Of a stretch of 64,000 nt of DNA, positions 1 to 64,000 are shown piece by piece. The notes under the pieces were generated by a model. It was not told the origin of the DNA. It searched no databases and saw only the letters and a program-made list of their open reading frames with translations. The stretch's first letter is position 1. The number at the start of each line of letters is the position of its first letter. Origin of the DNA: Cryobacterium sp. Y82. GTDB lineage: Bacteria; Actinomycetota; Actinomycetes; Actinomycetales; Microbacteriaceae. The DNA lies in the NCBI RefSeq assembly GCF_002929495.1, contig NZ_PJJJ01000036.1, forward strand, positions 254,504 to 318,503. The letters are read 5' to 3'. The translations under genes and the position numbers were made by a program.

Positions 1-1213
1 TTTGCGCTGCGTACCCACGTCGCCCGAGTTCTGGTGGGCGTCTTTCACGCCGCTCCGCGCCGAGAACACGCTGGGAATCATGCGGTACGTCGAGCCGTTG
101 CCGATTCCAGTGGCGACGAAGATCAGCAGGAAGCAGCCGAGAAATGCCCAGAAGTTGCCGAGTGGAAGCACCGAGACGACCGCGAGGGCTCCGACTGCCA
201 TGACGCCGAAGGCGGCGACGGTGACGGATGCCCCGCCAAAGCGGTCGGCTAGGCGTCCGCCGGCCGGGCGGGCCAGCGACCCGACGAGCGCGCCGATGAA
301 GGCGAGGGAGAGCGAGGCCGACGCCACCTGGAAAGTGGAGTACACCGGGAACTGGTCGGCGATGAGCTTGGGGAACACGCTCGCGAAGCCGATGAAAGAG
401 CCGAAGGTACCGATGTAGAGCACGGCGAGAATCCAGAAGTGCGGTTCTTTCACCGCGGCGATCGATCCGGCGAAGTCGGCCTTAGTGTTGGTGAGGTTGC
501 CCATGTACATCCAGGCACCCCACATGGCAACCAGGATGAAAGGGATCCAGAACCAACCGGCGAAGCTAATGTTCAAGGTTCGCACGGCGCCGAGGGTGAT
601 CACGATCGGCACGATGAGCTGGGCCATGGAAGCGCCGAGGTTGCCACCGGCGGCGTTCAGGCCGAGCGCATAACCCTTCTGGCCCTGCGGGTAGAAGTAG
701 GTGATGTTCGACATCGAGCTGGCGAAGTTGCAACCCCCGAAGCCGGCGAGAGCCGCGACGAACAGCATGACGCCGAACGGGGTGTCGGGGTTGCCGACGC
801 AGAAGCCGAGGGCGATCGACGGGATCAGCAGCAGTCCGGCCGAGATGATGGTCCAGTTGCGGCCACCGAATTTGGGCACCATGAAGGTGTAGGAAAAGCG
901 CAGGGTGGCGCCGACGAGGCTCGGCATGGAGATGAGCCAGAACACCTCGGTGGTGGAGAAGGAAGGAGAAGCCTGCCGCCGGCAGCGACACGACAACGAT
1001 GCTCCACAGCTGCCAGATGATGAAGCCGAGGAACTCGGCGAAGATCGACCATTTCAGGTTGCGGGAGGCGATGACTTTGCCGCCCTGCTCCCACTGTTTC
1101 TTATTCTCGGGGTTCCAATTGTCGATCCACCGACCGGGACGGTGTACCAGCACCGCGTCGTCGATCGTGGATGCGGCGTGGCCGAATGCTGATCCAACTG
1201 TGCTGGATGTCAT
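1..1213 (-). pseudogene. narK: NarK-type nitrate/nitrite MFS transporter, frameshifted and cut by window edge
   Basis: Inner-membrane major facilitator for nitrate uptake or nitrite export. The ATG at 1213 opens a frame giving an N-terminus typical of actinobacterial NarK (WNPENKKQWEQGG near residues 33-45, then FLGFIIWQLWSIVV). At about residue 84 (GFSF) this frame goes wrong. The family sequence continues in another frame from 957 leftward to base 1 (STTEVFWLISMPSLVGATLR, FGGRNWT, NITYFYPQGQKGYALGLNAAGG). The break falls on a tandem GAAGGAAG at 958-965. A 4-base duplication there would explain the shift exactly. The ribosome site AAGGGG precedes the ATG. The C-terminus lies outside the window. 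It is either a recent pseudogene, a slippage-switched gene or a sequencing error; the sequence alone cannot decide. Confidence 0.85.
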
Positions 1214-1334
1214 TGAAGTCCCCTTCGGGATTGGAATGAAATGGCGGGCAACGGTCTGCAGGGAGCCGGGCGGCCTTCCTGCTCCGACGTTAGCCAGCGC
1301 GTGTTTCCGGCAACGTTGGTACCCGTTACCTTTC

Positions 1335-1349
1335 GATCACCAGATGATC
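1335..1349. promoter_or_regulatory. GATCA-N5-TGATC inverted repeat upstream of narK
   Basis: Five-base arms around a five-base spacer, about 125 bases upstream of the narK start and 135 upstream of the RNase H gene. The shape resembles binding sites of Crp/Fnr-family regulators, which often control narK, but the match is loose and short. Tentative operator only. Confidence 0.25.
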
Positions 1350-1483
1350 ACACGCCGTTCGGGGGTTGATGGGGCGCTGTTACACGACGGACACAATCGG
1401 CCCTGAGGCCCGACAGTACGGGTAGCGGATGCGGGGAGTGGCAGACTGGTAGGCCCGCGCATCCGCTGTTTGAAAGGCCCCAC

Positions 1484-2290
1484 ATGACAATCACCGCCGC
1501 TGCCGACGGTTCTGCCCTCGGGAACCCAGGCCCAGCCGGCTGGGCCTGGTACGTCGACGACTCCTGCTGGGCCGCTGGTGGCTGGAAGCACGCCACCAAC
1601 AACCAGGGCGAGTTGAAGGCCGTGCTCGAGCTATTTCGTGCCACCGCGCACATTGACGACGATCTGCTCGTGCTGTGCGATAGCCAGTACGTGATCAACT
1701 CGGTGACCAAGTGGATGAAGGGCTGGAAGGCCAAGGGCTGGCGCAAGGGCGACGGCAAACCGGTGATGAATCTCGACCTGCTCAAGGAGATCGACGAGGC
1801 CATCGCCGGGCGTCGGTACCGATTTGAATGGGTGAAGGGGCACGTTGGGCATCCGCTCAACGAGGCGGCCGACGAGCGCGCGCGCGGCGCGGCAGAGGCT
1901 TTCCAGCGTGGCCGGTCGGCACCGGCCGGGCCCGGTTTTACCGCGCTGCAGTCAAAGACCCAACCGGTAGGACAGGCGCGCGCTGCAGCCTCCGGCGGGC
2001 TGCGCACCTTGGGCTCGTCGACTGCGCCGGCCCTGACCACTGGCCGAACCACGGAGCGGGCGGTTGCCTTTGCGCACGACGAACTGTTCTCGCTCGACGA
2101 TATCGGCGAGGATGCCGGCGAGGATCACCGCGACCGTATCGATCCGCACGGCCCCGACGCCATGCGCAGCGGGGGCGAAATGCACCGGGTGACGCTGTCA
2201 CTCAGCGCCGAGGAGCATGGGCGTCTGGTGTCGCGGTCAGCGGACCGCGGCGAGTCCATCGAGGAGTATCTGCGCGGCCTGATCATCTAG
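1484..2290 (+). CDS. rnhA: Ribonuclease HI with long C-terminal extension
   Basis: Cleaves the RNA strand of RNA-DNA hybrids. Residues 1-135 form a complete RNase HI domain with all four carboxylates visible: D8 (ADGSALGNPG), E43 (NNQGELKAV), D66 (LCDSQYVI) and D130 (NEAADERAR). The loop GHVGHP (120-124) contains the assisting histidine. Residues 136-268 are an extension not found in the roughly 155-residue classical enzyme. It is Ala/Gly/Arg-rich at first and ends in a compact segment (MHRVTLSLSAEEHGRLVSRS, then IEEYLRGLII) that looks like a ribbon-helix-helix or small dimerisation motif. The start follows GAAAGGCCCCAC. It stands alone between divergent narK and a convergent exonuclease-like gene. 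Enzyme call is firm; the tail function is unknown. Confidence 0.9.
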   Translation: MTITAAADGSALGNPGPAGWAWYVDDSCWAAGGWKHATNNQGELKAVLELFRATAHIDDDLLVLCDSQYVINSVTKWMKGWKAKGWRKGDGKPVMNLDLLKEIDEAIAGRRYRFEWVKGHVGHPLNEAADERARGAAEAFQRGRSAPAGPGFTALQSKTQPVGQARAAASGGLRTLGSSTAPALTTGRTTERAVAFAHDELFSLDDIGEDAGEDHRDRIDPHGPDAMRSGGEMHRVTLSLSAEEHGRLVSRSADRGESIEEYLRGLII

Positions 2291-2356
2291 CCGGCGCTGC
2301 GCAACCGTCCGTTCGCCCACCCGTGTCGATGTCCCAGCGATGCGCCGCCCGGCGGG

Positions 2357-3595
2357 TTAGCGCACCCCGATGAGAGAGCGCAGGCCGAATTCGGAGACGA
2401 TCGGAATGCCGTAGTCGCGGGCCTTACCGGTTTTGCCGGTGATCGACGCGGGGTCGGCAGCGACGAGCAGACGAGTGCGCAGGGTGACCGCCGTGCCCAG
2501 AGACAGCCCCCGAGCGACCAGTTCTCGGCCCCAGTCGGAGCGGGCCCTGGCCATGTCGCCGGTCAGTACGACAATGTCGCCCTGTTCCAGCAACACAGTG
2601 TCGATCGAGGCGATCGGCAGCGCAACCACCGATGGGGGCGCAGCCAGCGCGGCGGCGACGATTGTCGGAGCCACATCGAGCATGCGGGCGACGGCGATCA
2701 GGTCGGCAGAATGCGCGATGCTGAGAGCGCCGTTCGACCAGGCAACCTGCACGAGGTCCTGAAAATAGCGGCGATGCAGATCGATGCTCTCGGTGACGGC
2801 GATGCCGCTGAATTCGGCCAGGACCCGAAGTTCTCGGGCTTCCTGAGGCGAGAGAACATGATCGAGCAGGCACAAATCGAGCAGGGCAAGGTAGTCGAGG
2901 TGTTGTTCGGGGCCGGTGTGGTCGGGGAGTTTCACGGCCGCCCGGGCCAGGAAGCTCGGTGCCGTTGCCGCGTCGTCGGGCGTTACCGGGTCACGCTGTA
3001 CCCACTCTGCGTCGGTGATAGCGGCGATTCTCGGCCAGGCGGATCGCTCGGCGCGGTCCAGAGCGTCGATCCACGGTGCGACGCTGGGCGAACCGTGCAC
3101 GTAGGCGGCGAGAAGGCTCGCGCAGGCCACGGCTTGAACCAGGGCACCCGGTCCGGGCTCGATTTCGATGTCATAGGCGGCACAGCAATCGACCAGCAGC
3201 CGACCAGCCCCGGGCAGATAGGTGCGGGCCAGGTGCATGGTGCAAACGGCCTCAAGCCCGCGGCCGGGAGCATAACCAATCAGCTCGAACTCGCGCATGA
3301 GGAATCCGGTCACGAACTGCGCGTTGTGCGTCACCAATACCCGGCCACGCAGCAGGTCGATCAGGCGCGGCGCAATCTGCTCGAACGTCGGCGCGCGCAG
3401 GAGTTCGGCCGTGCTGATGCCGTGGTTCACTACGTCCCCGGCATTGCTTCCCGGGTTCACAACGGATTGCCAGCGTTCAGCAATGCGACCACCCTCGTCG
3501 AGGTGCACCACAGCGACCTCGACGACCCGATCCCGTTGATACGGGAACAGTCCGGTAGTTTTCAAACTTATAACGGCGTATCCACGTTCGGGCAT
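2357..3595 (-). CDS. DnaQ-fold exonuclease-like protein with BRCT domain, catalytic residues missing
   Basis: 412 residues. The N-terminal part (1-170) has the DEDD exonuclease layout, but the D-x-E of motif I is S10-x-K12 (AVISLKTTGL). The aspartate of motif II is V95 (THNAQFVTGFL). The HxxxD of motif III is absent. The fold is therefore probably a non-catalytic nucleic-acid or protein binding module. A helical middle section follows, then a C-terminal BRCT-like domain (about 325-412: VVLTGDMARARSDWGREL, then KTGKARDYGIPIVSEFGL). Known actinobacterial relatives pair an epsilon-like exonuclease with BRCT. I chose the ATG at 3595, preceded by GGAG at 7 bases, over an in-frame TTG at 3610. Precise role unknown; a repair scaffold is a guess. 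Confidence 0.8.
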   Translation of the reverse strand: MPERGYAVISLKTTGLFPYQRDRVVEVAVVHLDEGGRIAERWQSVVNPGSNAGDVVNHGISTAELLRAPTFEQIAPRLIDLLRGRVLVTHNAQFVTGFLMREFELIGYAPGRGLEAVCTMHLARTYLPGAGRLLVDCCAAYDIEIEPGPGALVQAVACASLLAAYVHGSPSVAPWIDALDRAERSAWPRIAAITDAEWVQRDPVTPDDAATAPSFLARAAVKLPDHTGPEQHLDYLALLDLCLLDHVLSPQEARELRVLAEFSGIAVTESIDLHRRYFQDLVQVAWSNGALSIAHSADLIAVARMLDVAPTIVAAALAAPPSVVALPIASIDTVLLEQGDIVVLTGDMARARSDWGRELVARGLSLGTAVTLRTRLLVAADPASITGKTGKARDYGIPIVSEFGLRSLIGVR

Positions 3596-3712
3596 GGTCA
3601 CACTCCACAATCTTGTCCTGTGAAGTTATCCGCAAACCGGTCACATCGCGATAACCCGTTCGGGGGCTTGTGGCTCTCGCCGCGCACTGTCTAGGTGCGA
3701 AAGCTTTAACGC

Positions 3713-5173
3713 CTAGTTGACGGGCGCGGCTTTCCGTGCCGAGTTCTTCGGCGGCAGCAGGGTGTCGGCTTCCTCCAGCGACATTCCGTTGGTTTCAGGC
3801 ACCTTGCTCAGCACGAACCAGAATGACAGCCCGGCGAACAGGGCGTACATGCCGTAGGTGATAGGCAGGGAGGCGTCCGCCATCGGCGGAAAGCTGACCG
3901 TGATCAAGAAGTTCGCGATCCATTGGGCGGCTGCAGCCAGCCCGAGGGCCTTGGCGCGAATCGAGTTGGGGAACATCTCGCCGAGGAGCACCCATACCAC
4001 TGGGCCCCAGGAAGCTCCGAATGAGATCACAAACAGGTTTGCGGCAACAAGCGCGATCGGAGCCCAGGCACCCGGCAGGCTGAGCGCGCCGTCGACCGTG
4101 ACCGACTGGCTGAACGCCACCGCCATCGTTGCCAGCGACACCGTCATGCCGATGGAGCCGGCCAACAGGATCGGTCGTCGGCCGATCCGGTCGACCAGAG
4201 CGATCGCGACCAGGGTGACCAGGATATTGGTGACCGAGGTGATCACCGAGATGGTCAGCGAGTTGGATTCCTCGAAGCCGACCGCGCTCCAGAGGGTGGT
4301 CGAATAATAGAAGATCACGTTGATGCCGACGAACTGCTGGAACACCGACAGGATGATGCCAACCCAGACGATCGGCTTGAGACCGAAGGCACTGCCACGC
4401 AGAGACCCCGATTTCTGTGAACGCGCATCGACCTCGATCGAGCGACGCATGTCGCGGATCTCCCGGTCGACGTCGCCGCTCGGCCAGAGCCGGGTGAACA
4501 CGGCGCGGGCATCCGCTTCTTTGTCTTTGAGAATAAGGAAACGCGGGGATTCCGGAAGGACGAACGCGATGCCGCCGTAAACAACGGCCGGCACGGCACC
4601 GACGAGGAACATCCAGCGCCAGGCTTCCAGCCCGAACCAGAACTCGCCGGCTGCTCCGCCCGCACTCTCGGCGAACATGGCGTCGGAAAGCAGCGCGGTG
4701 AAGATGCCGAGCGTGATCGCAAGCTGTTGAAGGGAGCCTAGTCGTCCGCGCATCTGCCGCGGCGAAATTTCGGCGATATAAGCCGGTGCGACAACGGATG
4801 CGAGGCCGATACCGAGCCCGCCGATGATTCGCCAGATGATCAGGTCGACCACGCCGAAAGCGAAACCTGAACCGATCGAGCTGACCAGAAAGACCACGCC
4901 GCCGACCACCATCATGGGGATGCGTCCGTAGCGGTCGGCGAAGCGGCCCCCGAAGAACGCACCGGCCGCAGCGCCGAGCAGCGCGCAGGCCACCGCGAAA
5001 CCGGTGAGGGTGGCGTTCAGCCCGAATTCCTGCTGCACAGCGTTGACGGCCCCATTGATGACCGAGGAGTCGAACCCGAAGAGGAATCCGCCGAGGGCAC
5101 CAGCGACGGCCAGCGCGATGACTTTTCTGTTCGATCCGGGTGCCAGGTCAGTCGACTTCGTGGACGCGTTCAT
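3713..5173 (-). CDS. MFS sugar porter (SP family)
   Basis: 486-residue, 12-segment inner-membrane proton-coupled sugar importer of the GlcP/XylE/GalP type. Family marks are present in order: GGFLFGFDSSVINGA in helix 1, GRFADRYGRIP after helix 2 (about 76-86), RxxGGLGIGLASVVAPAYIAE, PESPRFL before the central loop, QQFVGINVIFYYS in helix 7, DRIGRRP between helices 8 and 9, and PETNG after helix 12. The substrate cannot be read from the sequence; glucose, xylose or galactose are the usual ones. It is monocistronic, with no sugar kinase or regulator beside it. Confidence 0.92.
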   Translation of the reverse strand: MNASTKSTDLAPGSNRKVIALAVAGALGGFLFGFDSSVINGAVNAVQQEFGLNATLTGFAVACALLGAAAGAFFGGRFADRYGRIPMMVVGGVVFLVSSIGSGFAFGVVDLIIWRIIGGLGIGLASVVAPAYIAEISPRQMRGRLGSLQQLAITLGIFTALLSDAMFAESAGGAAGEFWFGLEAWRWMFLVGAVPAVVYGGIAFVLPESPRFLILKDKEADARAVFTRLWPSGDVDREIRDMRRSIEVDARSQKSGSLRGSAFGLKPIVWVGIILSVFQQFVGINVIFYYSTTLWSAVGFEESNSLTISVITSVTNILVTLVAIALVDRIGRRPILLAGSIGMTVSLATMAVAFSQSVTVDGALSLPGAWAPIALVAANLFVISFGASWGPVVWVLLGEMFPNSIRAKALGLAAAAQWIANFLITVSFPPMADASLPITYGMYALFAGLSFWFVLSKVPETNGMSLEEADTLLPPKNSARKAAPVN

Positions 5174-5460
5174 CGTGCTGGGTATCGATTGCTCACCTGA
5201 CTAGCCTACGTCGGGTGTCAGCGGATGCCGCGCCGAGCAGCGAAATAAACGGGTGTGCGTCAGCCCGAACCGGCGTGCAACCCGCGCAACACCAGCATTC
5301 GCGGCAGCGGTCAGGGAATTGATCATCCTTTCGGGCGTCGCGAACGGCGCTCTCCCAGACCTGGCCAGGTGGGGCCTCCGCTCGTCGTCCGCGACAACGA
5401 CCCGCGGGCACAGCAGCGGCTTACGGCGGGTATCCAGCGAGGCGGGGCTAGCATCCGAAG
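5174..5460. other. Intergenic region between sugar porter and MpaB-like oxygenase
   Basis: 287 bases between divergent genes. It carries one copy of the AGCGGATGC nonamer at 5220. I see no convincing protein, RNA structure, strong palindrome or consensus promoter. Short open frames here lack ribosome sites and family likeness. Confidence 0.5.
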
Positions 5461-6366
5461 ATGGGTAGATTCACAGACAGCTGGCGCTCGCACCTTTTAG
5501 TGACCCTCTCGGGCAACAGCGAGGGGCGGCCCAAGTGGGTCAGTCAGATAGCCACGGGGGATGACGTTGGCTTCTTCGGCCCGGGAAGCGCGGCCTGGAC
5601 CGTGCACGGCGGCATGGCAACCATGGTCGCCGGCATTCGCGCGCTGCTCATGCAGACCCTGCACCCGGGCGCCATGGCCGGCGTGCACGACTGGTCGCGG
5701 TACCACGAAGACCCGCTCGGTCGCCTCTCCGGCACGATCCAGTGGCTCATCACGGTGACCTTCGCCGACACCGTCGTCGCCGAGCGGGAATCGGGACGGG
5801 TCGCGCACTTTCACGACCGTGTGACCGGCACCTATCTTGATGCGCGGGGTGAGGAACGGCCCTATGCCGCTGATGATCCCGAGCTTCTGTCGTGGGTGCA
5901 CGTCGTCTTCACCGACGCGTTCCTGCAATCCCACCTCCTCTGGGGCGGGGCTATTCCCGGCGGCGCCGACCGCTACGTCGACGAATGGGCGATCGCCGGC
6001 GAACTCGTCGGCGTGCAGGATGCCCCGCACTCAGCGGCCGAACTAGCCGCGCAGCTGGAGGCTTTTCGCAGCGCCGGAACACTCAAGAGCGACGCCCGCG
6101 TGGCCGAAGCGGTGCGCTTCATCCGCTACCCGCCGCTCAGCCGCGGAATGCTGCCGTTCTACCGCATCATGTTCGCCGGCGCCGTGGCATCGATCCCGCG
6201 CGAGTATCGCGACATGCTCGGCCTGAAACGATCCCTGTTGCCAACTATTTGGAGTACCCGACTGGTGCTCGGTGTCGTGCGTTCTCTGCTTGGCCCCTCG
6301 TCGACCTCGGAGGATGCCGCCCGGGCTCGGCTCGCGCGCATCGCCGCAACGGGTGAACGCGGCTAA
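5461..6366 (+). CDS. Oxygenase MpaB family protein (DUF2236)
   Basis: 301 residues, related to the latex-clearing/rubber oxygenase and mycophenolate MpaB' superfamily of heme-binding, mostly helical oxygenases. The diagnostic block is near the N-terminus (GDDVGFFGPGSAAWTVHGG, 33-51, then ALLMQTLHPGAMAGVHDWSR). A second conserved block is WVHVVFTDAFLQ in the middle, and a third is RYPPLSRGMLPFYR near 225. The conserved histidines of the first block are candidate heme ligands. No signal peptide is visible, so it is probably cytoplasmic. Many actinobacteria carry several such genes with unknown substrates. The ribosome site before ATG 5461 is poor. Confidence 0.85.
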   Translation: MGRFTDSWRSHLLVTLSGNSEGRPKWVSQIATGDDVGFFGPGSAAWTVHGGMATMVAGIRALLMQTLHPGAMAGVHDWSRYHEDPLGRLSGTIQWLITVTFADTVVAERESGRVAHFHDRVTGTYLDARGEERPYAADDPELLSWVHVVFTDAFLQSHLLWGGAIPGGADRYVDEWAIAGELVGVQDAPHSAAELAAQLEAFRSAGTLKSDARVAEAVRFIRYPPLSRGMLPFYRIMFAGAVASIPREYRDMLGLKRSLLPTIWSTRLVLGVVRSLLGPSSTSEDAARARLARIAATGERG

Positions 6367-6460
6367 CCTGCCTTACAGCGACCGTTCGCGTCGACGTTCC
6401 AGCCCAGCGTGCGAGTTGGCGGCCGAGACGGATCCGGCCGATCAGCCCGGCCTGGTGACA

Positions 6461-7744
6461 CTACTCAACGGGTGTGAAGAAGGCCGCGGTCGCCGCGGCG
6501 AGCGCTTGCGGATCGTTGACGTGGCACAGCTCCCGGGCCGAGTGCATCGACAATAGCGGCACACCGACGTCGACCACGCGAATACCCAGTCGGGTCGCGG
6601 TCAACGGCCCGATGGTCGAACCGCAAGGAACCGTGTTGTTGGAGACAAATTCCTGGTAGTCGACGCTAGCCTGGGCGCAGGTGCGGGCCCAGAGGGCGGC
6701 GCCGTGGGCATCCGTCGCGTAGCGCTGGTTGGCGTTGATCTTGAGCAGGGGGCCCCCGCCGAGAATGGGCTGGTTGGCCGGATCGTGGCGCTCGGGATAG
6801 TTCGGGTGCACGGCATGGCCGGCATCAGCGGAGAGGCACCACGACTTGGCATAGGCCTGCAACCGATCCGACCCGGTCGCGCCGAGGCCGTGACCGATGC
6901 GGCGGAGAATGTCGTCGAGCAGTGGACCGCTCGCTCCGGAGCGGGACTGCGAACCGAGCTCTTCATGGTCGAAGGCCGCGAGCACGCTGATCGAACCCCC
7001 CGTTGCCAGGTGGCTGGTCGCAATGAGCGCGTGCAGGCCGGCATAGACCGACGAGAGATTGTCGAGGCGGCCGGCGGCGAACAGTTTGTCGCCGAGACCG
7101 AAGGTAGCCGGCGGGTTGGTGTCGGCGGTGAGGATGTCGTAACCGGCGACATCCGCTGCCAGAAGCCCGGCCAGGCCAGCCAGGTGGGCTACCAGATCAG
7201 CCTCGGATGCCTCGCCGACGCCGAAGACGGGCGTGAGGTGGCGTTGCCGGTCGAGCGTCAGGCCGTTGTTCACCTCGCGGTCGAGGTGCACCGCGAGCTG
7301 TGGAATGCGCAGGAATGGTCCGGTGCGCACGAGGCGTTCGGTGCCGTCACGCGTGACCAACCGGCCGGCGAGTTCGAGTTCGCGGTCCAGCCAGGAATTC
7401 TGCAACGGCCCGCCGTAGACCTCGACTCCGGCCTGCAGCCAGCCGTGCGAGCCGATCGTGGGTTTGGGCTTGAGCTTGAAGCCCGGGGAGTCGGTGTGGG
7501 CACCGAGAATGCGAAATGGTGTCGTCGGCCCGGCACCGGCCGGCTGCGACCAGGCAATGACGGCGCCATCACGCACGACGTAGTAGCCGGCAGCCTCCTC
7601 GATCGTCCAATTCTCCGACTCATCCCGCCGCGTGAAGCCGGCCGCATCCAGCCGCCGGGCCACTTCTGCAGCGGCGTGGTACGACGACGGTGACGCTTGC
7701 AGAAAAGCGGAAAAATCGGCGATGTAGTCGAGTGCTGCGTCCAT
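6461..7744 (-). CDS. apeB: M18 family aspartyl-type metalloaminopeptidase
   Basis: Cytoplasmic dizinc aminopeptidase, about 427 residues, the normal length for bacterial M18 enzymes. Metal-site motifs are present: GAHTDSPGFKLKPKP (His-Asp), FDHEELGSQS (Asp and the catalytic Glu pair), and LLSMHSARELCH near the C-terminus (final His ligand). The conserved SADAGHAVHPNYPERHDP block and GSTIGP are also present. ATG 7744 gives the usual N-terminus, but GGAGGA sits directly against it. An in-frame TTG at 7756 is an alternative start. It is the last gene in a leftward run after the unknown gene at 7796-8530. Confidence 0.92.
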   Translation of the reverse strand: MDAALDYIADFSAFLQASPSSYHAAAEVARRLDAAGFTRRDESENWTIEEAAGYYVVRDGAVIAWSQPAGAGPTTPFRILGAHTDSPGFKLKPKPTIGSHGWLQAGVEVYGGPLQNSWLDRELELAGRLVTRDGTERLVRTGPFLRIPQLAVHLDREVNNGLTLDRQRHLTPVFGVGEASEADLVAHLAGLAGLLAADVAGYDILTADTNPPATFGLGDKLFAAGRLDNLSSVYAGLHALIATSHLATGGSISVLAAFDHEELGSQSRSGASGPLLDDILRRIGHGLGATGSDRLQAYAKSWCLSADAGHAVHPNYPERHDPANQPILGGGPLLKINANQRYATDAHGAALWARTCAQASVDYQEFVSNNTVPCGSTIGPLTATRLGIRVVDVGVPLLSMHSARELCHVNDPQALAAATAAFFTPVE

Positions 7745-7795
7745 TCCTCCATCCAACCACCCGCGCAGGGGCAGCGGATGCCGCGCGGCGTGCTT

Positions 7796-8530
7796 CTACT
7801 CGGCGGGCGCGTCGGACTGCAGCGCGGCGCGCGCGAAGGCTGCGCCGCCGACGGTGACCGTTCCGCGGTCACCGTGCCACGCCTCGGTCTGTTCGAACAC
7901 GCCGAGTCGGTCGAGCAGGTGCCACTTGGTGTCGACGAGGTGCCAGACCGACTGCGTCGTGGGTTCCTGGCCGTCGGACTGTACCCAGCCGAGCGAACCG
8001 AGCGCGCGCGCCAGGGTCGTGAGGTAGTCTTCGCGGCGGGCCAGGCTGCGGGTCGCGACAAACAACAGCAGCAGACGGGTGGCGTCGGCGACGGCCGGTG
8101 TGCGGCTGTGGTGGATGGTGCGGGCGAGGTGCCACCAGAGTTCGCGGGGAGATCGTGCGAGGGCGCGGCCCTTGACGGTGAGCACGAGCATCCCCTTGCT
8201 GACCCGCAGCAGTCCAACGTCGCGCAGGTGGCCGCGCAGTTCCTGCAACGGACGCAGGTGCGCCTCGCGGTTCACGCTGATCGGCCAGCCCCAGTCGAGC
8301 TCGGCGGACGCCTGTACAACGACCGCCGGCGGTAGGTGCCCCGCCTTGGTCAATCGGATGCCGTCGGCCCCGACCCGGGTCAGAATCCACTGCGCGGGAG
8401 CCACCATGCGGGCCATGGCCCGCTCCTGCAGCAGGATCGAATCTTTCACCCGGGCCTGCCCGATGAGTCGGCGAAAACCGACAACGGCCTGTTCCGCCAG
8501 CCGCGTTTCGATCTCCTGAATCACGTTCAC
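7796..8530 (-). CDS. Conserved protein of unknown function, winged-helix-like
   Basis: 244 residues, not confidently recognised. No signal peptide or membrane segment. The middle section (IRLTKAGHLPPAVVVQ at about 58-73, then LRGHLRDVGLLRVSKGMLVL, GRALARSPRELWWHLA) alternates helices and short strands. It recalls the C-terminal region that follows the pRiA4b ORF-3 domain in some actinobacterial proteins; this is memory-based likeness and needs a profile search. The C-terminal part is also helix-rich (TRSLARREDYLTTLARALGS). Neighbours (M18 peptidase downstream, divergent recQ upstream) give no functional hint. Confidence 0.6.
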   Translation of the reverse strand: MNVIQEIETRLAEQAVVGFRRLIGQARVKDSILLQERAMARMVAPAQWILTRVGADGIRLTKAGHLPPAVVVQASAELDWGWPISVNREAHLRPLQELRGHLRDVGLLRVSKGMLVLTVKGRALARSPRELWWHLARTIHHSRTPAVADATRLLLLFVATRSLARREDYLTTLARALGSLGWVQSDGQEPTTQSVWHLVDTKWHLLDRLGVFEQTEAWHGDRGTVTVGGAAFARAALQSDAPAE

Positions 8531-8635
8531 CCACCGAGCCTACTGAGCCATCCCGCTCGAAGGCGACGAATGCCCCGCGACACGCACTGTCAGCCCAGCC
8601 CGCGCCGGTATGCGCCCAGGAAGTACCAAATACAC

Positions 8636-8652
8636 GACCAGTGTCACTGGTC
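8636..8652. promoter_or_regulatory. 17-base perfect palindrome upstream of recQ
   Basis: GACCAGTG, a central T, then CACTGGTC. It lies 42 bases upstream of the recQ ATG and in the spacer shared with the divergent unknown gene. Length and symmetry fit a homodimeric repressor operator. No regulator gene sits next to it, and it does not look like the actinobacterial LexA box. Confidence 0.45.
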
Positions 8653-8693
8653 TATGAAACAGGGATGTCGGTGGCATCTGGCACCCTTGAAGG

Positions 8694-10835
8694 ATGACCG
8701 ACACCCGCGCATCCGCTCTGGCCATTCTGCGCACCCTCGTGGGGCGAGCCGACGCCTCCTGGCATGACGGACAGTTTGAGGCCATCGAAACTCTGGTCGA
8801 CCACCGTCGCCGCGCGCTCGTGGTGCAGCGCACCGGGTGGGGCAAATCGGCGGTGTACTTTGTGGCGACCCTGCTGTTGCGACGCCAGGGCGCGGGCCCG
8901 ACCATCCTGGTCTCGCCGCTGCTCGCCCTGATGCGTGACCAGGTCGCCGCTGCGGCCCGCGCCGGGGTGCGGGCGGTGTCGATCAATTCCTCGAACGCGC
9001 ACGAGTGGAGCGACGTGCTTCAGAAGCTCGACGCCGACGAGGTCGATGTTTTGCTGGTGTCGCCCGAACGACTGAACAATCCGTCTTTTCGCGATGAGCA
9101 GCTGCCCGCCCTGATCGCTCGGGTCGGTTTGCTCGTGGTCGATGAGGCGCACTGCATCTCCGACTGGGGTCACGATTTTCGCCCGGACTACCGCCGCCTG
9201 CGCGACCTGATCGCCCAGATGCCGACCGGCGTGCCCGTGCTCGCCACCACGGCCACCGCCAATAGCCGCGTCGTGCAAGACGTCGCGGAGCAGGTTGGCA
9301 TGGTCGCCACCGGCTTCGATGGCGCTACCGCCGGAACCGCTGAAGTCGTCACCATTCGCGGCCCGCTCGCTCGCTCATCGCTGCGGCTGGGTGTGCTGCG
9401 CCTGCCCGATTCGCGCGCCCGGCTGGCCTGGCTGCTCAGCCACCTCGCCGAACTGCCGGGCAGCGGCATCATCTACACCCTCACCGTGGCGGCCGCCGAG
9501 GACACCGCCAGGCTGCTGCGCGAGGCGGGTCACGCGGTGCGCGCCTACACCGGCCAGACCGACACGGCCGAACGCGAACAATCCGAGGAGTTACTCAAGA
9601 CCAACCAGGTCAAAGCACTCATCGCCACGAGCGCTTTGGGAATGGGATTCGACAAACCAGACCTCGGCTTCGTGTTGCATCTGGGCGCGCCGTCCTCCCC
9701 CGTTGCCTACTACCAGCAGGTCGGTCGTGCCGGCCGTGCCACCGCTTCGGCCGACGTATTGCTGCTGCCCGGCGCCGAAGATGAGGCCATCTGGCACTAT
9801 TTCGCCACCGCCTCGATGCCCAATCAGGCCAAGGCCCTCGCCGTGGTCGGCGCACTCGAAGCCGCCGGTACTCCCCTGTCCACACCGGCGCTCGAAGCCA
9901 GGGTCGACCTGAAGCGCACTCCGCTTGAGCTGCTGCTCAAGGTGCTCGACGTCGACGGCGCGGTGCACCGGGTCAAGGGCGGCTGGCAGTCGACCGGGCA
10001 GCCCTGGGTCTACGACGGGGAGCGCTACGAACGCATAGCGGCCGCCCGGCTCGGTGAGCAGCAGGCCATGCTCGAATTCGAAGGCACCACCGGCTGCCGC
10101 ATGGAATTTCTGCAGCGCGCCCTCGACGATGAGACTGCGGTAGCATGCGGGCGTTGTGATAATTGCCGGGGCGCCTGGTATTCGAGTGCTGTGGCCGAGG
10201 GAGCCGTGGCGACGGCCACGCAATCGCTCGATCGCGTCGGCGTCGCCATCGATGTGCGTGCGCAGTGGCCGACCGGCATGAGCAGCCTCGGCGTCGCGGC
10301 CACCGGCAAGATTGCGCTCGGCGAACGGTCCGAGCCCGGCCGCGCGCTGGCCCGCCTGACCGACCTCGGCTGGGGTGGTCCGCTGCGTGACCTGTTCGAC
10401 CCCCGGGCAGCGGATGCCCCCGCCCCACCGGCCATTCTGGCCGCCTGCGTGCGCGTGCTCGCCGAGTGGGGGTGGGCCGAGCGACCGGCAGCCATCGTCT
10501 CGATGCCGACGCGGCGGCATCCACTTCTCATTGATTCGGTGGCACGGTCGTTGGCCGACGTCGGTCGGTTGCCGCTGCTCGGCGCCCTGGACTGGGCGAA
10601 CGGAGGCCCCACCGGGGAGCCGGGCGGCAACAGCGCTTATCGGCTATCCAGCGTGTGGGACCGCTTCACTGTTGGCGCCGAGCTGAGTGAGGCGCTCGCT
10701 GCGTTCACCGGCCGCCCCATTCTACTGATCGACGACCTCGCCGACAGCCGGTGGACCCTGACCGTGGCTGCGCGCGTGCTGCGACAGTACGGCGTCTTGG
10801 CGGTACTGCCATTCGCCCTGGCCCTGCGCTCGTAG
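8694..10835 (+). CDS. recQ: RecQ-family ATP-dependent DNA helicase with C-terminal PRTase-like domain
   Basis: 713 residues. Superfamily 2 3'-5' helicase motifs run in order: motif I QRTGWGKS (45-52, with GWGKS instead of the usual GxGKS), SPLLALMRDQV, motif II DEAHCISDWGHDFRPDYRRL (151-170), TTATAN, and YYQQVGRAGRA (motif VI). The RecQ-Ct zinc site is present (CRMEFLQRAL, then CGRCDNC). The last about 200 residues do not look like an HRDC domain. They end in a phosphoribosyltransferase-like PRPP loop (PILLIDDLADSRWTLTVAAR) in which the usual TG(x)T is SRWT. Works in recombination and repair of gapped or stalled DNA. GAAGG lies immediately before the ATG. Confidence 0.92.
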   Translation: MTDTRASALAILRTLVGRADASWHDGQFEAIETLVDHRRRALVVQRTGWGKSAVYFVATLLLRRQGAGPTILVSPLLALMRDQVAAAARAGVRAVSINSSNAHEWSDVLQKLDADEVDVLLVSPERLNNPSFRDEQLPALIARVGLLVVDEAHCISDWGHDFRPDYRRLRDLIAQMPTGVPVLATTATANSRVVQDVAEQVGMVATGFDGATAGTAEVVTIRGPLARSSLRLGVLRLPDSRARLAWLLSHLAELPGSGIIYTLTVAAAEDTARLLREAGHAVRAYTGQTDTAEREQSEELLKTNQVKALIATSALGMGFDKPDLGFVLHLGAPSSPVAYYQQVGRAGRATASADVLLLPGAEDEAIWHYFATASMPNQAKALAVVGALEAAGTPLSTPALEARVDLKRTPLELLLKVLDVDGAVHRVKGGWQSTGQPWVYDGERYERIAAARLGEQQAMLEFEGTTGCRMEFLQRALDDETAVACGRCDNCRGAWYSSAVAEGAVATATQSLDRVGVAIDVRAQWPTGMSSLGVAATGKIALGERSEPGRALARLTDLGWGGPLRDLFDPRAADAPAPPAILAACVRVLAEWGWAERPAAIVSMPTRRHPLLIDSVARSLADVGRLPLLGALDWANGGPTGEPGGNSAYRLSSVWDRFTVGAELSEALAAFTGRPILLIDDLADSRWTLTVAARVLRQYGVLAVLPFALALRS

Positions 10836-10965
10836 GTCATTATCAAGCTGAACCGGAATAATTGGGGCTTGCTGCTCCTTGTAAAGTTGAGCGCGCCGCT
10901 ACCCGCGGCCTCTGCACCATTCGGGGGCGACACGACCTCCACCTAGTTTGTTAGGCGATTGTTCC

Positions 10966-11769
10966 ATGAAGTTCAGACTCATTCCGGCTGCCCTGCTCAG
11001 TGTCGTTGCCCTCACCCTCACCGGCTGCTCCGCCTCGAACGGCGATAGCACTCCTGCCGCTGACGACTCGCTGAGCAGCGTGCTCGACTCTGGTACCCTC
11101 ACGATCGGCACCGAGGGCACCTACCGGCCGTTCTCATTCCACGAAGACGGCTCCGGCGAACTCACCGGCTATGACGTTGAGGTGGCCCGCGCCGTTGCCG
11201 CCGAGCTCGGCGTTGACGTCGTGTTTGAAGAAACCCAGTGGGACGGCATTTTTGCGGGCCTCACCGCCGGCCGCTGGGACACCATCGCCAACCAGGTGTC
11301 GATGACCCCGGAGCGCCTGGAGGCTTACGAGTTCTCGACGCCGTATACCTACTCCCCCGGTGTCATCGTGGTTCTTGCCGACAACACGTCGATCACGTCG
11401 TTCGCGAGCCTCGACGGCCTAACCACGGCACAGTCGCTGTCCAGCAACTGGGACACCCTGGCCACCGAGAGCGGCGCGAACGTGCAGCACATCGAGGGCT
11501 GGGCCCAGTCGGTCGCCCTGGTCGAACAGGGCCGAGTGGATGCCACGGTCAACGACAAGCTGACCTTTCTGGACTACCAGAAGACCAACGACGCTGACAA
11601 CCTGAAGATCGCGGCCGAGACCGAGGAGCGCTCCGAGAGTGCGTTCGCTTTCGCAAAAAACGGCACCGCGCTGGCCGACGCCGTGAGTGAAGCACTGGCG
11701 ACCCTCAGCAACGATGGAACGCTCGCCGAGCTCTCCGATAAGTACTTCGGCGCCGACGTCAGCCAGTAG
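10966..11769 (+). CDS. Polar amino acid ABC transporter, substrate-binding lipoprotein
   Basis: 267 residues. Lipoprotein signal peptide: basic MKFR, a hydrophobic core, then the lipobox LTGC with the lipidated cysteine at 21. The mature part is a type-2 periplasmic-binding fold (family 3): GTLTIGTEGTYRPFSFHE, LTGYDVEVARAVAAELG, WDGIFAGLTAGRWDTIANQV and SLSDKYFG-like end ELSDKYFGADV. It resembles cystine/FliY-type receptors; exact ligand is inferred only. It heads a three-gene importer operon. The ATG at 10966 gives a proper signal peptide; an upstream in-frame TTG (10948) would lengthen it needlessly. Confidence 0.92.
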   Translation: MKFRLIPAALLSVVALTLTGCSASNGDSTPAADDSLSSVLDSGTLTIGTEGTYRPFSFHEDGSGELTGYDVEVARAVAAELGVDVVFEETQWDGIFAGLTAGRWDTIANQVSMTPERLEAYEFSTPYTYSPGVIVVLADNTSITSFASLDGLTTAQSLSSNWDTLATESGANVQHIEGWAQSVALVEQGRVDATVNDKLTFLDYQKTNDADNLKIAAETEERSESAFAFAKNGTALADAVSEALATLSNDGTLAELSDKYFGADVSQ

Positions 11770-11781
11770 CCCGATGATTCG

Positions 11782-12450
11782 ATGATCCAGCCTGATTGGG
11801 AATTGTTCTTCGGCTCGTTCTGGCCGATGGTGGACGGCGCGGTGCGGGGCACGATTCCCCTTGCGCTGACGTCGTTCGCGATCGGCCTCGTGCTCGCTCT
11901 CGTTCTCGCGCTCATGCGGTTATCGCCGAAGCGCTGGTTGTCGGCCATCGCTCGCGGCTACATCTCGATCGTGCGTGGCACTCCCTTGCTCGTGCAGCTG
12001 TTCGTGATCTTCTACGGACTGCCATCGATCGGCATGCTCATCGACCCGTGGCCGAGCGCTATCGTGGCATTCTCGATCAACGTCGGCGGATATGCCGCCG
12101 AGGTCATCCGGGCCGCGATTCTCTCGGTGCCGAAAGGCCAGTGGGAGGCCGCCTACATGATCGGCATGTCGAACAATCGGGCTCTTACCCGAATCATCCT
12201 GCCGCAGGCGGCTCGGGTCTCGGTGCCTCCGCTGTCAAACACGTTCATCAGCCTGGTCAAAGACAGCTCCCTCGCCTCGCTGATCCTGGTCACCGACCTG
12301 TTCCGTGAGGCGCAGCAGATTGCATCCTTCAGTAACGAGTTCATGCTGATCTACCTCGAAGCTGCCCTCATCTACTGGGTTATCTGCTTGGTGCTATCCA
12401 CCGGGCAGGGTTTTCTTGAGAAGCGATTGGACCGATATGTCGCCCGCTGA
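11782..12450 (+). CDS. Polar amino acid ABC transporter permease
   Basis: 222-residue inner-membrane permease of the His/Glu/Gln/Arg/opine family with about five membrane segments. The EAA loop that docks the ATPase is clear (GQWEAAYMIGMSNNRALTRI, then ILPQA). It begins 12 bases after the binding-protein gene and overlaps the following ATPase gene, so the three are translated together. Only one permease is present, so the channel is probably a homodimer, as in TcyB-type cystine systems. Confidence 0.92.
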   Translation: MIQPDWELFFGSFWPMVDGAVRGTIPLALTSFAIGLVLALVLALMRLSPKRWLSAIARGYISIVRGTPLLVQLFVIFYGLPSIGMLIDPWPSAIVAFSINVGGYAAEVIRAAILSVPKGQWEAAYMIGMSNNRALTRIILPQAARVSVPPLSNTFISLVKDSSLASLILVTDLFREAQQIASFSNEFMLIYLEAALIYWVICLVLSTGQGFLEKRLDRYVAR

Positions 12451-13297
12451 TCCCCTCGCTACAAACGGCCAAACGGATGCTGACCCCCTGCTTCGCGTGC
12501 GAGGCCTGCAGAAGAGTTTCGGCAGCAACAGTGTGCTGGAGTCGGTGGACCTTACCGTGGGCCGCGGCCGGGTGCTGGCCCTGATCGGGCCGTCCGGCTC
12601 CGGTAAGACCACCATTTTGCGTTGCCTGAACGGGCTGGAGTTGCCCGACGGGGGCACCATCGAGGTCGCCGCTTCAGTGATTGCTGACCGGGTTGGTAGC
12701 GGCTCCGCTAACGGCCGGGGCGCTGGATCATCGGCGTCGATGGCCATTGACTTCGCCGCGAAGACCTCGCCGAAACAGCTCGGCGCCCTGCGCGACCGGT
12801 CGGCAATGGTTTTTCAGCACTACAACCTGTTTCCGCATAAGACCGTGCTGCAGAACGTGATTGAAGGACCGGTCATCGTGCAACGCCGCCCGCTCGCTGA
12901 GGTCACGGCCGAGGCGCTGGTCCTGCTAGCGCGCGTCGGCCTGACAGACAAACAGGGCAGCTTTCCGTTCGAACTCTCCGGCGGCCAGCAGCAGCGCGTC
13001 GGCATTGTGCGAGCCCTCGCGCTGCGCCCGCAGCTGCTCTTGTTCGACGAGCCGACCTCGGCCCTCGACCCGGAGCTCGTCGGCGATGTACTGCGCCTGA
13101 TCAAAGAGCTGGCCGACGAAGGCTGGAGCATGGTCATCGTCACACATGAACTCGAGTTCGCCCGCGAGGTCGCGCACGAGATCGCCTTCGTGGACGGTGG
13201 CATCATCGTCGAGCATGGCGAGCCGAAACAGTTGTTGCAGCACCCGCAGCAGGAACGTACCCGCCAGTTTCTGCACCGGCTGCTGCACCCGTTCTAG
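12437..13297 (+). CDS. Polar amino acid ABC transporter ATP-binding protein
   Basis: 286 residues. Walker A GPSGSGKT, Q-loop FQHYNLFPHKTV, signature LSGGQQQR, Walker B LLLFDEPTSALDPE and H-loop VTHE are intact. Between Walker A and the Q-loop there is a longer than usual insertion (around VGSGSANGRGAGSSASM). ATG 12437 lies 14 bases inside the permease gene. An upstream TTG at 12416 is possible but unlikely. It completes the importer operon that begins at 10966. Confidence 0.93.
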   Translation: MSPADPLATNGQTDADPLLRVRGLQKSFGSNSVLESVDLTVGRGRVLALIGPSGSGKTTILRCLNGLELPDGGTIEVAASVIADRVGSGSANGRGAGSSASMAIDFAAKTSPKQLGALRDRSAMVFQHYNLFPHKTVLQNVIEGPVIVQRRPLAEVTAEALVLLARVGLTDKQGSFPFELSGGQQQRVGIVRALALRPQLLLFDEPTSALDPELVGDVLRLIKELADEGWSMVIVTHELEFAREVAHEIAFVDGGIIVEHGEPKQLLQHPQQERTRQFLHRLLHPF

Positions 13298-13321
13298 GGC
13301 AAGCAGCCGGCACGGGAAGAA

Positions 13322-13618
13322 CTAGGGGTGCGGCGTGATGATCACCACGGTGATGCGGTCAAGGCCAGGGCCGTAGTGCCAGTAAATGCGACCGGCCGTC
13401 GGCGTTCGATGCTCGATGTAGGAGTCCCAGACGGCCTCACCCTTCTTACCGGCCAGCGACACGTACTTGTGCGAGCGCAGCGCCGGGTCCTCGGGGTTCA
13501 ACTGCAGGCGACCCAGAGCGGTACGCACTCGTTTGAGTCGTCCGACCAGCTGTGGCTTCGTTTCCAGGAGGGACAGTCCCGAAGCCGCTTCCCGCGTCAG
13601 GAGGAGCGTAAAACTCAT
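13322..13618 (-). CDS. RelE/ParE-superfamily toxin
   Basis: 98 residues with the compact layout of the RelE/ParE fold: two N-terminal helices (LSLLETKPQLVGRLKRVRTA), then strands (HKYVSLAGKKGEAVWDSYIE, GRIYWHYGPG, ITVVIITPHP). The terminal strand Tyr/His-rich stretch is where mRNA-cleaving members keep active residues. Its ATG overlaps the stop of the upstream antitoxin gene (ATGA), the usual arrangement of a type II toxin-antitoxin operon. Target (ribosome-bound mRNA or gyrase) cannot be told from sequence. Confidence 0.78.
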   Translation of the reverse strand: MSFTLLLTREAASGLSLLETKPQLVGRLKRVRTALGRLQLNPEDPALRSHKYVSLAGKKGEAVWDSYIEHRTPTAGRIYWHYGPGLDRITVVIITPHP

Positions 13619-13962
13619 GACTTGGGCTCGACGGGAGCGGCCGACTCATCGACCGCGTGCTCCTCATCCGCGAATCGGGTGAAGTCGCCACCCTCGGTGG
13701 TCTCGTCCTTACTGCTGTGCTCAAGGCCGCGCACCAGGGCGGCACGGATGCCTTCGTCGTCCCAGACCAGAAGTTCACGGCGCGGGATAGACACCAGCGG
13801 AGTCAGGAGAATCTCACCCTCGGCGTTGACTGCTACGGCGTAGCGGTCATCGCGATGCACACCCGCTTTTCCGAAAGCCATTCTCGAGCGCTCATCGGCA
13901 CTCACCTCGCCCATCGGAATGAAATCCGATTTGAGTTCCGTCATCTTCTTCAGTTCCACCAT
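13615..13962 (-). CDS. Antitoxin partner, AbrB-like N-terminal half
   Basis: 115 residues. The central part (RSRMAFGKAGVHRDDRYAVA, VNAEGEILLTPLVSIPRREL) has the beta-rich pattern of AbrB/MazE-like DNA-binding antitoxins. The C-terminal tail is acidic and disordered-looking (SSKDETTEGGDFTRFADEEH), typical of a toxin-wrapping tail. I chose ATG 13962; later ATGs at 13944 and within GEVSADERSRM are possible, and an upstream extension to 14190 is unlikely. Translationally coupled to the toxin by a 4-base overlap. It probably represses its own promoter through sites in the upstream region. Confidence 0.72.
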   Translation of the reverse strand: MVELKKMTELKSDFIPMGEVSADERSRMAFGKAGVHRDDRYAVAVNAEGEILLTPLVSIPRRELLVWDDEGIRAALVRGLEHSSKDETTEGGDFTRFADEEHAVDESAAPVEPKS

Positions 13963-14310
13963 CGTCTTCACCCGATCACTTGGTGGCCCGCACCGGTCCG
14001 GGTAAAACACCGAGACCGATCCATGCCTGTCTAAAAGTGAGATTACCCCAGATTCACATGTGGGTAAACCCCTAGCCAAGAGATCACGACTAAGTATTAT
14101 GCGCCGAGACGTGATTACCGGTCGGGACCGACAGAGGCAGACAAGAAAAGACCAGTCCGTTCGGCAGGGCAATCGGACTGATCTAAGCAAATCTTAATAT
14201 ACAACGCCGCGCGCGCGCGCTCAAGGATCAAGTCCACCTTTTCCGATACGGGATTTGCACACGCGGGTTGTGACCGGTCATGCGGCAGGAGAGTAGCGGA
14301 ACAGTCGCGG
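13963..14310. promoter_or_regulatory. Toxin-antitoxin control region and AT-rich spacer
   Basis: 348 bases without a gene, more AT-rich than its surroundings. GGGTAAA occurs at 14000-14006 and 14062-14068, and TTACCC at 14043-14048 forms an inverted repeat with GGGTAA at 14062-14067 (13-base spacer). These are plausible autoregulation sites for the leftward antitoxin gene. A CATAATAC stretch on the minus strand at about 14095-14102 could serve as a -10. A 13-base alternating CG tract lies at 14208-14220. No coding potential was seen. Confidence 0.4.
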
Positions 14311-14850
14311 CTATCGAGAAAAGGCGGCCCCGGCCTGTAACGCCGGTCGCTTTCCGGTCCGGCGCGGCGCGGCCGCGTACGGCGAGTTGTCGGCACGCTC
14401 AAGCAGGTAGCGCGTCACCGTGTTCCAGTCGGGAAACAGTGGGGTCAGAAACTTGATCAGTTCGCCCTCAAACCCGTCAGCACCGACGGCTGATCCGTCG
14501 TCGACGAGAAAGTCGCCGCGATTGAGATGTTTGTGGTGCGACAGAATGAGACGCTTGTAGGCCGGTCCGCCGGCATCCGCCCCGAGGTGCTCCTGCACCC
14601 ACTCGAGCTTGTGTTGCCAGGCACTCGCGTTGCCCCACGGGGCCATCGAGAGAATATAGGTGTCGAACGATCGGGCGAGAGTGTGGAAGGCGTCGATGGC
14701 GCCGCTGATAGGTTCCATGCGGGCGAAAATTCCGGGCACTTCGTCGAGCCTTTTCTCGTAGCGAGAATACTCGGCGTTGGTGAGTCGATCGATTCCCGAT
14801 TGCACGTTGACGAGGGTGTTGTCGAGGTCGATATAAAGAATCTTTTTCAT
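14311..14850 (-). CDS. HAD-fold 5'(3')-deoxyribonucleotidase-like protein (NT5C family)
   Basis: 179 residues. HAD motif I is at the N-terminus (YIDLDNTLVN; D8 nucleophile and D10). The rest follows the NT5C/bacterial 5'-nucleotidase type C pattern: FHTLARSFDTYILSMAPWGN (motif II Ser), a conserved WVQEHLG helix, KRLILSHHKHLNRGDFLVDD (motif III Lys and motif IV DD). It probably dephosphorylates deoxyribonucleoside monophosphates in the cytoplasm. The C-terminal Arg/Ala tail is unconserved-looking. ATG 14850 is preceded by GGGAGACC. It lies between the toxin-antitoxin region and sbcC and is co-directional with both. Confidence 0.82.
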   Translation of the reverse strand: MKKILYIDLDNTLVNVQSGIDRLTNAEYSRYEKRLDEVPGIFARMEPISGAIDAFHTLARSFDTYILSMAPWGNASAWQHKLEWVQEHLGADAGGPAYKRLILSHHKHLNRGDFLVDDGSAVGADGFEGELIKFLTPLFPDWNTVTRYLLERADNSPYAAAPRRTGKRPALQAGAAFSR

Positions 14851-14995
14851 TCGGTCTCCCTGGCGCGGCTCGCTTCATTGCGGCACCACTCCGATCGTGA
14901 CAGGCTCACCGCGGATCGGCAAGAGCTGAAGCCAACCTCATGGGGTCAGCGCGGCGGCTCCGCGCGGCGCTGTGGTGGGCGAGAGACCCCGCCAG

Positions 14996-17900
14996 TCATT
15001 CGATGGGCAGGTCAGCCTCAATTCGGCTGTATCCCTGATCGGTGACCGAGATGCGCAGCGTCGCCGGAATCTGCTCTTTCATTGAGTCGACGTGGCTGAT
15101 CAGTCCGATCGTGCGTCCGCCGGCGCGAAGGGTGTCAAGGGTGCTCATGGCAGTTTCGAGGGTCTCGCTGTCGAGCGAGCCGAAGCCCTCGTCGACAAAC
15201 AGGGTATCGAGCGTGATACCACCCGCTTGCCCGGTCACCACCTCGGCTAGTCCGAGCGCGAGTGCAAGAGAAGCCAGGAATGTCTCGCCACCGGACAGCG
15301 AATGCGTTGGCCGGGCGCGACCGGTGAACTCATCACGGATCGCCAACCCCAGACCAGACCGCGCGCCACCCTTCACGCGCGAGTCATCGTGTTCGAGGGT
15401 GTAGCGTCCGCTTGTCATCGTGCGCAGCCTCAGGTTTGCTGCCCCCACGATTTCTTCCAGCTGGGCGGCCAGGACATAGGTCTCCAGCCGCATCCGTTTC
15501 GTGTTCGGTTCGTCGCCCTGCATTACGTCAGCCAGCTGACGCACCTGAAAATGCTCGTCTGTCAGGCCAGCGGATGCCGCAAATCGCGTCGTAACTTCCC
15601 GCACGATCGCTTGCAGTTGGCCGGCACGTTCGGCGAGTGAGCTGTGCGAGCTCACAGCGTCATCGCGCGCGGTGCTCGCGGCATCGAAGGCTCGCAGGGA
15701 CGGCTCGAGATCGATCGGAGCTGACGGAAGATCGACCAGCTCAGGATCGGCCACAGCCGCCAGGGCCGCCGCACGTTGGTCGTCATAGGACCGCACGACG
15801 TTGGCCAGTTGGATGACCTGGCCCTCGTCAAGCCTCGCCCCGACAGCCGTTCCCTCATCGTCGAAGGCTTCCTCCGCCAGCCGGTTCGCGAGGTCGAGAA
15901 TGGCCGCATCGCGGGCGTCGGCGCGTTGCTGGCTGAATACGAGGGCGTCATCGAGTGCGCGCGCGCAGTCCAGCTCCTGTTGCAGTGCGCGTACCTGATC
16001 GGTCACGGTACCGCTTCCACCACGCTGCGCGCCCACGCGAGCCATGAGCAGGTCGCGCTGCCCAGACCGCTCACTGTGGATGTCGGCCGCCGTATCGCGT
16101 GCCGCGCGGAGGCCTAACAGTGCGGTCTGGGCAGTGGTCTGGGACTCCCGAAGGTCGGCCTGTTCCTGCCGAAGCCCGCCGATCAGGCGGGAGGCCGTCT
16201 GCGCAGTAGCCAACCGGGCGCGGGAGGCACAGCACTCGGCTTGCAGCTCACCGACGCTTCGCTGCCCGGCCAGCGCCTGCGCCTGACCGAGACGATTCGT
16301 CAGCGAGGTCGCGGTCTCCTGGGCATCGGCCAGTTCCTGCTGACTGCCCTCCATGTGCTGGCGGGCCGTGCTGAGGTCGGCTGCAGTGACTAGCTCGCCC
16401 TCCGGCGCTGCCGGAGCAGGGTGTTCAATGGCCCCGCACACCGCGCACGGATCACCTTCGACGAGACGGCTGGCTAGTTCAGACGCCTGCCCAGCGAACC
16501 GGCGGGTCACGAGCGCCTCGTAGTCGACGGCGGCCGCCGCGTTATCACGACTTCGATCCAGTAATTGCGTGCCAGCCCCCGCCAACTCCCTCAGCAACGC
16601 CACCACGTCTTCGGCGGCCGCGAAGCCGATTTCGGCCCGGCGTACGGCCTCGGCAGCGTCTGACTCCCCGGCTGCGGCGAGCGTCGCCGCCGCGAGTTGC
16701 TCGCCGATGAAATCTATCTGCTGGGGTAGCTCATCGATTCGCTGCTGGGCACGCGCCAGGCCATCGGCGTGACCGACGAGCGCGTCGAACAAGGCCGTGA
16801 TCTCTCGGTTCAGGGCGGGAAGCTGTTTTTCTTCCTCAAGCACCTCCGCGAGCGCTCCAAGCCGCCCCACGAGGGCATCCATGATCGGACGAAGCGCCCG
16901 CTGTGAAGGGCCAGCGCTGTCACTGGCTGCGCCTTCACTGGTACCGCTGTCACTGGCGGCGCTGTCGCCGAAGGGCAACCAAGCGGTCCTGGCCGTGCCT
17001 ACATCGGCCAGGGCTGTCTGCCATTCAGCAGTCGCGGTCCGGCTGCTCCGAATCTGCGGCCAGACCCGTGCCGCACGGGCCGCGCGCAGCAGCGTGCCGC
17101 GTTGTGCCTCGACCTCGAAGTGGCAGCCGTCGAGGGCGGCAAGAGCGGTGTCAGCCAGAACGCGGCGAGCCTGACGTCGCTGGGTCTCCGTTGCCGCGCT
17201 ATGTTTCTCGGTTGCAGTAGACAGCCGAGCGGCCGCACCGGTCGCCTCCGCCGAGGCGACGTCAACGGCACTATTCAGGCCAGCCAGAGCGTCGCTAAAC
17301 CAGCCGAGGTCCGGCGCGACTGGTGCTTCCAAAAGCCGAAGCTGGTGCATGGCAGCGGTGGTCTGTTGTGCGACATCACGCTGCACGTCGGCGAGCCGCT
17401 CGTCGAGTGATTTGCGGCGCAGCACGAGAGCTGTTTCCAGTTGTTCGAATCGTGTGGTCCCGAACAGGCTGCGCAGCACAGCGCGCCGTTCATCGGTTTT
17501 GGCCAGCAGAAAGTATTGGAACCGGTTTTGGGCGAGCAGGATCACCTGAAGAAATTGGTCAGCCTTCAAGGGCAGGATCGCGCTCAGTTCAAGGCCGACG
17601 GCTTGTACCTTGGCCGCAGTTGCCCGCCATTCGGTGCCGTGCAAAATATAAAGCACAGCAGTGGCTGCTGCGGTGGTGGTTCCGGTGCCCTTCTTCTTAG
17701 CTCGCTCATACTCCGGGCTGCGCACCAGACGGTAGTCACGTCCGCGCAGGCTGAAGTCGAGTTCGACAAAGGTGGGATCATCGGGCTCGCAGTAGTCGCT
17801 GCGCAACGGCTGCTTTCCGTCGGGAAACCGCGGCACCTTGTCATACAGAGCGAAACAGATGGCGTCGAGGATACTGGATTTACCGGCGCCGGTTTTGCCG

Positions 17901-18001
17901 GTTATGAGAAAGATTCCGTCGGCATCAAAGCGTTCAAAATCGACAACCTGTTCGTTCTTGAACGGTCCGAACCCGGCCAGACGCAATCGCTTGATCTTCA
18001 T
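14996..18001 (-). CDS. sbcC: SbcC, ATPase subunit of the SbcCD (Rad50-like) nuclease
   Basis: 1001 residues. ABC ATPase halves lie at the two ends of a long coiled coil. Walker A is GKTGAGKSS (35-43). The zinc-hook tip is CAVC in DPCAVCGAIEH at about 518. The C-terminal lobe has the signature LSGGETFLASLALALGLAE and Walker B LDTLFVDEGFGSLD. Opens and tethers DNA ends and hairpins for SbcD. It starts 4 bases inside the sbcD stop, so the two are one operon. Confidence 0.96.
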   Translation of the reverse strand: MKIKRLRLAGFGPFKNEQVVDFERFDADGIFLITGKTGAGKSSILDAICFALYDKVPRFPDGKQPLRSDYCEPDDPTFVELDFSLRGRDYRLVRSPEYERAKKKGTGTTTAAATAVLYILHGTEWRATAAKVQAVGLELSAILPLKADQFLQVILLAQNRFQYFLLAKTDERRAVLRSLFGTTRFEQLETALVLRRKSLDERLADVQRDVAQQTTAAMHQLRLLEAPVAPDLGWFSDALAGLNSAVDVASAEATGAAARLSTATEKHSAATETQRRQARRVLADTALAALDGCHFEVEAQRGTLLRAARAARVWPQIRSSRTATAEWQTALADVGTARTAWLPFGDSAASDSGTSEGAASDSAGPSQRALRPIMDALVGRLGALAEVLEEEKQLPALNREITALFDALVGHADGLARAQQRIDELPQQIDFIGEQLAAATLAAAGESDAAEAVRRAEIGFAAAEDVVALLRELAGAGTQLLDRSRDNAAAAVDYEALVTRRFAGQASELASRLVEGDPCAVCGAIEHPAPAAPEGELVTAADLSTARQHMEGSQQELADAQETATSLTNRLGQAQALAGQRSVGELQAECCASRARLATAQTASRLIGGLRQEQADLRESQTTAQTALLGLRAARDTAADIHSERSGQRDLLMARVGAQRGGSGTVTDQVRALQQELDCARALDDALVFSQQRADARDAAILDLANRLAEEAFDDEGTAVGARLDEGQVIQLANVVRSYDDQRAAALAAVADPELVDLPSAPIDLEPSLRAFDAASTARDDAVSSHSSLAERAGQLQAIVREVTTRFAASAGLTDEHFQVRQLADVMQGDEPNTKRMRLETYVLAAQLEEIVGAANLRLRTMTSGRYTLEHDDSRVKGGARSGLGLAIRDEFTGRARPTHSLSGGETFLASLALALGLAEVVTGQAGGITLDTLFVDEGFGSLDSETLETAMSTLDTLRAGGRTIGLISHVDSMKEQIPATLRISVTDQGYSRIEADLPIE

Positions 18002-19179
18002 GCGTTGACGTCCGTGGCATTCTGCTCAGCAAGCAGTTCTGCAAGCAGCGCTCGTTCAAATTCGCTGGGCCCGACCCCGTTTCGCACGAACGACAAAAAA
18101 CCCGCCACGATCTCGGGGTCGCCGGTGGCCGCGCGAATGCGCTCGGCGTAGGTTGAGCCATCCGCTTCGACCGTGATCGCGGGCTGGTGTTCGAGCGCAA
18201 CCGCGTGCGCAAATCGGGAGTGAAGTGCGCGCATGGCGTCGAGCGGCCGCACCTGGTCGGTGATGATGGCTTTCACCCAGTCGCCCTCGTTGTCGGCGTA
18301 TGCCTCGTCAGCGAGCAGATCAGCGAGTTCACCGGTGAGAACCGCGAGCCGGCGCGGAACGGGCAGGTCGACCCACTCGATCGGGCCGAGGCCATCGGCT
18401 ACGAGTTCGACCAGCCAGGCGCCGCGCGGCTTGCTGGCCTCGGCGAAGGAGTAGTGCAGCGGCGCGCCGGAGTAGCGCACCCGTGGGGTGAGGGTAGCCC
18501 GCCCGTGAATGTGGCCGAGGGCGACGTAGTCGCAACCGTCGAAAACCCGAAGCGGTACGACGTCGAGTCCGCCGGCGGTGATGTCGCGCTCCACATCGCT
18601 CGACTCGGAGGCCGACGTGACGCCGGCTGCAAAGCAGTGCGAGAGTACGACGCTGCGGCCGCCGCACTCAGTGCGGCGGCGCAGCGCCAGATCGTTGCGA
18701 ATACGGGTCATGGCGAAATTGAGAACCTGTTCGTGCGTTTTCATGACCGCATCGGGATGCCGGTGGCGAATGAGTGCGGGCTCCAGATACGGGATGCCGT
18801 AAAAATGCACTGGGCCATGCTCGTCGGTGATGGTGACGGGCGAGGTGTATTGCTCGGGCCGGGTTACCACGTGGATACCGGCCAGTGCCGCCCACTCGGA
18901 CTGAAAGCCGAGCCGAGTAGCCGAGTCATGATTTCCGCTCGTCATTACAACGGACGCCCCGGCCTCCTTCAACCGCCGCAACGTGTCGGTCAGTAGCGCA
19001 TAGCTCTCTTTTGAGGGCATCGCGGAATCAAACACATCCCCCGCCACCACCACCACGTCGACAGCGCGTTCCGCCACCACCGCCACGAGAGCATCCAGCG
19101 CGAGTCCCAGGTGCTCGAGCGTGGAATGGGTATGGAAGGTGCGCCCGATGTGCCAGTCCGAGGTATGCAGAATCTTCAT
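17998..19179 (-). CDS. sbcD: SbcD, nuclease subunit of the SbcCD (Mre11-like) complex
   Basis: 393 residues. Metallophosphoesterase motifs for two Mn ions are intact: HTSDWHIGRTFH (5-16), VVAGDVFDSAMPS, TSGNHDS and LGHIHGR. The remaining part is the capping domain and the helices that bind SbcC. Cleaves DNA hairpins and degrades duplex ends from 3' to 5'. It is the first gene of the sbcD-sbcC operon; the start ATG at 19179 faces the divergent fructose regulator. Confidence 0.96.
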   Translation of the reverse strand: MKILHTSDWHIGRTFHTHSTLEHLGLALDALVAVVAERAVDVVVVAGDVFDSAMPSKESYALLTDTLRRLKEAGASVVMTSGNHDSATRLGFQSEWAALAGIHVVTRPEQYTSPVTITDEHGPVHFYGIPYLEPALIRHRHPDAVMKTHEQVLNFAMTRIRNDLALRRRTECGGRSVVLSHCFAAGVTSASESSDVERDITAGGLDVVPLRVFDGCDYVALGHIHGRATLTPRVRYSGAPLHYSFAEASKPRGAWLVELVADGLGPIEWVDLPVPRRLAVLTGELADLLADEAYADNEGDWVKAIITDQVRPLDAMRALHSRFAHAVALEHQPAITVEADGSTYAERIRAATGDPEIVAGFLSFVRNGVGPSEFERALLAELLAEQNATDVNA

Positions 19180-19250
19180 GCTCTTTACGCTAGCGGGGCC
19201 TACCGACAGCGCCGACCGACAGCATTGATTCTTCGTTTATCTTCTTTTTT

Positions 19251-19280
19251 TTGACAAACAAAAACAAACACAGCTAAAGT
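19251..19280 (+). promoter_or_regulatory. fru promoter with operator repeats between -35 and -10
   Basis: TTGACA (19251-19256) and TAAAGT (19275-19280) are spaced by 18 bases, a good vegetative promoter. Two identical ACAAACA units lie at 19254-19260 and 19264-19270, exactly 10 bases apart, covering the -35 and the spacer. DeoR-family sugar regulators commonly bind short direct repeats, so this is the likely autoregulatory operator of the gene that follows. A T-rich run precedes the -35. Confidence 0.65.
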
Positions 19281-19329
19281 CGATGAAACCAACTTCGTGA
19301 CTCACCTCACTCACCGCCCCGGAGGCATC

Positions 19330-20118
19330 GTGTTCGCCGAAGAACGTCAACTCGTGATCGCCGCGCTCGTGGCAACCGAGGGTCGAGTCACCGTGACCGA
19401 CCTCGCCGCGCGTTTCGTCATCACTGCCGAGACCGTGCGCCGCGACCTCGACACCCTCGAGGCCGCCCGCCACCTGCGTCGCGTGCACGGCGGTGCCGTC
19501 GCCATCGACCGCCTGAGCCTGTCTGAGCCGAGCCTCGATGAACGGCAAACGCAGCGCCTCGACGAGAAGTCGCGCATTGCCGACGCCGCGATGCGCATGA
19601 TCCCCACCAGCCGCACCGGTTCGATCGTGCTCGACGCCGGTAGTACCACGGAGCGTCTGGCTGACCGTCTGAGCGGCTTCACGCCCGCGGTTGCCGGAGA
19701 TCAGTTGCTCGTGATCACGAATGCGGTGCCGATCGCCGGCAAGCTCTCCCGCAACGAGGCCATCCAACTGGACATTCTCGGCGGGCGTGTACGCGGCCTG
19801 ACCAGCGCCATCGTCGGTGCCGGCGCCGTCGCCCAGCTCGGGGCGCTCCGCCCCGACATCGCCTTCATCGGCGCCAACGGCATCAGCGCCACCTTCGGCC
19901 TCAGCACCCCTGACTCGGTCGAAGCGGCTGTCAAATCGGCCATCGTGCGGTCAGCCCGCCGCGTCGTCGTGCTCGCCGACTCCAGCAAGCTCGATCAGGA
20001 GACGCTGGTCTGCTTTGCCGCGCTCGCAGCGATCGACACCCTCGTGACGGATGCTGCGCCATCCGCTGATCTCGCCGCCGCCCTTGCCGCGGCCGACGTC
20101 GACGTGGTGATCGCATGA
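19330..20118 (+). CDS. fruR: DeoR-family transcriptional regulator of the fructose PTS operon
   Basis: 262 residues. The N-terminal winged helix is typical (FAEERQLVIAALVATEGRV, VTDLAARFVITAETVRRDLD, LRRVHGGA). It is followed by the DeoR effector domain (IVLDAGSTTERLAD, FIGANGIS, VVLADSSKLD), which usually senses a phosphorylated sugar such as fructose 1-phosphate. GTG 19330 was chosen because GGAGG stands 4 bases before it and the protein then begins like its relatives. The more distal GTG at 19297 has no ribosome site. Its stop overlaps fruK (ATGA), placing it in the operon it probably represses. Confidence 0.88.
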   Translation: MFAEERQLVIAALVATEGRVTVTDLAARFVITAETVRRDLDTLEAARHLRRVHGGAVAIDRLSLSEPSLDERQTQRLDEKSRIADAAMRMIPTSRTGSIVLDAGSTTERLADRLSGFTPAVAGDQLLVITNAVPIAGKLSRNEAIQLDILGGRVRGLTSAIVGAGAVAQLGALRPDIAFIGANGISATFGLSTPDSVEAAVKSAIVRSARRVVVLADSSKLDQETLVCFAALAAIDTLVTDAAPSADLAAALAAADVDVVIA

Positions 20119-21116
20119 TCGTCACCCTGACCCCCAACCCCAGCTTCGATCGCACCATCGAGCTGGCCGGCCCGCTGGCGCGCGGCGAGGTGCAGCGAGC
20201 CCTCGCCGCCCACGGCGAGCCCGGCGGCAAAGGGGTCAACATCTGCCGGGCCCTCGCAGCCAGTGGCATCGCAAGCCTGGCCATTCTTCCGGGTGATCCC
20301 GACGACCCGGTGCTCCTGGCCCTCGCCAACCACGGGGTACCGCACGTCGGCCTGCCGATCGACGCACCGCTTCGCAGCAACGTCGCGATCACCGAACCCG
20401 ACGGCACGACGACCAAGGTCAATGAACCCGGCCCGGCCCTGAGCCTTCAACGACAGCGTGCCCTCATCGACCTCGTACTAGAGCAGTCGGTCGGTGCCAG
20501 CTGGCTCGTCCTGGCCGGTTCGGTGCCGCCCGGCGTGCCCGACGATTTCTATGCCCAGATCATTCGTGAGGTACGCGCCCGACTCGGTAGCCGCGCGCCG
20601 AAGGTCGCCGTGGATTCCTCGGGCGGACCACTCGCCGCCGCCGCATTGGCCCACCCCGATCTGCTCAAACCCAACGGCGAAGAACTCGCCGAGCTGAGCG
20701 GACTGTTCGACGGTGACACGCTCGAGGCGGACACCGACCTCGTCGTCGACGCAGCGCGCATTCTCATCGCCGGGGGTGTCGGCGCCGTGCTGGCCACTCT
20801 CGGATCCAAGGGCGCCGTTCTGGTCACCGCAAACGGAAGCTGGCTTGCCACGACTCCCCCGATGCGTGCCGTGAGTACCGTCGGTGCCGGCGACTCGGCC
20901 CTGGCCGGCTACCTGCTGCAAAGCAACCTCGGTGCGAGTGCTGTCGATTGCCTGCGTCAGGCCGCTGCCCACGGTGCCGCTGCAGCTTCCCTGCCTGGTT
21001 CCACTGTTCCTGCCCTGCACCAAACCAACCCCAGAGCCGTCACCGTGACGGACCTTGCCCCAGAATCGGTCCCTCGGCCGGTCCTGGCCACACATCCAAA
21101 GGAGGATGACCAGTGA
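20115..21116 (+). CDS. fruK: 1-phosphofructokinase
   Basis: 333 residues, PfkB/ribokinase fold. Phosphorylates fructose 1-phosphate to fructose 1,6-bisphosphate with ATP. Start motif TLTPNPSFDRTIEL and GGKGVNICRALAA mark the substrate site. The C-terminal signature VSTVGAGDSALAGYL carries the catalytic Asp and anion hole. It overlaps fruR by 4 bases upstream and fruA by 4 bases downstream. The C-terminus is somewhat longer than the usual 310 residues. Confidence 0.94.
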   Translation: MIVTLTPNPSFDRTIELAGPLARGEVQRALAAHGEPGGKGVNICRALAASGIASLAILPGDPDDPVLLALANHGVPHVGLPIDAPLRSNVAITEPDGTTTKVNEPGPALSLQRQRALIDLVLEQSVGASWLVLAGSVPPGVPDDFYAQIIREVRARLGSRAPKVAVDSSGGPLAAAALAHPDLLKPNGEELAELSGLFDGDTLEADTDLVVDAARILIAGGVGAVLATLGSKGAVLVTANGSWLATTPPMRAVSTVGAGDSALAGYLLQSNLGASAVDCLRQAAAHGAAAASLPGSTVPALHQTNPRAVTVTDLAPESVPRPVLATHPKEDDQ

Positions 21117-23116
21117 GTGCACTGATTACCCCGGAGCTTGTTGCTCTGGATACCCATCTCGGTATCGAGCCGAAGGACGTCATTCGGCAGCTGGCCAAGC
21201 TCGTCGTCGCCTCGGGTCGCGCCACCGAAATCGAGGCCCTTTATGCGGATGCCCTCGCCCGCGAAACGAAAACAGCCACCGGCATCCCTGGTGGGCTCGC
21301 CATCCCGCATTGCCGCTCCTCGGCCGTGCTGGAGCCCACGCTCGCGCTGGCCCGCCTGTCGTCCCCGGTTGATTTCGGCTCCAAGGATGGCCCGGCCGAC
21401 CTGGTCTTTCTCATCGCGGCGCCGGAGGGTGCCGACCAGGAACACCTGAAGATTTTGGCCAAACTGGCCCGCTCGCTCATGAAGAAGGACTTCACTTACG
21501 CCCTGCGGGACGCGTCGACCGCGGAGCAGATCGTTGACCTCGTCAACAACGTGGTCGCCCCGGTACCGGTAGCCGCTGGTGCCCATACCGGTGACAACGC
21601 CAATGCCGGTACCGGGGCGGCGAGCGGCATGAAGCGCATCGTCGCGGTCACGGCTTGCCCCACCGGCATCGCGCACACCTACATGGCCGCCGACTCCCTC
21701 GTGGCCGCTGCGAAGGCCGCTGGTGTCGACCTGCAGGTGGAAACCCAAGGTTCGGCCGGCCTCACTCCGCTCGATCCCGCCGTCATTGCTATGGCCGAAG
21801 CCGTCATCTTCGCCGTCGACGTCGACGTGCGCGGCCGGGAACGTTTCGCTGGTCTGCCCGTCATCAACGCCCCGGTCAAGCGCGGAATCGACGAGCCCGG
21901 CCGTTTGATCGAGGAGGCCCTTGCGGCTGCACTCAACCCGAATGCCCGTCGCGTCAACGGAACCGTCGACATTGGCGGAGCATCCGAAGAAAAGAGCGAG
22001 CACTTCGGGCAGAAGCTCAAGCGTGCGCTGCTTACCGGTGTCAGCTACATGATTCCATTCGTCGCCGGCGGAGGTCTGCTCATGGCCCTGGGCTTCCTGC
22101 TCGGTGGGTATCAGATCACCGATGTGGCCGACAAGGCCGTTCTGGAGAATAGCCTGTTCAACCTGCCCGACGGCGGCATGCTTACCTACCTCGGTGCGGT
22201 CTTCTTCAAGATCGGCAACTTGTCGATGAACTTCCTTGTTCCGGTGCTCGCCGGCTACATCGCCTTCGCGATCGCTGACCGCCCCGGTATCGCCCCCGGT
22301 TTCGTCGCCGGAGCGGTCGCTTTGTTCATGGACGCCGGTTTCCTCGGCGGCATCGTCGGCGGCCTGCTCGCCGGCGTCGTGGCCGCGAGCATCGGCAAGC
22401 TGCGCGTTCCGCGCTGGCTGCGTAGTCTGATGCCCGTCGTAATCATTCCCCTTGTCGCGTCGATCGTCGCCTCCGGTTTAATGTTCATCGTGCTCGGCGG
22501 GCCCATCGCGCTGCTCACGTCCAGCCTGAGTGACTTCCTCAACGGACTCTCCGGCGGTGCAGCAATTCTGCTCGGTGCCATCCTCGGCCTCATGATGGCC
22601 TTCGACCTCGGCGGTCCGGTCAACAAGGTCGCCTACGCTTTCGCCGTCGCCGGCCTTGGCACGGCAACCCTTGCCGACCCGGCGCCGTGGCAGATCATGG
22701 CCGCGGTCATGGCCGCCGGAATGGTGCCGCCGCTCGCGATGGCCCTCGCCACCGTGCTCGACAGGAAGCTGTTCAGCGTGACTGAGCGCGAGAACGGCAA
22801 GGCGGCGTGGCTGCTCGGTGCCTCGTTCATCTCCGAGGGTGCCATTCCGTTTGCCGCCGCCGACGTGTTCCGGGTGATCCCTGCGGCCATGCTCGGCGCC
22901 GCCGTGACCGGTGGCCTGTCAATGGCCTGGAACATCACGAGCAAGGCGCCGCACGGCGGAATGTTCGTGTTCTTCGCCATCGACAACTTCCTTTTGTTCG
23001 TGCTCGCCGTTGTGATCGGTACTGTTGTATCGGCGTTCGCAGTTGTTGGGCTCAAGCGTTATGCCGTGCGGAAGCGCCCGGTTGAGGCCGCTCCAGCCGC
23101 CCTGGTCAACGCCTGA
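21113..23116 (+). CDS. fruA: PTS fructose transporter subunit EIIABC
   Basis: 667 residues in the order IIA-IIB-IIC. IIA (1-150) carries the phospho-His in GLAIPHCRSS. IIB starts at about 180 with the phospho-Cys loop TACPTGIAHTYMAADSL. IIC (about 295-650) has eight or more membrane segments beginning LLTGVSYMIPFVAGGGLLMA. Imports fructose and releases fructose 1-phosphate for FruK. The start is GTG 21113, with the excellent ribosome site AAGGAGG 7 bases upstream, so it is probably translated more strongly than fruK. Confidence 0.96.
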   Translation: MSALITPELVALDTHLGIEPKDVIRQLAKLVVASGRATEIEALYADALARETKTATGIPGGLAIPHCRSSAVLEPTLALARLSSPVDFGSKDGPADLVFLIAAPEGADQEHLKILAKLARSLMKKDFTYALRDASTAEQIVDLVNNVVAPVPVAAGAHTGDNANAGTGAASGMKRIVAVTACPTGIAHTYMAADSLVAAAKAAGVDLQVETQGSAGLTPLDPAVIAMAEAVIFAVDVDVRGRERFAGLPVINAPVKRGIDEPGRLIEEALAAALNPNARRVNGTVDIGGASEEKSEHFGQKLKRALLTGVSYMIPFVAGGGLLMALGFLLGGYQITDVADKAVLENSLFNLPDGGMLTYLGAVFFKIGNLSMNFLVPVLAGYIAFAIADRPGIAPGFVAGAVALFMDAGFLGGIVGGLLAGVVAASIGKLRVPRWLRSLMPVVIIPLVASIVASGLMFIVLGGPIALLTSSLSDFLNGLSGGAAILLGAILGLMMAFDLGGPVNKVAYAFAVAGLGTATLADPAPWQIMAAVMAAGMVPPLAMALATVLDRKLFSVTERENGKAAWLLGASFISEGAIPFAAADVFRVIPAAMLGAAVTGGLSMAWNITSKAPHGGMFVFFAIDNFLLFVLAVVIGTVVSAFAVVGLKRYAVRKRPVEAAPAALVNA

Positions 23117-23190
23117 TCTGACCAGCGACAACTACCCGAACTACCCGACCAGAGCAGCACGCGGTACCGCAGTACAGCGACACCAGCGAA

Positions 23191-24966
23191 ATGCTGGGGA
23201 TGAAGAAATCGAGGACGATCGTGCAGACGCTTTCCAACAGTGCCGATGCGAGTCGGGCACCTGCAGGCGAGACCGAAATCGGCCGCTCCTTCGTCGGAGT
23301 CGGAGTCAGTCCCGGCCGCATCATAGGCCCCGTTCTCCTGATGCCGACAGCCGTGCGTGAACCCGCCGTGGGCGAGCAGCTAGCCGAAGGAACGTCGTCG
23401 GAGGAGGCATCCGCTACCCTGCGCACCGCAGCGAAAGCCGTGCAGAGCGACCTCACGGCGCGCTCGGCCGGTGCCTCGGGTACCGGCCGGGAGGTGCTGG
23501 AGGCGACAGCTCTGATGGCGAACGACCCGATGCTGGTCAAGGCCGCCGTCAAGCTCATCAACAACGGCGCCTCGCCTGAGCGGGCCATTTGGGACGCAGC
23601 GGCGTCGGTGGCCGAGATGCTGCACAACCTCGGGGGCTACATGGCCGAGCGAGCAACTGATGTACTTGACGTGCGCGGGCGCATCGTCGCCGAACTGCGC
23701 GGCGTCCCGGCCCCGGGCATTCCCTATTCTGATTCCCCGTTTATTCTGGTTGCCGAGGACCTCGCACCGGCCGACACCGCCACCCTCGATCCGGCGAAGG
23801 TGATCGCGCTGGTCACCTCGAGCGGCGGGCCGCAGTCCCACACCGCTATCATCGCCCGTGCTCTCGGGCTGCCCGCCGTGGTCGCTGCGGTGGGGGTCGA
23901 CGCCCTCACAGATGGCACCCGCATCTTCGTCGACGGGGCTGCCGGCACCATTCTGGTCGACCCCGGCGCCGACGAGGTCGCGCTCGCCAAGGCTTGGGAG
24001 ACCAGCACCGCCGCTCTAGCGGTGTTCGACGGCACCGGGCGGCTCCAGGACGGCCACCTGGTTCCGCTGCTCTCCAACGTCGGCGGCGCAAAGGATGCGG
24101 TCAAGGCCGCGGCTGCCGGCGCTGAGGGCGTCGGCCTGCTGCGCACGGAGTTTTGTTTTCTGGAACGCGACACCGAGCCGTCCATCACTGAACAGGTGGA
24201 GGCTTACCGCGGGGTGTTCGATGCTTTTCCCGGCAAGAAGGTCGTCGTGCGCACCCTCGATGCCGGCGCCGACAAGCCGCTGCCGTTTCTGACGGATGCC
24301 TCCGAGCCGAACCCGGCCCTCGGCGTGCGCGGCTACCGCACCGATTTCACCTCGCCCGGCGTGCTCGAGCGTCAGCTTTCCGCCATCGCGCAGGCCGCAG
24401 AGGGTAGCGAAGCAGACGTATGGGTGATGGCCCCCATGATCTCCACGGCAGAGGAAGCCGAACACTTCGCTTTACTCTGCAGTGCCGCCGGCCTCACGAC
24501 CCCCGGCGTCATGGTCGAAGTGCCCTCGGCCGCGCTGACCGCTGCGAGCATTCTCGAGCACGTCGACTTCGTGAGCCTCGGCACCAACGACCTCACCCAG
24601 TACGCCATGGCCGCCGACCGCCAGCTCGGCCCGCTCTCCGCCCTCAACACGCCGTGGCAGCCGGCCGTTCTGCAGTTGATTCGTCTAACCGTGAACGGGT
24701 CGCACGACGAGGGGCACAACAAACCGGTCGGTGTTTGTGGCGAGGCCGCAGCCGATCCCGCCCTGGCGGTCGTTCTCGTCGGACTCGGCGTGGCGACACT
24801 GTCTATGACGGCGCGGGCGCTCTCGACCGTCGCCGCGGTACTCGCGAGCGTGACGCTCGCGGAGGCGCAGCAGCTCGCCAAACTGGCCTTGACGGCGCAC
24901 TCGGCAACGGATGCCCGTCGTTTGGTTCGCGAGAAACTACCCATACTTGATGCGCTGGGTCTCTAA
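23191..24966 (+). CDS. ptsI: PTS enzyme I (phosphoenolpyruvate-protein phosphotransferase)
   Basis: Up to 591 residues. The first PTS step: transfers phosphate from PEP to HPr. Domains: N-terminal GVGVSPGRIIGP swivel, HPr-binding helices, the active histidine in SGGPQSHTAIIARALGLPAV, then the PEP-binding barrel with EGVGLLRTEF, GADKPLPFL and FVSLGTNDLTQYAMAADR. Starts at ATG 23191 and 23200 are both possible. A GTG at 23221 with GAGGA 5 bases upstream may be the real one and gives a length closer to the family norm. It follows fruA by 74 bases. Confidence 0.94.
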   Translation: MLGMKKSRTIVQTLSNSADASRAPAGETEIGRSFVGVGVSPGRIIGPVLLMPTAVREPAVGEQLAEGTSSEEASATLRTAAKAVQSDLTARSAGASGTGREVLEATALMANDPMLVKAAVKLINNGASPERAIWDAAASVAEMLHNLGGYMAERATDVLDVRGRIVAELRGVPAPGIPYSDSPFILVAEDLAPADTATLDPAKVIALVTSSGGPQSHTAIIARALGLPAVVAAVGVDALTDGTRIFVDGAAGTILVDPGADEVALAKAWETSTAALAVFDGTGRLQDGHLVPLLSNVGGAKDAVKAAAAGAEGVGLLRTEFCFLERDTEPSITEQVEAYRGVFDAFPGKKVVVRTLDAGADKPLPFLTDASEPNPALGVRGYRTDFTSPGVLERQLSAIAQAAEGSEADVWVMAPMISTAEEAEHFALLCSAAGLTTPGVMVEVPSAALTAASILEHVDFVSLGTNDLTQYAMAADRQLGPLSALNTPWQPAVLQLIRLTVNGSHDEGHNKPVGVCGEAAADPALAVVLVGLGVATLSMTARALSTVAAVLASVTLAEAQQLAKLALTAHSATDARRLVREKLPILDALGL

Positions 24967-25023
24967 CCCGGCGCACCCCGTTTCATCGCACCAACTTTTC
25001 ACACACTTATCCAGGAGGATCCC

Positions 25024-25302
25024 ATGTCTGAACGAACCGCCGTCATCGCCAGTCGCGTCGGCCTGCACGCTCGCCCGGCCGGTATTTTCGTCGCCGCCGT
25101 AGGCGAGTTGCCCATTGAGGTCACCATTGCCATGGCCGGCGAACCGGCCGACGATGCCATGGACGCCTCGAGCATTCTCTCGATCATGAGCCTGGGCGCC
25201 TCCAATGGCGACACAGTGGTGCTGCGCGCCGAAGGCGACGGCGCCGACGAGGCCCTCGCCTCCCTCGTCAAGATTCTCGAGACCGACCTCGACGCCGAAT
25301 AA
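25024..25302 (+). CDS. ptsH: PTS phosphocarrier protein HPr
   Basis: 92 residues. Carries phosphate from enzyme I to the IIA domain of FruA. The phospho-His is H15 in VGLHARPAG. The regulatory-site region MDASSILSIMSLGASNGD includes the serine that some Gram-positives phosphorylate. A strong AGGAGG sits 5 bases before the ATG. It closes the cluster fruR-fruK-fruA-ptsI-ptsH, so the general PTS proteins here travel with the fructose system. Confidence 0.96.
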   Translation: MSERTAVIASRVGLHARPAGIFVAAVGELPIEVTIAMAGEPADDAMDASSILSIMSLGASNGDTVVLRAEGDGADEALASLVKILETDLDAE

Positions 25303-25329
25303 TACCGGTGCCCCGTTTGCGTGGAATCC

Positions 25330-25358
25330 TTTACGTCGCACAACTAGGTACCTAAGCT
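25330..25358 (+). promoter_or_regulatory. Candidate promoter for the 25443 gene
   Basis: TTTACG (25330-25335) and TAAGCT (25353-25358) are spaced by 17 bases. A perfect 10-base palindrome TAGGTACCTA (25345-25354) overlaps the -10. Match to consensus is moderate. Confidence 0.35.
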
Positions 25359-25442
25359 AGGAAAATCTCGAGGTTCTTCCTCGGGACCGGTGCACCTACC
25401 GGAACCGGCAACATTCTTTCTGCGAGCGAAAAGGAACCTACC

Positions 25443-25715
25443 GTGACCGAACGACAGACGTACCTGGGTAATGTCGAAAGCTCCACTGACAACGCGGAGC
25501 ACACCATCAAAGACTGGACCGACCTCGGCCAGGAAATGTGGTCTTACCTTACGGGCAAGGGCGCCGCTATCAACTACAGCTTCGTTGATATGGTCGTTGA
25601 GGTTCCTCGTGACATCGGCCCCGACGCCCCGCGAGCAGTATGGAAATTCAACGGCACCCTACGGGTCACGACCAGCGACGAGAAGTCAGCCGGCGCCGAC
25701 CCTTTCCGGAACTAG
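25443..25715 (+). CDS. Small conserved protein of unknown function
   Basis: 90 residues, acidic, soluble, no signal peptide or membrane segment. It looks like an alpha-beta protein: a helix around HTIKDWTDLGQEMWSYLTGK (20-39), then strands NYSFVDMVVEVP and AVWKFNGTLRVTTS. GTG 25443 is preceded by AAGGAA at proper distance and nothing longer is in frame. The FHA-domain gene begins one base after its stop, so the two form an operon and may act together. I do not recognise a named family. Confidence 0.7.
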   Translation: MTERQTYLGNVESSTDNAEHTIKDWTDLGQEMWSYLTGKGAAINYSFVDMVVEVPRDIGPDAPRAVWKFNGTLRVTTSDEKSAGADPFRN

Positions 25716-25716
25716 T

Positions 25717-26718
25717 GTGAACGCCTCAGCGGGCTCTGCGAATCGGGACTCGAAAGTACCGATCGTCAAACCAGCACCGTCCCGCGTCAAACTGAACATC
25801 GATCTCAACTTCTCCCTGGTCGAGCCCACCGGCGCAGTCGGCGCCTCCAAGGCTGACCCTGATACAGAGTCGACCGGTTCAGCATTCGGTGACTCCTTCG
25901 GGGCAGAGGATGCCATGCACGGCACGGTGACTGCCAATGGCACGGAAATCACCGTCTTCACGAGCAACCCCGAAATGTTCGTACAGGGCCGAGCCCTCAA
26001 TCTGGAACCGTTGCGCGCGCTCGCCTCCGAGTTGGCCGGTCGCGGTCTGACCGTCTCCATCACCGGGCCGGTGGGGCTGATCGCCCGACTGGGCGACGTG
26101 CAGGCATCCGTTACGCAACGTCTCGTGACACGGTCGCCGCACATCGTACTCGGGTCTCGATCCGCTCTGGGCCCGCTGGTGCAGGCGCGGATGCGGGGCC
26201 AGTCACGGATGCCCGTGGCGATTCCGCTTCCACCGTCGACCGTGTTCCCGCTCGCTCCGACCTTCGACCGGCGCAGTCGCCGCCGAGTCACGACGACCCA
26301 CTACACGCCCGGAAGCGGGCGTCCTCGCCTCATATTCGTCGTCGGGTCCAAGAACTGGAACGGGCAGATGCCCCGGGAATTCAACCTGCTGCCGGGCACC
26401 ACAACGATCGGGTCCTCGGCCGAGGCGGACCTGCAATTGCCGGGACTGAAACCGTTACACGCCGAGATTCGCCACGACGACAACGACGAGTACCGTCTGT
26501 TTGCATCGGGCGACGTCGCGGGCAGTTCTCGACCGTCCGAAGACGGTCTCAGTGTCGGCAGCGGGCAGATTTTGCGCACCGGTTCACGACTCGAAATGGG
26601 CCCGTGGCGAATGGGCTACTTTCGTGAGGAGTTCGCCGACCACGGCCGTCCGTTCGGCGGACGAGTGGGCGGCGAACTAGCCGTGCAGAAGCCTCAGCCA
26701 CCCAGGCGTCAGGCCTGA
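25717..26718 (+). CDS. FHA-domain protein
   Basis: 333 residues. The C-terminal about 110 residues form a forkhead-associated domain: LLPGTTTIGSSAEADLQLPG, LKPLHAEIRHD, then LRTGSRLEMGPWRM. FHA domains bind phosphothreonine peptides, usually under Ser/Thr kinase control. The first half is an unrecognised alpha-beta region (TEITVFTSNPEMFVQGRALN, VSITGPVGLIARLGD), preceded by a flexible N-terminus. GTG 25717 follows the stop of the 90-residue gene by one base. The open frame extends upstream to 25471, but that part is a shadow of the small gene. No kinase lies nearby. Confidence 0.85.
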   Translation: MNASAGSANRDSKVPIVKPAPSRVKLNIDLNFSLVEPTGAVGASKADPDTESTGSAFGDSFGAEDAMHGTVTANGTEITVFTSNPEMFVQGRALNLEPLRALASELAGRGLTVSITGPVGLIARLGDVQASVTQRLVTRSPHIVLGSRSALGPLVQARMRGQSRMPVAIPLPPSTVFPLAPTFDRRSRRRVTTTHYTPGSGRPRLIFVVGSKNWNGQMPREFNLLPGTTTIGSSAEADLQLPGLKPLHAEIRHDDNDEYRLFASGDVAGSSRPSEDGLSVGSGQILRTGSRLEMGPWRMGYFREEFADHGRPFGGRVGGELAVQKPQPPRRQA

Positions 26719-26734
26719 CCAGAAGCCGAGATCG

Positions 26735-26763
26735 GGGTGCCGCATTTCGGTGCGGCACCCTTT
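26735..26763. terminator. Bidirectional hairpin between convergent genes
   Basis: Perfect 10-base stem GGGTGCCGCA / TGCGGCACCC with loop TTTCGG, followed by TTT. It lies between the FHA gene (rightward) and the DUF2231 gene (leftward) and can end both transcripts. Confidence 0.8.
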
Positions 26764-27268
26764 ACGAGGTGAAGAGGCCGGTCCAGACCGCCCGTGATCC
26801 CGATTCTCCGATTAGCGCCACGGTGACCACCGATCCGATTGCGCTCGCTAAAACCACGAGGTCGAGAATGACGGTGGCAATCAGGCGCCCGGTACGACTC
26901 CGCAGAACGGCGGTGAAACGGACACCGTCGCCGGCGATGTAGCGATACCAGCCCCATTGCAGCAAAGCCATGAGAAACAGAGCGATTACCCACGGCAGCA
27001 GGGTGCTACCAAGGGATGTGTGCGCACCGAGCAGCGGTGTGACAATGACGAGGCGTGACTGCAGCCATTCGCCCGCCTGCACAGCGAGGGGAACCAACAC
27101 GAGCGCGCCGAGGGCGATGAGCGGCGTCACGATGCCCAGTCGCCGCCGAGCGGCCGGCCAGAACGCAGTGAGCACCGCGCACAGCGCGGCCAAGGGCACG
27201 ACGATCACGACCGCGTGCACGATGAGCACGTGCAACGGCAATCCATTGAATTCCCAGTCAAAGTTCAT
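26762..27268 (-). CDS. DUF2231-type four-helix membrane protein
   Basis: 168 residues with four hydrophobic segments: LHVLIVHAVVIVVPLAALCA (13-32), LGIVTPLIALGALVLVPLAV, LLPWVIALFLMALLQWGWY and LIATVILDLVVLASAIGSVV. The opening NGLPLHVLIVHAVV matches the conserved start of DUF2231 proteins, where histidines in helix 1 may bind a cofactor. ATG 27268 has GGAAG upstream; an extension to 27322 would spoil the family N-terminus. Function in the membrane is unknown. Confidence 0.82.
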   Translation of the reverse strand: MNFDWEFNGLPLHVLIVHAVVIVVPLAALCAVLTAFWPAARRRLGIVTPLIALGALVLVPLAVQAGEWLQSRLVIVTPLLGAHTSLGSTLLPWVIALFLMALLQWGWYRYIAGDGVRFTAVLRSRTGRLIATVILDLVVLASAIGSVVTVALIGESGSRAVWTGLFTS

Positions 27269-27461
27269 GGTGCGACTTCCTCGTCTCGGGTTGCGCAGCT
27301 GTCGGGCATCCATCCTGGACACAGCCTGCGACGACAGACCCGCATGCTCACGGCCTGATCATGGCATGAATCGAGCGAATTCGAGGCAAATAATGCGAAG
27401 TATCCGGCCGTCGGCATCTTCTCGTCAGCGCATGGCGCAGCACTCGTGCAAGGGTAGGGGA

Positions 27462-29333
27462 GTGACCTATACCGCACCGAACGTCTTCACCACCCGGCCG
27501 ACACTGCAGGGAACCTTCGGAATGACCGCCTCCACGCACTGGCTCGCGACGGCGTGCGCCCAGGCCGTGCTCGAACGGGGCGGCAACGCCTTCGACGCGG
27601 CCGTGGCCGGCGCCTTCGTTCTGCACATCGTGGAACCGCACCTGAACGGACCCGGCGGCGATATGACCGGCGTCTTCGTGACAGCGAGTGAACCGGATGC
27701 CCCGCGCGTGCTGATGGGGCAGGGCCCGGCCCCACAGGCAGCCACCATCGACCACTACCGCTCAGAGGGCCTCGACCTCGTTCCCGGATCGGGAGCGCTC
27801 GCAGCGGCAGTTCCCGGCGCAGTCGACGCCTGGCTCGTGCTCCTGCGCGACTTCGGCACCTGGGAGCTGCCAGAGGTGCTCGCGTTCGCCCTCGGCTACG
27901 CCCGCGACGGGCATCCCGTTCTGGGCCGCGTCGTCGCCACGATCAGCTCGGTCGCAGCCCTGTTTGCCGAACACTGGCCTACTTCGGCAGCACAGTGGAT
28001 GCCGAACGGCCACCTGCCCGCAGCCGGTGACCTCGTGACCAATGAAGCCTGGGCGAGCAGTCTCGACCGCCTGCTCGCGGCCAGCGCCGCCGCGGCCGTC
28101 GCGACCAGGGAGGCGCGCATCGACGCGGCCCGGCGCGAGTGGCGGGCCGGGTTCGTGGCCCGTGCCATCGTCGACTTCGGGCAGACTGCGCACCGGCACT
28201 CTTCCGGAACCGACCATGCCGGCGTCATGACCCTTGCCGACCTGGCCGGTTTCGAAGCGAGCATCGAGGAAGCCACAACGGTCGTTTTTCGCGGTCACAC
28301 GATCGCTAAAACCGGCGCCTGGGGGCAAGGACCAGCGTTGCTGCAGACCCTGACAATTCTGGAGGGGTTCAGCGACGCCGAGCTGGACCCCTCGACCGCG
28401 CTCGGCGTGCACACCATCCTGGAGGCCCAGAAGTTGGCGATCGCCGACCGGGAGGCCTACTACGGCGACGCCGAGGTACCGCTTGACACCGTACCGCTGG
28501 ATTACCTCCTGTCGGCCGACTACGCGGCCACCCGTCGAGCGCTCATTACGGGCGCTGCCTCGCACGAGTTTCGCCCCGGCCTCGTACCCGGCTACACCCC
28601 GTACTACCCGGTGCTACGCACCGAGTACACGACCGAGGCGCTCACGCAGCAGGGTACGGAGGCATCCGCTGCAGTCGGCGAGCCCACGGTCGCCGCACCG
28701 GCCCGCGCCGAAGCTGAGCCAGAAACCCTCTCGACCGGTGAAATGCGCGGCGACACCTGCCACATCGACGTCGTCGATCGCTGGGGCAACATGGTCTCAG
28801 CGACACCGTCTGGCGGCTGGCTGCAGTCCTCGCCGACCATTCCCGAGTTGGGGTTCTGCCTCGGTTCACGCCTGCAGATGACCTGGCTCGAGCCCGGCGC
28901 ACCGTCGGCACTGACCGGCGGTAAGCGCCCGCGCACGACGCTCACCCCGACCCTCGTGCTAAAGGACGGGCACGCTGTCGCGGCGCTCGGCTCCCCCGGC
29001 GGCGACCAGCAGGACCAGTGGCAGTTGCTCTACCTGCTGCGCACGATCATCGGCGGATACACGCCGCAGCAGGCGATCGATGCGCCCGCTTTTCACAGCA
29101 CCTCGTTTCCGGGCTCATTCTGGCCGCGTACCTGGGAACCCGGCGGCGCCGTCGTCGAGGATCGCCTCGGCGAGACAGTCATCGCCGAACTGGAAGGGCG
29201 CGGCCACCGGATCACCCGGGCCGGCGACTGGGCGCTCGGTCGCATTTCAGCGGTCACCCGGGACCCGCAGAGCGGGCTGCTGAGGGCGGCGGCGAACGCC
29301 CGCGGTGCCCAGGGATACGCGGCCGGTCGCTGA
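27462..29333 (+). CDS. ggt: Gamma-glutamyltransferase family protein
   Basis: About 623 residues, N-terminal nucleophile hydrolase. The proenzyme would cleave itself before the threonine in MRGDTCHIDVVDRWGN, making large and small subunits. Other family marks: GMTASTHWLATACAQAVLERG, GGNAFDAAVAGAF, HLNGPGGDM, GGWLQSSPTIPELGF and GSPGGDQQDQ. An Ala/Glu-rich linker (EASAAVGEPTVAAPARAEAE) sits just before the cleavage site. No signal peptide is seen from GTG 27462, so a cytoplasmic location is likely; the open frame continues upstream to 26970 but without likeness. Acts on glutathione or related gamma-glutamyl compounds. Confidence 0.85.
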   Translation: MTYTAPNVFTTRPTLQGTFGMTASTHWLATACAQAVLERGGNAFDAAVAGAFVLHIVEPHLNGPGGDMTGVFVTASEPDAPRVLMGQGPAPQAATIDHYRSEGLDLVPGSGALAAAVPGAVDAWLVLLRDFGTWELPEVLAFALGYARDGHPVLGRVVATISSVAALFAEHWPTSAAQWMPNGHLPAAGDLVTNEAWASSLDRLLAASAAAAVATREARIDAARREWRAGFVARAIVDFGQTAHRHSSGTDHAGVMTLADLAGFEASIEEATTVVFRGHTIAKTGAWGQGPALLQTLTILEGFSDAELDPSTALGVHTILEAQKLAIADREAYYGDAEVPLDTVPLDYLLSADYAATRRALITGAASHEFRPGLVPGYTPYYPVLRTEYTTEALTQQGTEASAAVGEPTVAAPARAEAEPETLSTGEMRGDTCHIDVVDRWGNMVSATPSGGWLQSSPTIPELGFCLGSRLQMTWLEPGAPSALTGGKRPRTTLTPTLVLKDGHAVAALGSPGGDQQDQWQLLYLLRTIIGGYTPQQAIDAPAFHSTSFPGSFWPRTWEPGGAVVEDRLGETVIAELEGRGHRITRAGDWALGRISAVTRDPQSGLLRAAANARGAQGYAAGR

Positions 29334-29342
29334 CCCTGCAGC

Positions 29343-29368
29343 AAAATACCACCGTTTCGGGTATTTTT
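29343..29368 (+). terminator. Rho-independent terminator after gamma-glutamyltransferase
   Basis: Stem AAAATACC / GGTATTTT with a 9-base loop and a following T run (TTTTTCTG). It begins 9 bases after the stop at 29333. A second small hairpin, TCCCCA-CCTA-TGGGGA (29372-29387), follows it. Confidence 0.65.
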
Positions 29369-29463
29369 CTGTCCCCACCTATGGGGAGGACATTGACCTG
29401 TCTATCCCCACTAGATTGAAGCTATCGAACCGATTACCTGAGTCGGCGATGGGACGGACAATC

Positions 29464-29703
29464 ATGAAAATGTTGCAGACAGAGTGCCCAGAATGCCAGC
29501 AAATGGTGTGGATCACGTCGGATACCAGATTTGCGACCTATCACTCGCTGGCCAACTCGACCAAGGATTGCCCCGGCTCCCGAATGAACGTCCCCGTACC
29601 CCCCAAACAGACGGCCGCGAGCCGTCGACGAGCGCAGGCAGATCTGCTCGCCTGGGCGCACTCTACGACCGAGGTTGGCGCCGACAAACACCAGGCCGCC
29701 TGA
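29464..29703 (+). CDS. Small CxxC protein, possible zinc ribbon
   Basis: 79 residues. CPEC near the N-terminus (LQTECPECQQMVWITSD) and a later C in TKDCPGSRM, with histidine in ATYHSLANS, suggest a metal site, though only three cysteines are present. The rest is Lys/Arg-rich and probably flexible. ATG 29464 has GGACGG upstream; ATG 29449 is an alternative. I do not recognise the family. Codon use looks genuine but the case is modest. Confidence 0.5.
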   Translation: MKMLQTECPECQQMVWITSDTRFATYHSLANSTKDCPGSRMNVPVPPKQTAASRRRAQADLLAWAHSTTEVGADKHQAA

Positions 29704-29919
29704 TCCGACTTTTTGATCCCTCGATCGATACCATCGATCACCAGACGAGGCGGCGCCCCCGGAGCGTCGGGGACGGCACCGTCTCATCTGGTTTAACGCT
29801 GCCCGCCCACCGACGTGCGGACCGAGCACGATGCCTCGTTCAGACCATGGTTACAACGGATGCATAACAAACCGAACGACCGGGAGTTGCCGATCGCACA
29901 ACCGGGGTAGACTGGGCGT
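29704..29919. other. Non-coding stretch with hairpin, upstream of 6C RNA
   Basis: Contains a near-perfect palindrome GATCGAT-ACC-ATCGATC at 29723-29739 (7-base stem), possibly ending the 29464 transcript although no T run follows. At 29887-29892 (TTGCCG) and 29908-29913 (TAGACT) there is a candidate promoter, spacer 15, for the RNA below. No protein frame is convincing. Confidence 0.4.
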
Positions 29920-30043
29920 TCCATTTTTATCAGCCTCTTCTCAGGCCATCCCACGTACCGTTACACACGGAGTTCCCCCACTCCAACGATTGGCCCCGGC
30001 ATAGTTCTCACCTCCCCCCAGGCGAGAAGTGCCGGGGCTTTTT
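29920..30043 (+). ncRNA. 6C-type small RNA
   Basis: Two stem-loops with C-rich loops, the hallmark of the actinobacterial 6C RNA (B11 in Mycobacterium tuberculosis). Hairpin 1: GGAGT (29969-29973), loop TCCCCC, ACTCC (29980-29984). Hairpin 2: outer stem GCCCCGGCA (29993-30001) with TGCCGGGGC (30030-30038), inner stems TTCTC/GAGAA and CCT/AGG, and a loop of exactly six C (30014-30019). TTTTT (30039-30043) then ends the transcript. The 5' end is estimated from the promoter-like TAGACT. 6C RNAs are thought to pair with G-rich mRNA sites through these loops. It lies between genes and is an independent transcript. Confidence 0.85.
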
Positions 30044-30123
30044 CGTAGTCGGCACCGGCCCGCGTTCACCCCCTGACGCGTAACGTTCAATGGCGGATGC
30101 TGCGGCGGGTCTAGCGTGGAGGA

Positions 30124-31374
30124 ATGACCTCTCGCACCGAACCGACCCCCGCCTCGAACCCGGCACCACGGCCGAACAAGCACGATCCGGCCACGCTGGG
30201 CTTTCAGACCCAGTCGGTGCACGCGGGCAACGCGATCGATGTCGGATCAGGGGCGCTCCGCACACCGATCGTGATGGCCAACTCCTACGCACTGCCCGAC
30301 GACCCGTCCACGATGAGCTGGTCGGGCGCGACGCCCGGTCTCTACACCCGCAACACCGGTACAAATCAGCAGGGCCTGCAACACAAGCTCGCCGTGCTCG
30401 AGCGCGCCGAAGACGCCGTCGTCTTGGCCAGCGGTGTCGCCGCCCTGCACGCCGTGTTCTTCACGCTGCTCAAGTCCGGCGACCACGTCGTCGTCGCCAA
30501 CGTCACGTACGAGGCCTCCTATCGGCTCTTCACCGAGCTTTTGCCGAACAAATACGGAATCGAGGCCACCTTTGTGGACGCGACGGATCTGGCTGCGGTG
30601 CGGGCCGCCATCCGCTCTACGACGCGTCTGATTCATATTGAGACGGTCGGCAACCCCACGACCGCGGTGACGGATGTCGCGGGCGTCGCGAGGATCGCGC
30701 ACGATGCCGGCGCGCTGTTGTCTATCGACAACACGTTCACGCCGCCGCCGCTGTTTCGTCCCCTGGAGCACGGAGCCGACCTCGTCGTGCACTCGTTGAC
30801 GAAGTACATCAACGGTCACGGTGACGCAATGGGTGGCGCCGTCATGGGCAGCGCGGCGCTGATTCGGCGAATCAAGCTTGACGCGATGGTAGACGTGGGC
30901 GGTGTGATCAGTCCGTTCAACGCCTGGCTGATCATGCGCGGCTCGGTTACGCTCCCGTTGCGCATCCGGCAGCACTGCGAGTCCGCGCTCGCCATAGCCC
31001 GCTTCCTCGAGGCCGACCCGCGGGTCGCGTACGTCGCCTACCCGGGGTTGGCCTCGCATCCGCAGCACGCCGTGGCCCTGCGGCAGCTGCCGAACGGTTT
31101 CGGTGGGGTGCTCGCCTTCGCCGTCACTGGCGACAAGGCCACGCAGAACCGGTTTGTCGCGAACCTGCGCGTGATCACCTCGGCCGTGTCACTCGGGCAC
31201 GATGAGTCGCTCATTGTGCACGTCGACAACTCCGGGCCGCGCGTCGCGGCCTACCCGGCACCGTTCCGCGAGTTCGGGCACCTGCGCTTCTCGGTGGGCC
31301 TCGAAGACACCGCCGATCTGGTGGCAGATCTCGCGGCGGCCCTCGATGCCACCTGTGACGCCGCCGTTCTCTAG
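30124..31374 (+). CDS. Trans-sulfuration/Cys-Met metabolism PLP-dependent enzyme
   Basis: 416 residues, fold-type I PLP enzyme of the cystathionine gamma-synthase/gamma-lyase/methionine gamma-lyase group. Visible motifs: YTRNTGTNQQGLQHKLAVLE (substrate/PLP phosphate), ASGVAALHAVFFTLLKSGDH, SIDNTFTPPPLFRPLEHGAD (Asp on the pyridine) and HSLTKYINGHGD with the PLP lysine. Which sulfur substrate it uses cannot be settled; lyase or synthase are both possible. The N-terminal 25 residues are a Pro/Ala-rich extension. GGAGGA directly abuts the ATG. Confidence 0.88.
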   Translation: MTSRTEPTPASNPAPRPNKHDPATLGFQTQSVHAGNAIDVGSGALRTPIVMANSYALPDDPSTMSWSGATPGLYTRNTGTNQQGLQHKLAVLERAEDAVVLASGVAALHAVFFTLLKSGDHVVVANVTYEASYRLFTELLPNKYGIEATFVDATDLAAVRAAIRSTTRLIHIETVGNPTTAVTDVAGVARIAHDAGALLSIDNTFTPPPLFRPLEHGADLVVHSLTKYINGHGDAMGGAVMGSAALIRRIKLDAMVDVGGVISPFNAWLIMRGSVTLPLRIRQHCESALAIARFLEADPRVAYVAYPGLASHPQHAVALRQLPNGFGGVLAFAVTGDKATQNRFVANLRVITSAVSLGHDESLIVHVDNSGPRVAAYPAPFREFGHLRFSVGLEDTADLVADLAAALDATCDAAVL

Positions 31375-31379
31375 CCGGT

Positions 31380-32159
31380 CTAGGCGGCGAGCGCGCTCGT
31401 GACTGGGGCCTCGACCCGCACCCGGGCGTCGTGCTGAGCCGTTAGACCGGCCAGGAGCAGGGAGAGCTGGTCGGCCGGGGAATCGGGCGCTTCGGGGTGC
31501 CACTGCACCCCAACGATCGGCGCGCTCTCGTGTTCGAGGGCTTCGATCAGGCCGTCGGGGGCGTGGGCAGCGGCCAGAAGTCCAGCGCCCAAGCGGTCGA
31601 CGATCTGGTGGTGGGCGCTCTGCACCGAGATGTCGACCCGGCCAAGGCTCCACGCGAGCGTGCTACCGGCGGCCAGTGTGACGTCGTGGGTGGAGAGGAT
31701 CTGGTCGATCGGCACGTCGATGTTCTTGTGGATACCGTCGTCGATGTGCTGCACAAGAGTGCCGCCGAGGGCGACGTTGATGATCTGCAGGCCGCGGCAA
31801 ATGCCCAAAAGCGGCGTACCGAGCGCGAGCGCACGCTGCACGAGGGCGATCTGGCCCTCATCGGCCGTGGCAAAATGTGCCGTCTCACCCTCGTAACCGA
31901 TTGTGCCGCCGTAATAGCTGGGGGTGATATCTTCGCCGCCGACGATCACGAGGGCGTCGGCATCCGCTGTCAGGTGCGACAGATCGGCGGGTGTGACGTC
32001 GGCGGCTGCGACGCGGGTAACAGACCAGCCGGCTGCCTTGGCCTCAGCAACGACGCGTGAATTGAGCACCTGCACCTTGGCGTGGTACGCGGGCCGGTCA
32101 GGACGCGCGGTCGTGACCTCGACGACGACGAGCATGCGGTTCGTGAGTTCTTCATTCAT
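31380..32159 (-). CDS. Gamma-glutamyl-gamma-aminobutyrate hydrolase family protein (class I glutamine amidotransferase fold)
   Basis: 259 residues, peptidase C26/PuuD-like. The nucleophile elbow is GICRGLQIINVALGG with the catalytic Cys, and the His-Glu pair is in VQWHPEAPDS. IVGGEDITPSYYGG is the oxyanion-side loop of this subfamily. Hydrolyses gamma-glutamyl amides, for instance in putrescine breakdown. No putrescine genes adjoin it. Convergent with the PLP gene, separated by only 5 bases. Confidence 0.88.
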   Translation of the reverse strand: MNEELTNRMLVVVEVTTARPDRPAYHAKVQVLNSRVVAEAKAAGWSVTRVAAADVTPADLSHLTADADALVIVGGEDITPSYYGGTIGYEGETAHFATADEGQIALVQRALALGTPLLGICRGLQIINVALGGTLVQHIDDGIHKNIDVPIDQILSTHDVTLAAGSTLAWSLGRVDISVQSAHHQIVDRLGAGLLAAAHAPDGLIEALEHESAPIVGVQWHPEAPDSPADQLSLLLAGLTAQHDARVRVEAPVTSALAA

Positions 32160-32397
32160 GCGGGGCTCCCGTCGGTGTCGATTGCGCTGCGCTGTACCAG
32201 GGCCGCGTTCGTTCCATTTTGGGCGGCACGCGCGTGGTGTGCGAGCGGTCCTGTAACACGGGGCAACATCGCGCTCCGGGCAAATTTTGGAAGGTTCCCA
32301 GACTCGCGTCTGCCGGTCACCCTAAACTTTGCAACAGACACGCACTTTCCTGGCGGAATCCGTCGGCCAGGGTCACTCTTTGTGAAAGGACCTCCGA

Positions 32398-33129
32398 ATG
32401 ACTAAGCAGTCCATCTTCGGCCGTATCTCCCAGCTCGCGAAGGCGAACATCAACGCCATCCTGGACTCGGCGGAAGACCCGGCCAAAATGCTCGACCAGA
32501 TGGTGCGCGACTTCTCGAGCAGCATCTCCGATGCCGAGAGCGCGATTGCCGAGACCATCGGCAACCTGCGCCTGCTCGAAGACGACCACCGCGAAGACCA
32601 GGAAGCCGCCGTGGAGTGGGGCGACAAGGCCCTCGCTGCGAGCCGCAAGGCCGACGAGCTGCGGATGGTTGGCAATGCTGCCGACGCCGACAAATTCGAC
32701 AACCTCGCCAAGGTCGCGCTGGGTCGGCAGCTGACCTCTGAAAAAGAAGCGAAGACCGCCGAGCCGCAGATTCAGGCTCAGACCGCCGTCGTCAACCAGC
32801 TCAAGACCGGCCTGAACGCCATGAAAGAGAAGCTGGTGCAGCTCACCAACAAGCGCGCTGAACTGATCGCGCGCTCCAAGACCGCCAAGGCGCAGGCGCA
32901 GGTGATGGACGCCGTCAAGAGCATCGACATGATGGACCCGACCAGCGAGGTCAACCGCTTTGAAGACAAGATTCGCCGCGAGGAAGCCCGCGTGCGCGGT
33001 GCCCAGGAACTCGCCGCCTCCAGCCTCGATGCCCAGTTCGAAAGCCTCGACGACCTCGGCGAACTCACCGAAGTGGATGCCCGCCTCGCCGCTCTGAAAG
33101 CCGGCAACACCGCCGCCATCGAGAGCTAG
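32398..33129 (+). CDS. pspA: PspA/IM30 family envelope-stress protein
   Basis: 243 residues, almost entirely coiled coil. N-terminal amphipathic start (SIFGRISQLAKANINAILDS) and PAKMLDQMVRDF are the PspA/Vipp1 signature. The remainder is a long heptad-rich helix hairpin (AEPQIQAQTAVVNQLKTGLN, KEKLVQLTNKRAELIARSKT). Forms ESCRT-III-like assemblies that protect the membrane under stress. The ribosome site GAAAGGAC precedes the ATG. The upstream 238 bases (32160-32397) should hold a stress promoter; I could not pick one firmly. Confidence 0.92.
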   Translation: MTKQSIFGRISQLAKANINAILDSAEDPAKMLDQMVRDFSSSISDAESAIAETIGNLRLLEDDHREDQEAAVEWGDKALAASRKADELRMVGNAADADKFDNLAKVALGRQLTSEKEAKTAEPQIQAQTAVVNQLKTGLNAMKEKLVQLTNKRAELIARSKTAKAQAQVMDAVKSIDMMDPTSEVNRFEDKIRREEARVRGAQELAASSLDAQFESLDDLGELTEVDARLAALKAGNTAAIES

Positions 33130-33199
33130 ACGGGCACTCGGCCGTCGCGGACCGGGCCCGGCTGTCACAATGGATTACCGCGTCGACCAGTCTGAGTGT

Positions 33200-33272
33200 C
33201 CGCTTCGCCGAGTCGCTGCGAGAAATTCGCTGCTGGAAATTCGCTGCTGGAAATTCGCTGCTGGCGAAGCGG
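33200..33272. repeat. Three 14-base tandem repeats enclosed by a 10-base inverted repeat
   Basis: GAAATTCGCTGCTG occurs three times head to tail at 33222-33235, 33236-33249 and 33250-33263. The block is bracketed by perfect arms CCGCTTCGCC (33200-33209) and GGCGAAGCGG (33263-33272). The right arm runs into a copy of the AGCGGATGC nonamer. It lies 37 bases before the arginase-family gene. Confidence 0.85.
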
Positions 33273-33308
33273 ATGCTGACCTGCCCGGTCACTGGGCCAT
33301 ACTGAGGT

Positions 33309-34142
33309 ATGGCTCCCACCTTCGTTGTAGTGCCGCAATGGCAGGGTTCAATTTCTCCGCGCGCAATGCGTTTGGTCGACGGGGCGGCGGCCATCCAGGG
33401 CGACCTTCCTTTCTCAGCCACGCGCCTGGTCGACGTGCCGGTCGAAGCCGGAGATGCGCTCGATACCGGGGTGCACCGGTTCTCAGCGATTCAAGTGGTG
33501 CGCGAGCGCCACACCAGGATCTTAGAGGACACCACCGACTGGGCACTCTCGATCGGTGGTGACTGCGGCATCGCGCTGGCCGCGGTGGAACACGCGGCGC
33601 GCACGCATCCGGGCGATCTGGCCGTCGTGTGGTTTGACGCCCACCCCGACCTGCACACGCCAAAATCCTCGCCGTCTGGCGGATTTTGCGGCATGGTCTT
33701 GCGCGCGATCAGCGGCGAGGGGCCGGCCGAACTTGACCTGGCCGTCGCGAGCAGCGTGCAGCTGCAGAACGTCGTTCTCGCCGGCATTCGTGACGTCGAC
33801 GATGCCGAGGACGAGCTGCTGAACCAGCGCGGCCTGGTCAGTGTGTCGTGTTCCGAGCTAGCCGACCCGGCCGCGCTCATCGCTGCGGTTGCTGCAATCG
33901 GCGCCACCCACGTTTTCGTGCACATCGACCTGGACGTGCTCGATCCGTCGGCGCTCGATGGACTGAGCGATCTCATTCCGTTCGGGCTGAGCGTGACCGA
34001 CCTCGGCGGCGCGATCACCGCCCTGCGCGCCAACTTCACCCTCGCCGGCGCGACCATCACCGGGTTCGCTCCCGCCTCCCCCGCGGCGGCGACCGACGAT
34101 CTGCCGAGCATTCTGCGCATTATCGGCGCGCTGACCCGCTGA
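33309..34142 (+). CDS. Arginase/agmatinase family hydrolase
   Basis: 277 residues, ureohydrolase fold with a binuclear Mn site. Metal motifs are GGDCG (about 78-82, cysteine in place of the more common histidine), WFDAHPDLHTP (DAHxD) and HIDLDVLDPSALDG (DxDxxDP). Arginase, agmatinase, formiminoglutamase or guanidinase activity cannot be told apart. Short for the family, with a reduced N-terminus. No arginine or urea genes lie near. ATG 33309 has no clear ribosome site. Confidence 0.82.
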   Translation: MAPTFVVVPQWQGSISPRAMRLVDGAAAIQGDLPFSATRLVDVPVEAGDALDTGVHRFSAIQVVRERHTRILEDTTDWALSIGGDCGIALAAVEHAARTHPGDLAVVWFDAHPDLHTPKSSPSGGFCGMVLRAISGEGPAELDLAVASSVQLQNVVLAGIRDVDDAEDELLNQRGLVSVSCSELADPAALIAAVAAIGATHVFVHIDLDVLDPSALDGLSDLIPFGLSVTDLGGAITALRANFTLAGATITGFAPASPAAATDDLPSILRIIGALTR

Positions 34143-34202
34143 GCCGGCGTGGGCTAGCCGGGTGACCGGACTGAGTCAGCGGGAAAGGCCATAGATGCCG
34201 CA

Positions 34203-34289
34203 TAACTCCTGCAAATTCTGGCCGGCCAGCAACACACCCGCGTCGTTCCGGGCAACTCCCGGTGACTCCCACGCGAATTGCAGGAGTTA
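34203..34289. repeat. Imperfect inverted repeat with nested palindrome
   Basis: TAACTCCTGCAAATTC (34203-34218) pairs with GAATTGCAGGAGTTA (34275-34289), one base shorter. Between them is a perfect 12-base palindrome CTGGCCGGCCAG (34218-34229) and further AACTCCC/GACTCCC units. The stretch 34143-34363 is otherwise empty. The AACTCC-type units resemble those in the repeat block at 57418-57603. Confidence 0.7.
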
Positions 34290-34363
34290 CGCGCGTGCGC
34301 GGGACCACCCGGACAACTAGTCAGACCAAATGCACGAATTCACCCCAGCCGATGGAGGCCCCC

Positions 34364-35152
34364 ATGACCGACCAGCCCCGCATTCTCACCGAGCGTCGCG
34401 GCCATATTCTGCTGATCGGGTTTAACCGGCCCGAGAAACGCAATGCCGCCGATTTCTCGCTGCTGCAGCAACTCGCACTCGCCTACGGTGAGCTTGACCG
34501 CGACCCCGAACTGCGCGTCGGACTGGTCCACGCGGTCGGGGAGCATTTTACAGCCGGACTCGACCTCGCCGATATCGGCCCACGGCTCGGCCCGAACGGG
34601 CTCGAAATGGTGCCTGAGGGCGGCATCAACCCGTGGCAAGTGGATGGCCAATCCCTCAGCAAACCGGTCGTCATCGCTGTGCAGGGGACCTGCCTGACCC
34701 TCGGCATCGAGCTGATGCTCGCGAGCGACATCGTGATCGCCGCCGAATCGACCCGGTTCGGTCAGATCGAGGTCGCCAGGGGTATTCTGCCGTTCGGGGG
34801 CGCGACGATTCGATTTCCGCGCGCGGCCGGCTGGGGCAACGCCATGCGCTGGCTGCTCACCGGTGACCTGTTCGATGCCGCCGAAGCGCGCCGCTTGGGC
34901 CTCGTGCAGGAAATCGTGCCCGACGGCGCCCAGTTCGACCGGGCGCTCGAGCTCGCTGAGAAGATCGCCACCCAGGCCCCACTCGCCATCCAAGCCACCC
35001 TGGCCAATGCGCGACTGGCCCAGCGGAGCGGTCCGGCATCCGCTGAAGCAGGACTGCAGCCGGCTCTCGCCCGCCTGGTGGCGACCGAGGACTCCCGGAT
35101 CGGAATGCAGTCGTTCCTAACCCGAACTCCCGCTGTGTTCCTCGGCCGCTAG
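34364..35152 (+). CDS. Crotonase/enoyl-CoA hydratase family protein
   Basis: 262 residues. N-terminal strand pattern GHILLIGFNRPEKRNAADF, oxyanion loop FTAGLDLADI, the glycine-rich helix GTCLTLGIELMLASDIVIAA and GRGILPFGGATIRF-like block ARGILPFGGATIRFPRAAGW. The first catalytic glutamate position is not clearly conserved, so hydratase activity is uncertain. Acts on acyl-CoA thioesters. ATG 34364 has GGAGG 5 bases upstream, better than the ATG at 34352. Confidence 0.88.
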   Translation: MTDQPRILTERRGHILLIGFNRPEKRNAADFSLLQQLALAYGELDRDPELRVGLVHAVGEHFTAGLDLADIGPRLGPNGLEMVPEGGINPWQVDGQSLSKPVVIAVQGTCLTLGIELMLASDIVIAAESTRFGQIEVARGILPFGGATIRFPRAAGWGNAMRWLLTGDLFDAAEARRLGLVQEIVPDGAQFDRALELAEKIATQAPLAIQATLANARLAQRSGPASAEAGLQPALARLVATEDSRIGMQSFLTRTPAVFLGR

Positions 35153-35731
35153 CGCCCCCGCCCGACAGGTCTGCACGGGGCCTGGGCCCCCATGTTTTTC
35201 GAACCGGGTGAAACACTTCCCTCTGGAATATGCGGGTCGAACCGAGCAAAGATGGAGGCAATCGTGCCGTTCGCTTCGGTGTTTTCATTCAGTTCGGTGA
35301 TGTGTTCGTTGCTCGCAGCAAAGGGCCGCAGGCTCGGCGGAAGCATATATTTTGCGTAGCTCGAACCGGAGAAGGGGGCAGCTACGGCGATCATTCCGGC
35401 AATGCGCGAGTCGGCGTCGAGCCCGATCATCACAAATTTTCCGATGAGCCCGCCCTTGCTGTGCGTAGTTTTCGACCCAGAACCGATGTCGCGGTTGACT
35501 CATCCCGCCAAAACCGGGCAAATCCAACGAATAGGTGCCACGCCTGGCGGCGATCGCGCGGTGCAGTGGAATGGAATACCGGTGTGAGGTTCCAGTGCCG
35601 TGCACGATTACGAACACGGGCGCGGTGACCGCTACTGACGGCTCCGGTGAGTACTGAACGCCGAATTCGTATCCGTCAATTCGTATCCGACCGGTCTTCG
35701 GGGCCAGTCGCGGGGATGCCGGAGTCGTCAT
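35149..35731 (-). pseudogene. Decayed chimeric alpha/beta-hydrolase (lipase) remnant
   Basis: The frame from ATG 35731 reads as the first about 100 residues of an alpha/beta hydrolase (APVFVIVHGTGTSHRYSIPL, TYSLDLPGFGGMSQPRHRFW). At about 35460, after RFWVENYA, family likeness jumps to another frame. That frame reads HSKGGLIGKFVMIGLD, the nucleophile-elbow region of a triacylglycerol-lipase-type protein (AVAAPFSGSSYAKYMLPPSL, FDPHIPEGS). Likeness stops again near 35215. The region therefore joins the head of one hydrolase to the middle of another with loss of frame. The ATG overlaps the stop of the lipid kinase by 4 bases. Its decayed end abuts the crotonase gene. Confidence 0.7.
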
Positions 35732-36717
35732 GCGGTCGGTGGAAACTTGATGGTCAGGCCGGACGGCAGCACCTGAACGTCGAACCCCCTCGCTTCCCCA
35801 AAACCGTCGCCGTCGAGTTCGATCTGTTCCGCTCGTTCGAGTCGAACGCTGAGTTCTTCGGCCCGCACATAACGCAGCGCGCTGACTTCCTTGGTCATGA
35901 GAGCCCGACCGGCCTTCGTGCGTCGGAGAACTCCGTTTTCCCAAATGACCTTAACGAAAATTTGCACCCAGCCCACGAATCCCTCCGGTCGAAGCAGCGC
36001 GACGTCGAACTGCCCGTCATCGACGGCAGCGTCGGGCAGCAGCACGATGTTCGAGGGGAGGGATCCGCAATTGGCGATAATAATGGTGTGCGCCCGGGTG
36101 GCACGAAAAGGGCCACGATTGAGCGAGTACCGAAACCTCAGCTCATTTTTGTCGCGCAGAGTCGTGGCGAGAGCCGTGACGTAGGCGAGCCAACCGGCCT
36201 TCTTCTTCAGGTCGTCATCGGTGTTCGCCAACATTTTCGAGTCCAGCCCCAGCCCGGCCATGACGAGGAAGACGTGACTCGTCTTAGCGCCGTCTGCACG
36301 CGTGATCGCGATCAGGCCCAGGTCGATCTTGCGGTCGACACCCGTGAAGGCGGTGTGTACGGAGAGCTCAACGTCATCCAGACTCAGGTCAAGATTTCGC
36401 GCCAGAAGGTTTCCGGTTCCAGACGGAATCAGCGCCATGGCAATGGAGTCGTCCTTGAGGCCCTCGGCGACGGCGCGAACCGTGCCATCGCCGCCGGCAA
36501 CGATGACTACTGCAGCGCCCGACTCGAGCGCTTCCGCCGCGCGACCCTGCCCTGGATCATCCTCGCTCGTTGACAGCCAGATGGTCTGATCCCAGTCGTT
36601 TTCCGCTTCCACCCGCGCGACGATAGCTTTCAACGCATCCAAATCGACCTTAATGGAGTTGTATACGACAACAGCGCGCTGGCGTTGCGCATCGGGAGAT
36701 ATCGGTTGGGCTGGCAT
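35728..36717 (-). CDS. Diacylglycerol kinase-family lipid kinase
   Basis: 329 residues, DAGK catalytic fold. The ATP-binding GGDGTVRAVAEGL (75-87) and IPSGTGNLLARNLD motifs are intact. The C-terminal half is the beta-sandwich domain (LPDAAVDDGQFDVALLRP). Phosphorylates a membrane lipid such as diacylglycerol, or acts in phosphatidylinositol-type lipid synthesis. It formerly would have been co-translated with the hydrolase remnant downstream. Confidence 0.9.
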   Translation of the reverse strand: MPAQPISPDAQRQRAVVVYNSIKVDLDALKAIVARVEAENDWDQTIWLSTSEDDPGQGRAAEALESGAAVVIVAGGDGTVRAVAEGLKDDSIAMALIPSGTGNLLARNLDLSLDDVELSVHTAFTGVDRKIDLGLIAITRADGAKTSHVFLVMAGLGLDSKMLANTDDDLKKKAGWLAYVTALATTLRDKNELRFRYSLNRGPFRATRAHTIIIANCGSLPSNIVLLPDAAVDDGQFDVALLRPEGFVGWVQIFVKVIWENGVLRRTKAGRALMTKEVSALRYVRAEELSVRLERAEQIELDGDGFGEARGFDVQVLPSGLTIKFPPTA

Positions 36718-36923
36718 GCCGACACATTAGCTGGCTTTGAATGGCATTTGAAGAGTTTGCGGCAGGCGTCAGCGTGCCAAACAAACTCACCCACTGAGTA
36801 AGAACGTCAGGGTAGGCTGCTCAGATCCAAGCTCTCCGAGTCCCGGCCCAGCGACCACCAGCCCGAGCAGCCGTGACCAGTTCTTTGTTGCCAGGCCGGT
36901 ACGCCCCGAATCAAGGAGAATCA

Positions 36924-38387
36924 ATGTCGAATCAGATCTACGACGTCATCGTGATCGGCGGCGGCGCCGTCGGGGAGAACGTTGCCGACCGCACCGCCCA
37001 GGGCGGACTACGCACGGTCGTCGTCGAGAGCGATCTGGTGGGCGGCGAGTGTTCGTACTGGGCCTGCATGCCGTCGAAAGCGCTGCTGCGCAGCGGCGCC
37101 GCCCTCGCCGCGGCCCGCCGGGTTCCGGGCGCCGCCGAGGCCGTCACCGGCAGCATCGACGTGCGCGCCGCCCTCCAGCAGCGCGACTCCATTGCCAGCA
37201 ACTGGAAGGACGACGGCCAGGCAAAATGGCTTGAGTCGGCCGGCATCGGCCTCGTGCGCGGCCATGCCCGCCTCACGGGCGCTAAAGAGGTCACCGTGAC
37301 CGCTGCGGATGGCGCGGTGACCGTTCTGACCGCCACCCATGCGGTCGTCGTCAGCACCGGGTCGGCGGCATTGCTGCCCGACATTGACGGTCTGAAAGAG
37401 ATCGAGCCCTGGACCAGCCGCGATGCGACGAGCGCCCAGCAAATTCCCGAGCGTCTCGCCGTGATCGGCGGCGGCGTCGTGGCAGCCGAGATGGCTGCTG
37501 CCTACGCCTCGCTCGGCTCGACGGTGACCGTGATCGCCCGCAGCCCACTGCTCGGCGGTCAGGAACCCTTTGCCGGCGAACTCATCACCGCCGCGCTCGA
37601 GGAGAATGGGGTGACCGTGCTCGTCGGTCCGTCCACCACGAAAGCGCACCGCGATGAAAACGGTACAGTCACGCTCACTCTCGATGACGGCACCTCCGTC
37701 GCGGCCGACGAGGTTCTCGTGGCCATCGGGCGCACCGCGCGCACCCACGACCTCGGCCTCGACACGGTCGGCCTCGACACGGGTGACTGGCTCGTCGTAG
37801 ACGACACATTGCTCGTGCAGGGCGACTCCCCCGCGCTGGGCGGCGACTGGCTCTACGCCACCGGCGACGTCAACCACCGGGCACTCCTCACGCACCAGGG
37901 CAAATACCAGGCCCGCGCGGCCGGCGACGCGATCGTGACCCGCGCGGCCGGCAGCCCCGTCGATGATGCGCCGTGGGGGGCGCACGTGGCGACGGCCGAC
38001 CACGCCGCCGTTCCGCAGGTGACCTTTACCGACCCGGAGGTTGCCTCGGTGGGACTGACCGCCGCGTCCGCCGTGAAGGCGGGGTATCGCATCCGCATAC
38101 TGGATTACGACCTCGCCAACCTCGGCGGCGCCTCGGTCCTCGCGGTCGGCTACGTCGGCAAGGCCCGGGCGATCGTCGACCTCGACCGGGAGATTCTCCT
38201 CGGCGTCACCTTTGTTGGGCAAGACGTCGCCGAATTGCTGCACTCGGCCACGGTCGCGATTGTCGGCGAAGTCCCCATCAACCGCTTGTGGCATGCCGTG
38301 CCGAGCTTCCCGACCCTGAGCGAGGTGTGGCTTCGCCTGCTCGAAGCCTACGGACGCCCGGGGTTCACCGACGAGGCTTCACGGTAA
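36924..38387 (+). CDS. Dihydrolipoamide dehydrogenase-like flavoprotein disulfide reductase
   Basis: 487 residues. FAD-binding GxGxxG is VIGGGAVGENVAD, the redox-active disulfide is GGECSYWACMPSKAL (C-x4-C), the NAD(P) site is AVIGGGVVAAEMAAAYASLG, and the second FAD motif is LYATGDV. In the dimer interface the usual catalytic His of HPTxSE is replaced by Phe (VPSFPTLSEVW). It resembles actinobacterial LpdA-like quinone or dye reductases rather than a complex-bound E3. No lipoyl enzyme genes adjoin. ATG 36924 is preceded by AAGGAGA; an extension to 36873 is not supported. Confidence 0.86.
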   Translation: MSNQIYDVIVIGGGAVGENVADRTAQGGLRTVVVESDLVGGECSYWACMPSKALLRSGAALAAARRVPGAAEAVTGSIDVRAALQQRDSIASNWKDDGQAKWLESAGIGLVRGHARLTGAKEVTVTAADGAVTVLTATHAVVVSTGSAALLPDIDGLKEIEPWTSRDATSAQQIPERLAVIGGGVVAAEMAAAYASLGSTVTVIARSPLLGGQEPFAGELITAALEENGVTVLVGPSTTKAHRDENGTVTLTLDDGTSVAADEVLVAIGRTARTHDLGLDTVGLDTGDWLVVDDTLLVQGDSPALGGDWLYATGDVNHRALLTHQGKYQARAAGDAIVTRAAGSPVDDAPWGAHVATADHAAVPQVTFTDPEVASVGLTAASAVKAGYRIRILDYDLANLGGASVLAVGYVGKARAIVDLDREILLGVTFVGQDVAELLHSATVAIVGEVPINRLWHAVPSFPTLSEVWLRLLEAYGRPGFTDEASR

Positions 38388-38390
38388 GGC

Positions 38391-38750
38391 ATGCGTCGCA
38401 TCCTCTTTGATTCGCCGGTCAGCCGGGCTGGCTACCTCTACGCCACCGCAGTCGGGCTGGTCTGGGGGTCGATCTGGAGCACTGGGCGGGTCGAGAAGAG
38501 GGCAGGCTTGTTCGTGTTTCGCGGAATGCCACCGTGGACCTTCGGTCGCGGCGGTTCCTGCGTTGGCGGCTGCTACCTCACCAACCAGAACGTCACAGGC
38601 GCTGTCCTCGAGCACGAAGCCGTGCACAAACGGCAGTGGCAACGTTTCGGCATGGTCTTTCCGCTGTTGTACGCGGTCGCCGGGCGCAATCCGTTGAAGA
38701 ATCGTTTTGAGATCGAAGCTGGCCTAAAAAAGGGTGGCTACCTGCGCTAG
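38391..38750 (+). CDS. Small protein with HExxH motif
   Basis: 119 residues. One hydrophobic helix near the N-terminus (GYLYATAVGLVWGSIW). A metalloprotease-like HEAVH lies at about 80 (LEHEAVHKRQWQRFGMVFPL), followed 20-25 residues later by a conserved-looking E (NRFEIEAGLKKGGY), like the third zinc ligand of gluzincins. There are two cysteines in GSCVGGCYLTN. I do not know a family name; actinobacterial relatives are annotated hypothetical. It begins 3 bases after the flavoprotein stop, so it is co-transcribed with it. Confidence 0.65.
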   Translation: MRRILFDSPVSRAGYLYATAVGLVWGSIWSTGRVEKRAGLFVFRGMPPWTFGRGGSCVGGCYLTNQNVTGAVLEHEAVHKRQWQRFGMVFPLLYAVAGRNPLKNRFEIEAGLKKGGYLR

Positions 38751-38877
38751 GGCAACGGCTGAACGCACCGCCGCGGTCATGCCTCTGAACCGGGCCCATC
38801 CGCCGTGTGAGAGGTCGCCGAACGGCCTCCCTACCCCGCCAACGGTCGATTGCGACCCTCGCGAGCCGAAAGAGCAT

Positions 38878-38915
38878 AGAAACCGCCCGGCCTGCAAGCA
38901 GGCCGGGCGGTTTCT
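38878..38915. terminator. Bidirectional terminator with 18-base perfect stem
   Basis: AGAAACCGCCCGGCCTGC, AA, then its exact reverse complement, with TTTCT at either end. It sits between the rightward HExxH gene and leftward katA and can end both. Confidence 0.9.
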
Positions 38916-38930
38916 ATTCGTGCGGGGCGA

Positions 38931-40421
38931 CTACTCGCCGGCGACGTACGCGGCGTCGACCGCTGCAGCCTCGGCGAAGACGGCGAGGTTCGCGCGCAGC
39001 TTGGTACCGAGGTCGGCGTCAACGCTGGTCCAGTACCAAATGGCCCGCTCGGTCACCTCTGGACGGGTCACTCCGCTGATGGCACCGGTGATGGTGTCGA
39101 GGAACCGCGCCTTGGCGGCGTCGTCGTAGACCTCCCGGTACAGCGTTCCGGCCTGGCCGAAATCGCTATCCTCGCTGCGCAGGGTCGCGGCGGAGCGCAG
39201 CAGCTCGCCATCGCTCTCCCAAGACCCCTCACCAGCAGCGGCGGGGTCGGCGACCGGCCCGCCGAGGGAGTTGGGCGCATAGTTCGGTTCGGTCGGAGCG
39301 TTGAAGTAGTGACGCTGCGCGCCATCCTGCGAGTAGTTGTTGACCGGGCTCTTGGGAGCGTTGATCGGCAGCTGCGCATAGTTGGTGCCGACGCGGTAGC
39401 GCTGGGCGTCTGGATAAGAGAAGATGCGCGCCATGAGCATCTTGTCCGGGCTCGCCGCGATTCCGGGAACGAGGTTGGCCGGCGAGAACGCCGCCTGCTC
39501 GATCTCGGCGAAGAAGTTCTCCGGGTTGCGGTTCAGGGTGTGCGTACCGACGGGGATCAGCGGGAAGTCGGCGTGCGGCCAGACCTTGGTCACGTCGAAC
39601 GGGTTGAACCGGTAGGTGTTGCCCTGCTCGTAAGGCATAACCTGCACGGAGACGTTCCACGAGGGCAAGTTGCCGGTGGCGATGGCGTCGAAGAGGTCGC
39701 GACGGTAGTAGTCAGCATCCGCTCCGGCGAGGAGTTCGGCCTCTGACCCTTCCATCTCGACGTTGCCCTGGTTGGATTCAAAGTGGTACTTCACCCAGAA
39801 ACGCGCGCCAGCGGCGTTAATCCACTGGTAGGTGTGCGAGCCGAAGCCGGGCATTTCGCGCCAGGAGCGCGGCAGGCCGCGGTCGCCCATGAGGTAGGTG
39901 ACCTGGTGCGCCGACTCCGGAGACAGGGTCCAGAAGTCCCACTGCATGTTGGGATCGCGCAGGCCCGAGCCCGGAAGCCGCTTCTGCGAGTGGATGAAGT
40001 CAGGAAACTTGATGCCGTCACGGATGAAGAACACCGGGGTGTTATTGCCGACGATGTCGTAGTTACCCTCGGTCGTGTAGAACTTGACCGAGAAGCCGCG
40101 CACGTCCCGCCAGGTGTCCGGGCTGCCCTGCTCGCCGGCGACACTCGAGAAACGCTGCAGGGTCGGGGTCGCCGTGCCCGGCTGGAACATGGCAGCGCGG
40201 GTGTACTTCGAGACGTCACCGGTGACGACGAACTCGCCGTGCGCTCCGCCGCCCTTGGCGTGCACGATGCGCTCCGGAATGCGCTCGCGGTTGAACTGGG
40301 CCAGCTTCTCGACCAAATAACGGTCGTGCAGTGCGGTCACACCGTCGGCGCCGACGGTGAGGGAGTGCGCATCGCTGGCGACGGGCGTTCCCGTCTGGTC
40401 GGTAGTGGGCTTGATAGTCAT
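38931..40421 (-). CDS. katA: Monofunctional heme catalase
   Basis: 496 residues, small-subunit clade catalase. The distal His is in [14 protein letters not shown] (H54), the distal Asn in [16 protein letters not shown], and the proximal heme-ligand Tyr in [15 protein letters not shown]. Dismutates hydrogen peroxide in the cytoplasm. ATG 40421 has GGAG at good distance; the frame runs upstream through furA without likeness. It follows furA by 46 bases in the same direction, so peroxide-sensitive FurA probably controls both. Confidence 0.97.
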
Positions 40422-40467
40422 AGTGCTCCTTGAGTGTGGATCAGCAACGCGACGTTGACGGAAAAGG

Positions 40468-40947
40468 TTAGGGGAGGGCGCTTTCGGCCTGGCACTGTGC
40501 GCAGAGGCCCCAGTAGATGACCTCGGCGGCGCGCACGTCGAAGCCGAGGGCATCCGCTGGGGTGAGGCAGGGCGCGTGACCGACGGCGCAGTCCACGTCG
40601 TGAACGACGCCGCAGTGGGTGCAGACGATGTGGTGGTGATTGTCTCCAACCCGGCGTTCGAACAGCGCGGGTGAGCCGGCCGGTTCAATCTTGCGTACGA
40701 GCCCGGCAGAGGTAAACGACGCCAGCACTCCGTAGACCGCCTGGAGTGAGGTGCCCGGCAGGTCTGCGCGCACCACGCCGAACAGGGCGTCGGCTGTTGA
40801 GTGCGGCCGGTCGGTGAGGGCCCGCAATACGGCCAGACGCGGCGCGGTCACCTTGAGACCAGCCGAGCGGATACCGCCCTCGAGCAACCCGGCGTCGGCT
40901 GCGGCTAGGCGCAGCCCCTCGCCGTCGCTCAGATTGGATATCGTCAT
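40468..40947 (-). CDS. furA: Fur-family repressor (FurA/PerR-like)
   Basis: 159 residues. The N-terminal winged helix ([39 protein letters not shown]) is followed by the metal-binding dimer domain ([20 protein letters not shown]). Two C-x2-C pairs (CTHC and CAQC) hold the structural zinc. The partner gene is katA, as in actinobacterial furA-kat operons where the repressor senses peroxide through metal-catalysed His oxidation. The upstream Fur box suggests autoregulation. Confidence 0.92.
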
Positions 40948-40964
40948 GCTTCGACCGTAGCATT

Positions 40965-40999
40965 TTGTTTTGAGTAAATCAAAACAATTCCAGGATAAT
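40965..40999. promoter_or_regulatory. Fur-type operator overlapping divergent promoters
   Basis: Perfect inverted repeat TTGTTTTGA (40965-40973), spacer GTAAA, TCAAAACAA (40979-40987), 18 bases upstream of furA. For the divergent MMPL gene, TTGAGT (40970-40975) and GATAAT (40994-40999) with 18-base spacing form a promoter whose -35 lies inside the operator. One repressor may thus control both directions. Confidence 0.75.
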
Positions 41000-41042
41000 T
41001 TAGCTAGCTAGGATAGCGATCAGTGACATTCTGGGAGGAATA

Positions 41043-43100
41043 GTGCTCGCGATCACCCGCTTCATCTCCGGCAGACGCACCGCTTGGGCGGTATTGCTCG
41101 GCACAATCGTGGCCGTCGGTTTGCTGTTCACCTTGCTTCCGGCCAATGACTCCGCAGATTTTCCGGCCGCAGGCTTGCCGGAAAGCAGCCAGGCCGCCCG
41201 GGTCACCGAGCTGCTCACCACGTTTCCTTCCGCCGACCAGACCGCCGCGATCGTGGTCTGGTCCAGGGACGGCGCCGACCTGACCACGGCCGACAAGACG
41301 GCTATCACCGCCGCAGCTGCGAATCTCGGTGCCGCATCGATCGCCCCGCGCGCAGCAACGCCGCAGTTCAGCGACGACGGTCAGGCAGCGCTGAGCGTAA
41401 TACCTCTGGAGGCCCTCGGGACGACGGCCGATATTGAGAAGGCGGCCACCGGTATCCGCGCTACGGCGTCGACCGCGCTACCGGGCGGACTGACCGCTTA
41501 TGTCACCGGGCCGGTGGGTTTTCAGGCCGACATCACCAACGCCTTCGCCGGAGCCGACTTTCGCCTGCTGCTGGTGACCGTGATCGTCGTCGCGGTGCTG
41601 CTCATCGTGACCTATCGCAGCCCGGTGCTGTGGATCGTGCCTCTCGTCGTGGTCGGCCTCGCTGACGGCCTGGCCGGCAAGGTGGCTGGCGCGCTGGCCG
41701 AACCGCTCGGTTTCGCCCTCGATGCCTCGATCTCGGGAATTCTCTCCGTGCTCGTGTTCGGTGCCGGCACCAACTACGCCCTGCTGCTCGTTGCGCGTTA
41801 CCGCGAAGAACTGCTGCACACCGAAAATCGCAACGTCGCGATGCGCACCGCAGTGACGAGCGCCGGCCCGGCAATCGCGGCCAGCGGTGGCACGGTAGCG
41901 CTGAGCCTCCTCACCCTGATGTTCGCGGAACTCGCCGGCAACCGGGCCCTCGGTATTGCGTGCGCCATCGGCGTGATCATCGCCATCCTGTTCGCCCTGC
42001 TCGTTCTGCCGTCGGCCCTCGTGGTGTGCGGGCGCGGACTGTTCTGGCCGTTCATTCCGCGCGTGCAGGCTCAGGGCTCGTCGGCGCGCACCGGATTCTG
42101 GACACACCTCGGCCGGGGCGTGTCCAAACACCCGGTGATCATCACGGTCGTCTCCGTTCTGGCGATCGGCTCTCTCGCATTCGGGCTGAACGGCGCCGCG
42201 GTCGGGCTGTCCCAGGCCGACCAGCTGCTCGGCAACCCGGAGTCGGTCGTTGCGCAGCGCATCGTGGACGCGTCGTTTTCGGCGGGACTGACCAGCCAGA
42301 CCGTCGTGTTGACGCCGGAGGCGGCATCCGCTGACACGGTGGCGGTCGCTCTGGCAACCCCCGGAGTTTCTGCGGCGGTGGCCGGTGAGAACGCCGGCGG
42401 CCTGACCCGCATCGACGTCACTCTCGACAGTGAACCGGGCAGCGACGCAACGTTTGCGACCATCGCCGCACTGCGCACCGATTTAGCGGATGCCCCCGAC
42501 GCCGTTGCGCAATCGCTGGTCGGTGGCAGCGATGCCACGGCCCTCGACACGAAGACCAGCGCCGAGCGCGATCAGCGCCTGATACTGCCGCTGATCCTCG
42601 GCATCGTCTTTCTGATCCTGGCGCTGTTACTGCGCTCGCTCGTGGCACCGGTTCTGCTCATCGCCACGGTGCTCGCCACCTTCTTCGCCAGCCTGGGCGC
42701 CTCCAATCTGATCTTTCAGAACCTGCTCGGATTTGCCGCATTCGACACCAACGTCGTTTTGTTTGCGTTCCTGTTCCTGGTGGCGCTCGGAGTTGATTAC
42801 AACATTTTCCTGACGACGCGCGCCCGCGAAGAGGCGCGGCGCTACGGTACCCGCGAGGGCATGGTGCGGGCGCTCTCCTCGACCGGTGCCGTGATCACGA
42901 GCGCCGGCATTCTGATTGCGGCCGTTTTCGCCGTGCTCGGGGTGCTGCCCGTCGTTGCCCTCACCCAGATCGGCGTGATCGTCTGCATCGGTGTGTTGCT
43001 TGATACCCTGGTCGTGCGCACCGTGCTCGTGCCGGCGCTGGTTTTCTTGGTCGATGACCGGTTCTGGTGGCCGTCCAACCCGGTGGCGACGCGCCAGTAG
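41043..43100 (+). CDS. MMPL-family (RND) membrane exporter
   Basis: 685 residues, about 12 membrane segments in two repeats of one plus five, each with a large extracytoplasmic loop (about 35-170 and 385-500). The MMPL core helices are VLVFGAGTNYALLLVARYRE and FLVALGVDYNIFLTTRAREE, the latter with the D-Y proton-relay pair; the first repeat has N-Y instead. Exports lipids or hydrophobic compounds by proton exchange. GTG 41043 is preceded by GGGAGGA. Expression may be tied to FurA by the shared spacer. Confidence 0.92.
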   Translation: MLAITRFISGRRTAWAVLLGTIVAVGLLFTLLPANDSADFPAAGLPESSQAARVTELLTTFPSADQTAAIVVWSRDGADLTTADKTAITAAAANLGAASIAPRAATPQFSDDGQAALSVIPLEALGTTADIEKAATGIRATASTALPGGLTAYVTGPVGFQADITNAFAGADFRLLLVTVIVVAVLLIVTYRSPVLWIVPLVVVGLADGLAGKVAGALAEPLGFALDASISGILSVLVFGAGTNYALLLVARYREELLHTENRNVAMRTAVTSAGPAIAASGGTVALSLLTLMFAELAGNRALGIACAIGVIIAILFALLVLPSALVVCGRGLFWPFIPRVQAQGSSARTGFWTHLGRGVSKHPVIITVVSVLAIGSLAFGLNGAAVGLSQADQLLGNPESVVAQRIVDASFSAGLTSQTVVLTPEAASADTVAVALATPGVSAAVAGENAGGLTRIDVTLDSEPGSDATFATIAALRTDLADAPDAVAQSLVGGSDATALDTKTSAERDQRLILPLILGIVFLILALLLRSLVAPVLLIATVLATFFASLGASNLIFQNLLGFAAFDTNVVLFAFLFLVALGVDYNIFLTTRAREEARRYGTREGMVRALSSTGAVITSAGILIAAVFAVLGVLPVVALTQIGVIVCIGVLLDTLVVRTVLVPALVFLVDDRFWWPSNPVATRQ

Positions 43101-43118
43101 CGGGCCTTGCCAGACGCT

Positions 43119-44549
43119 CTACGCCGGCTCGGGCGGTACTCGATCCTGCCAGCGGATGCGCCGCTCCAGCTGCGCGCCGAGTGCGAGCAGCGTGGCCTCG
43201 CCACCAGGCCGGCCGATGAGCTGCACCCCCATCGGCACGCCGTTCTCGGTCTGGTGCACCGGGAGCACGATCGCCGGCAGTCCGCTCACGTTGATCATCG
43301 AGGTGAACGGCGTGTACTGCACCTGCTGGGCGAAGTTCGCCTCGGCGTCGTGCGCATCGTACCATCCGACCGGCCGCGGGGTCATGGCCATGGCCGGGGT
43401 CAACACGGCATCGAATTTCGACAGTTGCTGAATGAAGGAACGCTCAAACGCGGTCAGCGCGGCGAGCGCTTCAGCGAGGTCGCGCGCACTGAGGTTTCGG
43501 CCCCGGGTAAGCAGCCACTGGGTCAACGGTTCGAGCAGGGCGATCTCGGCCTCGGTCTCGGCCGGGATGCTCGCCGCGCCTGCCTGCCAGATGGTGCGAA
43601 ACGCCGGCCCGTAGCTCGGGTCGGGCACAAGCGCCGTCTCTTCGAGGCCGTGGTGCAGCGCGGCGAATCCGGCGACGGCCAGGTCGAGCGCCTCCTGCGC
43701 TTCGGGGGCGATTTCGATGGAATAGTCGTTGTCCCAGGCCGAGGTCGTCATGACGCCGAGCTGAAATCGGCCCTCGCCGCGCACGGCGGCTGCCAGCAGC
43801 GGCATCTCATCGCCGGGGGCCCGCAGTGCGTAGTAGTGGTCGGGGCGACCGTCTCGGGGCGCGATCATGGCGTCGAGCAGGAGGGCGGCATCCGCTACCG
43901 TGCGGGCGAGTGGGCCGCCAACAGGGAGGCCGCCGAGCTTATCGATGCCAGAGGCGGCGGGCACCCGACCGCGGCTGGGCTTGAGGCCGACGAGGCCGCA
44001 GGCGGCCGCAGGAATGCGGATGGACCCGCCTCCGTCGGAGCCCGGCGCGAACGGCAGCAGCCGGGCGGCGACCGCGACGGCGGCGCCGCCGCTGGATCCG
44101 CCGGCACCGAGCGCGAGGTTCCACGGGGTACGGGCGGGCGGTGAGGCGAGGCTTTCGGTGTAGGAGGTGAGCCCGAATTCGGGCGTGTTGGTTTTACCGA
44201 GGCTGACTCCCCCGGCATCATCGAGCGCCTGCACCAGGTCGTCGGACCGATCGGGCAGATAGTCGGCGAACAGGCGCGACCCGAACCCGGTGTGCACCCC
44301 GGCACGCAGGTGCAGGTCTTTGTCGGCGAACGGGAGGCCCCAGAGCGGCGCGGTGCTGGGCATCCGCTCTTCGACGAAGCGAGCCCGGGCGCGAGCAGCA
44401 TCCGCGGTCACGGTGACGAAGGCACCGAGCGCTGGATTGAATTTCTCGATGCGGGCCAGGTAGTGCTCTGTCAGCTCGCTCGGGCTGATCTCGCGTCGCT
44501 GCAGGGCCTGCCATTGTTCCAGGGCGGTCATTTCGTGTGGATCAGCCAT
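43119..44549 (-). CDS. Amidase (amidase signature family)
   Basis: 476 residues. The Ser-cisSer-Lys triad is visible: Lys in PFADKDLHLRAGV, and both serines in GGSSGGAAVAVAARLLPFAP followed by GSDGGGSIRIPAAACGLVGL. C-terminal ending is typical of amidases (GLPAIVLPVHQTENGVPMGV, QLIGRPGGEATLL). Hydrolyses an amide of unknown identity. It is not GatA, because gatB and gatC are absent. Confidence 0.92.
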   Translation of the reverse strand: MADPHEMTALEQWQALQRREISPSELTEHYLARIEKFNPALGAFVTVTADAARARARFVEERMPSTAPLWGLPFADKDLHLRAGVHTGFGSRLFADYLPDRSDDLVQALDDAGGVSLGKTNTPEFGLTSYTESLASPPARTPWNLALGAGGSSGGAAVAVAARLLPFAPGSDGGGSIRIPAAACGLVGLKPSRGRVPAASGIDKLGGLPVGGPLARTVADAALLLDAMIAPRDGRPDHYYALRAPGDEMPLLAAAVRGEGRFQLGVMTTSAWDNDYSIEIAPEAQEALDLAVAGFAALHHGLEETALVPDPSYGPAFRTIWQAGAASIPAETEAEIALLEPLTQWLLTRGRNLSARDLAEALAALTAFERSFIQQLSKFDAVLTPAMAMTPRPVGWYDAHDAEANFAQQVQYTPFTSMINVSGLPAIVLPVHQTENGVPMGVQLIGRPGGEATLLALGAQLERRIRWQDRVPPEPA

Positions 44550-44626
44550 GATCCGAGCCTAGTTCGACCGGGCCCGGCGACGAGCCACCGCTGGTCATGC
44601 ACGATCAGGGAGGCTACCCTCTTGTC

Positions 44627-45451
44627 ATGGCCCGCGCTTTGTACAATCCCATCGGCACCACCGCGCTCATCACCGGAGCGTCGAGCGGACTCGGCGTCGG
44701 GTACGCGCACGAGCTTGCCCAGCGCGGCGCGGATCTCGTGCTGGTCGCCCGTCGGCAGGCGCGCCTGGAGGCGCTCGCGGTCGACCTGGCCGAGAAATAC
44801 GGCACCGTCTCCACCGTGATTCCGCTTGATCTCACCAGAGCGGATGCCGTCCCCGAGCTGGTCTCCGACCTGCGCGAGCGGGCGATCAGCCTGGGCACTC
44901 TCGTCAACAACGCCGGCTTCGGTACCTTCGGCACCGTACTCGACTCCGACCAGGACCGGGAAACGGAGCAGGTCGCCCTCAACGTGCACGCGCTGACCGC
45001 GCTGACCCATGCATTCCTGCCCGATCTGGTCGAGACGGCCTCGCTGCATCCGCACACCGCGGCGCTCGTAAATCTGGCGAGCACAGCAGCGTTCCAACCG
45101 GTGCCGCGGATGGCGGTCTACGGAGCGACGAAGGCCTACGTGCTCAGCTACACCGAGGCGGTCAGCTACGAAACCCGGGCGAGCGGCCTCAAGGTGACCG
45201 CGATCTGCCCGGGCCCCGCCGATACCGAGTTCTTCGAGGTCGCCCAGACCAGCAGTCGTAAGCTGGGCTCACCGCTGACCGTCGACGAGGTCATGCGTGC
45301 CTCCTTCGCCGCCCTCGACCGGTCGGTGACGCCGTCGGTCGTGTTGGTCGGTGCCCGCAATGCGCTGCTCGCCCGCGTGGCCGGCATCTACCCGAGGCGT
45401 GCCGTGCTGAACGCCGTCGGGCGGATGAACACGCCACGCGTCACCCGCTAG
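44627..45451 (+). CDS. Short-chain dehydrogenase/reductase
   Basis: 274 residues, classical SDR. Cofactor site TGASSGLGVGYAHELAQRGA, NNAG in TLVNNAGFGTFG, catalytic Ser in VNLASTAAF and YGATK as the Tyr-x3-Lys. The DltE/YqjQ-like subgroup is suggested by the overall pattern, substrate unknown. ATG 44627 starts directly before the fold. An upstream ATG at 44597 is in frame; GGGAGG lies between the two, too far from the second for an ideal fit. Confidence 0.88.
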   Translation: MARALYNPIGTTALITGASSGLGVGYAHELAQRGADLVLVARRQARLEALAVDLAEKYGTVSTVIPLDLTRADAVPELVSDLRERAISLGTLVNNAGFGTFGTVLDSDQDRETEQVALNVHALTALTHAFLPDLVETASLHPHTAALVNLASTAAFQPVPRMAVYGATKAYVLSYTEAVSYETRASGLKVTAICPGPADTEFFEVAQTSSRKLGSPLTVDEVMRASFAALDRSVTPSVVLVGARNALLARVAGIYPRRAVLNAVGRMNTPRVTR

Positions 45452-45531
45452 CGATACCGACGATCGCTCCCTGCGACCCGGGCGGTTCTTCTGCTGCACG
45501 GGGCACCGCGCGGATGCGCGAGACTGGACGC

Positions 45532-46185
45532 ATGCCCGATCTCACTTTGCACGGCGGCGTCGGCAGCCGTGTTGACGCTGAGATCGAAGTGAAGCGATCG
45601 CGATTTCTGTGCCGCCTGGTCAGAACCGAGACCGAGGATGCCGCGCGCGCTGCCGTCGATGACGCACGAAAGGCGCACTGGGGTGCTCGCCACCACTGCT
45701 CGGCATTCGTACTCGGCTCCTTCGGAGCTCCCGATCAGGTGCGTCGTTCCAATGACGACGGCGAACCGTCGGGTACTGCGGGGCGGCCCATGCTCGAAGC
45801 CCTGTCCGGGCGAGGTTTCGTCGACTGCGTCGCCGTTGTCACCCGCTACTTCGGTGGCACCCTTCTCGGTGCTGGCGGCCTGGTGCGCGCGTACTCGGAG
45901 GCCGTTCTCACGGCGATCGACACGGCCCAGTCTTTAGGGCTGGTGGTGGAGCGCGAGCGCCGGGAACTGTTCACGCTCGCCCTGCCCCACGCGGATGCCG
46001 GTCGCATCGAGGCCGAGTTGCGCCAGCGCGGAGTGCTCATCCTGGGCACGGATTATGGGCTCGACGCGGTGCTGAAGATTGCCGATGACGACGCCGCACG
46101 GCTCGCCGCGATCGTCGCCCGGGTGACGGCCGGAACCGCGCAGCTGGAACCCCTCGGCCACGAATGGGTCGACGTCGAACAGTAG
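45532..46185 (+). CDS. YigZ/IMPACT family protein
   Basis: 217 residues. The UPF0029 N-terminal domain is clear: IEVKRSRFLCRLVRTETEDA, ARHHCSAFVLGSFG, NDDGEPSGTAGRPMLEAL, VVTRYFGGTLLGAGGLVRAY. The C-terminal part is the ferredoxin-like DUF1949 domain. Family members bind nucleic acid or ribosomes and modulate translation or proline peptide handling; the bacterial role is unsettled. A slightly longer start (45514) is possible. Confidence 0.9.
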   Translation: MPDLTLHGGVGSRVDAEIEVKRSRFLCRLVRTETEDAARAAVDDARKAHWGARHHCSAFVLGSFGAPDQVRRSNDDGEPSGTAGRPMLEALSGRGFVDCVAVVTRYFGGTLLGAGGLVRAYSEAVLTAIDTAQSLGLVVERERRELFTLALPHADAGRIEAELRQRGVLILGTDYGLDAVLKIADDDAARLAAIVARVTAGTAQLEPLGHEWVDVEQ

Positions 46186-46270
46186 TCAACGTCAGAAGGT
46201 CCTGGAGCGCCCGGGCATTCGTCGGCAGTGGCGGCATAGCTCGCTGGGCACGCACGCACCCGCGACCGGT

Positions 46271-46849
46271 CTACTTCAGGCTTTTTTGCAGCAGGATCGT
46301 GCCGAGCCAGCGCTCAAACTTAAACCCGACCTTGCCCATGCGGCCGATCTCGTCGAAGCCGAAATCGCGGTGCAGCTTGATCGAGGCATCCGCTCCCTGG
46401 TCGGCGATGACGGCGATGATCTCCTTCAGGCCGGCAGCTTTAGACCGTGTGATCAGCTCGCCAAGCAGCTCGCGGCCGAGACCCTTACCCGTCGACGCCG
46501 CGCCGAGGTAGATCGAGTTCTCTACCGTGAACCGGTAGGCCTTCTTCTGTTTCCATGGGCTGACCAGGGCATAACCGAGAATCTGACCGGCCGGAGAGAC
46601 GGCAACGATGAACGGCATGCCCTGTTTGTTCAGATAGTAGAACTTGTCGCGCCACTCGGCGAGCGTCATGGCATCTTCATCAAAGGTCACGGTGCTGTTG
46701 GCGACGTAGTAGTTGTAAATCTCGCGTATGTGCGGCAGATCCGCTGCTCGAACCTCGCGCATCGTGTATTCGAATGGCGTCTCGGGAGCCACGTCCGGCC
46801 GCAGGTGGCGGGGCAGCCGACGACGAGGCTCGTATTCTTCCTCAAGCAC
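46271..46849 (-). CDS. GNAT-family N-acetyltransferase (phosphinothricin acetyltransferase-like)
   Basis: 192 residues. [20 protein letters not shown]-type opening and [20 protein letters not shown] with the acetyl-CoA loop, then [20 protein letters not shown] and [20 protein letters not shown] match the PAT/Pat-like GNATs. The first 28 residues are an extra charged leader ([18 protein letters not shown]). Acetylates an amino compound. GTG 46849 has AGGGGAG upstream and overlaps ung by 8 bases. Confidence 0.88.
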
Positions 46850-47564
46850 CCGGCACTCCCCTTTCTGATTGGTTCCAGATTACCGGAAGAGCCCACTGCA
46901 CCGGTGCCGCTCCCTGCACGGTGAGCAGCCGGTTGGCGCCACTGAATGGGCGGGAACCGACAAAGCCGCGGCGGGCTGAAAGGGGGCTCGGGTGCGCGGA
47001 TTCAATGACGGGAGTGTCGCCGAGCAACGGCCGAAGCGCGCCGGCATCCTTGCCCCACAAGATCGCGACGAGCGGATGCTGTCGCTCGACGAGCGCACGG
47101 ATCGCCTGGTCGGTCACGCTTTCCCAGCCGCGGCGGCGATGCGATCCGGCCACCCCGGCCCGAACGCTGAGCACCCGGTTGAGCAGCAATACCCCCTGAT
47201 CGGACCACGCCGAGAGGTCGCCATGCTCCGGGCGCTGCAAGCCCAAATCGGCCTCAAGCTCGGTGTAGATGTTGCCAAGGCTCCGCGGCACCGGCCGCAC
47301 GTCGGAGTTGACGGCGAAGGCCAAACCGATCGGATGCCCCGGCGTGGGGTACGGATCCTGGCCGACGATGAGCACCCGCACGGCATCGAACGGTTGCCGA
47401 AACGCGCGCAGCAGGTGCTCGGGCGCGGGTAACACCGTGTGGCCGGCCGCCCGTTCGCTCGTGAGGAAATCACCCACCCGGGCCAGGTCGTCGGCCACGG
47501 GAGCGAGCGCTCTTGCCCAGCCGGGGTCGATCTGCCCGGTCGCCGCGAGCGCATCGAGGTTCAC
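46842..47564 (-). CDS. ung: Uracil-DNA glycosylase, family 1
   Basis: 240 residues. Removes uracil from DNA. Catalytic water-activating motif [16 protein letters not shown] is at about 70, the uracil-recognition strand [10 protein letters not shown] and the leucine-loop [18 protein letters not shown] are intact. Starts at GTG 47564, 7 bases after the S51-type gene end, and overlaps the GNAT gene. It is third in a four-gene leftward operon. Confidence 0.95.
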
Positions 47565-47571
47565 GAGCCGG

Positions 47572-48279
47572 TCAGGCGCCGATGGTGCTCACGAGCACGC
47601 CACCGTCGGCCTGGCTAACATTCCAGACGCTGCCGGCTCCGAGCACGCGGAGGGCGCCCTCACCGACTACGAGCACGGTGTTCTCGTCAATGGCGAGGCC
47701 GCCGTCGATCAGGCCAGCCTCCGTCGCCGCAATCAGCCGGGACAGGCTGCCGGACTGGGCAGCATGCACATCGACCGTGACATCGAGCAGGCCGATCCCC
47801 TGGGCCAGGGTGATTTCATCGAGGCCCTCCGAGACGTGTTCGGGCGTAACCTCGACACTGCCGATGCGCCAGCCCCCGATCAGGGCGCGTTCGGAGGCGA
47901 TCATCGCGCCGGCCGAAAAACCGAGGTAGGGCACGCCGCTGGACACCTGGCGGCGAATCTCGCCGGCAATCGGCAGCACGGCCGCGAGGTAGTCGGGCGT
48001 CACCCCGCCGCCGATGATGATGCCGTCGACGGCGGAAATCGCCGTGAGGGCTGCGGTATCACCCGGAGTGAGCGTGCTCCGGCGGGTCTGTACGGTGTCG
48101 CCGAGCGACTCGGCCAGTTCCTCGGCATGCGCGCTGCCAGGACCCACGGTGACGATCGCGACAATCGGTTCGTCGCGGCTGGCCAGGGAGGCCTGCGCCG
48201 TGACCTCGGAGATAAACGTTCTGAAGATTTCGGCGTCGTGCGCGGGGTCGCCCCCTCCGCCGACCAGATGTACGCTCAC
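47572..48279 (-). CDS. S51/cyanophycinase-like serine hydrolase
   Basis: 235 residues, class I glutamine amidotransferase-like fold. [19 protein letters not shown] at the N-terminus and the nucleophile elbow [19 protein letters not shown] with active Ser identify peptidase E/cyanophycinase relatives. [13 protein letters not shown] is the second conserved loop. The substrate is probably an aspartyl or beta-linked peptide. GTG 48279 overlaps the phosphoribosyltransferase stop (GTGA); the open frame to 48378 is a shadow. Confidence 0.85.
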
Positions 48280-48839
48280 GCGGCGACCTCGGCCGTCGCG
48301 GCGGCGAGCGCTTCCGGCGCGATGCTGGCGGGGGCGCTCGCAACCGGCGGCAGCGCCGACCAGGGGAACACGATCCACTTATCGGTCTCGCGCCAGGTGA
48401 AATCAGGCACGTGAACCGTGCGCGGCTTGGTATAGAGGGTCGCGGTGCGCACCTCCATAGCCGTCTCCCCGAGCAGGCGCAGCACCAGGGCGAGGGTGTG
48501 TCCGGAGTCGGAGACGTCGTCGACGAGCAAAACCCGCTTACCGGCGAGGGCCGGAGCGTCGAGCATCGGGGCCGACAGCACGGGTTCTGGCAGTCGTTCG
48601 TCGATGCCCGTGTAGAACTCCACGTTGATGCTGCCGCAGTTCTTCGTGCCAAGCGCATACGACACGGCGCCGGCCAGCAGCAGTCCGCCGCGGGCGATGG
48701 CAATCACGACATCCGGGTGAAAACCGCTCGCCCGCACGCGGGTCGCCAACTCGCGCGACGCCGCAGCGAAGTCAGTCCACTGCAGAATTTCACGGTCGAT
48801 CACGGGCGGAGTTGGGGCATCCTGGGCATCAAGTGTCAT
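48276..48839 (-). CDS. Type I phosphoribosyltransferase
   Basis: 187 residues. The PRPP loop is VLLVDDVSDSGHTLALVLRL, preceded by the pyrophosphate loop AIARGGLLLAGAVSYALG. Resembles xanthine/hypoxanthine phosphoribosyltransferases used in purine salvage. The C-terminal tail after WIVFPWSALPPV is Ala-rich and unconserved. First gene of the operon with the S51 hydrolase, ung and GNAT. Confidence 0.88.
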   Translation of the reverse strand: MTLDAQDAPTPPVIDREILQWTDFAAASRELATRVRASGFHPDVVIAIARGGLLLAGAVSYALGTKNCGSINVEFYTGIDERLPEPVLSAPMLDAPALAGKRVLLVDDVSDSGHTLALVLRLLGETAMEVRTATLYTKPRTVHVPDFTWRETDKWIVFPWSALPPVASAPASIAPEALAAATAEVAA

Positions 48840-48925
48840 CCGTCAATGCTAGCGACGATCCAGGCTGCACAGAGCGGATGCAGCGCGCACAGCCGGCCGC
48901 GCAGCATCCGCTTACGAAAGAACCG

Positions 48926-50065
48926 CTACGGCACCTGCCGCTGATCGACCCCGTTATAGGCCGACAGCGGTCGAATGAGCGCGTTACTCTTCTTCTGCTC
49001 CAGGATGTGAGCCGTCCACCCGGTGATTCGCGCCGCGACGAAAATCGGCGTGAAGGTGAGGGTGTCAAATCCCATCAGGTGGTACGCCGGACCCGAGGGG
49101 TAGTCGAGGTTGGGCAGGATGGCCTTGCGCGTGGTCATCGCCGTCTCGAGGGCTTCGTAGAGTTCGAGCAGTTCCGGCTTCTGGTAATGGTCCACCAGGG
49201 TGACGAGCGAGGCCCGCATGGTCGGCACGCGCGAGTCGCCGCTCTTGTAGACGCGGTGTCCGAAGCCCATGATCTTGCGCTTGGCGGCCAGCGCCTGCTC
49301 GAGCCACGGTTCTGCCCGCGCGGCCGAGCCGGCTTCGAGGCCGATCTCGGCGAAGGTATGCATGACGGCTTCGTTGGCGCCGCCGTGCAGGGCTCCCTTG
49401 AGCGCTCCGACCGCACCGGTCACGGCCGAGTACAAATCGGACAGGGTCGAGGTGATGACCCGCGCGGTGAACGTGGATGCGTTGAACGAGTGCTCAGCGT
49501 AGAGAATCATCGACACGTCGAAGGCGTTGACAACGACGAGTTCCGGCACCTCGCCGAAGGTCATGTGCAGAAAGTTCGCGGAGTAGCCGAGATCGTCGCG
49601 GGGTTCGACGAGATCCTGACCGTGGCGGCGACGCTGGTCGTAGGAGACGATCGCGGGCAGCTGGGCGAACAGGCGAATCGATTTGGCGAGGTCGGAATCC
49701 GGCGAGGGGTCCTCGGCCTCCGGATCGCTCGCGCCGATGACGCTCACCGCGGTGCGCACGACATCCATCGGGTGCGCGGTCAGTGGCAGCTCATCGATGA
49801 TGCGCTTGACAACCGGGTTGAGGTGGCGCAGCGAGCGCTCGAGGGCCTCGAAGTCGGCGAGCTGCTGGTCATCAGGAAGCTCCCCGTGCCAGAGCAGGTA
49901 GGCGACCTCTTCGAAGCTCTTTTTGGCCGCGAGCTCTTGCACCGGGTAGCCCCGGTACAGCAGCGAGTTGGTCTCCGGGTTGACCTTGGAGACCGCGGTG
50001 GTGTCGACGACGACGCCGGTGAGACCCTTATAGACGTGTGGTGCCGGTGTTTCGGGGTCAGACAT
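48926..50065 (-). CDS. prpC: 2-methylcitrate synthase (bifunctional citrate synthase)
   Basis: 379 residues. Joins propionyl-CoA and oxaloacetate. Active residues: first His in GALHGGANEAVMH, second in MGFGHRVYKSGDSR, Asp in NLDYPSGPAYHLMG. The short type-I like length and ITGWTAHILEQKKSNALIRP end are usual for PrpC-like enzymes. Third gene of prpD-prpB-prpC; overlaps prpB by 8 bases. Confidence 0.94.
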   Translation of the reverse strand: MSDPETPAPHVYKGLTGVVVDTTAVSKVNPETNSLLYRGYPVQELAAKKSFEEVAYLLWHGELPDDQQLADFEALERSLRHLNPVVKRIIDELPLTAHPMDVVRTAVSVIGASDPEAEDPSPDSDLAKSIRLFAQLPAIVSYDQRRRHGQDLVEPRDDLGYSANFLHMTFGEVPELVVVNAFDVSMILYAEHSFNASTFTARVITSTLSDLYSAVTGAVGALKGALHGGANEAVMHTFAEIGLEAGSAARAEPWLEQALAAKRKIMGFGHRVYKSGDSRVPTMRASLVTLVDHYQKPELLELYEALETAMTTRKAILPNLDYPSGPAYHLMGFDTLTFTPIFVAARITGWTAHILEQKKSNALIRPLSAYNGVDQRQVP

Positions 50066-51008
50066 TGTGCTCCTTTAGACCGTGCGCCGAACTGCTGGGC
50101 GTCTGGATGTGTGGGTTCAGGGTGAAATCGAAAATACCCGAATCGAACTGACTGTACGACGCATAGTCAAGCAATTCGTACAGGTCGGCGCGGTGCTGCA
50201 TCTCGGGCAACATCGTAGTGAGGGAGCCGTGCTGCTCGATCGCGTCGAGTCCGCGCGCTGCGGACCCCATCGCGAGGCGCAGCAGCGACACCGGAAAGAT
50301 CACCAGGTTCATGCCGACGTCTTCGAGCTGCTGCACGGTGTACAGCTCGCCCTTGCCGAATTCGGTCATGTTCGCCAGGATCGGCACCGACACGGCGGCC
50401 CGAATGGTTTCGAACTCGGCCAGGCTGCCCATCGCCTCCGGGAAGATCGCGTCGGCCCCGGCATCCTGCAATTGCTTGGCCCTGGTGACGGCGGCATCCA
50501 AGCCGTCAACGGCACGCATGTCCGTGCGCGCCATCACGAGAAAGTTCGCGTCTCGCCGCGCATCGACCGCGGCGCGGATGCGCTTGATCGCGGTGTCGGC
50601 GTCCACGACCTGCTTGCCATCGAGATGCCCGCAGCGTTTCGGGTTAATCTGGTCCTCGATGTGCATGCCGGCAAGTCCCGCGTCTTCGAGGGTTTGGATG
50701 GTGCGTGCCACGTTCATCGGCTCGCCAAATCCGGTATCGGCATCGACGATCGCCGGCAGGTCGGTCATGCGGGCGATCTGCTGCGACCGGCCAGCCACCT
50801 CGGTGAGGGTGGTCAGGCCGATATCGGGCAGGCCCAGGTCGGCCGAAAGCACGGCGCCCGAGATGTAGACGCCCTCGAAACCCTTCTGCTGGATCAGCTT
50901 GGCCGAGAGCGGGTTGAACGCGCCGGGGTAACGCAAAATCTTTCCGCTCGCCAGACCCCCACGCAAGGCAATGCGCTTGTCAGCGGCGGTCGTGCCGGCG
51001 TACAGCAT
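50058..51008 (-). CDS. prpB: Methylisocitrate lyase
   Basis: 316 residues, isocitrate-lyase-superfamily barrel. Cleaves 2-methylisocitrate to pyruvate and succinate. Nucleophilic Cys is in INPKRCGHLDGKQVVD, metal site in VDADTGFGEPMNVARTI, and SVPILANMTEFGKGE is the conserved ending loop. Its ATG overlaps the prpD stop by one base. Confidence 0.95.
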   Translation of the reverse strand: MLYAGTTAADKRIALRGGLASGKILRYPGAFNPLSAKLIQQKGFEGVYISGAVLSADLGLPDIGLTTLTEVAGRSQQIARMTDLPAIVDADTGFGEPMNVARTIQTLEDAGLAGMHIEDQINPKRCGHLDGKQVVDADTAIKRIRAAVDARRDANFLVMARTDMRAVDGLDAAVTRAKQLQDAGADAIFPEAMGSLAEFETIRAAVSVPILANMTEFGKGELYTVQQLEDVGMNLVIFPVSLLRLAMGSAARGLDAIEQHGSLTTMLPEMQHRADLYELLDYASYSQFDSGIFDFTLNPHIQTPSSSAHGLKEHNV

Positions 51009-52543
51009 TAGAAGATTCCCTTCGGGGTGGCGAGGGAGGACAGCAGTCCAGGCTTGGCCACGATGGTCAGGCCGCCGAGGTCGGCAGCCCCAAGCTCCGG
51101 TAAGCGCTGAGCCAGGGCGAGGAAGCGTTCGATCTCGAATTCCTCCATCACCGGTGCGGCCAGCGTGCGGAACTTATTGATGTACTCCGCGCGAGCGAAG
51201 GGACGAGCCCCGAGCGGATGCGCGTCGGCGACGGCGATCTCGTCAACCAGGCGGGTTCCATTGGTGAGTTCGATTTCGACGCGACCGCCGAATGCCTTTT
51301 CGGCCGGATCGAGGGAGTGGTAACGACGCGTCCACTCCTTGTCTTCGGTCGTGGTGACGGTATTCCACAGCGCGATGGTATCGGGGCGGCCGGCACGCTC
51401 GGGGCTGTAGGAGTCCACGTGGTTCCAGGTTCCGTCCTGCAGGGCCACCGTGAAGATATACGGAATGGAGTGGTCGAGGGTTTCGCGGCTTGCGGTCGGG
51501 TCGTACTTCTGCGGGTCGTTGGCGCCAGAACCGATTACGTAGTGCGTGTGATGGCTGGTGTGGATGACGATGTTCTTAATCGCGCCGGCCACGAGCAGTT
51601 CGGGGTGCTCGTTGTGCAGCCTGCGGGCGAGGTCGATCCATGCCTGCGCCTGGTACTCGGCCGAGTGCTCCTTGGTGTAACTGTCGAGAATAGCGCGCTT
51701 GATGCTGCCGGCGGCCGGCAGCGAGACGTCATAGGAGCCGTCTGGTCCGTCGAGCAGCCAGGCGATGACACCGTCCTCGCCCTCGTAGATCGGAGTCGGG
51801 CTGGTCTCACCGCGGAGCGCCCGGTCGACCGCTTCGACGGCCATCTTGCCGGCGAAAGCCGGGGCGTGGGCCTTCCAGGAGGAGATTTCGCCCTTCCGCG
51901 ACTGGCGAGTGGCGGTCGTGGTGTGCAGTGCCTGGCCGACGGCCTGAAAGATGATCTCCTTGTCGAGGCCGAGCAGGGTTCCGATACCGGCAGCGACCGA
52001 CGGGCCGAGGTGGGCAACATGGTCAATCTTGTGCGCGTGCAGGCTGATCGATTTCACCAGGTCGATCTGGATCTCATAGCCGGTGGCGATGCCGCGAATC
52101 AGGTCGCCGCCGGTCAGGCCGCGCGACGCTGCGAGGTGCTGGGCAACGGCCGTGATCGGTGGGATATTGTCGCCCGGGTGCGAGTACTCTGCGGCCAGAA
52201 ACGTGTCGTGGTAGTCGAGTTCGCGAACGGCGACGCCGTTGGCCCAGGCGGCCCACTCCGGGGAAACCCGGCGTGCCGGTGCGAGCCCGAACACGCTCGC
52301 GCCGTCGCCACCGTTGGAACGCGGGTGTGCGAGTGCCTGCGAGCGAGCAGCGATCACCGGGCGACGGGTCAGGCTGGCCGCGGCAACGGAGGCGTTGTCG
52401 ATCACGCGGTTGATGACCATCTCGGTCACTTCCCCGGAGACTGCAGCGGGGTCAGCTGCGACCTCGGCGATCTTCCAGGCCAGCTGGTCCTCGCGGGCCA
52501 GATTCTCGTCGCTCTTGTGAACTCGAACGTGGTGAAGCTGCAC
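51008..52543 (-). CDS. prpD: 2-methylcitrate dehydratase (MmgE/PrpD)
   Basis: 511 residues. Dehydrates 2-methylcitrate to 2-methyl-cis-aconitate. PrpD-typical blocks are [60 protein letters not shown] and [15 protein letters not shown]. Start GTG 52543 with AAGGGA upstream. First gene of the operon, 15 bases from the GntR gene. A separate aconitase must hydrate its product and is not in the window. Confidence 0.95.
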
Positions 52544-52557
52544 TGTGGATCCCTTCG

Positions 52558-53253
52558 TTAGTCGGCCGCAGTCGTTGATCGACTACTGGCCGAGTCCTCA
52601 TCGATCGCCGCGAGGACGCTCAAGAGGCTTTGGTGAAGATGAATATGGGTGGCATGGGCTGCCAGCGACGGGTCGCCGGCAATAATGGCGTCGATAATCA
52701 GCAGGTGCTCGGCGGCTGCGGCACGAAGCCGCAGCGGGTTTCTGCGGGCCAGCCGACGGATGCGTGCCAGATGGGTGCGAACGGCGCGCAGGGCGCCGAC
52801 AAGAAAGGGATTTTCGACGGCCGCATCGAGGGCGTCTTCGAGTTCGTCGATGAGCACGTAGTAGCGGCGCACACCGATATCGCCCTGGTCCAGAAGCTCA
52901 GGAGCAGTCACAAAGGCATCGCGGAGTGCCAGAAACGGTGCCGGATCGCGGCGGGTGGCAGCCAGACGTATGGCCTGCACCTCAAGGGCCTGGCGCAGTT
53001 CGTACAGTTCGGAGATACTGTCAACGGAAATGTCGGTCACCTCGAAGCCACGACCGCGGCGTCCTACGACCAAACCGTCGGCGATCAATCGAGCTACCGC
53101 TTCGCGCAGCGGAGTGCGGGATACGCCAATACGCTCTGCCTGTTCGACTTCGAGCAGGGCCGTTCCGGGGGCGAGGAGGCCACTGACAATCTCTCCGCGC
53201 AGCTGACGGTACGCCCGCTCGCTGGCTCGCAGCGGTGCGTCTAACCCCAACAT
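52558..53253 (-). CDS. GntR-family (FCD) regulator of propionate genes
   Basis: 231 residues. N-terminal winged helix ([40 protein letters not shown]) and an all-helical FCD effector domain with metal ligands ([31 protein letters not shown]). It probably senses a methylcitrate-cycle intermediate. ATG 53253 is preferred over the in-frame 53292 because the latter would place the operator inside the coding region. Its ribosome site is weak, so translation may be near-leaderless. Confidence 0.86.
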
Positions 53254-53261
53254 TGCGGTTT

Positions 53262-53333
53262 CTGTATACACAAGAGTGATCCTATTCCACATTGCCGGGT
53301 TATATGCAATACTTCAACCACTCTTTGTATACA
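53262..53333. promoter_or_regulatory. Paired TGTATACA operators between divergent prp genes
   Basis: TGTATACA at 53262-53269 and again at 53326-53333, centres 64 bases apart. The flanks are also mirrored: TTTC before and AAGAGTG after the first site, and the reverse complement around the second. One site abuts the GntR start and the other the synthetase start, so both divergent transcripts can be repressed together. The form fits FCD-GntR operators. Confidence 0.8.
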
Positions 53334-53359
53334 GAGAAACTTCGATGAAGAAGGTTTAG

Positions 53360-55285
53360 ATGATCGGCGAATCAGGTGGGGGCTACCGGGAGGCTTGGCG
53401 ACGCAGCATTTCGTCACCCGAAGACTTCTGGCTGGAGGCTGCCGCCGGCATCGATTGGATCACGCAGCCGACGAGCGCCCTTGCCCTTGATGGCCCGGCA
53501 ACCGGAAGTTGGTTTCCCGGGGGGACACTCAACACCAGCTACAACGCTCTCGACCGGCACGTTCTGGCCGGCCGCGGCGCGCACACAGCATTGATCTACG
53601 ACTCCGCGATGACCGGCACCCGCGTGCAGCTCAGCTACCTCGACCTGCTCGGTCGGGTCGCTAAATTCGCCGGCGCCCTTCGCGCCAATGGCGTCGGCAC
53701 CGGCGACCGGGTCATCATTTACCTGCCGATGATTCCCGAAGCCGTCGTCGCCATGCTCGCCTGCGCTCGCATCGGAGCGGTGCACTCCGTGGTCTTCGGC
53801 GGTTTCGCCGCGACGGAACTCGCCGTGCGCATTGATGACGCCCGTCCCAGGGTCATCGTCACGGCATCCGGTGGCCTTGAGCCCGGCCGCATCATTGAGT
53901 ACCTGCCGCTCGTAGAGAAGGCCATCGCCCTGAGCCAGGGCTCGGTGCACACGGTCATCGTGCGGGACCGAGAGAGCATTCCTGGCTCAGCCAAGGAGTA
54001 CCACGACGGTTCCACGGATACCGTGTGGCTGGACTGGGCCGACGAGGAGGCCAAGGCCGCGCCGGCCGACCCGGTCGCCTTGCGATCCGAGGATCCGCTG
54101 TACATTCTCTACACCTCAGGCACGACCGGGAAGCCCAAGGGCATCATTCGCGACACCGGCGGCCATGCTGTCGCCCTGAACTGGTCGATGCGCAATGTCT
54201 ACAACGTGGGATATGGCGACGTGTATTGGGCCGCTTCCGATGTTGGCTGGGTGGTCGGGCACTCTTACATCGTCTATGCGCCACTCCTGGCCGGCGCTAC
54301 CACGGTGATCTACGAGGGCAAACCCATCGGGACCCCCGACGCCGGGGCTTTCTGGCGTGTCGTCGACGACTACAAAGTGAAGGTGCTGTTCACGGCGCCC
54401 ACCGCCATTCGAGCCATCCGTCGCGTGGACCCCGACCTGCTGGAGCTGAAGAACCACGACGTGTCCAGCCTGACCAGCCTGTTTCTGGCGGGGGAACGCC
54501 TCGACCCCGAAACCTTTCACTGGGCCAACGACGGGTTGCACTGCCCGGTCGTCGATCACTGGTGGCAGACCGAGACCGGGTGGGCGATCTGCGCCAACCT
54601 GCTTGGTATCGAGGAGTTGCCGACGAAGCCGGGCTCTGCCACCGTTCCGGTGCCCGGGTACGACATCGCCATCCTCGATTCCAAGGGCCGGCCGATCGAG
54701 AAGATCGGTAAGGACGGCAACATCGCCATCCGACTTCCGCTGCCACCAGGCACACTTCTCGGGGTCTGGGGCAGCGAGGAACGCTTCAACAGTTCCTACC
54801 TGTCCGCTTTCCCCGGCTACTACGCCACGGGTGACTCCGGCCATTTCGACACCGACGGCTACCTGTTCGTTATGGGTCGCACCGACGACGTCATCAACGT
54901 TGCCGGGCACCGGCTCTCCACCGGTTCCCTCGAAGAGGTCCTCACACTGCACCCGGCTGTCGCCGAGTGCGCAGTACTCGGCGTGCACGACCCGCTCAAA
55001 GGCCAGCGTGCCGCTGGTTTCGTCACCCTCAAAGCGGGCAGTACTATCGATCACGACGTACTCGCCGCAGAACTTGTCGCCCTCGTTCGGGAGCACGTCG
55101 GGCCGGTCGCAGCCTTTCGCGACGTCACCATACTCGACCGACTGCCCAAAACGCGGTCGGGCAAGATTCTTCGCAAGACCATTCGGCAAATCGTCGATGG
55201 AGAGGAGTATTCCGTCCCGCCCACCATCGAAGACCCCACCGTCCTCGACGATCTGAAACGGGCGCTGTCAGCATCCGTTTCCTAA
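53360..55285 (+). CDS. prpE: Propionyl/acetyl-CoA synthetase
   Basis: 641 residues, acyl-AMP-forming ligase. P-loop YTSGTTGKPKGI, A5 motif WWQTETGW, A8 region TGDSGHFDTDGY and the catalytic, acetylatable Lys in PKTRSGKILRKT are intact. The whole length agrees with PrpE. Activates propionate (and perhaps acetate) before the methylcitrate cycle. Divergent from the regulator and prpDBC, with the uptake genes downstream. Confidence 0.92.
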   Translation: MIGESGGGYREAWRRSISSPEDFWLEAAAGIDWITQPTSALALDGPATGSWFPGGTLNTSYNALDRHVLAGRGAHTALIYDSAMTGTRVQLSYLDLLGRVAKFAGALRANGVGTGDRVIIYLPMIPEAVVAMLACARIGAVHSVVFGGFAATELAVRIDDARPRVIVTASGGLEPGRIIEYLPLVEKAIALSQGSVHTVIVRDRESIPGSAKEYHDGSTDTVWLDWADEEAKAAPADPVALRSEDPLYILYTSGTTGKPKGIIRDTGGHAVALNWSMRNVYNVGYGDVYWAASDVGWVVGHSYIVYAPLLAGATTVIYEGKPIGTPDAGAFWRVVDDYKVKVLFTAPTAIRAIRRVDPDLLELKNHDVSSLTSLFLAGERLDPETFHWANDGLHCPVVDHWWQTETGWAICANLLGIEELPTKPGSATVPVPGYDIAILDSKGRPIEKIGKDGNIAIRLPLPPGTLLGVWGSEERFNSSYLSAFPGYYATGDSGHFDTDGYLFVMGRTDDVINVAGHRLSTGSLEEVLTLHPAVAECAVLGVHDPLKGQRAAGFVTLKAGSTIDHDVLAAELVALVREHVGPVAAFRDVTILDRLPKTRSGKILRKTIRQIVDGEEYSVPPTIEDPTVLDDLKRALSASVS

Positions 55286-55367
55286 CCCGGTCACGAACAT
55301 TCCTCTCCCCCGCGCACCACGTTTGTTCCCAGACCCGCATTTTCCGTCCCTGAGGCAAGGAAGCCCC

Positions 55368-55715
55368 ATGAGTGAAGCAGTGAAAGACGCCCCACCGAAG
55401 TCCACCATCGATTACGAGGCGTACGAGAAGACGCCACAGTTCCTGCACATGAAGAAGACCCGCAATCGCTTCGTCGTGCCGCTCTCGATCTTCTTCCTGG
55501 TCTGGTACATCGCCTACGTTCTCGCCGCAGCGTATTTGCGCGACTTCATGGCGACGCCGGTGTTTGGCAGCATCAACATCGGTCTGCTCCTCGGCCTCGG
55601 GCAGTTCGTCACCACCTTCGTCATCACGATGAGCTATGTGACCTTCGCCAACCGCAAAATCGATCCCCTGACCGAAGAGCTGCGCGGCGAACTTGAGCGG
55701 ATGGAACAGCGATGA
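55368..55715 (+). CDS. DUF485 membrane protein (YjcH-like)
   Basis: 115 residues with two hydrophobic helices (FVVPLSIFFLVWYIAYVLAA and INIGLLLGLGQFVTTFVITM). FFLVWYI and YVTFANRKIDPLTEELRGEL are the DUF485 signature. It is always found with ActP-like symporters and may be an accessory subunit. AAGGAAG precedes ATG 55368; its stop overlaps the symporter start. Confidence 0.9.
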   Translation: MSEAVKDAPPKSTIDYEAYEKTPQFLHMKKTRNRFVVPLSIFFLVWYIAYVLAAAYLRDFMATPVFGSINIGLLLGLGQFVTTFVITMSYVTFANRKIDPLTEELRGELERMEQR

Positions 55716-57328
55716 ACGCTTTGCAGATTCTGGCCGAAACGGTCAAGCCGGTCGAGAACAACCCGGTACTGAACATCTCGATCTTCCTCGCCTTCGTGGC
55801 GGTGACGCTGATCATCGTGATCCGTTCGGGACGCAACAACAAGACCGCCGCAGACTACTACGCGGGCGGCCGCTCCTTCACCGGACCGCAGAACGGCTTC
55901 GCCATTGCCGGCGACTACCTCTCGGCGGCATCGTTCCTCGGTATCGTCGGCGCGATCGCCGTCACCGGCTACGACGGTTTCATGTACTCCATCGGATTCC
56001 TCGTTGCGTGGCTCGTCGCCCTGCTGCTGGTGGCCGAGCTGATGCGCAACACGGCCAAGTTCACCATGGCCGACGTGCTCTCCTTCCGGCTGAAGCAGGG
56101 CCCCGTTCGCATGGCAGCAGCCACGACCACCCTGGCCGTCTGCTTCTTCTACCTGCTCGCCCAGATGGCTGGTGCCGGCGGACTCGTCTCACTGCTCCTC
56201 GGTATCAACGACAAGCTCGGCCAGTCCATCGTGGTCACCGTCGTCGGCGGCCTGATGATCGTCTACGTACTCGTGGGAGGCATGAAGGGCACCACCTGGG
56301 TGCAGATCGTCAAGGCATTCCTGCTCATCATCGGTGCGTTCGCCATGACTGTCTGGGTACTCGCAATCAACGGCTTCAGCCTGTCGAGCCTGCTCGACAG
56401 CGCGGTCGCGGTCTCCGCTGCCGGCGCCGACATCCTGGCGCCGGGCCTGAAGTACGGCGCCAACCCGCTCGACTTCATCTCGCTCGCCCTCGCCCTGGTG
56501 CTCGGCACCGCCGGCCTGCCGCACGTGCTCATGCGCTTCTACACGGTCCCGACCGCGAAGGAAGCTCGACGCTCGGTGGTCTGGGCCATCTGGCTCATCG
56601 GCGCGTTCTACATCTTCACCCTGGTGCTCGGCTTCGGTGCCGCGTCGCTCGTCGGTGCGGAAACCATCGAGGCCGCACCCGGCGGAGTGAATTCGGCAGC
56701 TCCCCTGCTCGCGCTCGCCCTCGGCGGACCGCTGCTGCTCGGCTTCATCTCGGCCATTGCCTTCGCGACGATCCTGGCCGTCGTGGCCGGCATCACGATC
56801 ACGGCGGCCACGAGCTTCGCGCACGATATCTATGGCTCCGTCATCAAGAAGGGCAAGGGCAACCCCGACGACGAGGTCAAGGTCGCCCGTCGCACCGTCG
56901 TCGTCATCGGAATCCTGGCCATCGCCGGCGGTATCGGCGTGCAGGGGCAGAACATCGCCTTCCTGGTAGCCCTGGCCTTTGCGGTCGCGGCGAGCGCCAA
57001 CCTGCCGACCATTCTCTACTCCCTGTTCTGGCGTCGTTTCACGACCCGGGGCGCGGTCTGGAGCATGTACGGCGGACTGTCCTCGGCCGTTCTCCTGATC
57101 ATCTTCTCGCCGGTGTTCTCGGGCACACCCACCTCGATGTTCGGTGAGGCTGTGGACTTCGCGATCTTCCCGCTCAGCAACCCCGGCATTATCTCGATCC
57201 CGCTTGGATTCTTCCTGGGCTGGCTCGGATCGGTCACCAGCACGGTGAAGGAGAACCCGAAGCTCGCCGCCGAGATGGCAGTGCGCTCGCTCACCGGTCA
57301 CGGCGCCGAAAAGGCCGTCGAGCACTAG
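55712..57328 (+). CDS. actP: Cation/acetate (propionate) symporter, SSS family
   Basis: 538 residues, about 13 membrane segments. Sodium:solute symporter motifs: AADYYAGGRSFTGPQNGFAI, GDYLSAASFLGIVGAIA, GTAGLPHVLMRFYTVPTAKE. Imports short-chain carboxylates such as acetate or propionate. Last gene of prpE-DUF485-actP, ended by the terminator at 57342. Confidence 0.95.
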   Translation: MNALQILAETVKPVENNPVLNISIFLAFVAVTLIIVIRSGRNNKTAADYYAGGRSFTGPQNGFAIAGDYLSAASFLGIVGAIAVTGYDGFMYSIGFLVAWLVALLLVAELMRNTAKFTMADVLSFRLKQGPVRMAAATTTLAVCFFYLLAQMAGAGGLVSLLLGINDKLGQSIVVTVVGGLMIVYVLVGGMKGTTWVQIVKAFLLIIGAFAMTVWVLAINGFSLSSLLDSAVAVSAAGADILAPGLKYGANPLDFISLALALVLGTAGLPHVLMRFYTVPTAKEARRSVVWAIWLIGAFYIFTLVLGFGAASLVGAETIEAAPGGVNSAAPLLALALGGPLLLGFISAIAFATILAVVAGITITAATSFAHDIYGSVIKKGKGNPDDEVKVARRTVVVIGILAIAGGIGVQGQNIAFLVALAFAVAASANLPTILYSLFWRRFTTRGAVWSMYGGLSSAVLLIIFSPVFSGTPTSMFGEAVDFAIFPLSNPGIISIPLGFFLGWLGSVTSTVKENPKLAAEMAVRSLTGHGAEKAVEH

Positions 57329-57341
57329 CCCGCTACAACGA

Positions 57342-57379
57342 ACGGGCCGGCCAGGATCTTCATCCTGTCCGGCCCGTCT
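57342..57379 (+). terminator. Strong terminator after actP
   Basis: Stem ACGGGCCGG, bulge, CAGGAT, loop CTTC, ATCCTG, bulge, CCGGCCCGT (57342-57378), then CTTCT. It closes the propionate uptake operon. Confidence 0.88.
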
Positions 57380-57828
57380 TCTGTGCGTGTCTTCCCGCGC
57401 GCCGCCACTTCGGGGTGCGCGGGAGTTGCGCCGCTGCGCGGGAGGCGGAACTCCCGCGCACTGGCGCAGCTCCCGCGCGGCGAGGTACGCGGGAGTTCGG
57501 GCCAGGCCACAGCGGCCGCGCACTGGCGCAAAACCCGCGCAGCGAGCCCGGCCAGCACCACCCCCGTACACGAACTCCCGCGCACTGGCGCAGCTCCCGC
57601 GCGAGCAACTGCCCGAAGCGTGGGCAACGAGAAGGCCACTGCCAAGACGAAGCGGCGACGACGGGTTTTCCGCGGGGTTGCGAGTTTTGAGGGTTTGCGG
57701 GGGCCGCCGCACGCTTTTCGCGGTGGTCCCCGCAAACCCTCAATGTTTGAGCGAGGAGCGGATGACGCCGACGCCGCGGGCCGCACCGACAAGCTGCGGC
57801 CGCGCCGAGAAGACCGAAGCCCGAAGCC
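57380..57828. repeat. Repeat-rich non-coding block
   Basis: 449 bases with no plausible gene. The core CGCACTGGCGCA recurs with starts 62 bases apart (GCGCA at 57456, 57518, 57580). A 32-base unit containing it is identical at 57448-57479 and 57572-57603; the middle copy is degenerate. CGCGGGAGTT units at 57418 and 57488 are mirror partners of the AACTCCCGCG in the repeats. A separate large hairpin is at 57687-57743. Confidence 0.75.
57687..57743. repeat. Large 24-base-stem hairpin
   Basis: Left arm 57687-57710 and right arm 57720-57743 pair over 24 positions, 16 perfect from the base (TTGAGGGTTTGCGGGG), with two G-U-type mismatches near the 9-base loop ACGCTTTTC. It resembles an extragenic palindrome rather than a terminator, as no T run follows. 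Confidence 0.8.
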
Positions 57829-58611
57829 CTACTCCTCGCGCACCTTCAGCTCGCCACGGGCGATGCGGGTCGGAGCAGCCTGGGCGACCGGCTTGATCAC
57901 GATCAGGTCGAGATTCACGTGCGCCGGCCGCTCAACGCTCGCGACGATGGTCTCGGCGATGTCCTCGGCCGAGAGCGGGTCTGGCACGTTGTCGTAGGCG
58001 GCGAAGGCCTTGTCGGCGTCACCGTCGAAGCGAACCAGACCGAATTCATCCGTTTTGACCATGCCCGGCGCGATCTCAATCACCCGAATCGGCTCGCCGG
58101 AGAGTTCAAGGCGCAGCACTTCGGTCATGGCGTGCGCGGCGAACTTGGCCGCGTTGTAGCCGCCACCGCCGAGGTAGGCCACGTGTCCAGCAATCGAGGT
58201 CACGGTCACGATGTCTGCCGATCCGGCCCCGGAGTCGATGCCGGCGCGCAGCAGTGGCAGGATGGCCGTGGTCACCCGCTTGACGGCGAGCACGTTGATC
58301 TCAAACATCCAGGCCCAGTCTTCGATGCTGCCGCTCTCGACCGAGTCAAGACCCTTGGCGCCGCCGGCATTATTGACCAGGGCGTGCACCGGGCCGCTGG
58401 CGGCGAGGTAGTTGCGCAAGGCGTCGACATCCGCCTGTACCGTGAGGTCGGCGGTGAAGACATCCGCTCCCGTTTCGGCTTGCAGGGTTTTGAGGCGGTC
58501 GGCACGCCGCGCGACCCCCACCACATTCCAACCATGCTCACGGAACAGGCGCGCCGTCGCCGCTCCAATTCCTGAACTTGCTCCGGTCACAACCACGCGT
58601 CGAGTACTCAT
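57829..58611 (-). CDS. SDR-family NADP-type oxidoreductase (YdfG-like)
   Basis: 260 residues. VVVTGASSGIGAATARLFRE, NNAGGAKG, the Ser in TVTSIAGHVAYLGG and the YNAAK Tyr-x3-Lys. The C-terminal block IEIAPGMVKTDEFGLVRFDG resembles YdfG/3-hydroxypropionate-type dehydrogenases acting on beta-hydroxy acids. ATG 58611 has GGAGAA close upstream; only 29 bases separate it from the divergent acyltransferase gene. Confidence 0.9.
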   Translation of the reverse strand: MSTRRVVVTGASSGIGAATARLFREHGWNVVGVARRADRLKTLQAETGADVFTADLTVQADVDALRNYLAASGPVHALVNNAGGAKGLDSVESGSIEDWAWMFEINVLAVKRVTTAILPLLRAGIDSGAGSADIVTVTSIAGHVAYLGGGGYNAAKFAAHAMTEVLRLELSGEPIRVIEIAPGMVKTDEFGLVRFDGDADKAFAAYDNVPDPLSAEDIAETIVASVERPAHVNLDLIVIKPVAQAAPTRIARGELKVREE

Positions 58612-58640
58612 TTCTCCATTGTGGCGGGAGAATGGTACCA

Positions 58641-59738
58641 ATGAGCGCACTGGAGACCGCCACTCAAGCGCAGAAGCGTCGCGTACCCCTCTGGGACAAC
58701 GCGCGCTGGGTCGCGGTCACCCTCGTACTGGTCGGCCATGCGATTCTCAAACTCATCGGCGAGGCGGATGTCGCCTATGCGCTTTATCTGTTCATCTACG
58801 CCTTCCACGTGCCGGTTTTCGTGGCTGTGAGCGGCTACTTCGCCAAATCGGGACCGCCAGATGCTCGGCAGATGCACCGGCTGCTCACCGACATCGTCTT
58901 TCCGTACCTCATCTTCGAAACGATTTGGACGGTGGTGCGCTGGATCCTCGGCGGCAAGTTCGTGCTGGACTATTCCACAGCGAGTTGGACGCTGTGGTTT
59001 CTGCTCGCTTTATTGATGTGGCGAATTGCCCTCCCGTACCTCGTTTTCCTGCGCTATCCCCTTATCATCAGCATTCTTATCTCGATAGGGGCCGGTTACC
59101 TGCCCAATATCGACGGCACGTTCACCCTGTCCCGCACCCTCGGGCTGCTGCCGTTCTTCGTTTTCGGCTGGAAAATGCGCCAGTGGTTGCTGACCGAGAC
59201 CTGGCTTGAGCTCCGCGCCGGCCTGGTCTGGCGCTGGCGTGCCGGGGCGATCGGATTGTTCGCCCTGTTGTATCTGTTGATCGCGCTGAACATCGAAACT
59301 CTCCGCACCCTCCAGGTGCGCCGATTCCTGCTCTATGACGAGGCGTATACGACGTTTGACTATTCCGCGTGGTGGGCCGGCAGCCTCCGTTTGGCCGTCA
59401 TGCTGCTCGCATTTGCGCTCATCGTGGCGTTCCTTATGCTGATTCCGCGGCGCACGACCTGGTTCACCGAGCTTGGCGCGGCGACCATGTACATCTATCT
59501 GCTGCACACCTTTGTGCTGTACCCGCTCCGCGAGACTGGTGTGCTGGACGGCCCACAGCCCGCGTGGGTGTTGCCGGGCATGATCGTGCTGAGCGTGGTC
59601 ACGTCGATCGTACTGTCACTGTCCGTCGTTCGACGGCTGGTTCAGCCCCTGGTCCAGCCAAAAGCACGGTGGCTGTTCCGGGCAACAGCGACGACTCCGA
59701 CCGGCACGATCGTGTTGCCGCATCGCGATCGCAAGTAG
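58641..59738 (+). CDS. Acyltransferase-3-like membrane protein
   Basis: 365 residues, about ten membrane helices. The opening DNARWVAVTLVLVGHAILKL is the catalytic-His helix of acyltransferase 3/fucose 4-O-acetylase proteins (R-x-h-A-x-x-x-V-x-x-H pattern). FHVPVFVAVSGYFAK is the second marker. Transfers acyl groups to cell-envelope sugars or lipids. GGGAGA stands before ATG 58641. Confidence 0.88.
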   Translation: MSALETATQAQKRRVPLWDNARWVAVTLVLVGHAILKLIGEADVAYALYLFIYAFHVPVFVAVSGYFAKSGPPDARQMHRLLTDIVFPYLIFETIWTVVRWILGGKFVLDYSTASWTLWFLLALLMWRIALPYLVFLRYPLIISILISIGAGYLPNIDGTFTLSRTLGLLPFFVFGWKMRQWLLTETWLELRAGLVWRWRAGAIGLFALLYLLIALNIETLRTLQVRRFLLYDEAYTTFDYSAWWAGSLRLAVMLLAFALIVAFLMLIPRRTTWFTELGAATMYIYLLHTFVLYPLRETGVLDGPQPAWVLPGMIVLSVVTSIVLSLSVVRRLVQPLVQPKARWLFRATATTPTGTIVLPHRDRK

Positions 59739-59787
59739 GCGCTCACGCAACATGACGTTCTGTTTCGCCCGCCCTTGCACGGCCATT

Positions 59788-59805
59788 CGAGCCTCTTTAG
59801 GCTCG
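59788..59805. other. Small hairpin between acyltransferase and metY
   Basis: CGAGCCT, loop CTTT, AGGCTCG: a perfect 7-base stem in the 112-base leader region of metY. No T run follows, so a terminator role is weak. I did not find the core of a SAM riboswitch around it. Confidence 0.4.
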
Positions 59806-59850
59806 GGCCAGAGCGCTGGAGAGTCCGCGCTCGATGACGCGGAGGCTATC

Positions 59851-61182
59851 GTGACCGACAATTCTTCATCGTGGAAGTTTGAGACCAAACAGGTTCACAC
59901 CGGAGCGCACCCGGACCCGACCACCAACGCGCGGGCCACCCCGATCTACCAGACCACGTCATACGTGTTCAACAGCGCCGAGCACGCCCAGAATCTGTTT
60001 GCGCTGGCCGAGTTCGGTAACATCTACACCCGCATCCAGAACCCCACGCAGGCCGTCGTTGAAGAGCGCGTCGCCGCGCTCGAGGGCGGAACCGCGGCGC
60101 TGCTGCTGTCCAGCGGCCAGTCGGCATCCACTTTTGCGGTGTTGAACATTGCGCAGGCCGGCGACCACATCGTGTCGTCGAGCTCGATCTACGGCGGCAC
60201 GTACAACCTGTTTAAGTACACCCTGGCCAAACTCGGCATCGAAACCACTTTTGTCGAAGACCAGGATGACGCGGACGAGTGGAAGCGCGCGGTGCGCCCG
60301 AACACCAAGCTGTTTTTCGCCGAGACCATCGGCAACCCACGCATCAACGTGCTCGACATCACTCTGGTAGCGGATGTCGCCCACGCCGCTGGCATTCCGC
60401 TGATCGTCGACAACACCATCGCCACCCCGTACCTGATTCGTCCGTTTGAGCACGGCGCCGACATTATCGTGCACTCGGCCACGAAGTTTCTTGGCGGCCA
60501 CGGCACCATCATCGGCGGAGTACTCGTCGACGGCGGCACGTTCGAGTGGTCGAAGAACGTGGAGAAGTTCCCCGGCCTGACCGAACCGGACCCCTCGTAC
60601 CACGGGGCCAGCTACACCACAGCGGTCGGCGACGGCATCGCCTACATCATCAAGGCCCGGGTGCAGCTGCTCCGCGACCTCGGAAGCGCCATCGCCCCGG
60701 CGAGCGCCTGGCAGCTCATCCAGGGCATCGAGACGCTCAGCCTGCGCATCGAGCGACACGTGCAGAATGCCCAGGACATCGCCGAGTGGCTCGACAACCA
60801 CGACGACATTGCCTCGGTGAACTATGCCGGGCTTCCGTCGAGCCCCTGGTATTCCAACGCCAACAAGTACGCCCCACTCGGCGTCGGAGCAGTGCTCTCG
60901 TTCGAACTCAAAGGCGGTGTCGCGGCCGGCCGCGCTCTCGTCGACAACCTGAGCCTGTTCAGCCATCTCGCCAACATCGGTGATGTGCGTTCCCTGGTCA
61001 TTCACCCGGCCTCCACCACGCACTCCCAGCTGACCCCTGAGCAGCAGCTGACCGCCGGAGTCACGCCCGGCCTGGTGCGTCTGTCCGTCGGCATCGAGAA
61101 CGTCGTCGACCTCAAGGCCGACCTTGAGTCCGGCTTCGAGGCAGCTCGCGCCATCGTCAAGCACCACCGCGCCGACGCCTGA
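59851..61182 (+). CDS. metY: O-acetylhomoserine sulfhydrylase
   Basis: 443 residues, PLP enzyme. Makes homocysteine from O-acetylhomoserine and sulfide. Family marks: TTSYVFNSAEHAQNLFALAE, YTRIQNPTQAVVEERVAALE, LSSGQSAS, VDNTIATPYLIRPFEHGAD and the PLP lysine in HSATKFLGGHGT. GTG 59851 has GGAGG 6 bases upstream; the frame open to 59752 is unlikely. Followed by metX, the enzyme that supplies its substrate. Confidence 0.95.
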   Translation: MTDNSSSWKFETKQVHTGAHPDPTTNARATPIYQTTSYVFNSAEHAQNLFALAEFGNIYTRIQNPTQAVVEERVAALEGGTAALLLSSGQSASTFAVLNIAQAGDHIVSSSSIYGGTYNLFKYTLAKLGIETTFVEDQDDADEWKRAVRPNTKLFFAETIGNPRINVLDITLVADVAHAAGIPLIVDNTIATPYLIRPFEHGADIIVHSATKFLGGHGTIIGGVLVDGGTFEWSKNVEKFPGLTEPDPSYHGASYTTAVGDGIAYIIKARVQLLRDLGSAIAPASAWQLIQGIETLSLRIERHVQNAQDIAEWLDNHDDIASVNYAGLPSSPWYSNANKYAPLGVGAVLSFELKGGVAAGRALVDNLSLFSHLANIGDVRSLVIHPASTTHSQLTPEQQLTAGVTPGLVRLSVGIENVVDLKADLESGFEAARAIVKHHRADA

Positions 61183-61194
61183 CGGGCTCTCTTC

Positions 61195-61226
61195 GCCCGG
61201 GCGTACGACGTAACATACGCCCGGGC
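61195..61226. terminator. Hairpin between metY and metX
   Basis: Perfect 11-base stem GCCCGGGCGTA / TACGCCCGGGC, 10-base loop, followed by TGTTCATT. With no full T run it may weakly separate metY from metX rather than end transcription. Confidence 0.6.
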
Positions 61227-61255
61227 TGTTCATTCGACCGACAGAATGGACGAGT

Positions 61256-62458
61256 ATGGAATGGCAATCGTCAGCAGACACGGTCCCGTCGAGCTTCATC
61301 ACTGAAGCCCAGGCGCGCTCGGTGCTTGGCAAGCCTCCGGCTACCGGTGCCTGGCGTGACGGTGACCCGGTCGGCCACCGCCAATTCCTAAACCTCGGCC
61401 CCCTCAGCTTCGAGGCCGGGGGCAGCCTGCCAGCGGTCCGCCTCGCCTATGAAACCTGGGGCACGTTGAGCCAGACCGGCGACAACGCTGTGCTCGTGCT
61501 GCACGCCCTCACCGGCGACAGCCACCTGGCCGGCACCCCCGGTCCAGGCCAGGAAACGGGTGGCTGGTGGGATGGCATCGTCGGACCTGGCCTGGCCATC
61601 GACACCGATCGGTGGTTCGTGGTGGCGCCGAATATGCTCGGCGGCTGCCAGGGCAGCACCGGCCCGGCCTCGCTTGCACCCGACGGGCTGGAGTGGGGCA
61701 TCCGCTTTCCCTATCTGACTATTCGCGACCAGGTGAGCGCACAGCGAGTGTTCAGCGACCGGATCGGTATCGATCGCTGGGCGGCCGTCATCGGCGGTTC
61801 GATGGGCGGCATGCACGCGCTCGAATGGGCGATCGAGACCCCCGACCGGGTTGAACGCCTCATCATTTTGGCCGCGCCCCCAATAACGACCGCAGACCAG
61901 ATCGCGCTCAATTCGGTGCAGATCGAGGCTATTCGCACCGACCCGGCGTTTCGTGCCGGCGACTATTACGACGAAGCTGATGGCGATGGCCCGACGCGCG
62001 GGCTGGCCCTCGCCCGCAGAATGGCCCTGCTCAACTATCGAAGCCCGGCCGAGCTGAACGCTCGTTTCGCGCGGGGCTGGCAGAGCGGCATCAGTCCGCT
62101 CGGCGCCAACGGCCGCTTCGCCGTGGAGTCGTACCTCGACTTTCACGGTAATAAATTCACTCGGCGTTTTGACGCCAACAGCTACATCGTGTTGGTCGAA
62201 GCAATGAACTCCCACGATGTCGGACGCGGACGCGGCGGCGTCGCGGCCGCCCTCGGCCGGGTCAGCGCCCGCTCGGTCGTTGTCGGAATCGACAGCGACC
62301 GGCTCTTTCCGGTCGATGGCCAGCGCACGATCGCTGCGCACCTGACCAACAATATCGATGGACCCACCGCGGTGGTTCTAAAATCCGGCTATGGTCACGA
62401 TGGCTTTCTCATTGAGAATGAGGCAATTGGAGCCCAGATTCAGCGGGTGTTGCACTAA
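61256..62458 (+). CDS. metX: Homoserine O-acetyltransferase
   Basis: 400 residues, alpha/beta-hydrolase fold. Makes O-acetylhomoserine for MetY. Nucleophile elbow GGSMGGMHALEWAIE, GCQGSTGPASL, the conserved NMLGGCQGST and catalytic His in SGYGHDGFLIENE. Standard MetX length. Weak ribosome site at ATG 61256. Confidence 0.96.
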   Translation: MEWQSSADTVPSSFITEAQARSVLGKPPATGAWRDGDPVGHRQFLNLGPLSFEAGGSLPAVRLAYETWGTLSQTGDNAVLVLHALTGDSHLAGTPGPGQETGGWWDGIVGPGLAIDTDRWFVVAPNMLGGCQGSTGPASLAPDGLEWGIRFPYLTIRDQVSAQRVFSDRIGIDRWAAVIGGSMGGMHALEWAIETPDRVERLIILAAPPITTADQIALNSVQIEAIRTDPAFRAGDYYDEADGDGPTRGLALARRMALLNYRSPAELNARFARGWQSGISPLGANGRFAVESYLDFHGNKFTRRFDANSYIVLVEAMNSHDVGRGRGGVAAALGRVSARSVVVGIDSDRLFPVDGQRTIAAHLTNNIDGPTAVVLKSGYGHDGFLIENEAIGAQIQRVLH

Positions 62459-62529
62459 GTCGGAACCACGCGTGCGTCGCCCGGTATGGTGCTGATAGAA
62501 CACGTTCATCTCCAACCGGACAGGCACCC

Positions 62530-63699
62530 ATGCAACGCATCGTCAAGGAGCGCGACCGTCTCCTGCGCAGAGCGGTGCAGGCAGGCGGGCTCGTTGGTTC
62601 GGCAACAACGCTGGCGTGCGTGCTGGTTCCTGGCGGCCTGGAGGCCGACGCACGCCTCGGATGTGTCGTGCTCGTGCTGCTGATGGCCGCTGGCCAATAC
62701 CTGCTCGGAAGCACCGGGGCGCTGCGCTGGGCTGTTCTGACCGTTCTCAGCGGGGAAGCGATCATTCTCATTGTGGGTTTCACGAGCCATCCCGGTGTTC
62801 CGCTGAATTTGATCGAGGAAAGCGTCATCGGCATGGTCTCCACCGCGCCGATGTGCGCTGTCGCTTCGGTGCTGCTCACCAGCCCGCGCCGGTTGTTGTT
62901 GCTCGTGGCATGTTTCGTGCTGACCGTCACCAGCGTGGCCGCGGTGACGGTCGATGCGCCCGACCGCACGGTGCTTCTGGCGCTGACGGTGAGCATGTGG
63001 CTGGCGTTCACCCTCGCCTCCTGGTGGATCGCACAGAGCGTGCCCCGGGTTATGCATCGCATCGCCGCGATCGGCCGCGCCCACCGGGCCGAGCGGCATG
63101 CGAGCGAGCTGGAGGCCCAGCGCCGCCAGGATGCCCGCCTGTTGCACGACACGGTGCTCGCTACGCTGACCCTGCTCGCCCACTCCGGTGTCGGGGTGAG
63201 CCCGATTGCACTGCAAAAACAGGCAGGAGATGACGCGCGGCTGCTGCGCCAGCTGCGCCTCGGCGGGCTGCCGACGCCGCGTCGTTCCGGGGTCTATAGC
63301 CTGGAATCGGCGTCGGTGCTCACTCTCGGCGATACCCTGGACGCGGTGCGCCAGCGCTTTGAGCGCCTGGGGCTCACCGTCAACTGGCACGGCAGCGGCC
63401 AGGTGCAGCTGCACAGTACTGTTCTGGATTCCTTTCTCCTGGCCCTCTCGGAATGCCTCGAAAACGTGCGCCGTCACTCCGGTGTCGACCACGCAGACGT
63501 GACGATAACGGATGACGACAGCACCGTTCGCGCGATGGTCACCGATACCGGGGTCGGCTTCGACCTCGGCCAGGTGGGTTCTGAGCGGCTCGGCGTTGCT
63601 GAATCGGTCATTGCCCGGCTTCGGGATATCGGAGGCAATGCTCGCCTATTCTCGTCGCCAGGGGCCGGAACCACTGTGGTGCTGGAGGTTCCGAAATGA
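62530..63699 (+). CDS. Sensor histidine kinase-like protein
   Basis: 389 residues. Five or six membrane helices (about 15-170), a short coiled linker (HRAERHASELEAQRRQDARL), a reduced dimerisation box with LLHDTVLATLTLLA (His as the possible phosphorylation site) and a HATPase domain with N-box ECLENVRRHSG and G-box DTGVGFDLG. The HisKA_3 motif lacks its usual acidic/basic residues, as in NarL-type partners of unusual kinases. Its stop overlaps the next gene; a response regulator may lie beyond the window. Confidence 0.82.
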   Translation: MQRIVKERDRLLRRAVQAGGLVGSATTLACVLVPGGLEADARLGCVVLVLLMAAGQYLLGSTGALRWAVLTVLSGEAIILIVGFTSHPGVPLNLIEESVIGMVSTAPMCAVASVLLTSPRRLLLLVACFVLTVTSVAAVTVDAPDRTVLLALTVSMWLAFTLASWWIAQSVPRVMHRIAAIGRAHRAERHASELEAQRRQDARLLHDTVLATLTLLAHSGVGVSPIALQKQAGDDARLLRQLRLGGLPTPRRSGVYSLESASVLTLGDTLDAVRQRFERLGLTVNWHGSGQVQLHSTVLDSFLLALSECLENVRRHSGVDHADVTITDDDSTVRAMVTDTGVGFDLGQVGSERLGVAESVIARLRDIGGNARLFSSPGAGTTVVLEVPK

Positions 63700-64000
63700 G
63701 CCAGTTCAACGACACCGCGCCCATTGCAACCCACCCGCGGGCACGCGGTGTCGGTTTGCGTTTGCTCGGCGGGTCCTCCGAACGCAGCTGGCCACCGGCA
63801 TCCGCTGACCGGCGCACCCGAGCTGACCTGCTGCCCCTGCGTTTTCCACGCACCATTCTGCGCGGTGACGGCCGCATCACCGTCTTTCGGTCGGACCAAA
63901 ACGGTTTAGGCGCCCGTCACCTCGGTATCGGCATGACCGTGAGCGGGGCGTTTATCGCCGCGTTCCTGCTCGTGCGGTTGATCATTGGGTGGGACCCCGC
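63696..64000 (+). CDS. Membrane protein, C-terminus outside window
   Basis: 101 residues visible from ATG 63696, which overlaps the kinase stop (ATGA). A proline/arginine-rich cytoplasmic start is followed by a first membrane helix (GIGMTVSGAFIAAFLLVRLI). The frame is open to the edge. Too little is seen to name a family; translational coupling suggests a role with the kinase. Confidence 0.7.
   Translation, partial: MSQFNDTAPIATHPRARGVGLRLLGGSSERSWPPASADRRTRADLLPLRFPRTILRGDGRITVFRSDQNGLGARHLGIGMTVSGAFIAAFLLVRLIIGWDP

Follow-up and report, generated by a model that had tools for sequence, protein, structure and literature searches.

The question raised by this locus is why a single nonamer should be so frequent in it: AGCGGATGC/GCATCCGCT is the top-ranking 9-mer of the window (the whole 64,000-nt stretch of Cryobacterium sp. 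Y82 DNA that was analysed), with 12 copies of AGCGGATGC and 17 of GCATCCGCT on the plus strand, against the 0.9–1.9 copies, two strands summed, that are expected under Markov models of order 1–4, which agrees with the chance estimate of about one copy made in a preliminary description of this DNA. That description had the number of AGCGGATGC copies right and gave 16 rather than 17 for GCATCCGCT, while its positions hold to within 3 bases, though not to the exact base (e.g., 8709 where 8706 was given, or 33268 where 33269 was given). The expectations of the order 5, 6 and 7 models are higher (8.0, 21.7 and 26.2, respectively) because these models already contain sub-words of AGCGGATGC. The copies in the window, including those of a second form, AACGGATGC, are the following (fractions give the aligned Cryobacterium loci in which a copy is kept):

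1424..1432, plus strand, AGCGGATGC copy, left arm of inverted pair 1424-1467
1459..1467, minus strand, AGCGGATGC copy, right arm of inverted pair 1424-1467
1849..1857, minus strand, AGCGGATGC copy
4509..4517, minus strand, AGCGGATGC copy
4793..4801, plus strand, AACGGATGC copy
5220..5228, plus strand, AGCGGATGC copy
7773..7781, plus strand, AGCGGATGC copy
8709..8717, minus strand, AGCGGATGC copy
10409..10417, plus strand, AGCGGATGC copy
12472..12480, plus strand, AACGGATGC copy
15490..15498, minus strand, AACGGATGC copy
15569..15577, plus strand, AGCGGATGC copy
23407..23415, minus strand, AGCGGATGC copy
24906..24914, plus strand, AACGGATGC copy
26104..26112, minus strand, AACGGATGC copy
28662..28670, minus strand, AGCGGATGC copy
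29855..29863, plus strand, AACGGATGC copy
31960..31968, minus strand, AGCGGATGC copy
33268..33276, plus strand, AGCGGATGC copy
35036..35044, minus strand, AGCGGATGC copy
39715..39723, minus strand, AGCGGATGC copy, kept in 6/12
40550..40558, minus strand, AGCGGATGC copy, kept in 3/12
42324..42332, minus strand, AGCGGATGC copy, kept in 4/11
42485..42493, plus strand, AGCGGATGC copy, kept in 8/11
43151..43159, plus strand, AGCGGATGC copy, kept in 9/9
43888..43896, minus strand, AGCGGATGC copy, kept in 10/12
44360..44368, minus strand, AGCGGATGC copy, kept in 7/13
44839..44847, plus strand, AGCGGATGC copy, kept in 10/13
46386..46394, minus strand, AGCGGATGC copy, kept in 10/13
47071..47079, plus strand, AGCGGATGC copy, kept in 8/13
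48873..48881, plus strand, AGCGGATGC copy, left arm of an inverted pair, kept in 6/8
48904..48912, minus strand, AGCGGATGC copy, right arm, paired with 48873..48881, kept in 7/9
51213..51221, plus strand, AGCGGATGC copy, kept in 10/13
55271..55279, minus strand, AACGGATGC copy, kept in 7/11
61698..61706, minus strand, AGCGGATGC copy
63798..63806, minus strand, AGCGGATGC copy

The preliminary description suggested a genome-wide signal, and the whole Y82 genome bears this out, as it holds 538 + 535 = 1,073 copies of AGCGGATGC/GCATCCGCT against 47 + 48 = 95 for the same pattern read backwards as a control, the excess over the reversed control being 11-fold for the AG form and 25-fold for the AA form. 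Since both AGCGGATGC (145 vs. 6.6 expected under an order-3 Markov model) and AACGGATGC (69 vs. 3.8) are in excess in a 458,503-base sample consisting of the window and 20 further stretches, the full word is ARCGGATGC, followed by C in 61% of its copies; A(G/A)CGGATGC(C) occurs 1,630 times genome-wide, or once per 2.3 kb. The flanking bases carry weak information, chiefly the next two, and single-base variants in the GGAT core have counts close to those expected. A by-product of composition or codon choice might be suspected, as 73 of the 90 sense copies lie in one frame, (xxA)GCG-GAT-GCx, read as Ala-Asp-Ala (with 48 of the 86 antisense copies lying as GCA-TCC-GCT, Ala-Ser-Ala, in keeping with what had been remarked on the in-frame copies), but over 100 rounds of synonymous shuffling the sampled genes held 13.9 copies on average and never more than 21, not the real 176, so that the over-representation outlasts the codon composition named beforehand as what could overturn it. 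As the little information beyond the word and the near-expected GGAT-core variants speak against a dispersed repeat as well as against composition, the probability that any of these is the source of the word seems close to negligible.

Neither orientation of the word is preferred: the split is 80 vs. 82 on contig C30 and 61 vs. 80 across 19 stretches of a relative (G017), where no regional switch is seen and a 50:50 model fits better, by 13.9 log units, than a 75:25 one whose sign may differ from stretch to stretch. An apparent one-sidedness of a 12-base version in G017 (36 vs. 55) was dismissed, the 9-base word showing no regional switch over the 19 stretches. Chi and KOPS are likewise abundant short chromosomal words, but they are strand-biased relative to replication, with KOPS pointing to the terminus, whereas the Cryobacterium word has no such bias. 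The absent strand bias thus disfavours both a recombination site of the Chi type and an orienting site for FtsK or segregation, and for Chi so does the lack of AGCGG in AACGGATGC and the remaining dialects. Both were among the options put forward in the preliminary description, and they are suggested by the abundance of the word and, for Chi, by AGCGG being the Bacillus subtilis Chi word; we consider this reading very unlikely.

Copies do lie within genes as well as between them, as had been noticed at the outset, and they do so in proportion: 38 of 214 sites are intergenic, compared with 17.4% of bases, and no enrichment in intergenic DNA was found among these sites. The cyanobacterial HIP1 is also extremely abundant in genes and gaps; it is, however, an octamer and a perfect palindrome, whereas ARCGGATGC is non-palindromic. 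Among pairs less than 100 bp apart on three sampled contigs, 14 of 15 are inverted, though C30 itself has about as many close pairs as chance predicts (9 vs. 7.6), and all four close pairs that were folded form predicted hairpins (z from -2.3 to -4.0). The pair 1424-1467 has a predicted hairpin of -30.2 kcal/mol (z -4.0), and that of 48873..48912 (-27.9 kcal/mol, z -3.1) lies directly beyond the 3' end of the minus-strand gene 48926-50065, which encodes a putative methylcitrate synthase.

Across alignments of 10 near Cryobacterium loci, the word is kept in 46–93% of aligned sites, as opposed to 27–51% for random 9-mers in the same alignments. Three of the 26 named Cryobacterium loci are without any ARCGGATGC across 16–21 kb, and none of the 11 sites aligned in one of these three is kept; all 26 surround one homologous gene, and the copies there are therefore non-independent. 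Within the genus, AACGGATGC is at least 8.9-fold over the reversed word in 37 of 37 genomes (36 relatives and Y82). Conservation across Microbacteriaceae, which the preliminary description had proposed to look at, is broad for the shorter CGGATGC, raised at least 2-fold in 57 and at least 3-fold in 50 of 78 genera (one genome per genus, the first-listed). Some genomes low in CGGATGC favour other words, as judged in the genes of 80-kb samples: G207 has CGGATCC (79 vs. 16.1) and G138 has GCAGGATC (34 vs. 4.0), while G053, from another family, has GTATGCCG (39 vs. 2.4). The word is lost in G106 (69 and 90 vs. 253 and 269 for the control), and nothing distinct emerged when a substitute was sought in G334 and G071. 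GCGGATC, CCGGATC, AGGAGGCG and others, considered as dialects of G106, G146 and G158, were high by Markov expectation but did not rise clearly over background after synonymous shuffling, and are not claimed as dialects. In an order-wide survey, family f18 contributed 19 genomes, and GKATGCCG is at least 4-fold in 9 of them; as it is also raised elsewhere in the order (5-fold in one f4 genome and about 3-fold in several others), the control used there is lenient.

We would put at roughly 60% the probability that ARCGGATGC(C) is, by analogy with the DNA uptake sequences (DUS) of Neisseriaceae, a DUS-like label by which naturally transformable Microbacteriaceae mark their own DNA, here in its Cryobacterium dialect, and of the options offered at the outset, an uptake motif best fits the dialects, the inverted close pairs and the association with TadE described below. 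DUS occur equally on both strands, with frequent, hairpin-capable inverted close pairs, and the Cryobacterium word resembles them in being far above chance, equal in its orientations and split into clade-wide dialects with a fixed core. Neisseria DUS are over-represented between genes, whereas the Cryobacterium word is not, although an intergenic excess is not deemed obligatory for uptake sequences. The uptake sequences (USS) of Pasteurellaceae are flanked by AT-rich segments, which are not seen around ARCGGATGC, and their word is unrelated. USS are described as short genome-wide self words (PMC7811141), and the Cryobacterium word is likewise short and genome-wide. A close parallel is with the Neisseriaceae, whose DUS dialects are described as built round a fixed core, with a short non-palindromic word in hundreds to thousands of copies, dialects across the family and some genera without it (PMC3630211); the word and the phylum are different here, and the associated pilus is Tad/Flp-looking.

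On the DUS-like reading, a putative receptor on an uptake pilus or the envelope, comparable to ComP, the described receptor of Neisseria DUS (PMC6370729), would bind double-stranded DNA outside the cell at the non-palindromic word, and Tad/Flp pili, perhaps along with genome-encoded type IV pili, would deliver word-bearing DNA to ComEA and ComEC. Preferentially imported self DNA would then recombine, copying the word into the chromosome repeatedly, so that it would accumulate on both strands wherever proteins tolerate it, and a shift in receptor preference would shift the word too, spreading a new dialect. That this would amount to actinobacterial self-recognition in DNA uptake, with receptor dialects across Microbacteriaceae and at least one other family of the order, and with Tad/Flp pili acting in cells that lack an outer membrane, is a proposition towards which we lean slightly.

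Genes for T4P, Tad, ComEA-like and ComEC proteins are present in Y82, but an in-frame stop interrupts its comEC at residue 523 of 821, and an element splits its tad cluster. CGGATGC enrichment tracks a strong match to TadE (Tad/Flp pilus), which at E<=1e-6 is found in 21 of 24 genomes with a CGGATGC ratio of at least 3 vs. 4 of 30 below it (14/15 vs. 3/12 per genus, p=0.00075), the threshold having been chosen after the data were known, and the 54 genomes (of 55, G053 from another family being left out) having been hand-picked for extremes and including non-independent relatives. At the looser E<=1e-3, the figures are 23/24 vs. 18/30 genomes and 15/15 vs. 9/12 genera (p=0.075). Exceptions at E<=1e-6 run both ways: G196, G317 and G344 have the word and no match, while G334, G086 and G114, as well as the CGGATCC-carrying G207, have a match and no word; a match is also absent in G138 and G063, the genus of GCAGGATC. 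Transformation of the actinobacterium Micrococcus luteus is described as requiring Flp/Tad pili (PMC6370729). The type IV pilin PF07963 was found in 18 of 24 enriched and 10 of 30 non-enriched genomes (p=0.003; of 70 genomes, the 54 of the family with a CGGATGC value, leaving out the five other ones of the same genus and 11 of other families), and was set aside as the best marker since it is absent from the strongly enriched genera g75, g99 and g32, which makes TadE the better fit. ComEC presence was rejected as a marker (45/45, 67/68 and 80/80 genomes, with or without the motif), and the ComEA-type domain HHH_3 does not discriminate either (55/55 genomes, with or without the motif). Interruption of comEC as a sign of word loss gave a mixed picture: in genus g34, CGGATGC ratios are 0.4, 0.7 and 1.3 in the three genomes whose comEC match is shortened, compared with 1.3–2.3 in the remaining four, but in G014 comEC is interrupted and the count of 750 + 710 copies is nevertheless among the top ones of its genus. 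The near-universal ComEC and HHH_3, the TadE exceptions and the interruptions in Y82 are to be set against the uptake reading, as are the proportionate intergenic share and the three word-free Cryobacterium loci.

A strand-neutral site of a chromosomal protein (e.g., a nucleoid organiser or a repair/recombination factor), whose recognition drifts by lineage independently of uptake, would be compatible with the strand symmetry, the conservation and the dialects, but it predicts neither the tie with TadE nor the loss in some genera (such as G106) without a clear substitute, and we regard it as unlikely; a protein target was likewise among the options of the preliminary description. Distinctly less probable still seems a self mark linked to DNA modification (an orphan methylase, a BREX-like or another restriction-linked system) and favoured in the genome, a possibility raised in the preliminary description with which a non-palindromic word of 7–9 bases would agree, as would GGATG being the FokI site. 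Restriction targets are, however, avoided in genomes as a rule, whereas this word is 11-fold (AG) and 25-fold (AA) above its reversed control; moreover, the one methylase noticed sits inside an element without the word. That recombinase-bearing 13,788-base stretch, a single element picked as the longest gap by inspecting the four longest gaps between copies, the other three of which hold apparently ordinary genes, has no ARCGGATGC against about 6.6 at the contig's mean spacing, and 4 CGGATGC against about 12 expected. Uptake sequences would be expected to be scarce in recently acquired DNA, with which this one stretch would agree.

Uptake sequences are described in Neisseriaceae and Pasteurellaceae, both Gram-negative (PMC7811141), and among the open-access literature matches listed, no title or abstract opening points to such a sequence or to an over-represented word in Microbacteriaceae or elsewhere in the Actinobacteria. 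If the DUS-like reading is true, self-selective transformation would have arisen elsewhere as well, its receptor could be sought in a system without an outer membrane, many Microbacteriaceae would probably be, or would until recently have been, transformable, and the word could be used as a tag to deliver DNA into them. The letters of the word do turn up in primers in the literature.

The commonest 9-mer of the 64-kb window is AGCGGATGC/GCATCCGCT, the AG form of ARCGGATGC (hereafter "the word") and its minus-strand reading, of which the preliminary description had counted 12 and 16 copies, respectively; the former number stands, and the latter becomes 17 upon recounting. Its suggestion that the nonamer is an over-represented, genome-wide signal holds: the window is expected to contain 0.9 to 1.9 copies, both strands summed, under Markov orders 1 to 4 (orders 5 to 7 expect 8 to 26, because these models are fed with the word's own sub-words), and the whole genome (3,691,252 bases, 37 contigs) contains 538 + 535 copies versus 47 + 48 of a control consisting of the same letters read backwards. 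As a protein of the window finds its best named relatives in Cryobacterium, at up to 96% identity, the host is taken to belong to that genus (Microbacteriaceae). The AA form, AACGGATGC, occurs 262 + 295 times (control, 13 + 9), both forms thus amounting to 1,630 genome copies, or one per 2.3 kb. A 458.5-kb sample comprising the window and 20 further stretches of the same genome held 145 AGCGGATGC versus 6.6 expected and 69 AACGGATGC versus 3.8, with a C following the word in 61% of the copies; variants with a single base changed in the GGAT core were counted near expectation, and several with the change at positions 1, 3, 8 or 9 about 2- to 6-fold above it.

Composition and codon usage do not account for the word, as genes predicted in this sample by a simple purpose-built finder (the set also used for codon phase) hold 176 copies versus a mean of 13.9 and a maximum of 21 after 100 per-gene synonymous-codon shuffles, so that the count is far higher than codon composition predicts, the comparison proposed at the outset as potentially fatal to the signal. 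The frames noticed earlier are indeed frequent (Ala-Asp-Ala in 73/90 sense and Ala-Ser-Ala in 48/86 antisense copies), and copies do lie both within and between genes, the 38/214 intergenic ones representing no excess over the 17.4% of bases found there.

A Chi-like recombination site or a segregation motif, both entertained in the preliminary description, would be expected to show strand bias, and FtsK-type sites likewise. On contig C30 of this genome, however, 80 copies are plus and 82 minus (338.5 kb sampled), and G017, a relative sampled as 19 stretches of 20 kb across its 3.35-Mb main contig, has 61 and 80, with none of the 19 stretches strongly one-sided and a 50:50 model beating a 75:25 model (sign free per stretch) by 13.9 log units, which argues against sites of the Chi and FtsK types. 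Spacing on C30 is near random (CV 1.06). Among word pairs less than 100 bp apart on the sampled contigs, 14/15 are inverted, and all four that were folded gave stable hairpins, one of which lies 14 bases beyond the 3' end of gene 48926-50065; as close pairs on C30 are about as numerous as by chance (9 vs 7.6), their only unusual feature is orientation, not number.

AACGGATGC is at least 8.9-fold above the reversed word in 37/37 same-genus genomes examined, and has 2 to 29 copies in six genomes of other families, only one of which (G042) is clearly above control (12 vs 1). AGCGGATGC reaches 198 to 1,486 copies per genome within the genus and at most 1.2-fold over control in 23 other-family genomes, while the shorter core CGGATGC, counted in the first-listed genome of each genus, exceeds control at least twofold in 57/78 and at least threefold in 50/78 genera of the family. 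When the window was aligned to 13 of 26 named Cryobacterium loci, the word was kept at 46 to 93% of aligned sites in the 10 nearest (random 9-mers from the same alignments, 27 to 51%), and at 0/11, 3/10 and 2/10 in three more distant ones (random 9-mers, 12 to 15%). ARCGGATGC was not found in 3/26 loci (16-21 kb each), where other CGGATGC copies are present.

The spelling varies between lineages. In the named genera that are represented by 40 kb of loci or more (homologous, and hence not independent), CGGATGCC-type words rank among the top octamers of Agromyces, Mycetocola, Salinibacterium, Glaciihabitans and Lacisediminihabitans, CGGATGCG among those of Herbiconiux and Agreia, and neither among those of Arthrobacter (with Pseudarthrobacter) or Georgenia. 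With 25 synonymous shuffles on 80-kb samples, CGGATCC stood out in G207 (79 vs 16.1), CGGATGCC in its congener G154 (59 vs 11.2), GCAGGATC in G138 (34 vs 4.0) and GTATGCCG in G053, a genome of another family (39 vs 2.4); for the family of G053, an order survey with a lenient control gives a concordant result. The same test found no word clearly above background in G106, G158, G146, G071 and G334, nor in the outgroups G037, G038, G040, G041, Arthrobacter and Georgenia.

Several loci of this genome bear on DNA uptake:

C16, about 252-311 kb (L220-L223): three type IV pilus clusters
C30, about 28124-43724 (L002:8124-L003:3724): tad cluster split by an element of up to 13.8 kb
C17, about 22682-25117 (L037): comEC with one in-frame stop at residue 523 of 821 (draft assembly)

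PF07963 prepilins are present in 3/3 type IV pilus clusters; eight proteins tested from two of them yielded Pfam matches to prepilin, T2SSF, three T2SSE ATPases, PilM and prepilin peptidase, and no match for one, the third cluster being assigned from its prepilin match and inspection by eye. The Tad cluster encodes TadE together with two T2SSF (TadB/TadC-like) proteins; the genes of the latter lie on one side of the element, and on the other lies tadE, next to a small ORF that is Flp-like but matches no Pfam family. The stretch with the element is the longest of the four longest site-free gaps inspected on C30 (13,788 bases; no ARCGGATGC vs about 6.6 expected, CGGATGC 4 vs about 12), and encodes two serine recombinases, an N6/N4 DNA methylase and a primase-like protein, the remaining three gaps holding apparently ordinary genes. 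ComEA (HHH_3 and SLBB) is present alongside ComEC; ComEC and HHH_3, which occur in nearly all sampled genomes, fail to separate word-rich from word-poor ones. TadE does separate them: it matched (E<=1e-6) in 21/24 genomes with a CGGATGC ratio of at least 3 and in 4/30 below (by genus, 14/15 vs 3/12, p=0.00075), and at a laxer E<=1e-3 in 23/24 vs 18/30 (by genus, p=0.075), these 54 genomes being chosen for extremes and not independent, and the E threshold being set after seeing the data. In Micrococcus luteus, another actinobacterium, one report states that transformation requires Flp/Tad pili (PMC6370729).

The many symmetric copies, the fixed core, the lineage-following dialects, the inverted close pairs and the pilus tie lead us to propose that the word would act like a DNA uptake sequence, a reading we place at a probability of about 0.6. 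All of these features, including copy numbers in the thousands and a link to a type of pilus that takes up DNA, would be predicted by analogy with the DNA uptake sequence (DUS) of Neisseriaceae. Dialects of the DUS have been described (PMC3630211). An intergenic excess, which would favour membership among uptake sequences, is not seen. Two points weigh most strongly against this reading. The comEC stop and the split tad cluster mean that the word may, in this strain, be a record of competence in the recent past and not of today, and a protein that binds chromosomal DNA, its specificity drifting, would leave behind many of these traces as well.

In four relatives, G014, G006, G025 and G146 (L148:735-3949, L147, L149, L137), comEC is interrupted close to a large ORF that resembles serine recombinases (Pfam-confirmed in G014 and G146), and looks like a recurrent integration target; late-starting comEC matches also occur in G002, G011, G033, G244, G347, G169 and G218, no nearby recombinase being seen in the stretches of the first five. 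Other sequences are over-represented too: the palindrome TGTATACA, perhaps an operator of a local regulator, occurs 49 times in the 26 Cryobacterium loci round the prpC-like gene (L057-L136), where the expectation is 1.0, and nine-base C or G runs number 19 versus 0.5 expected in G146 (L189-L192).
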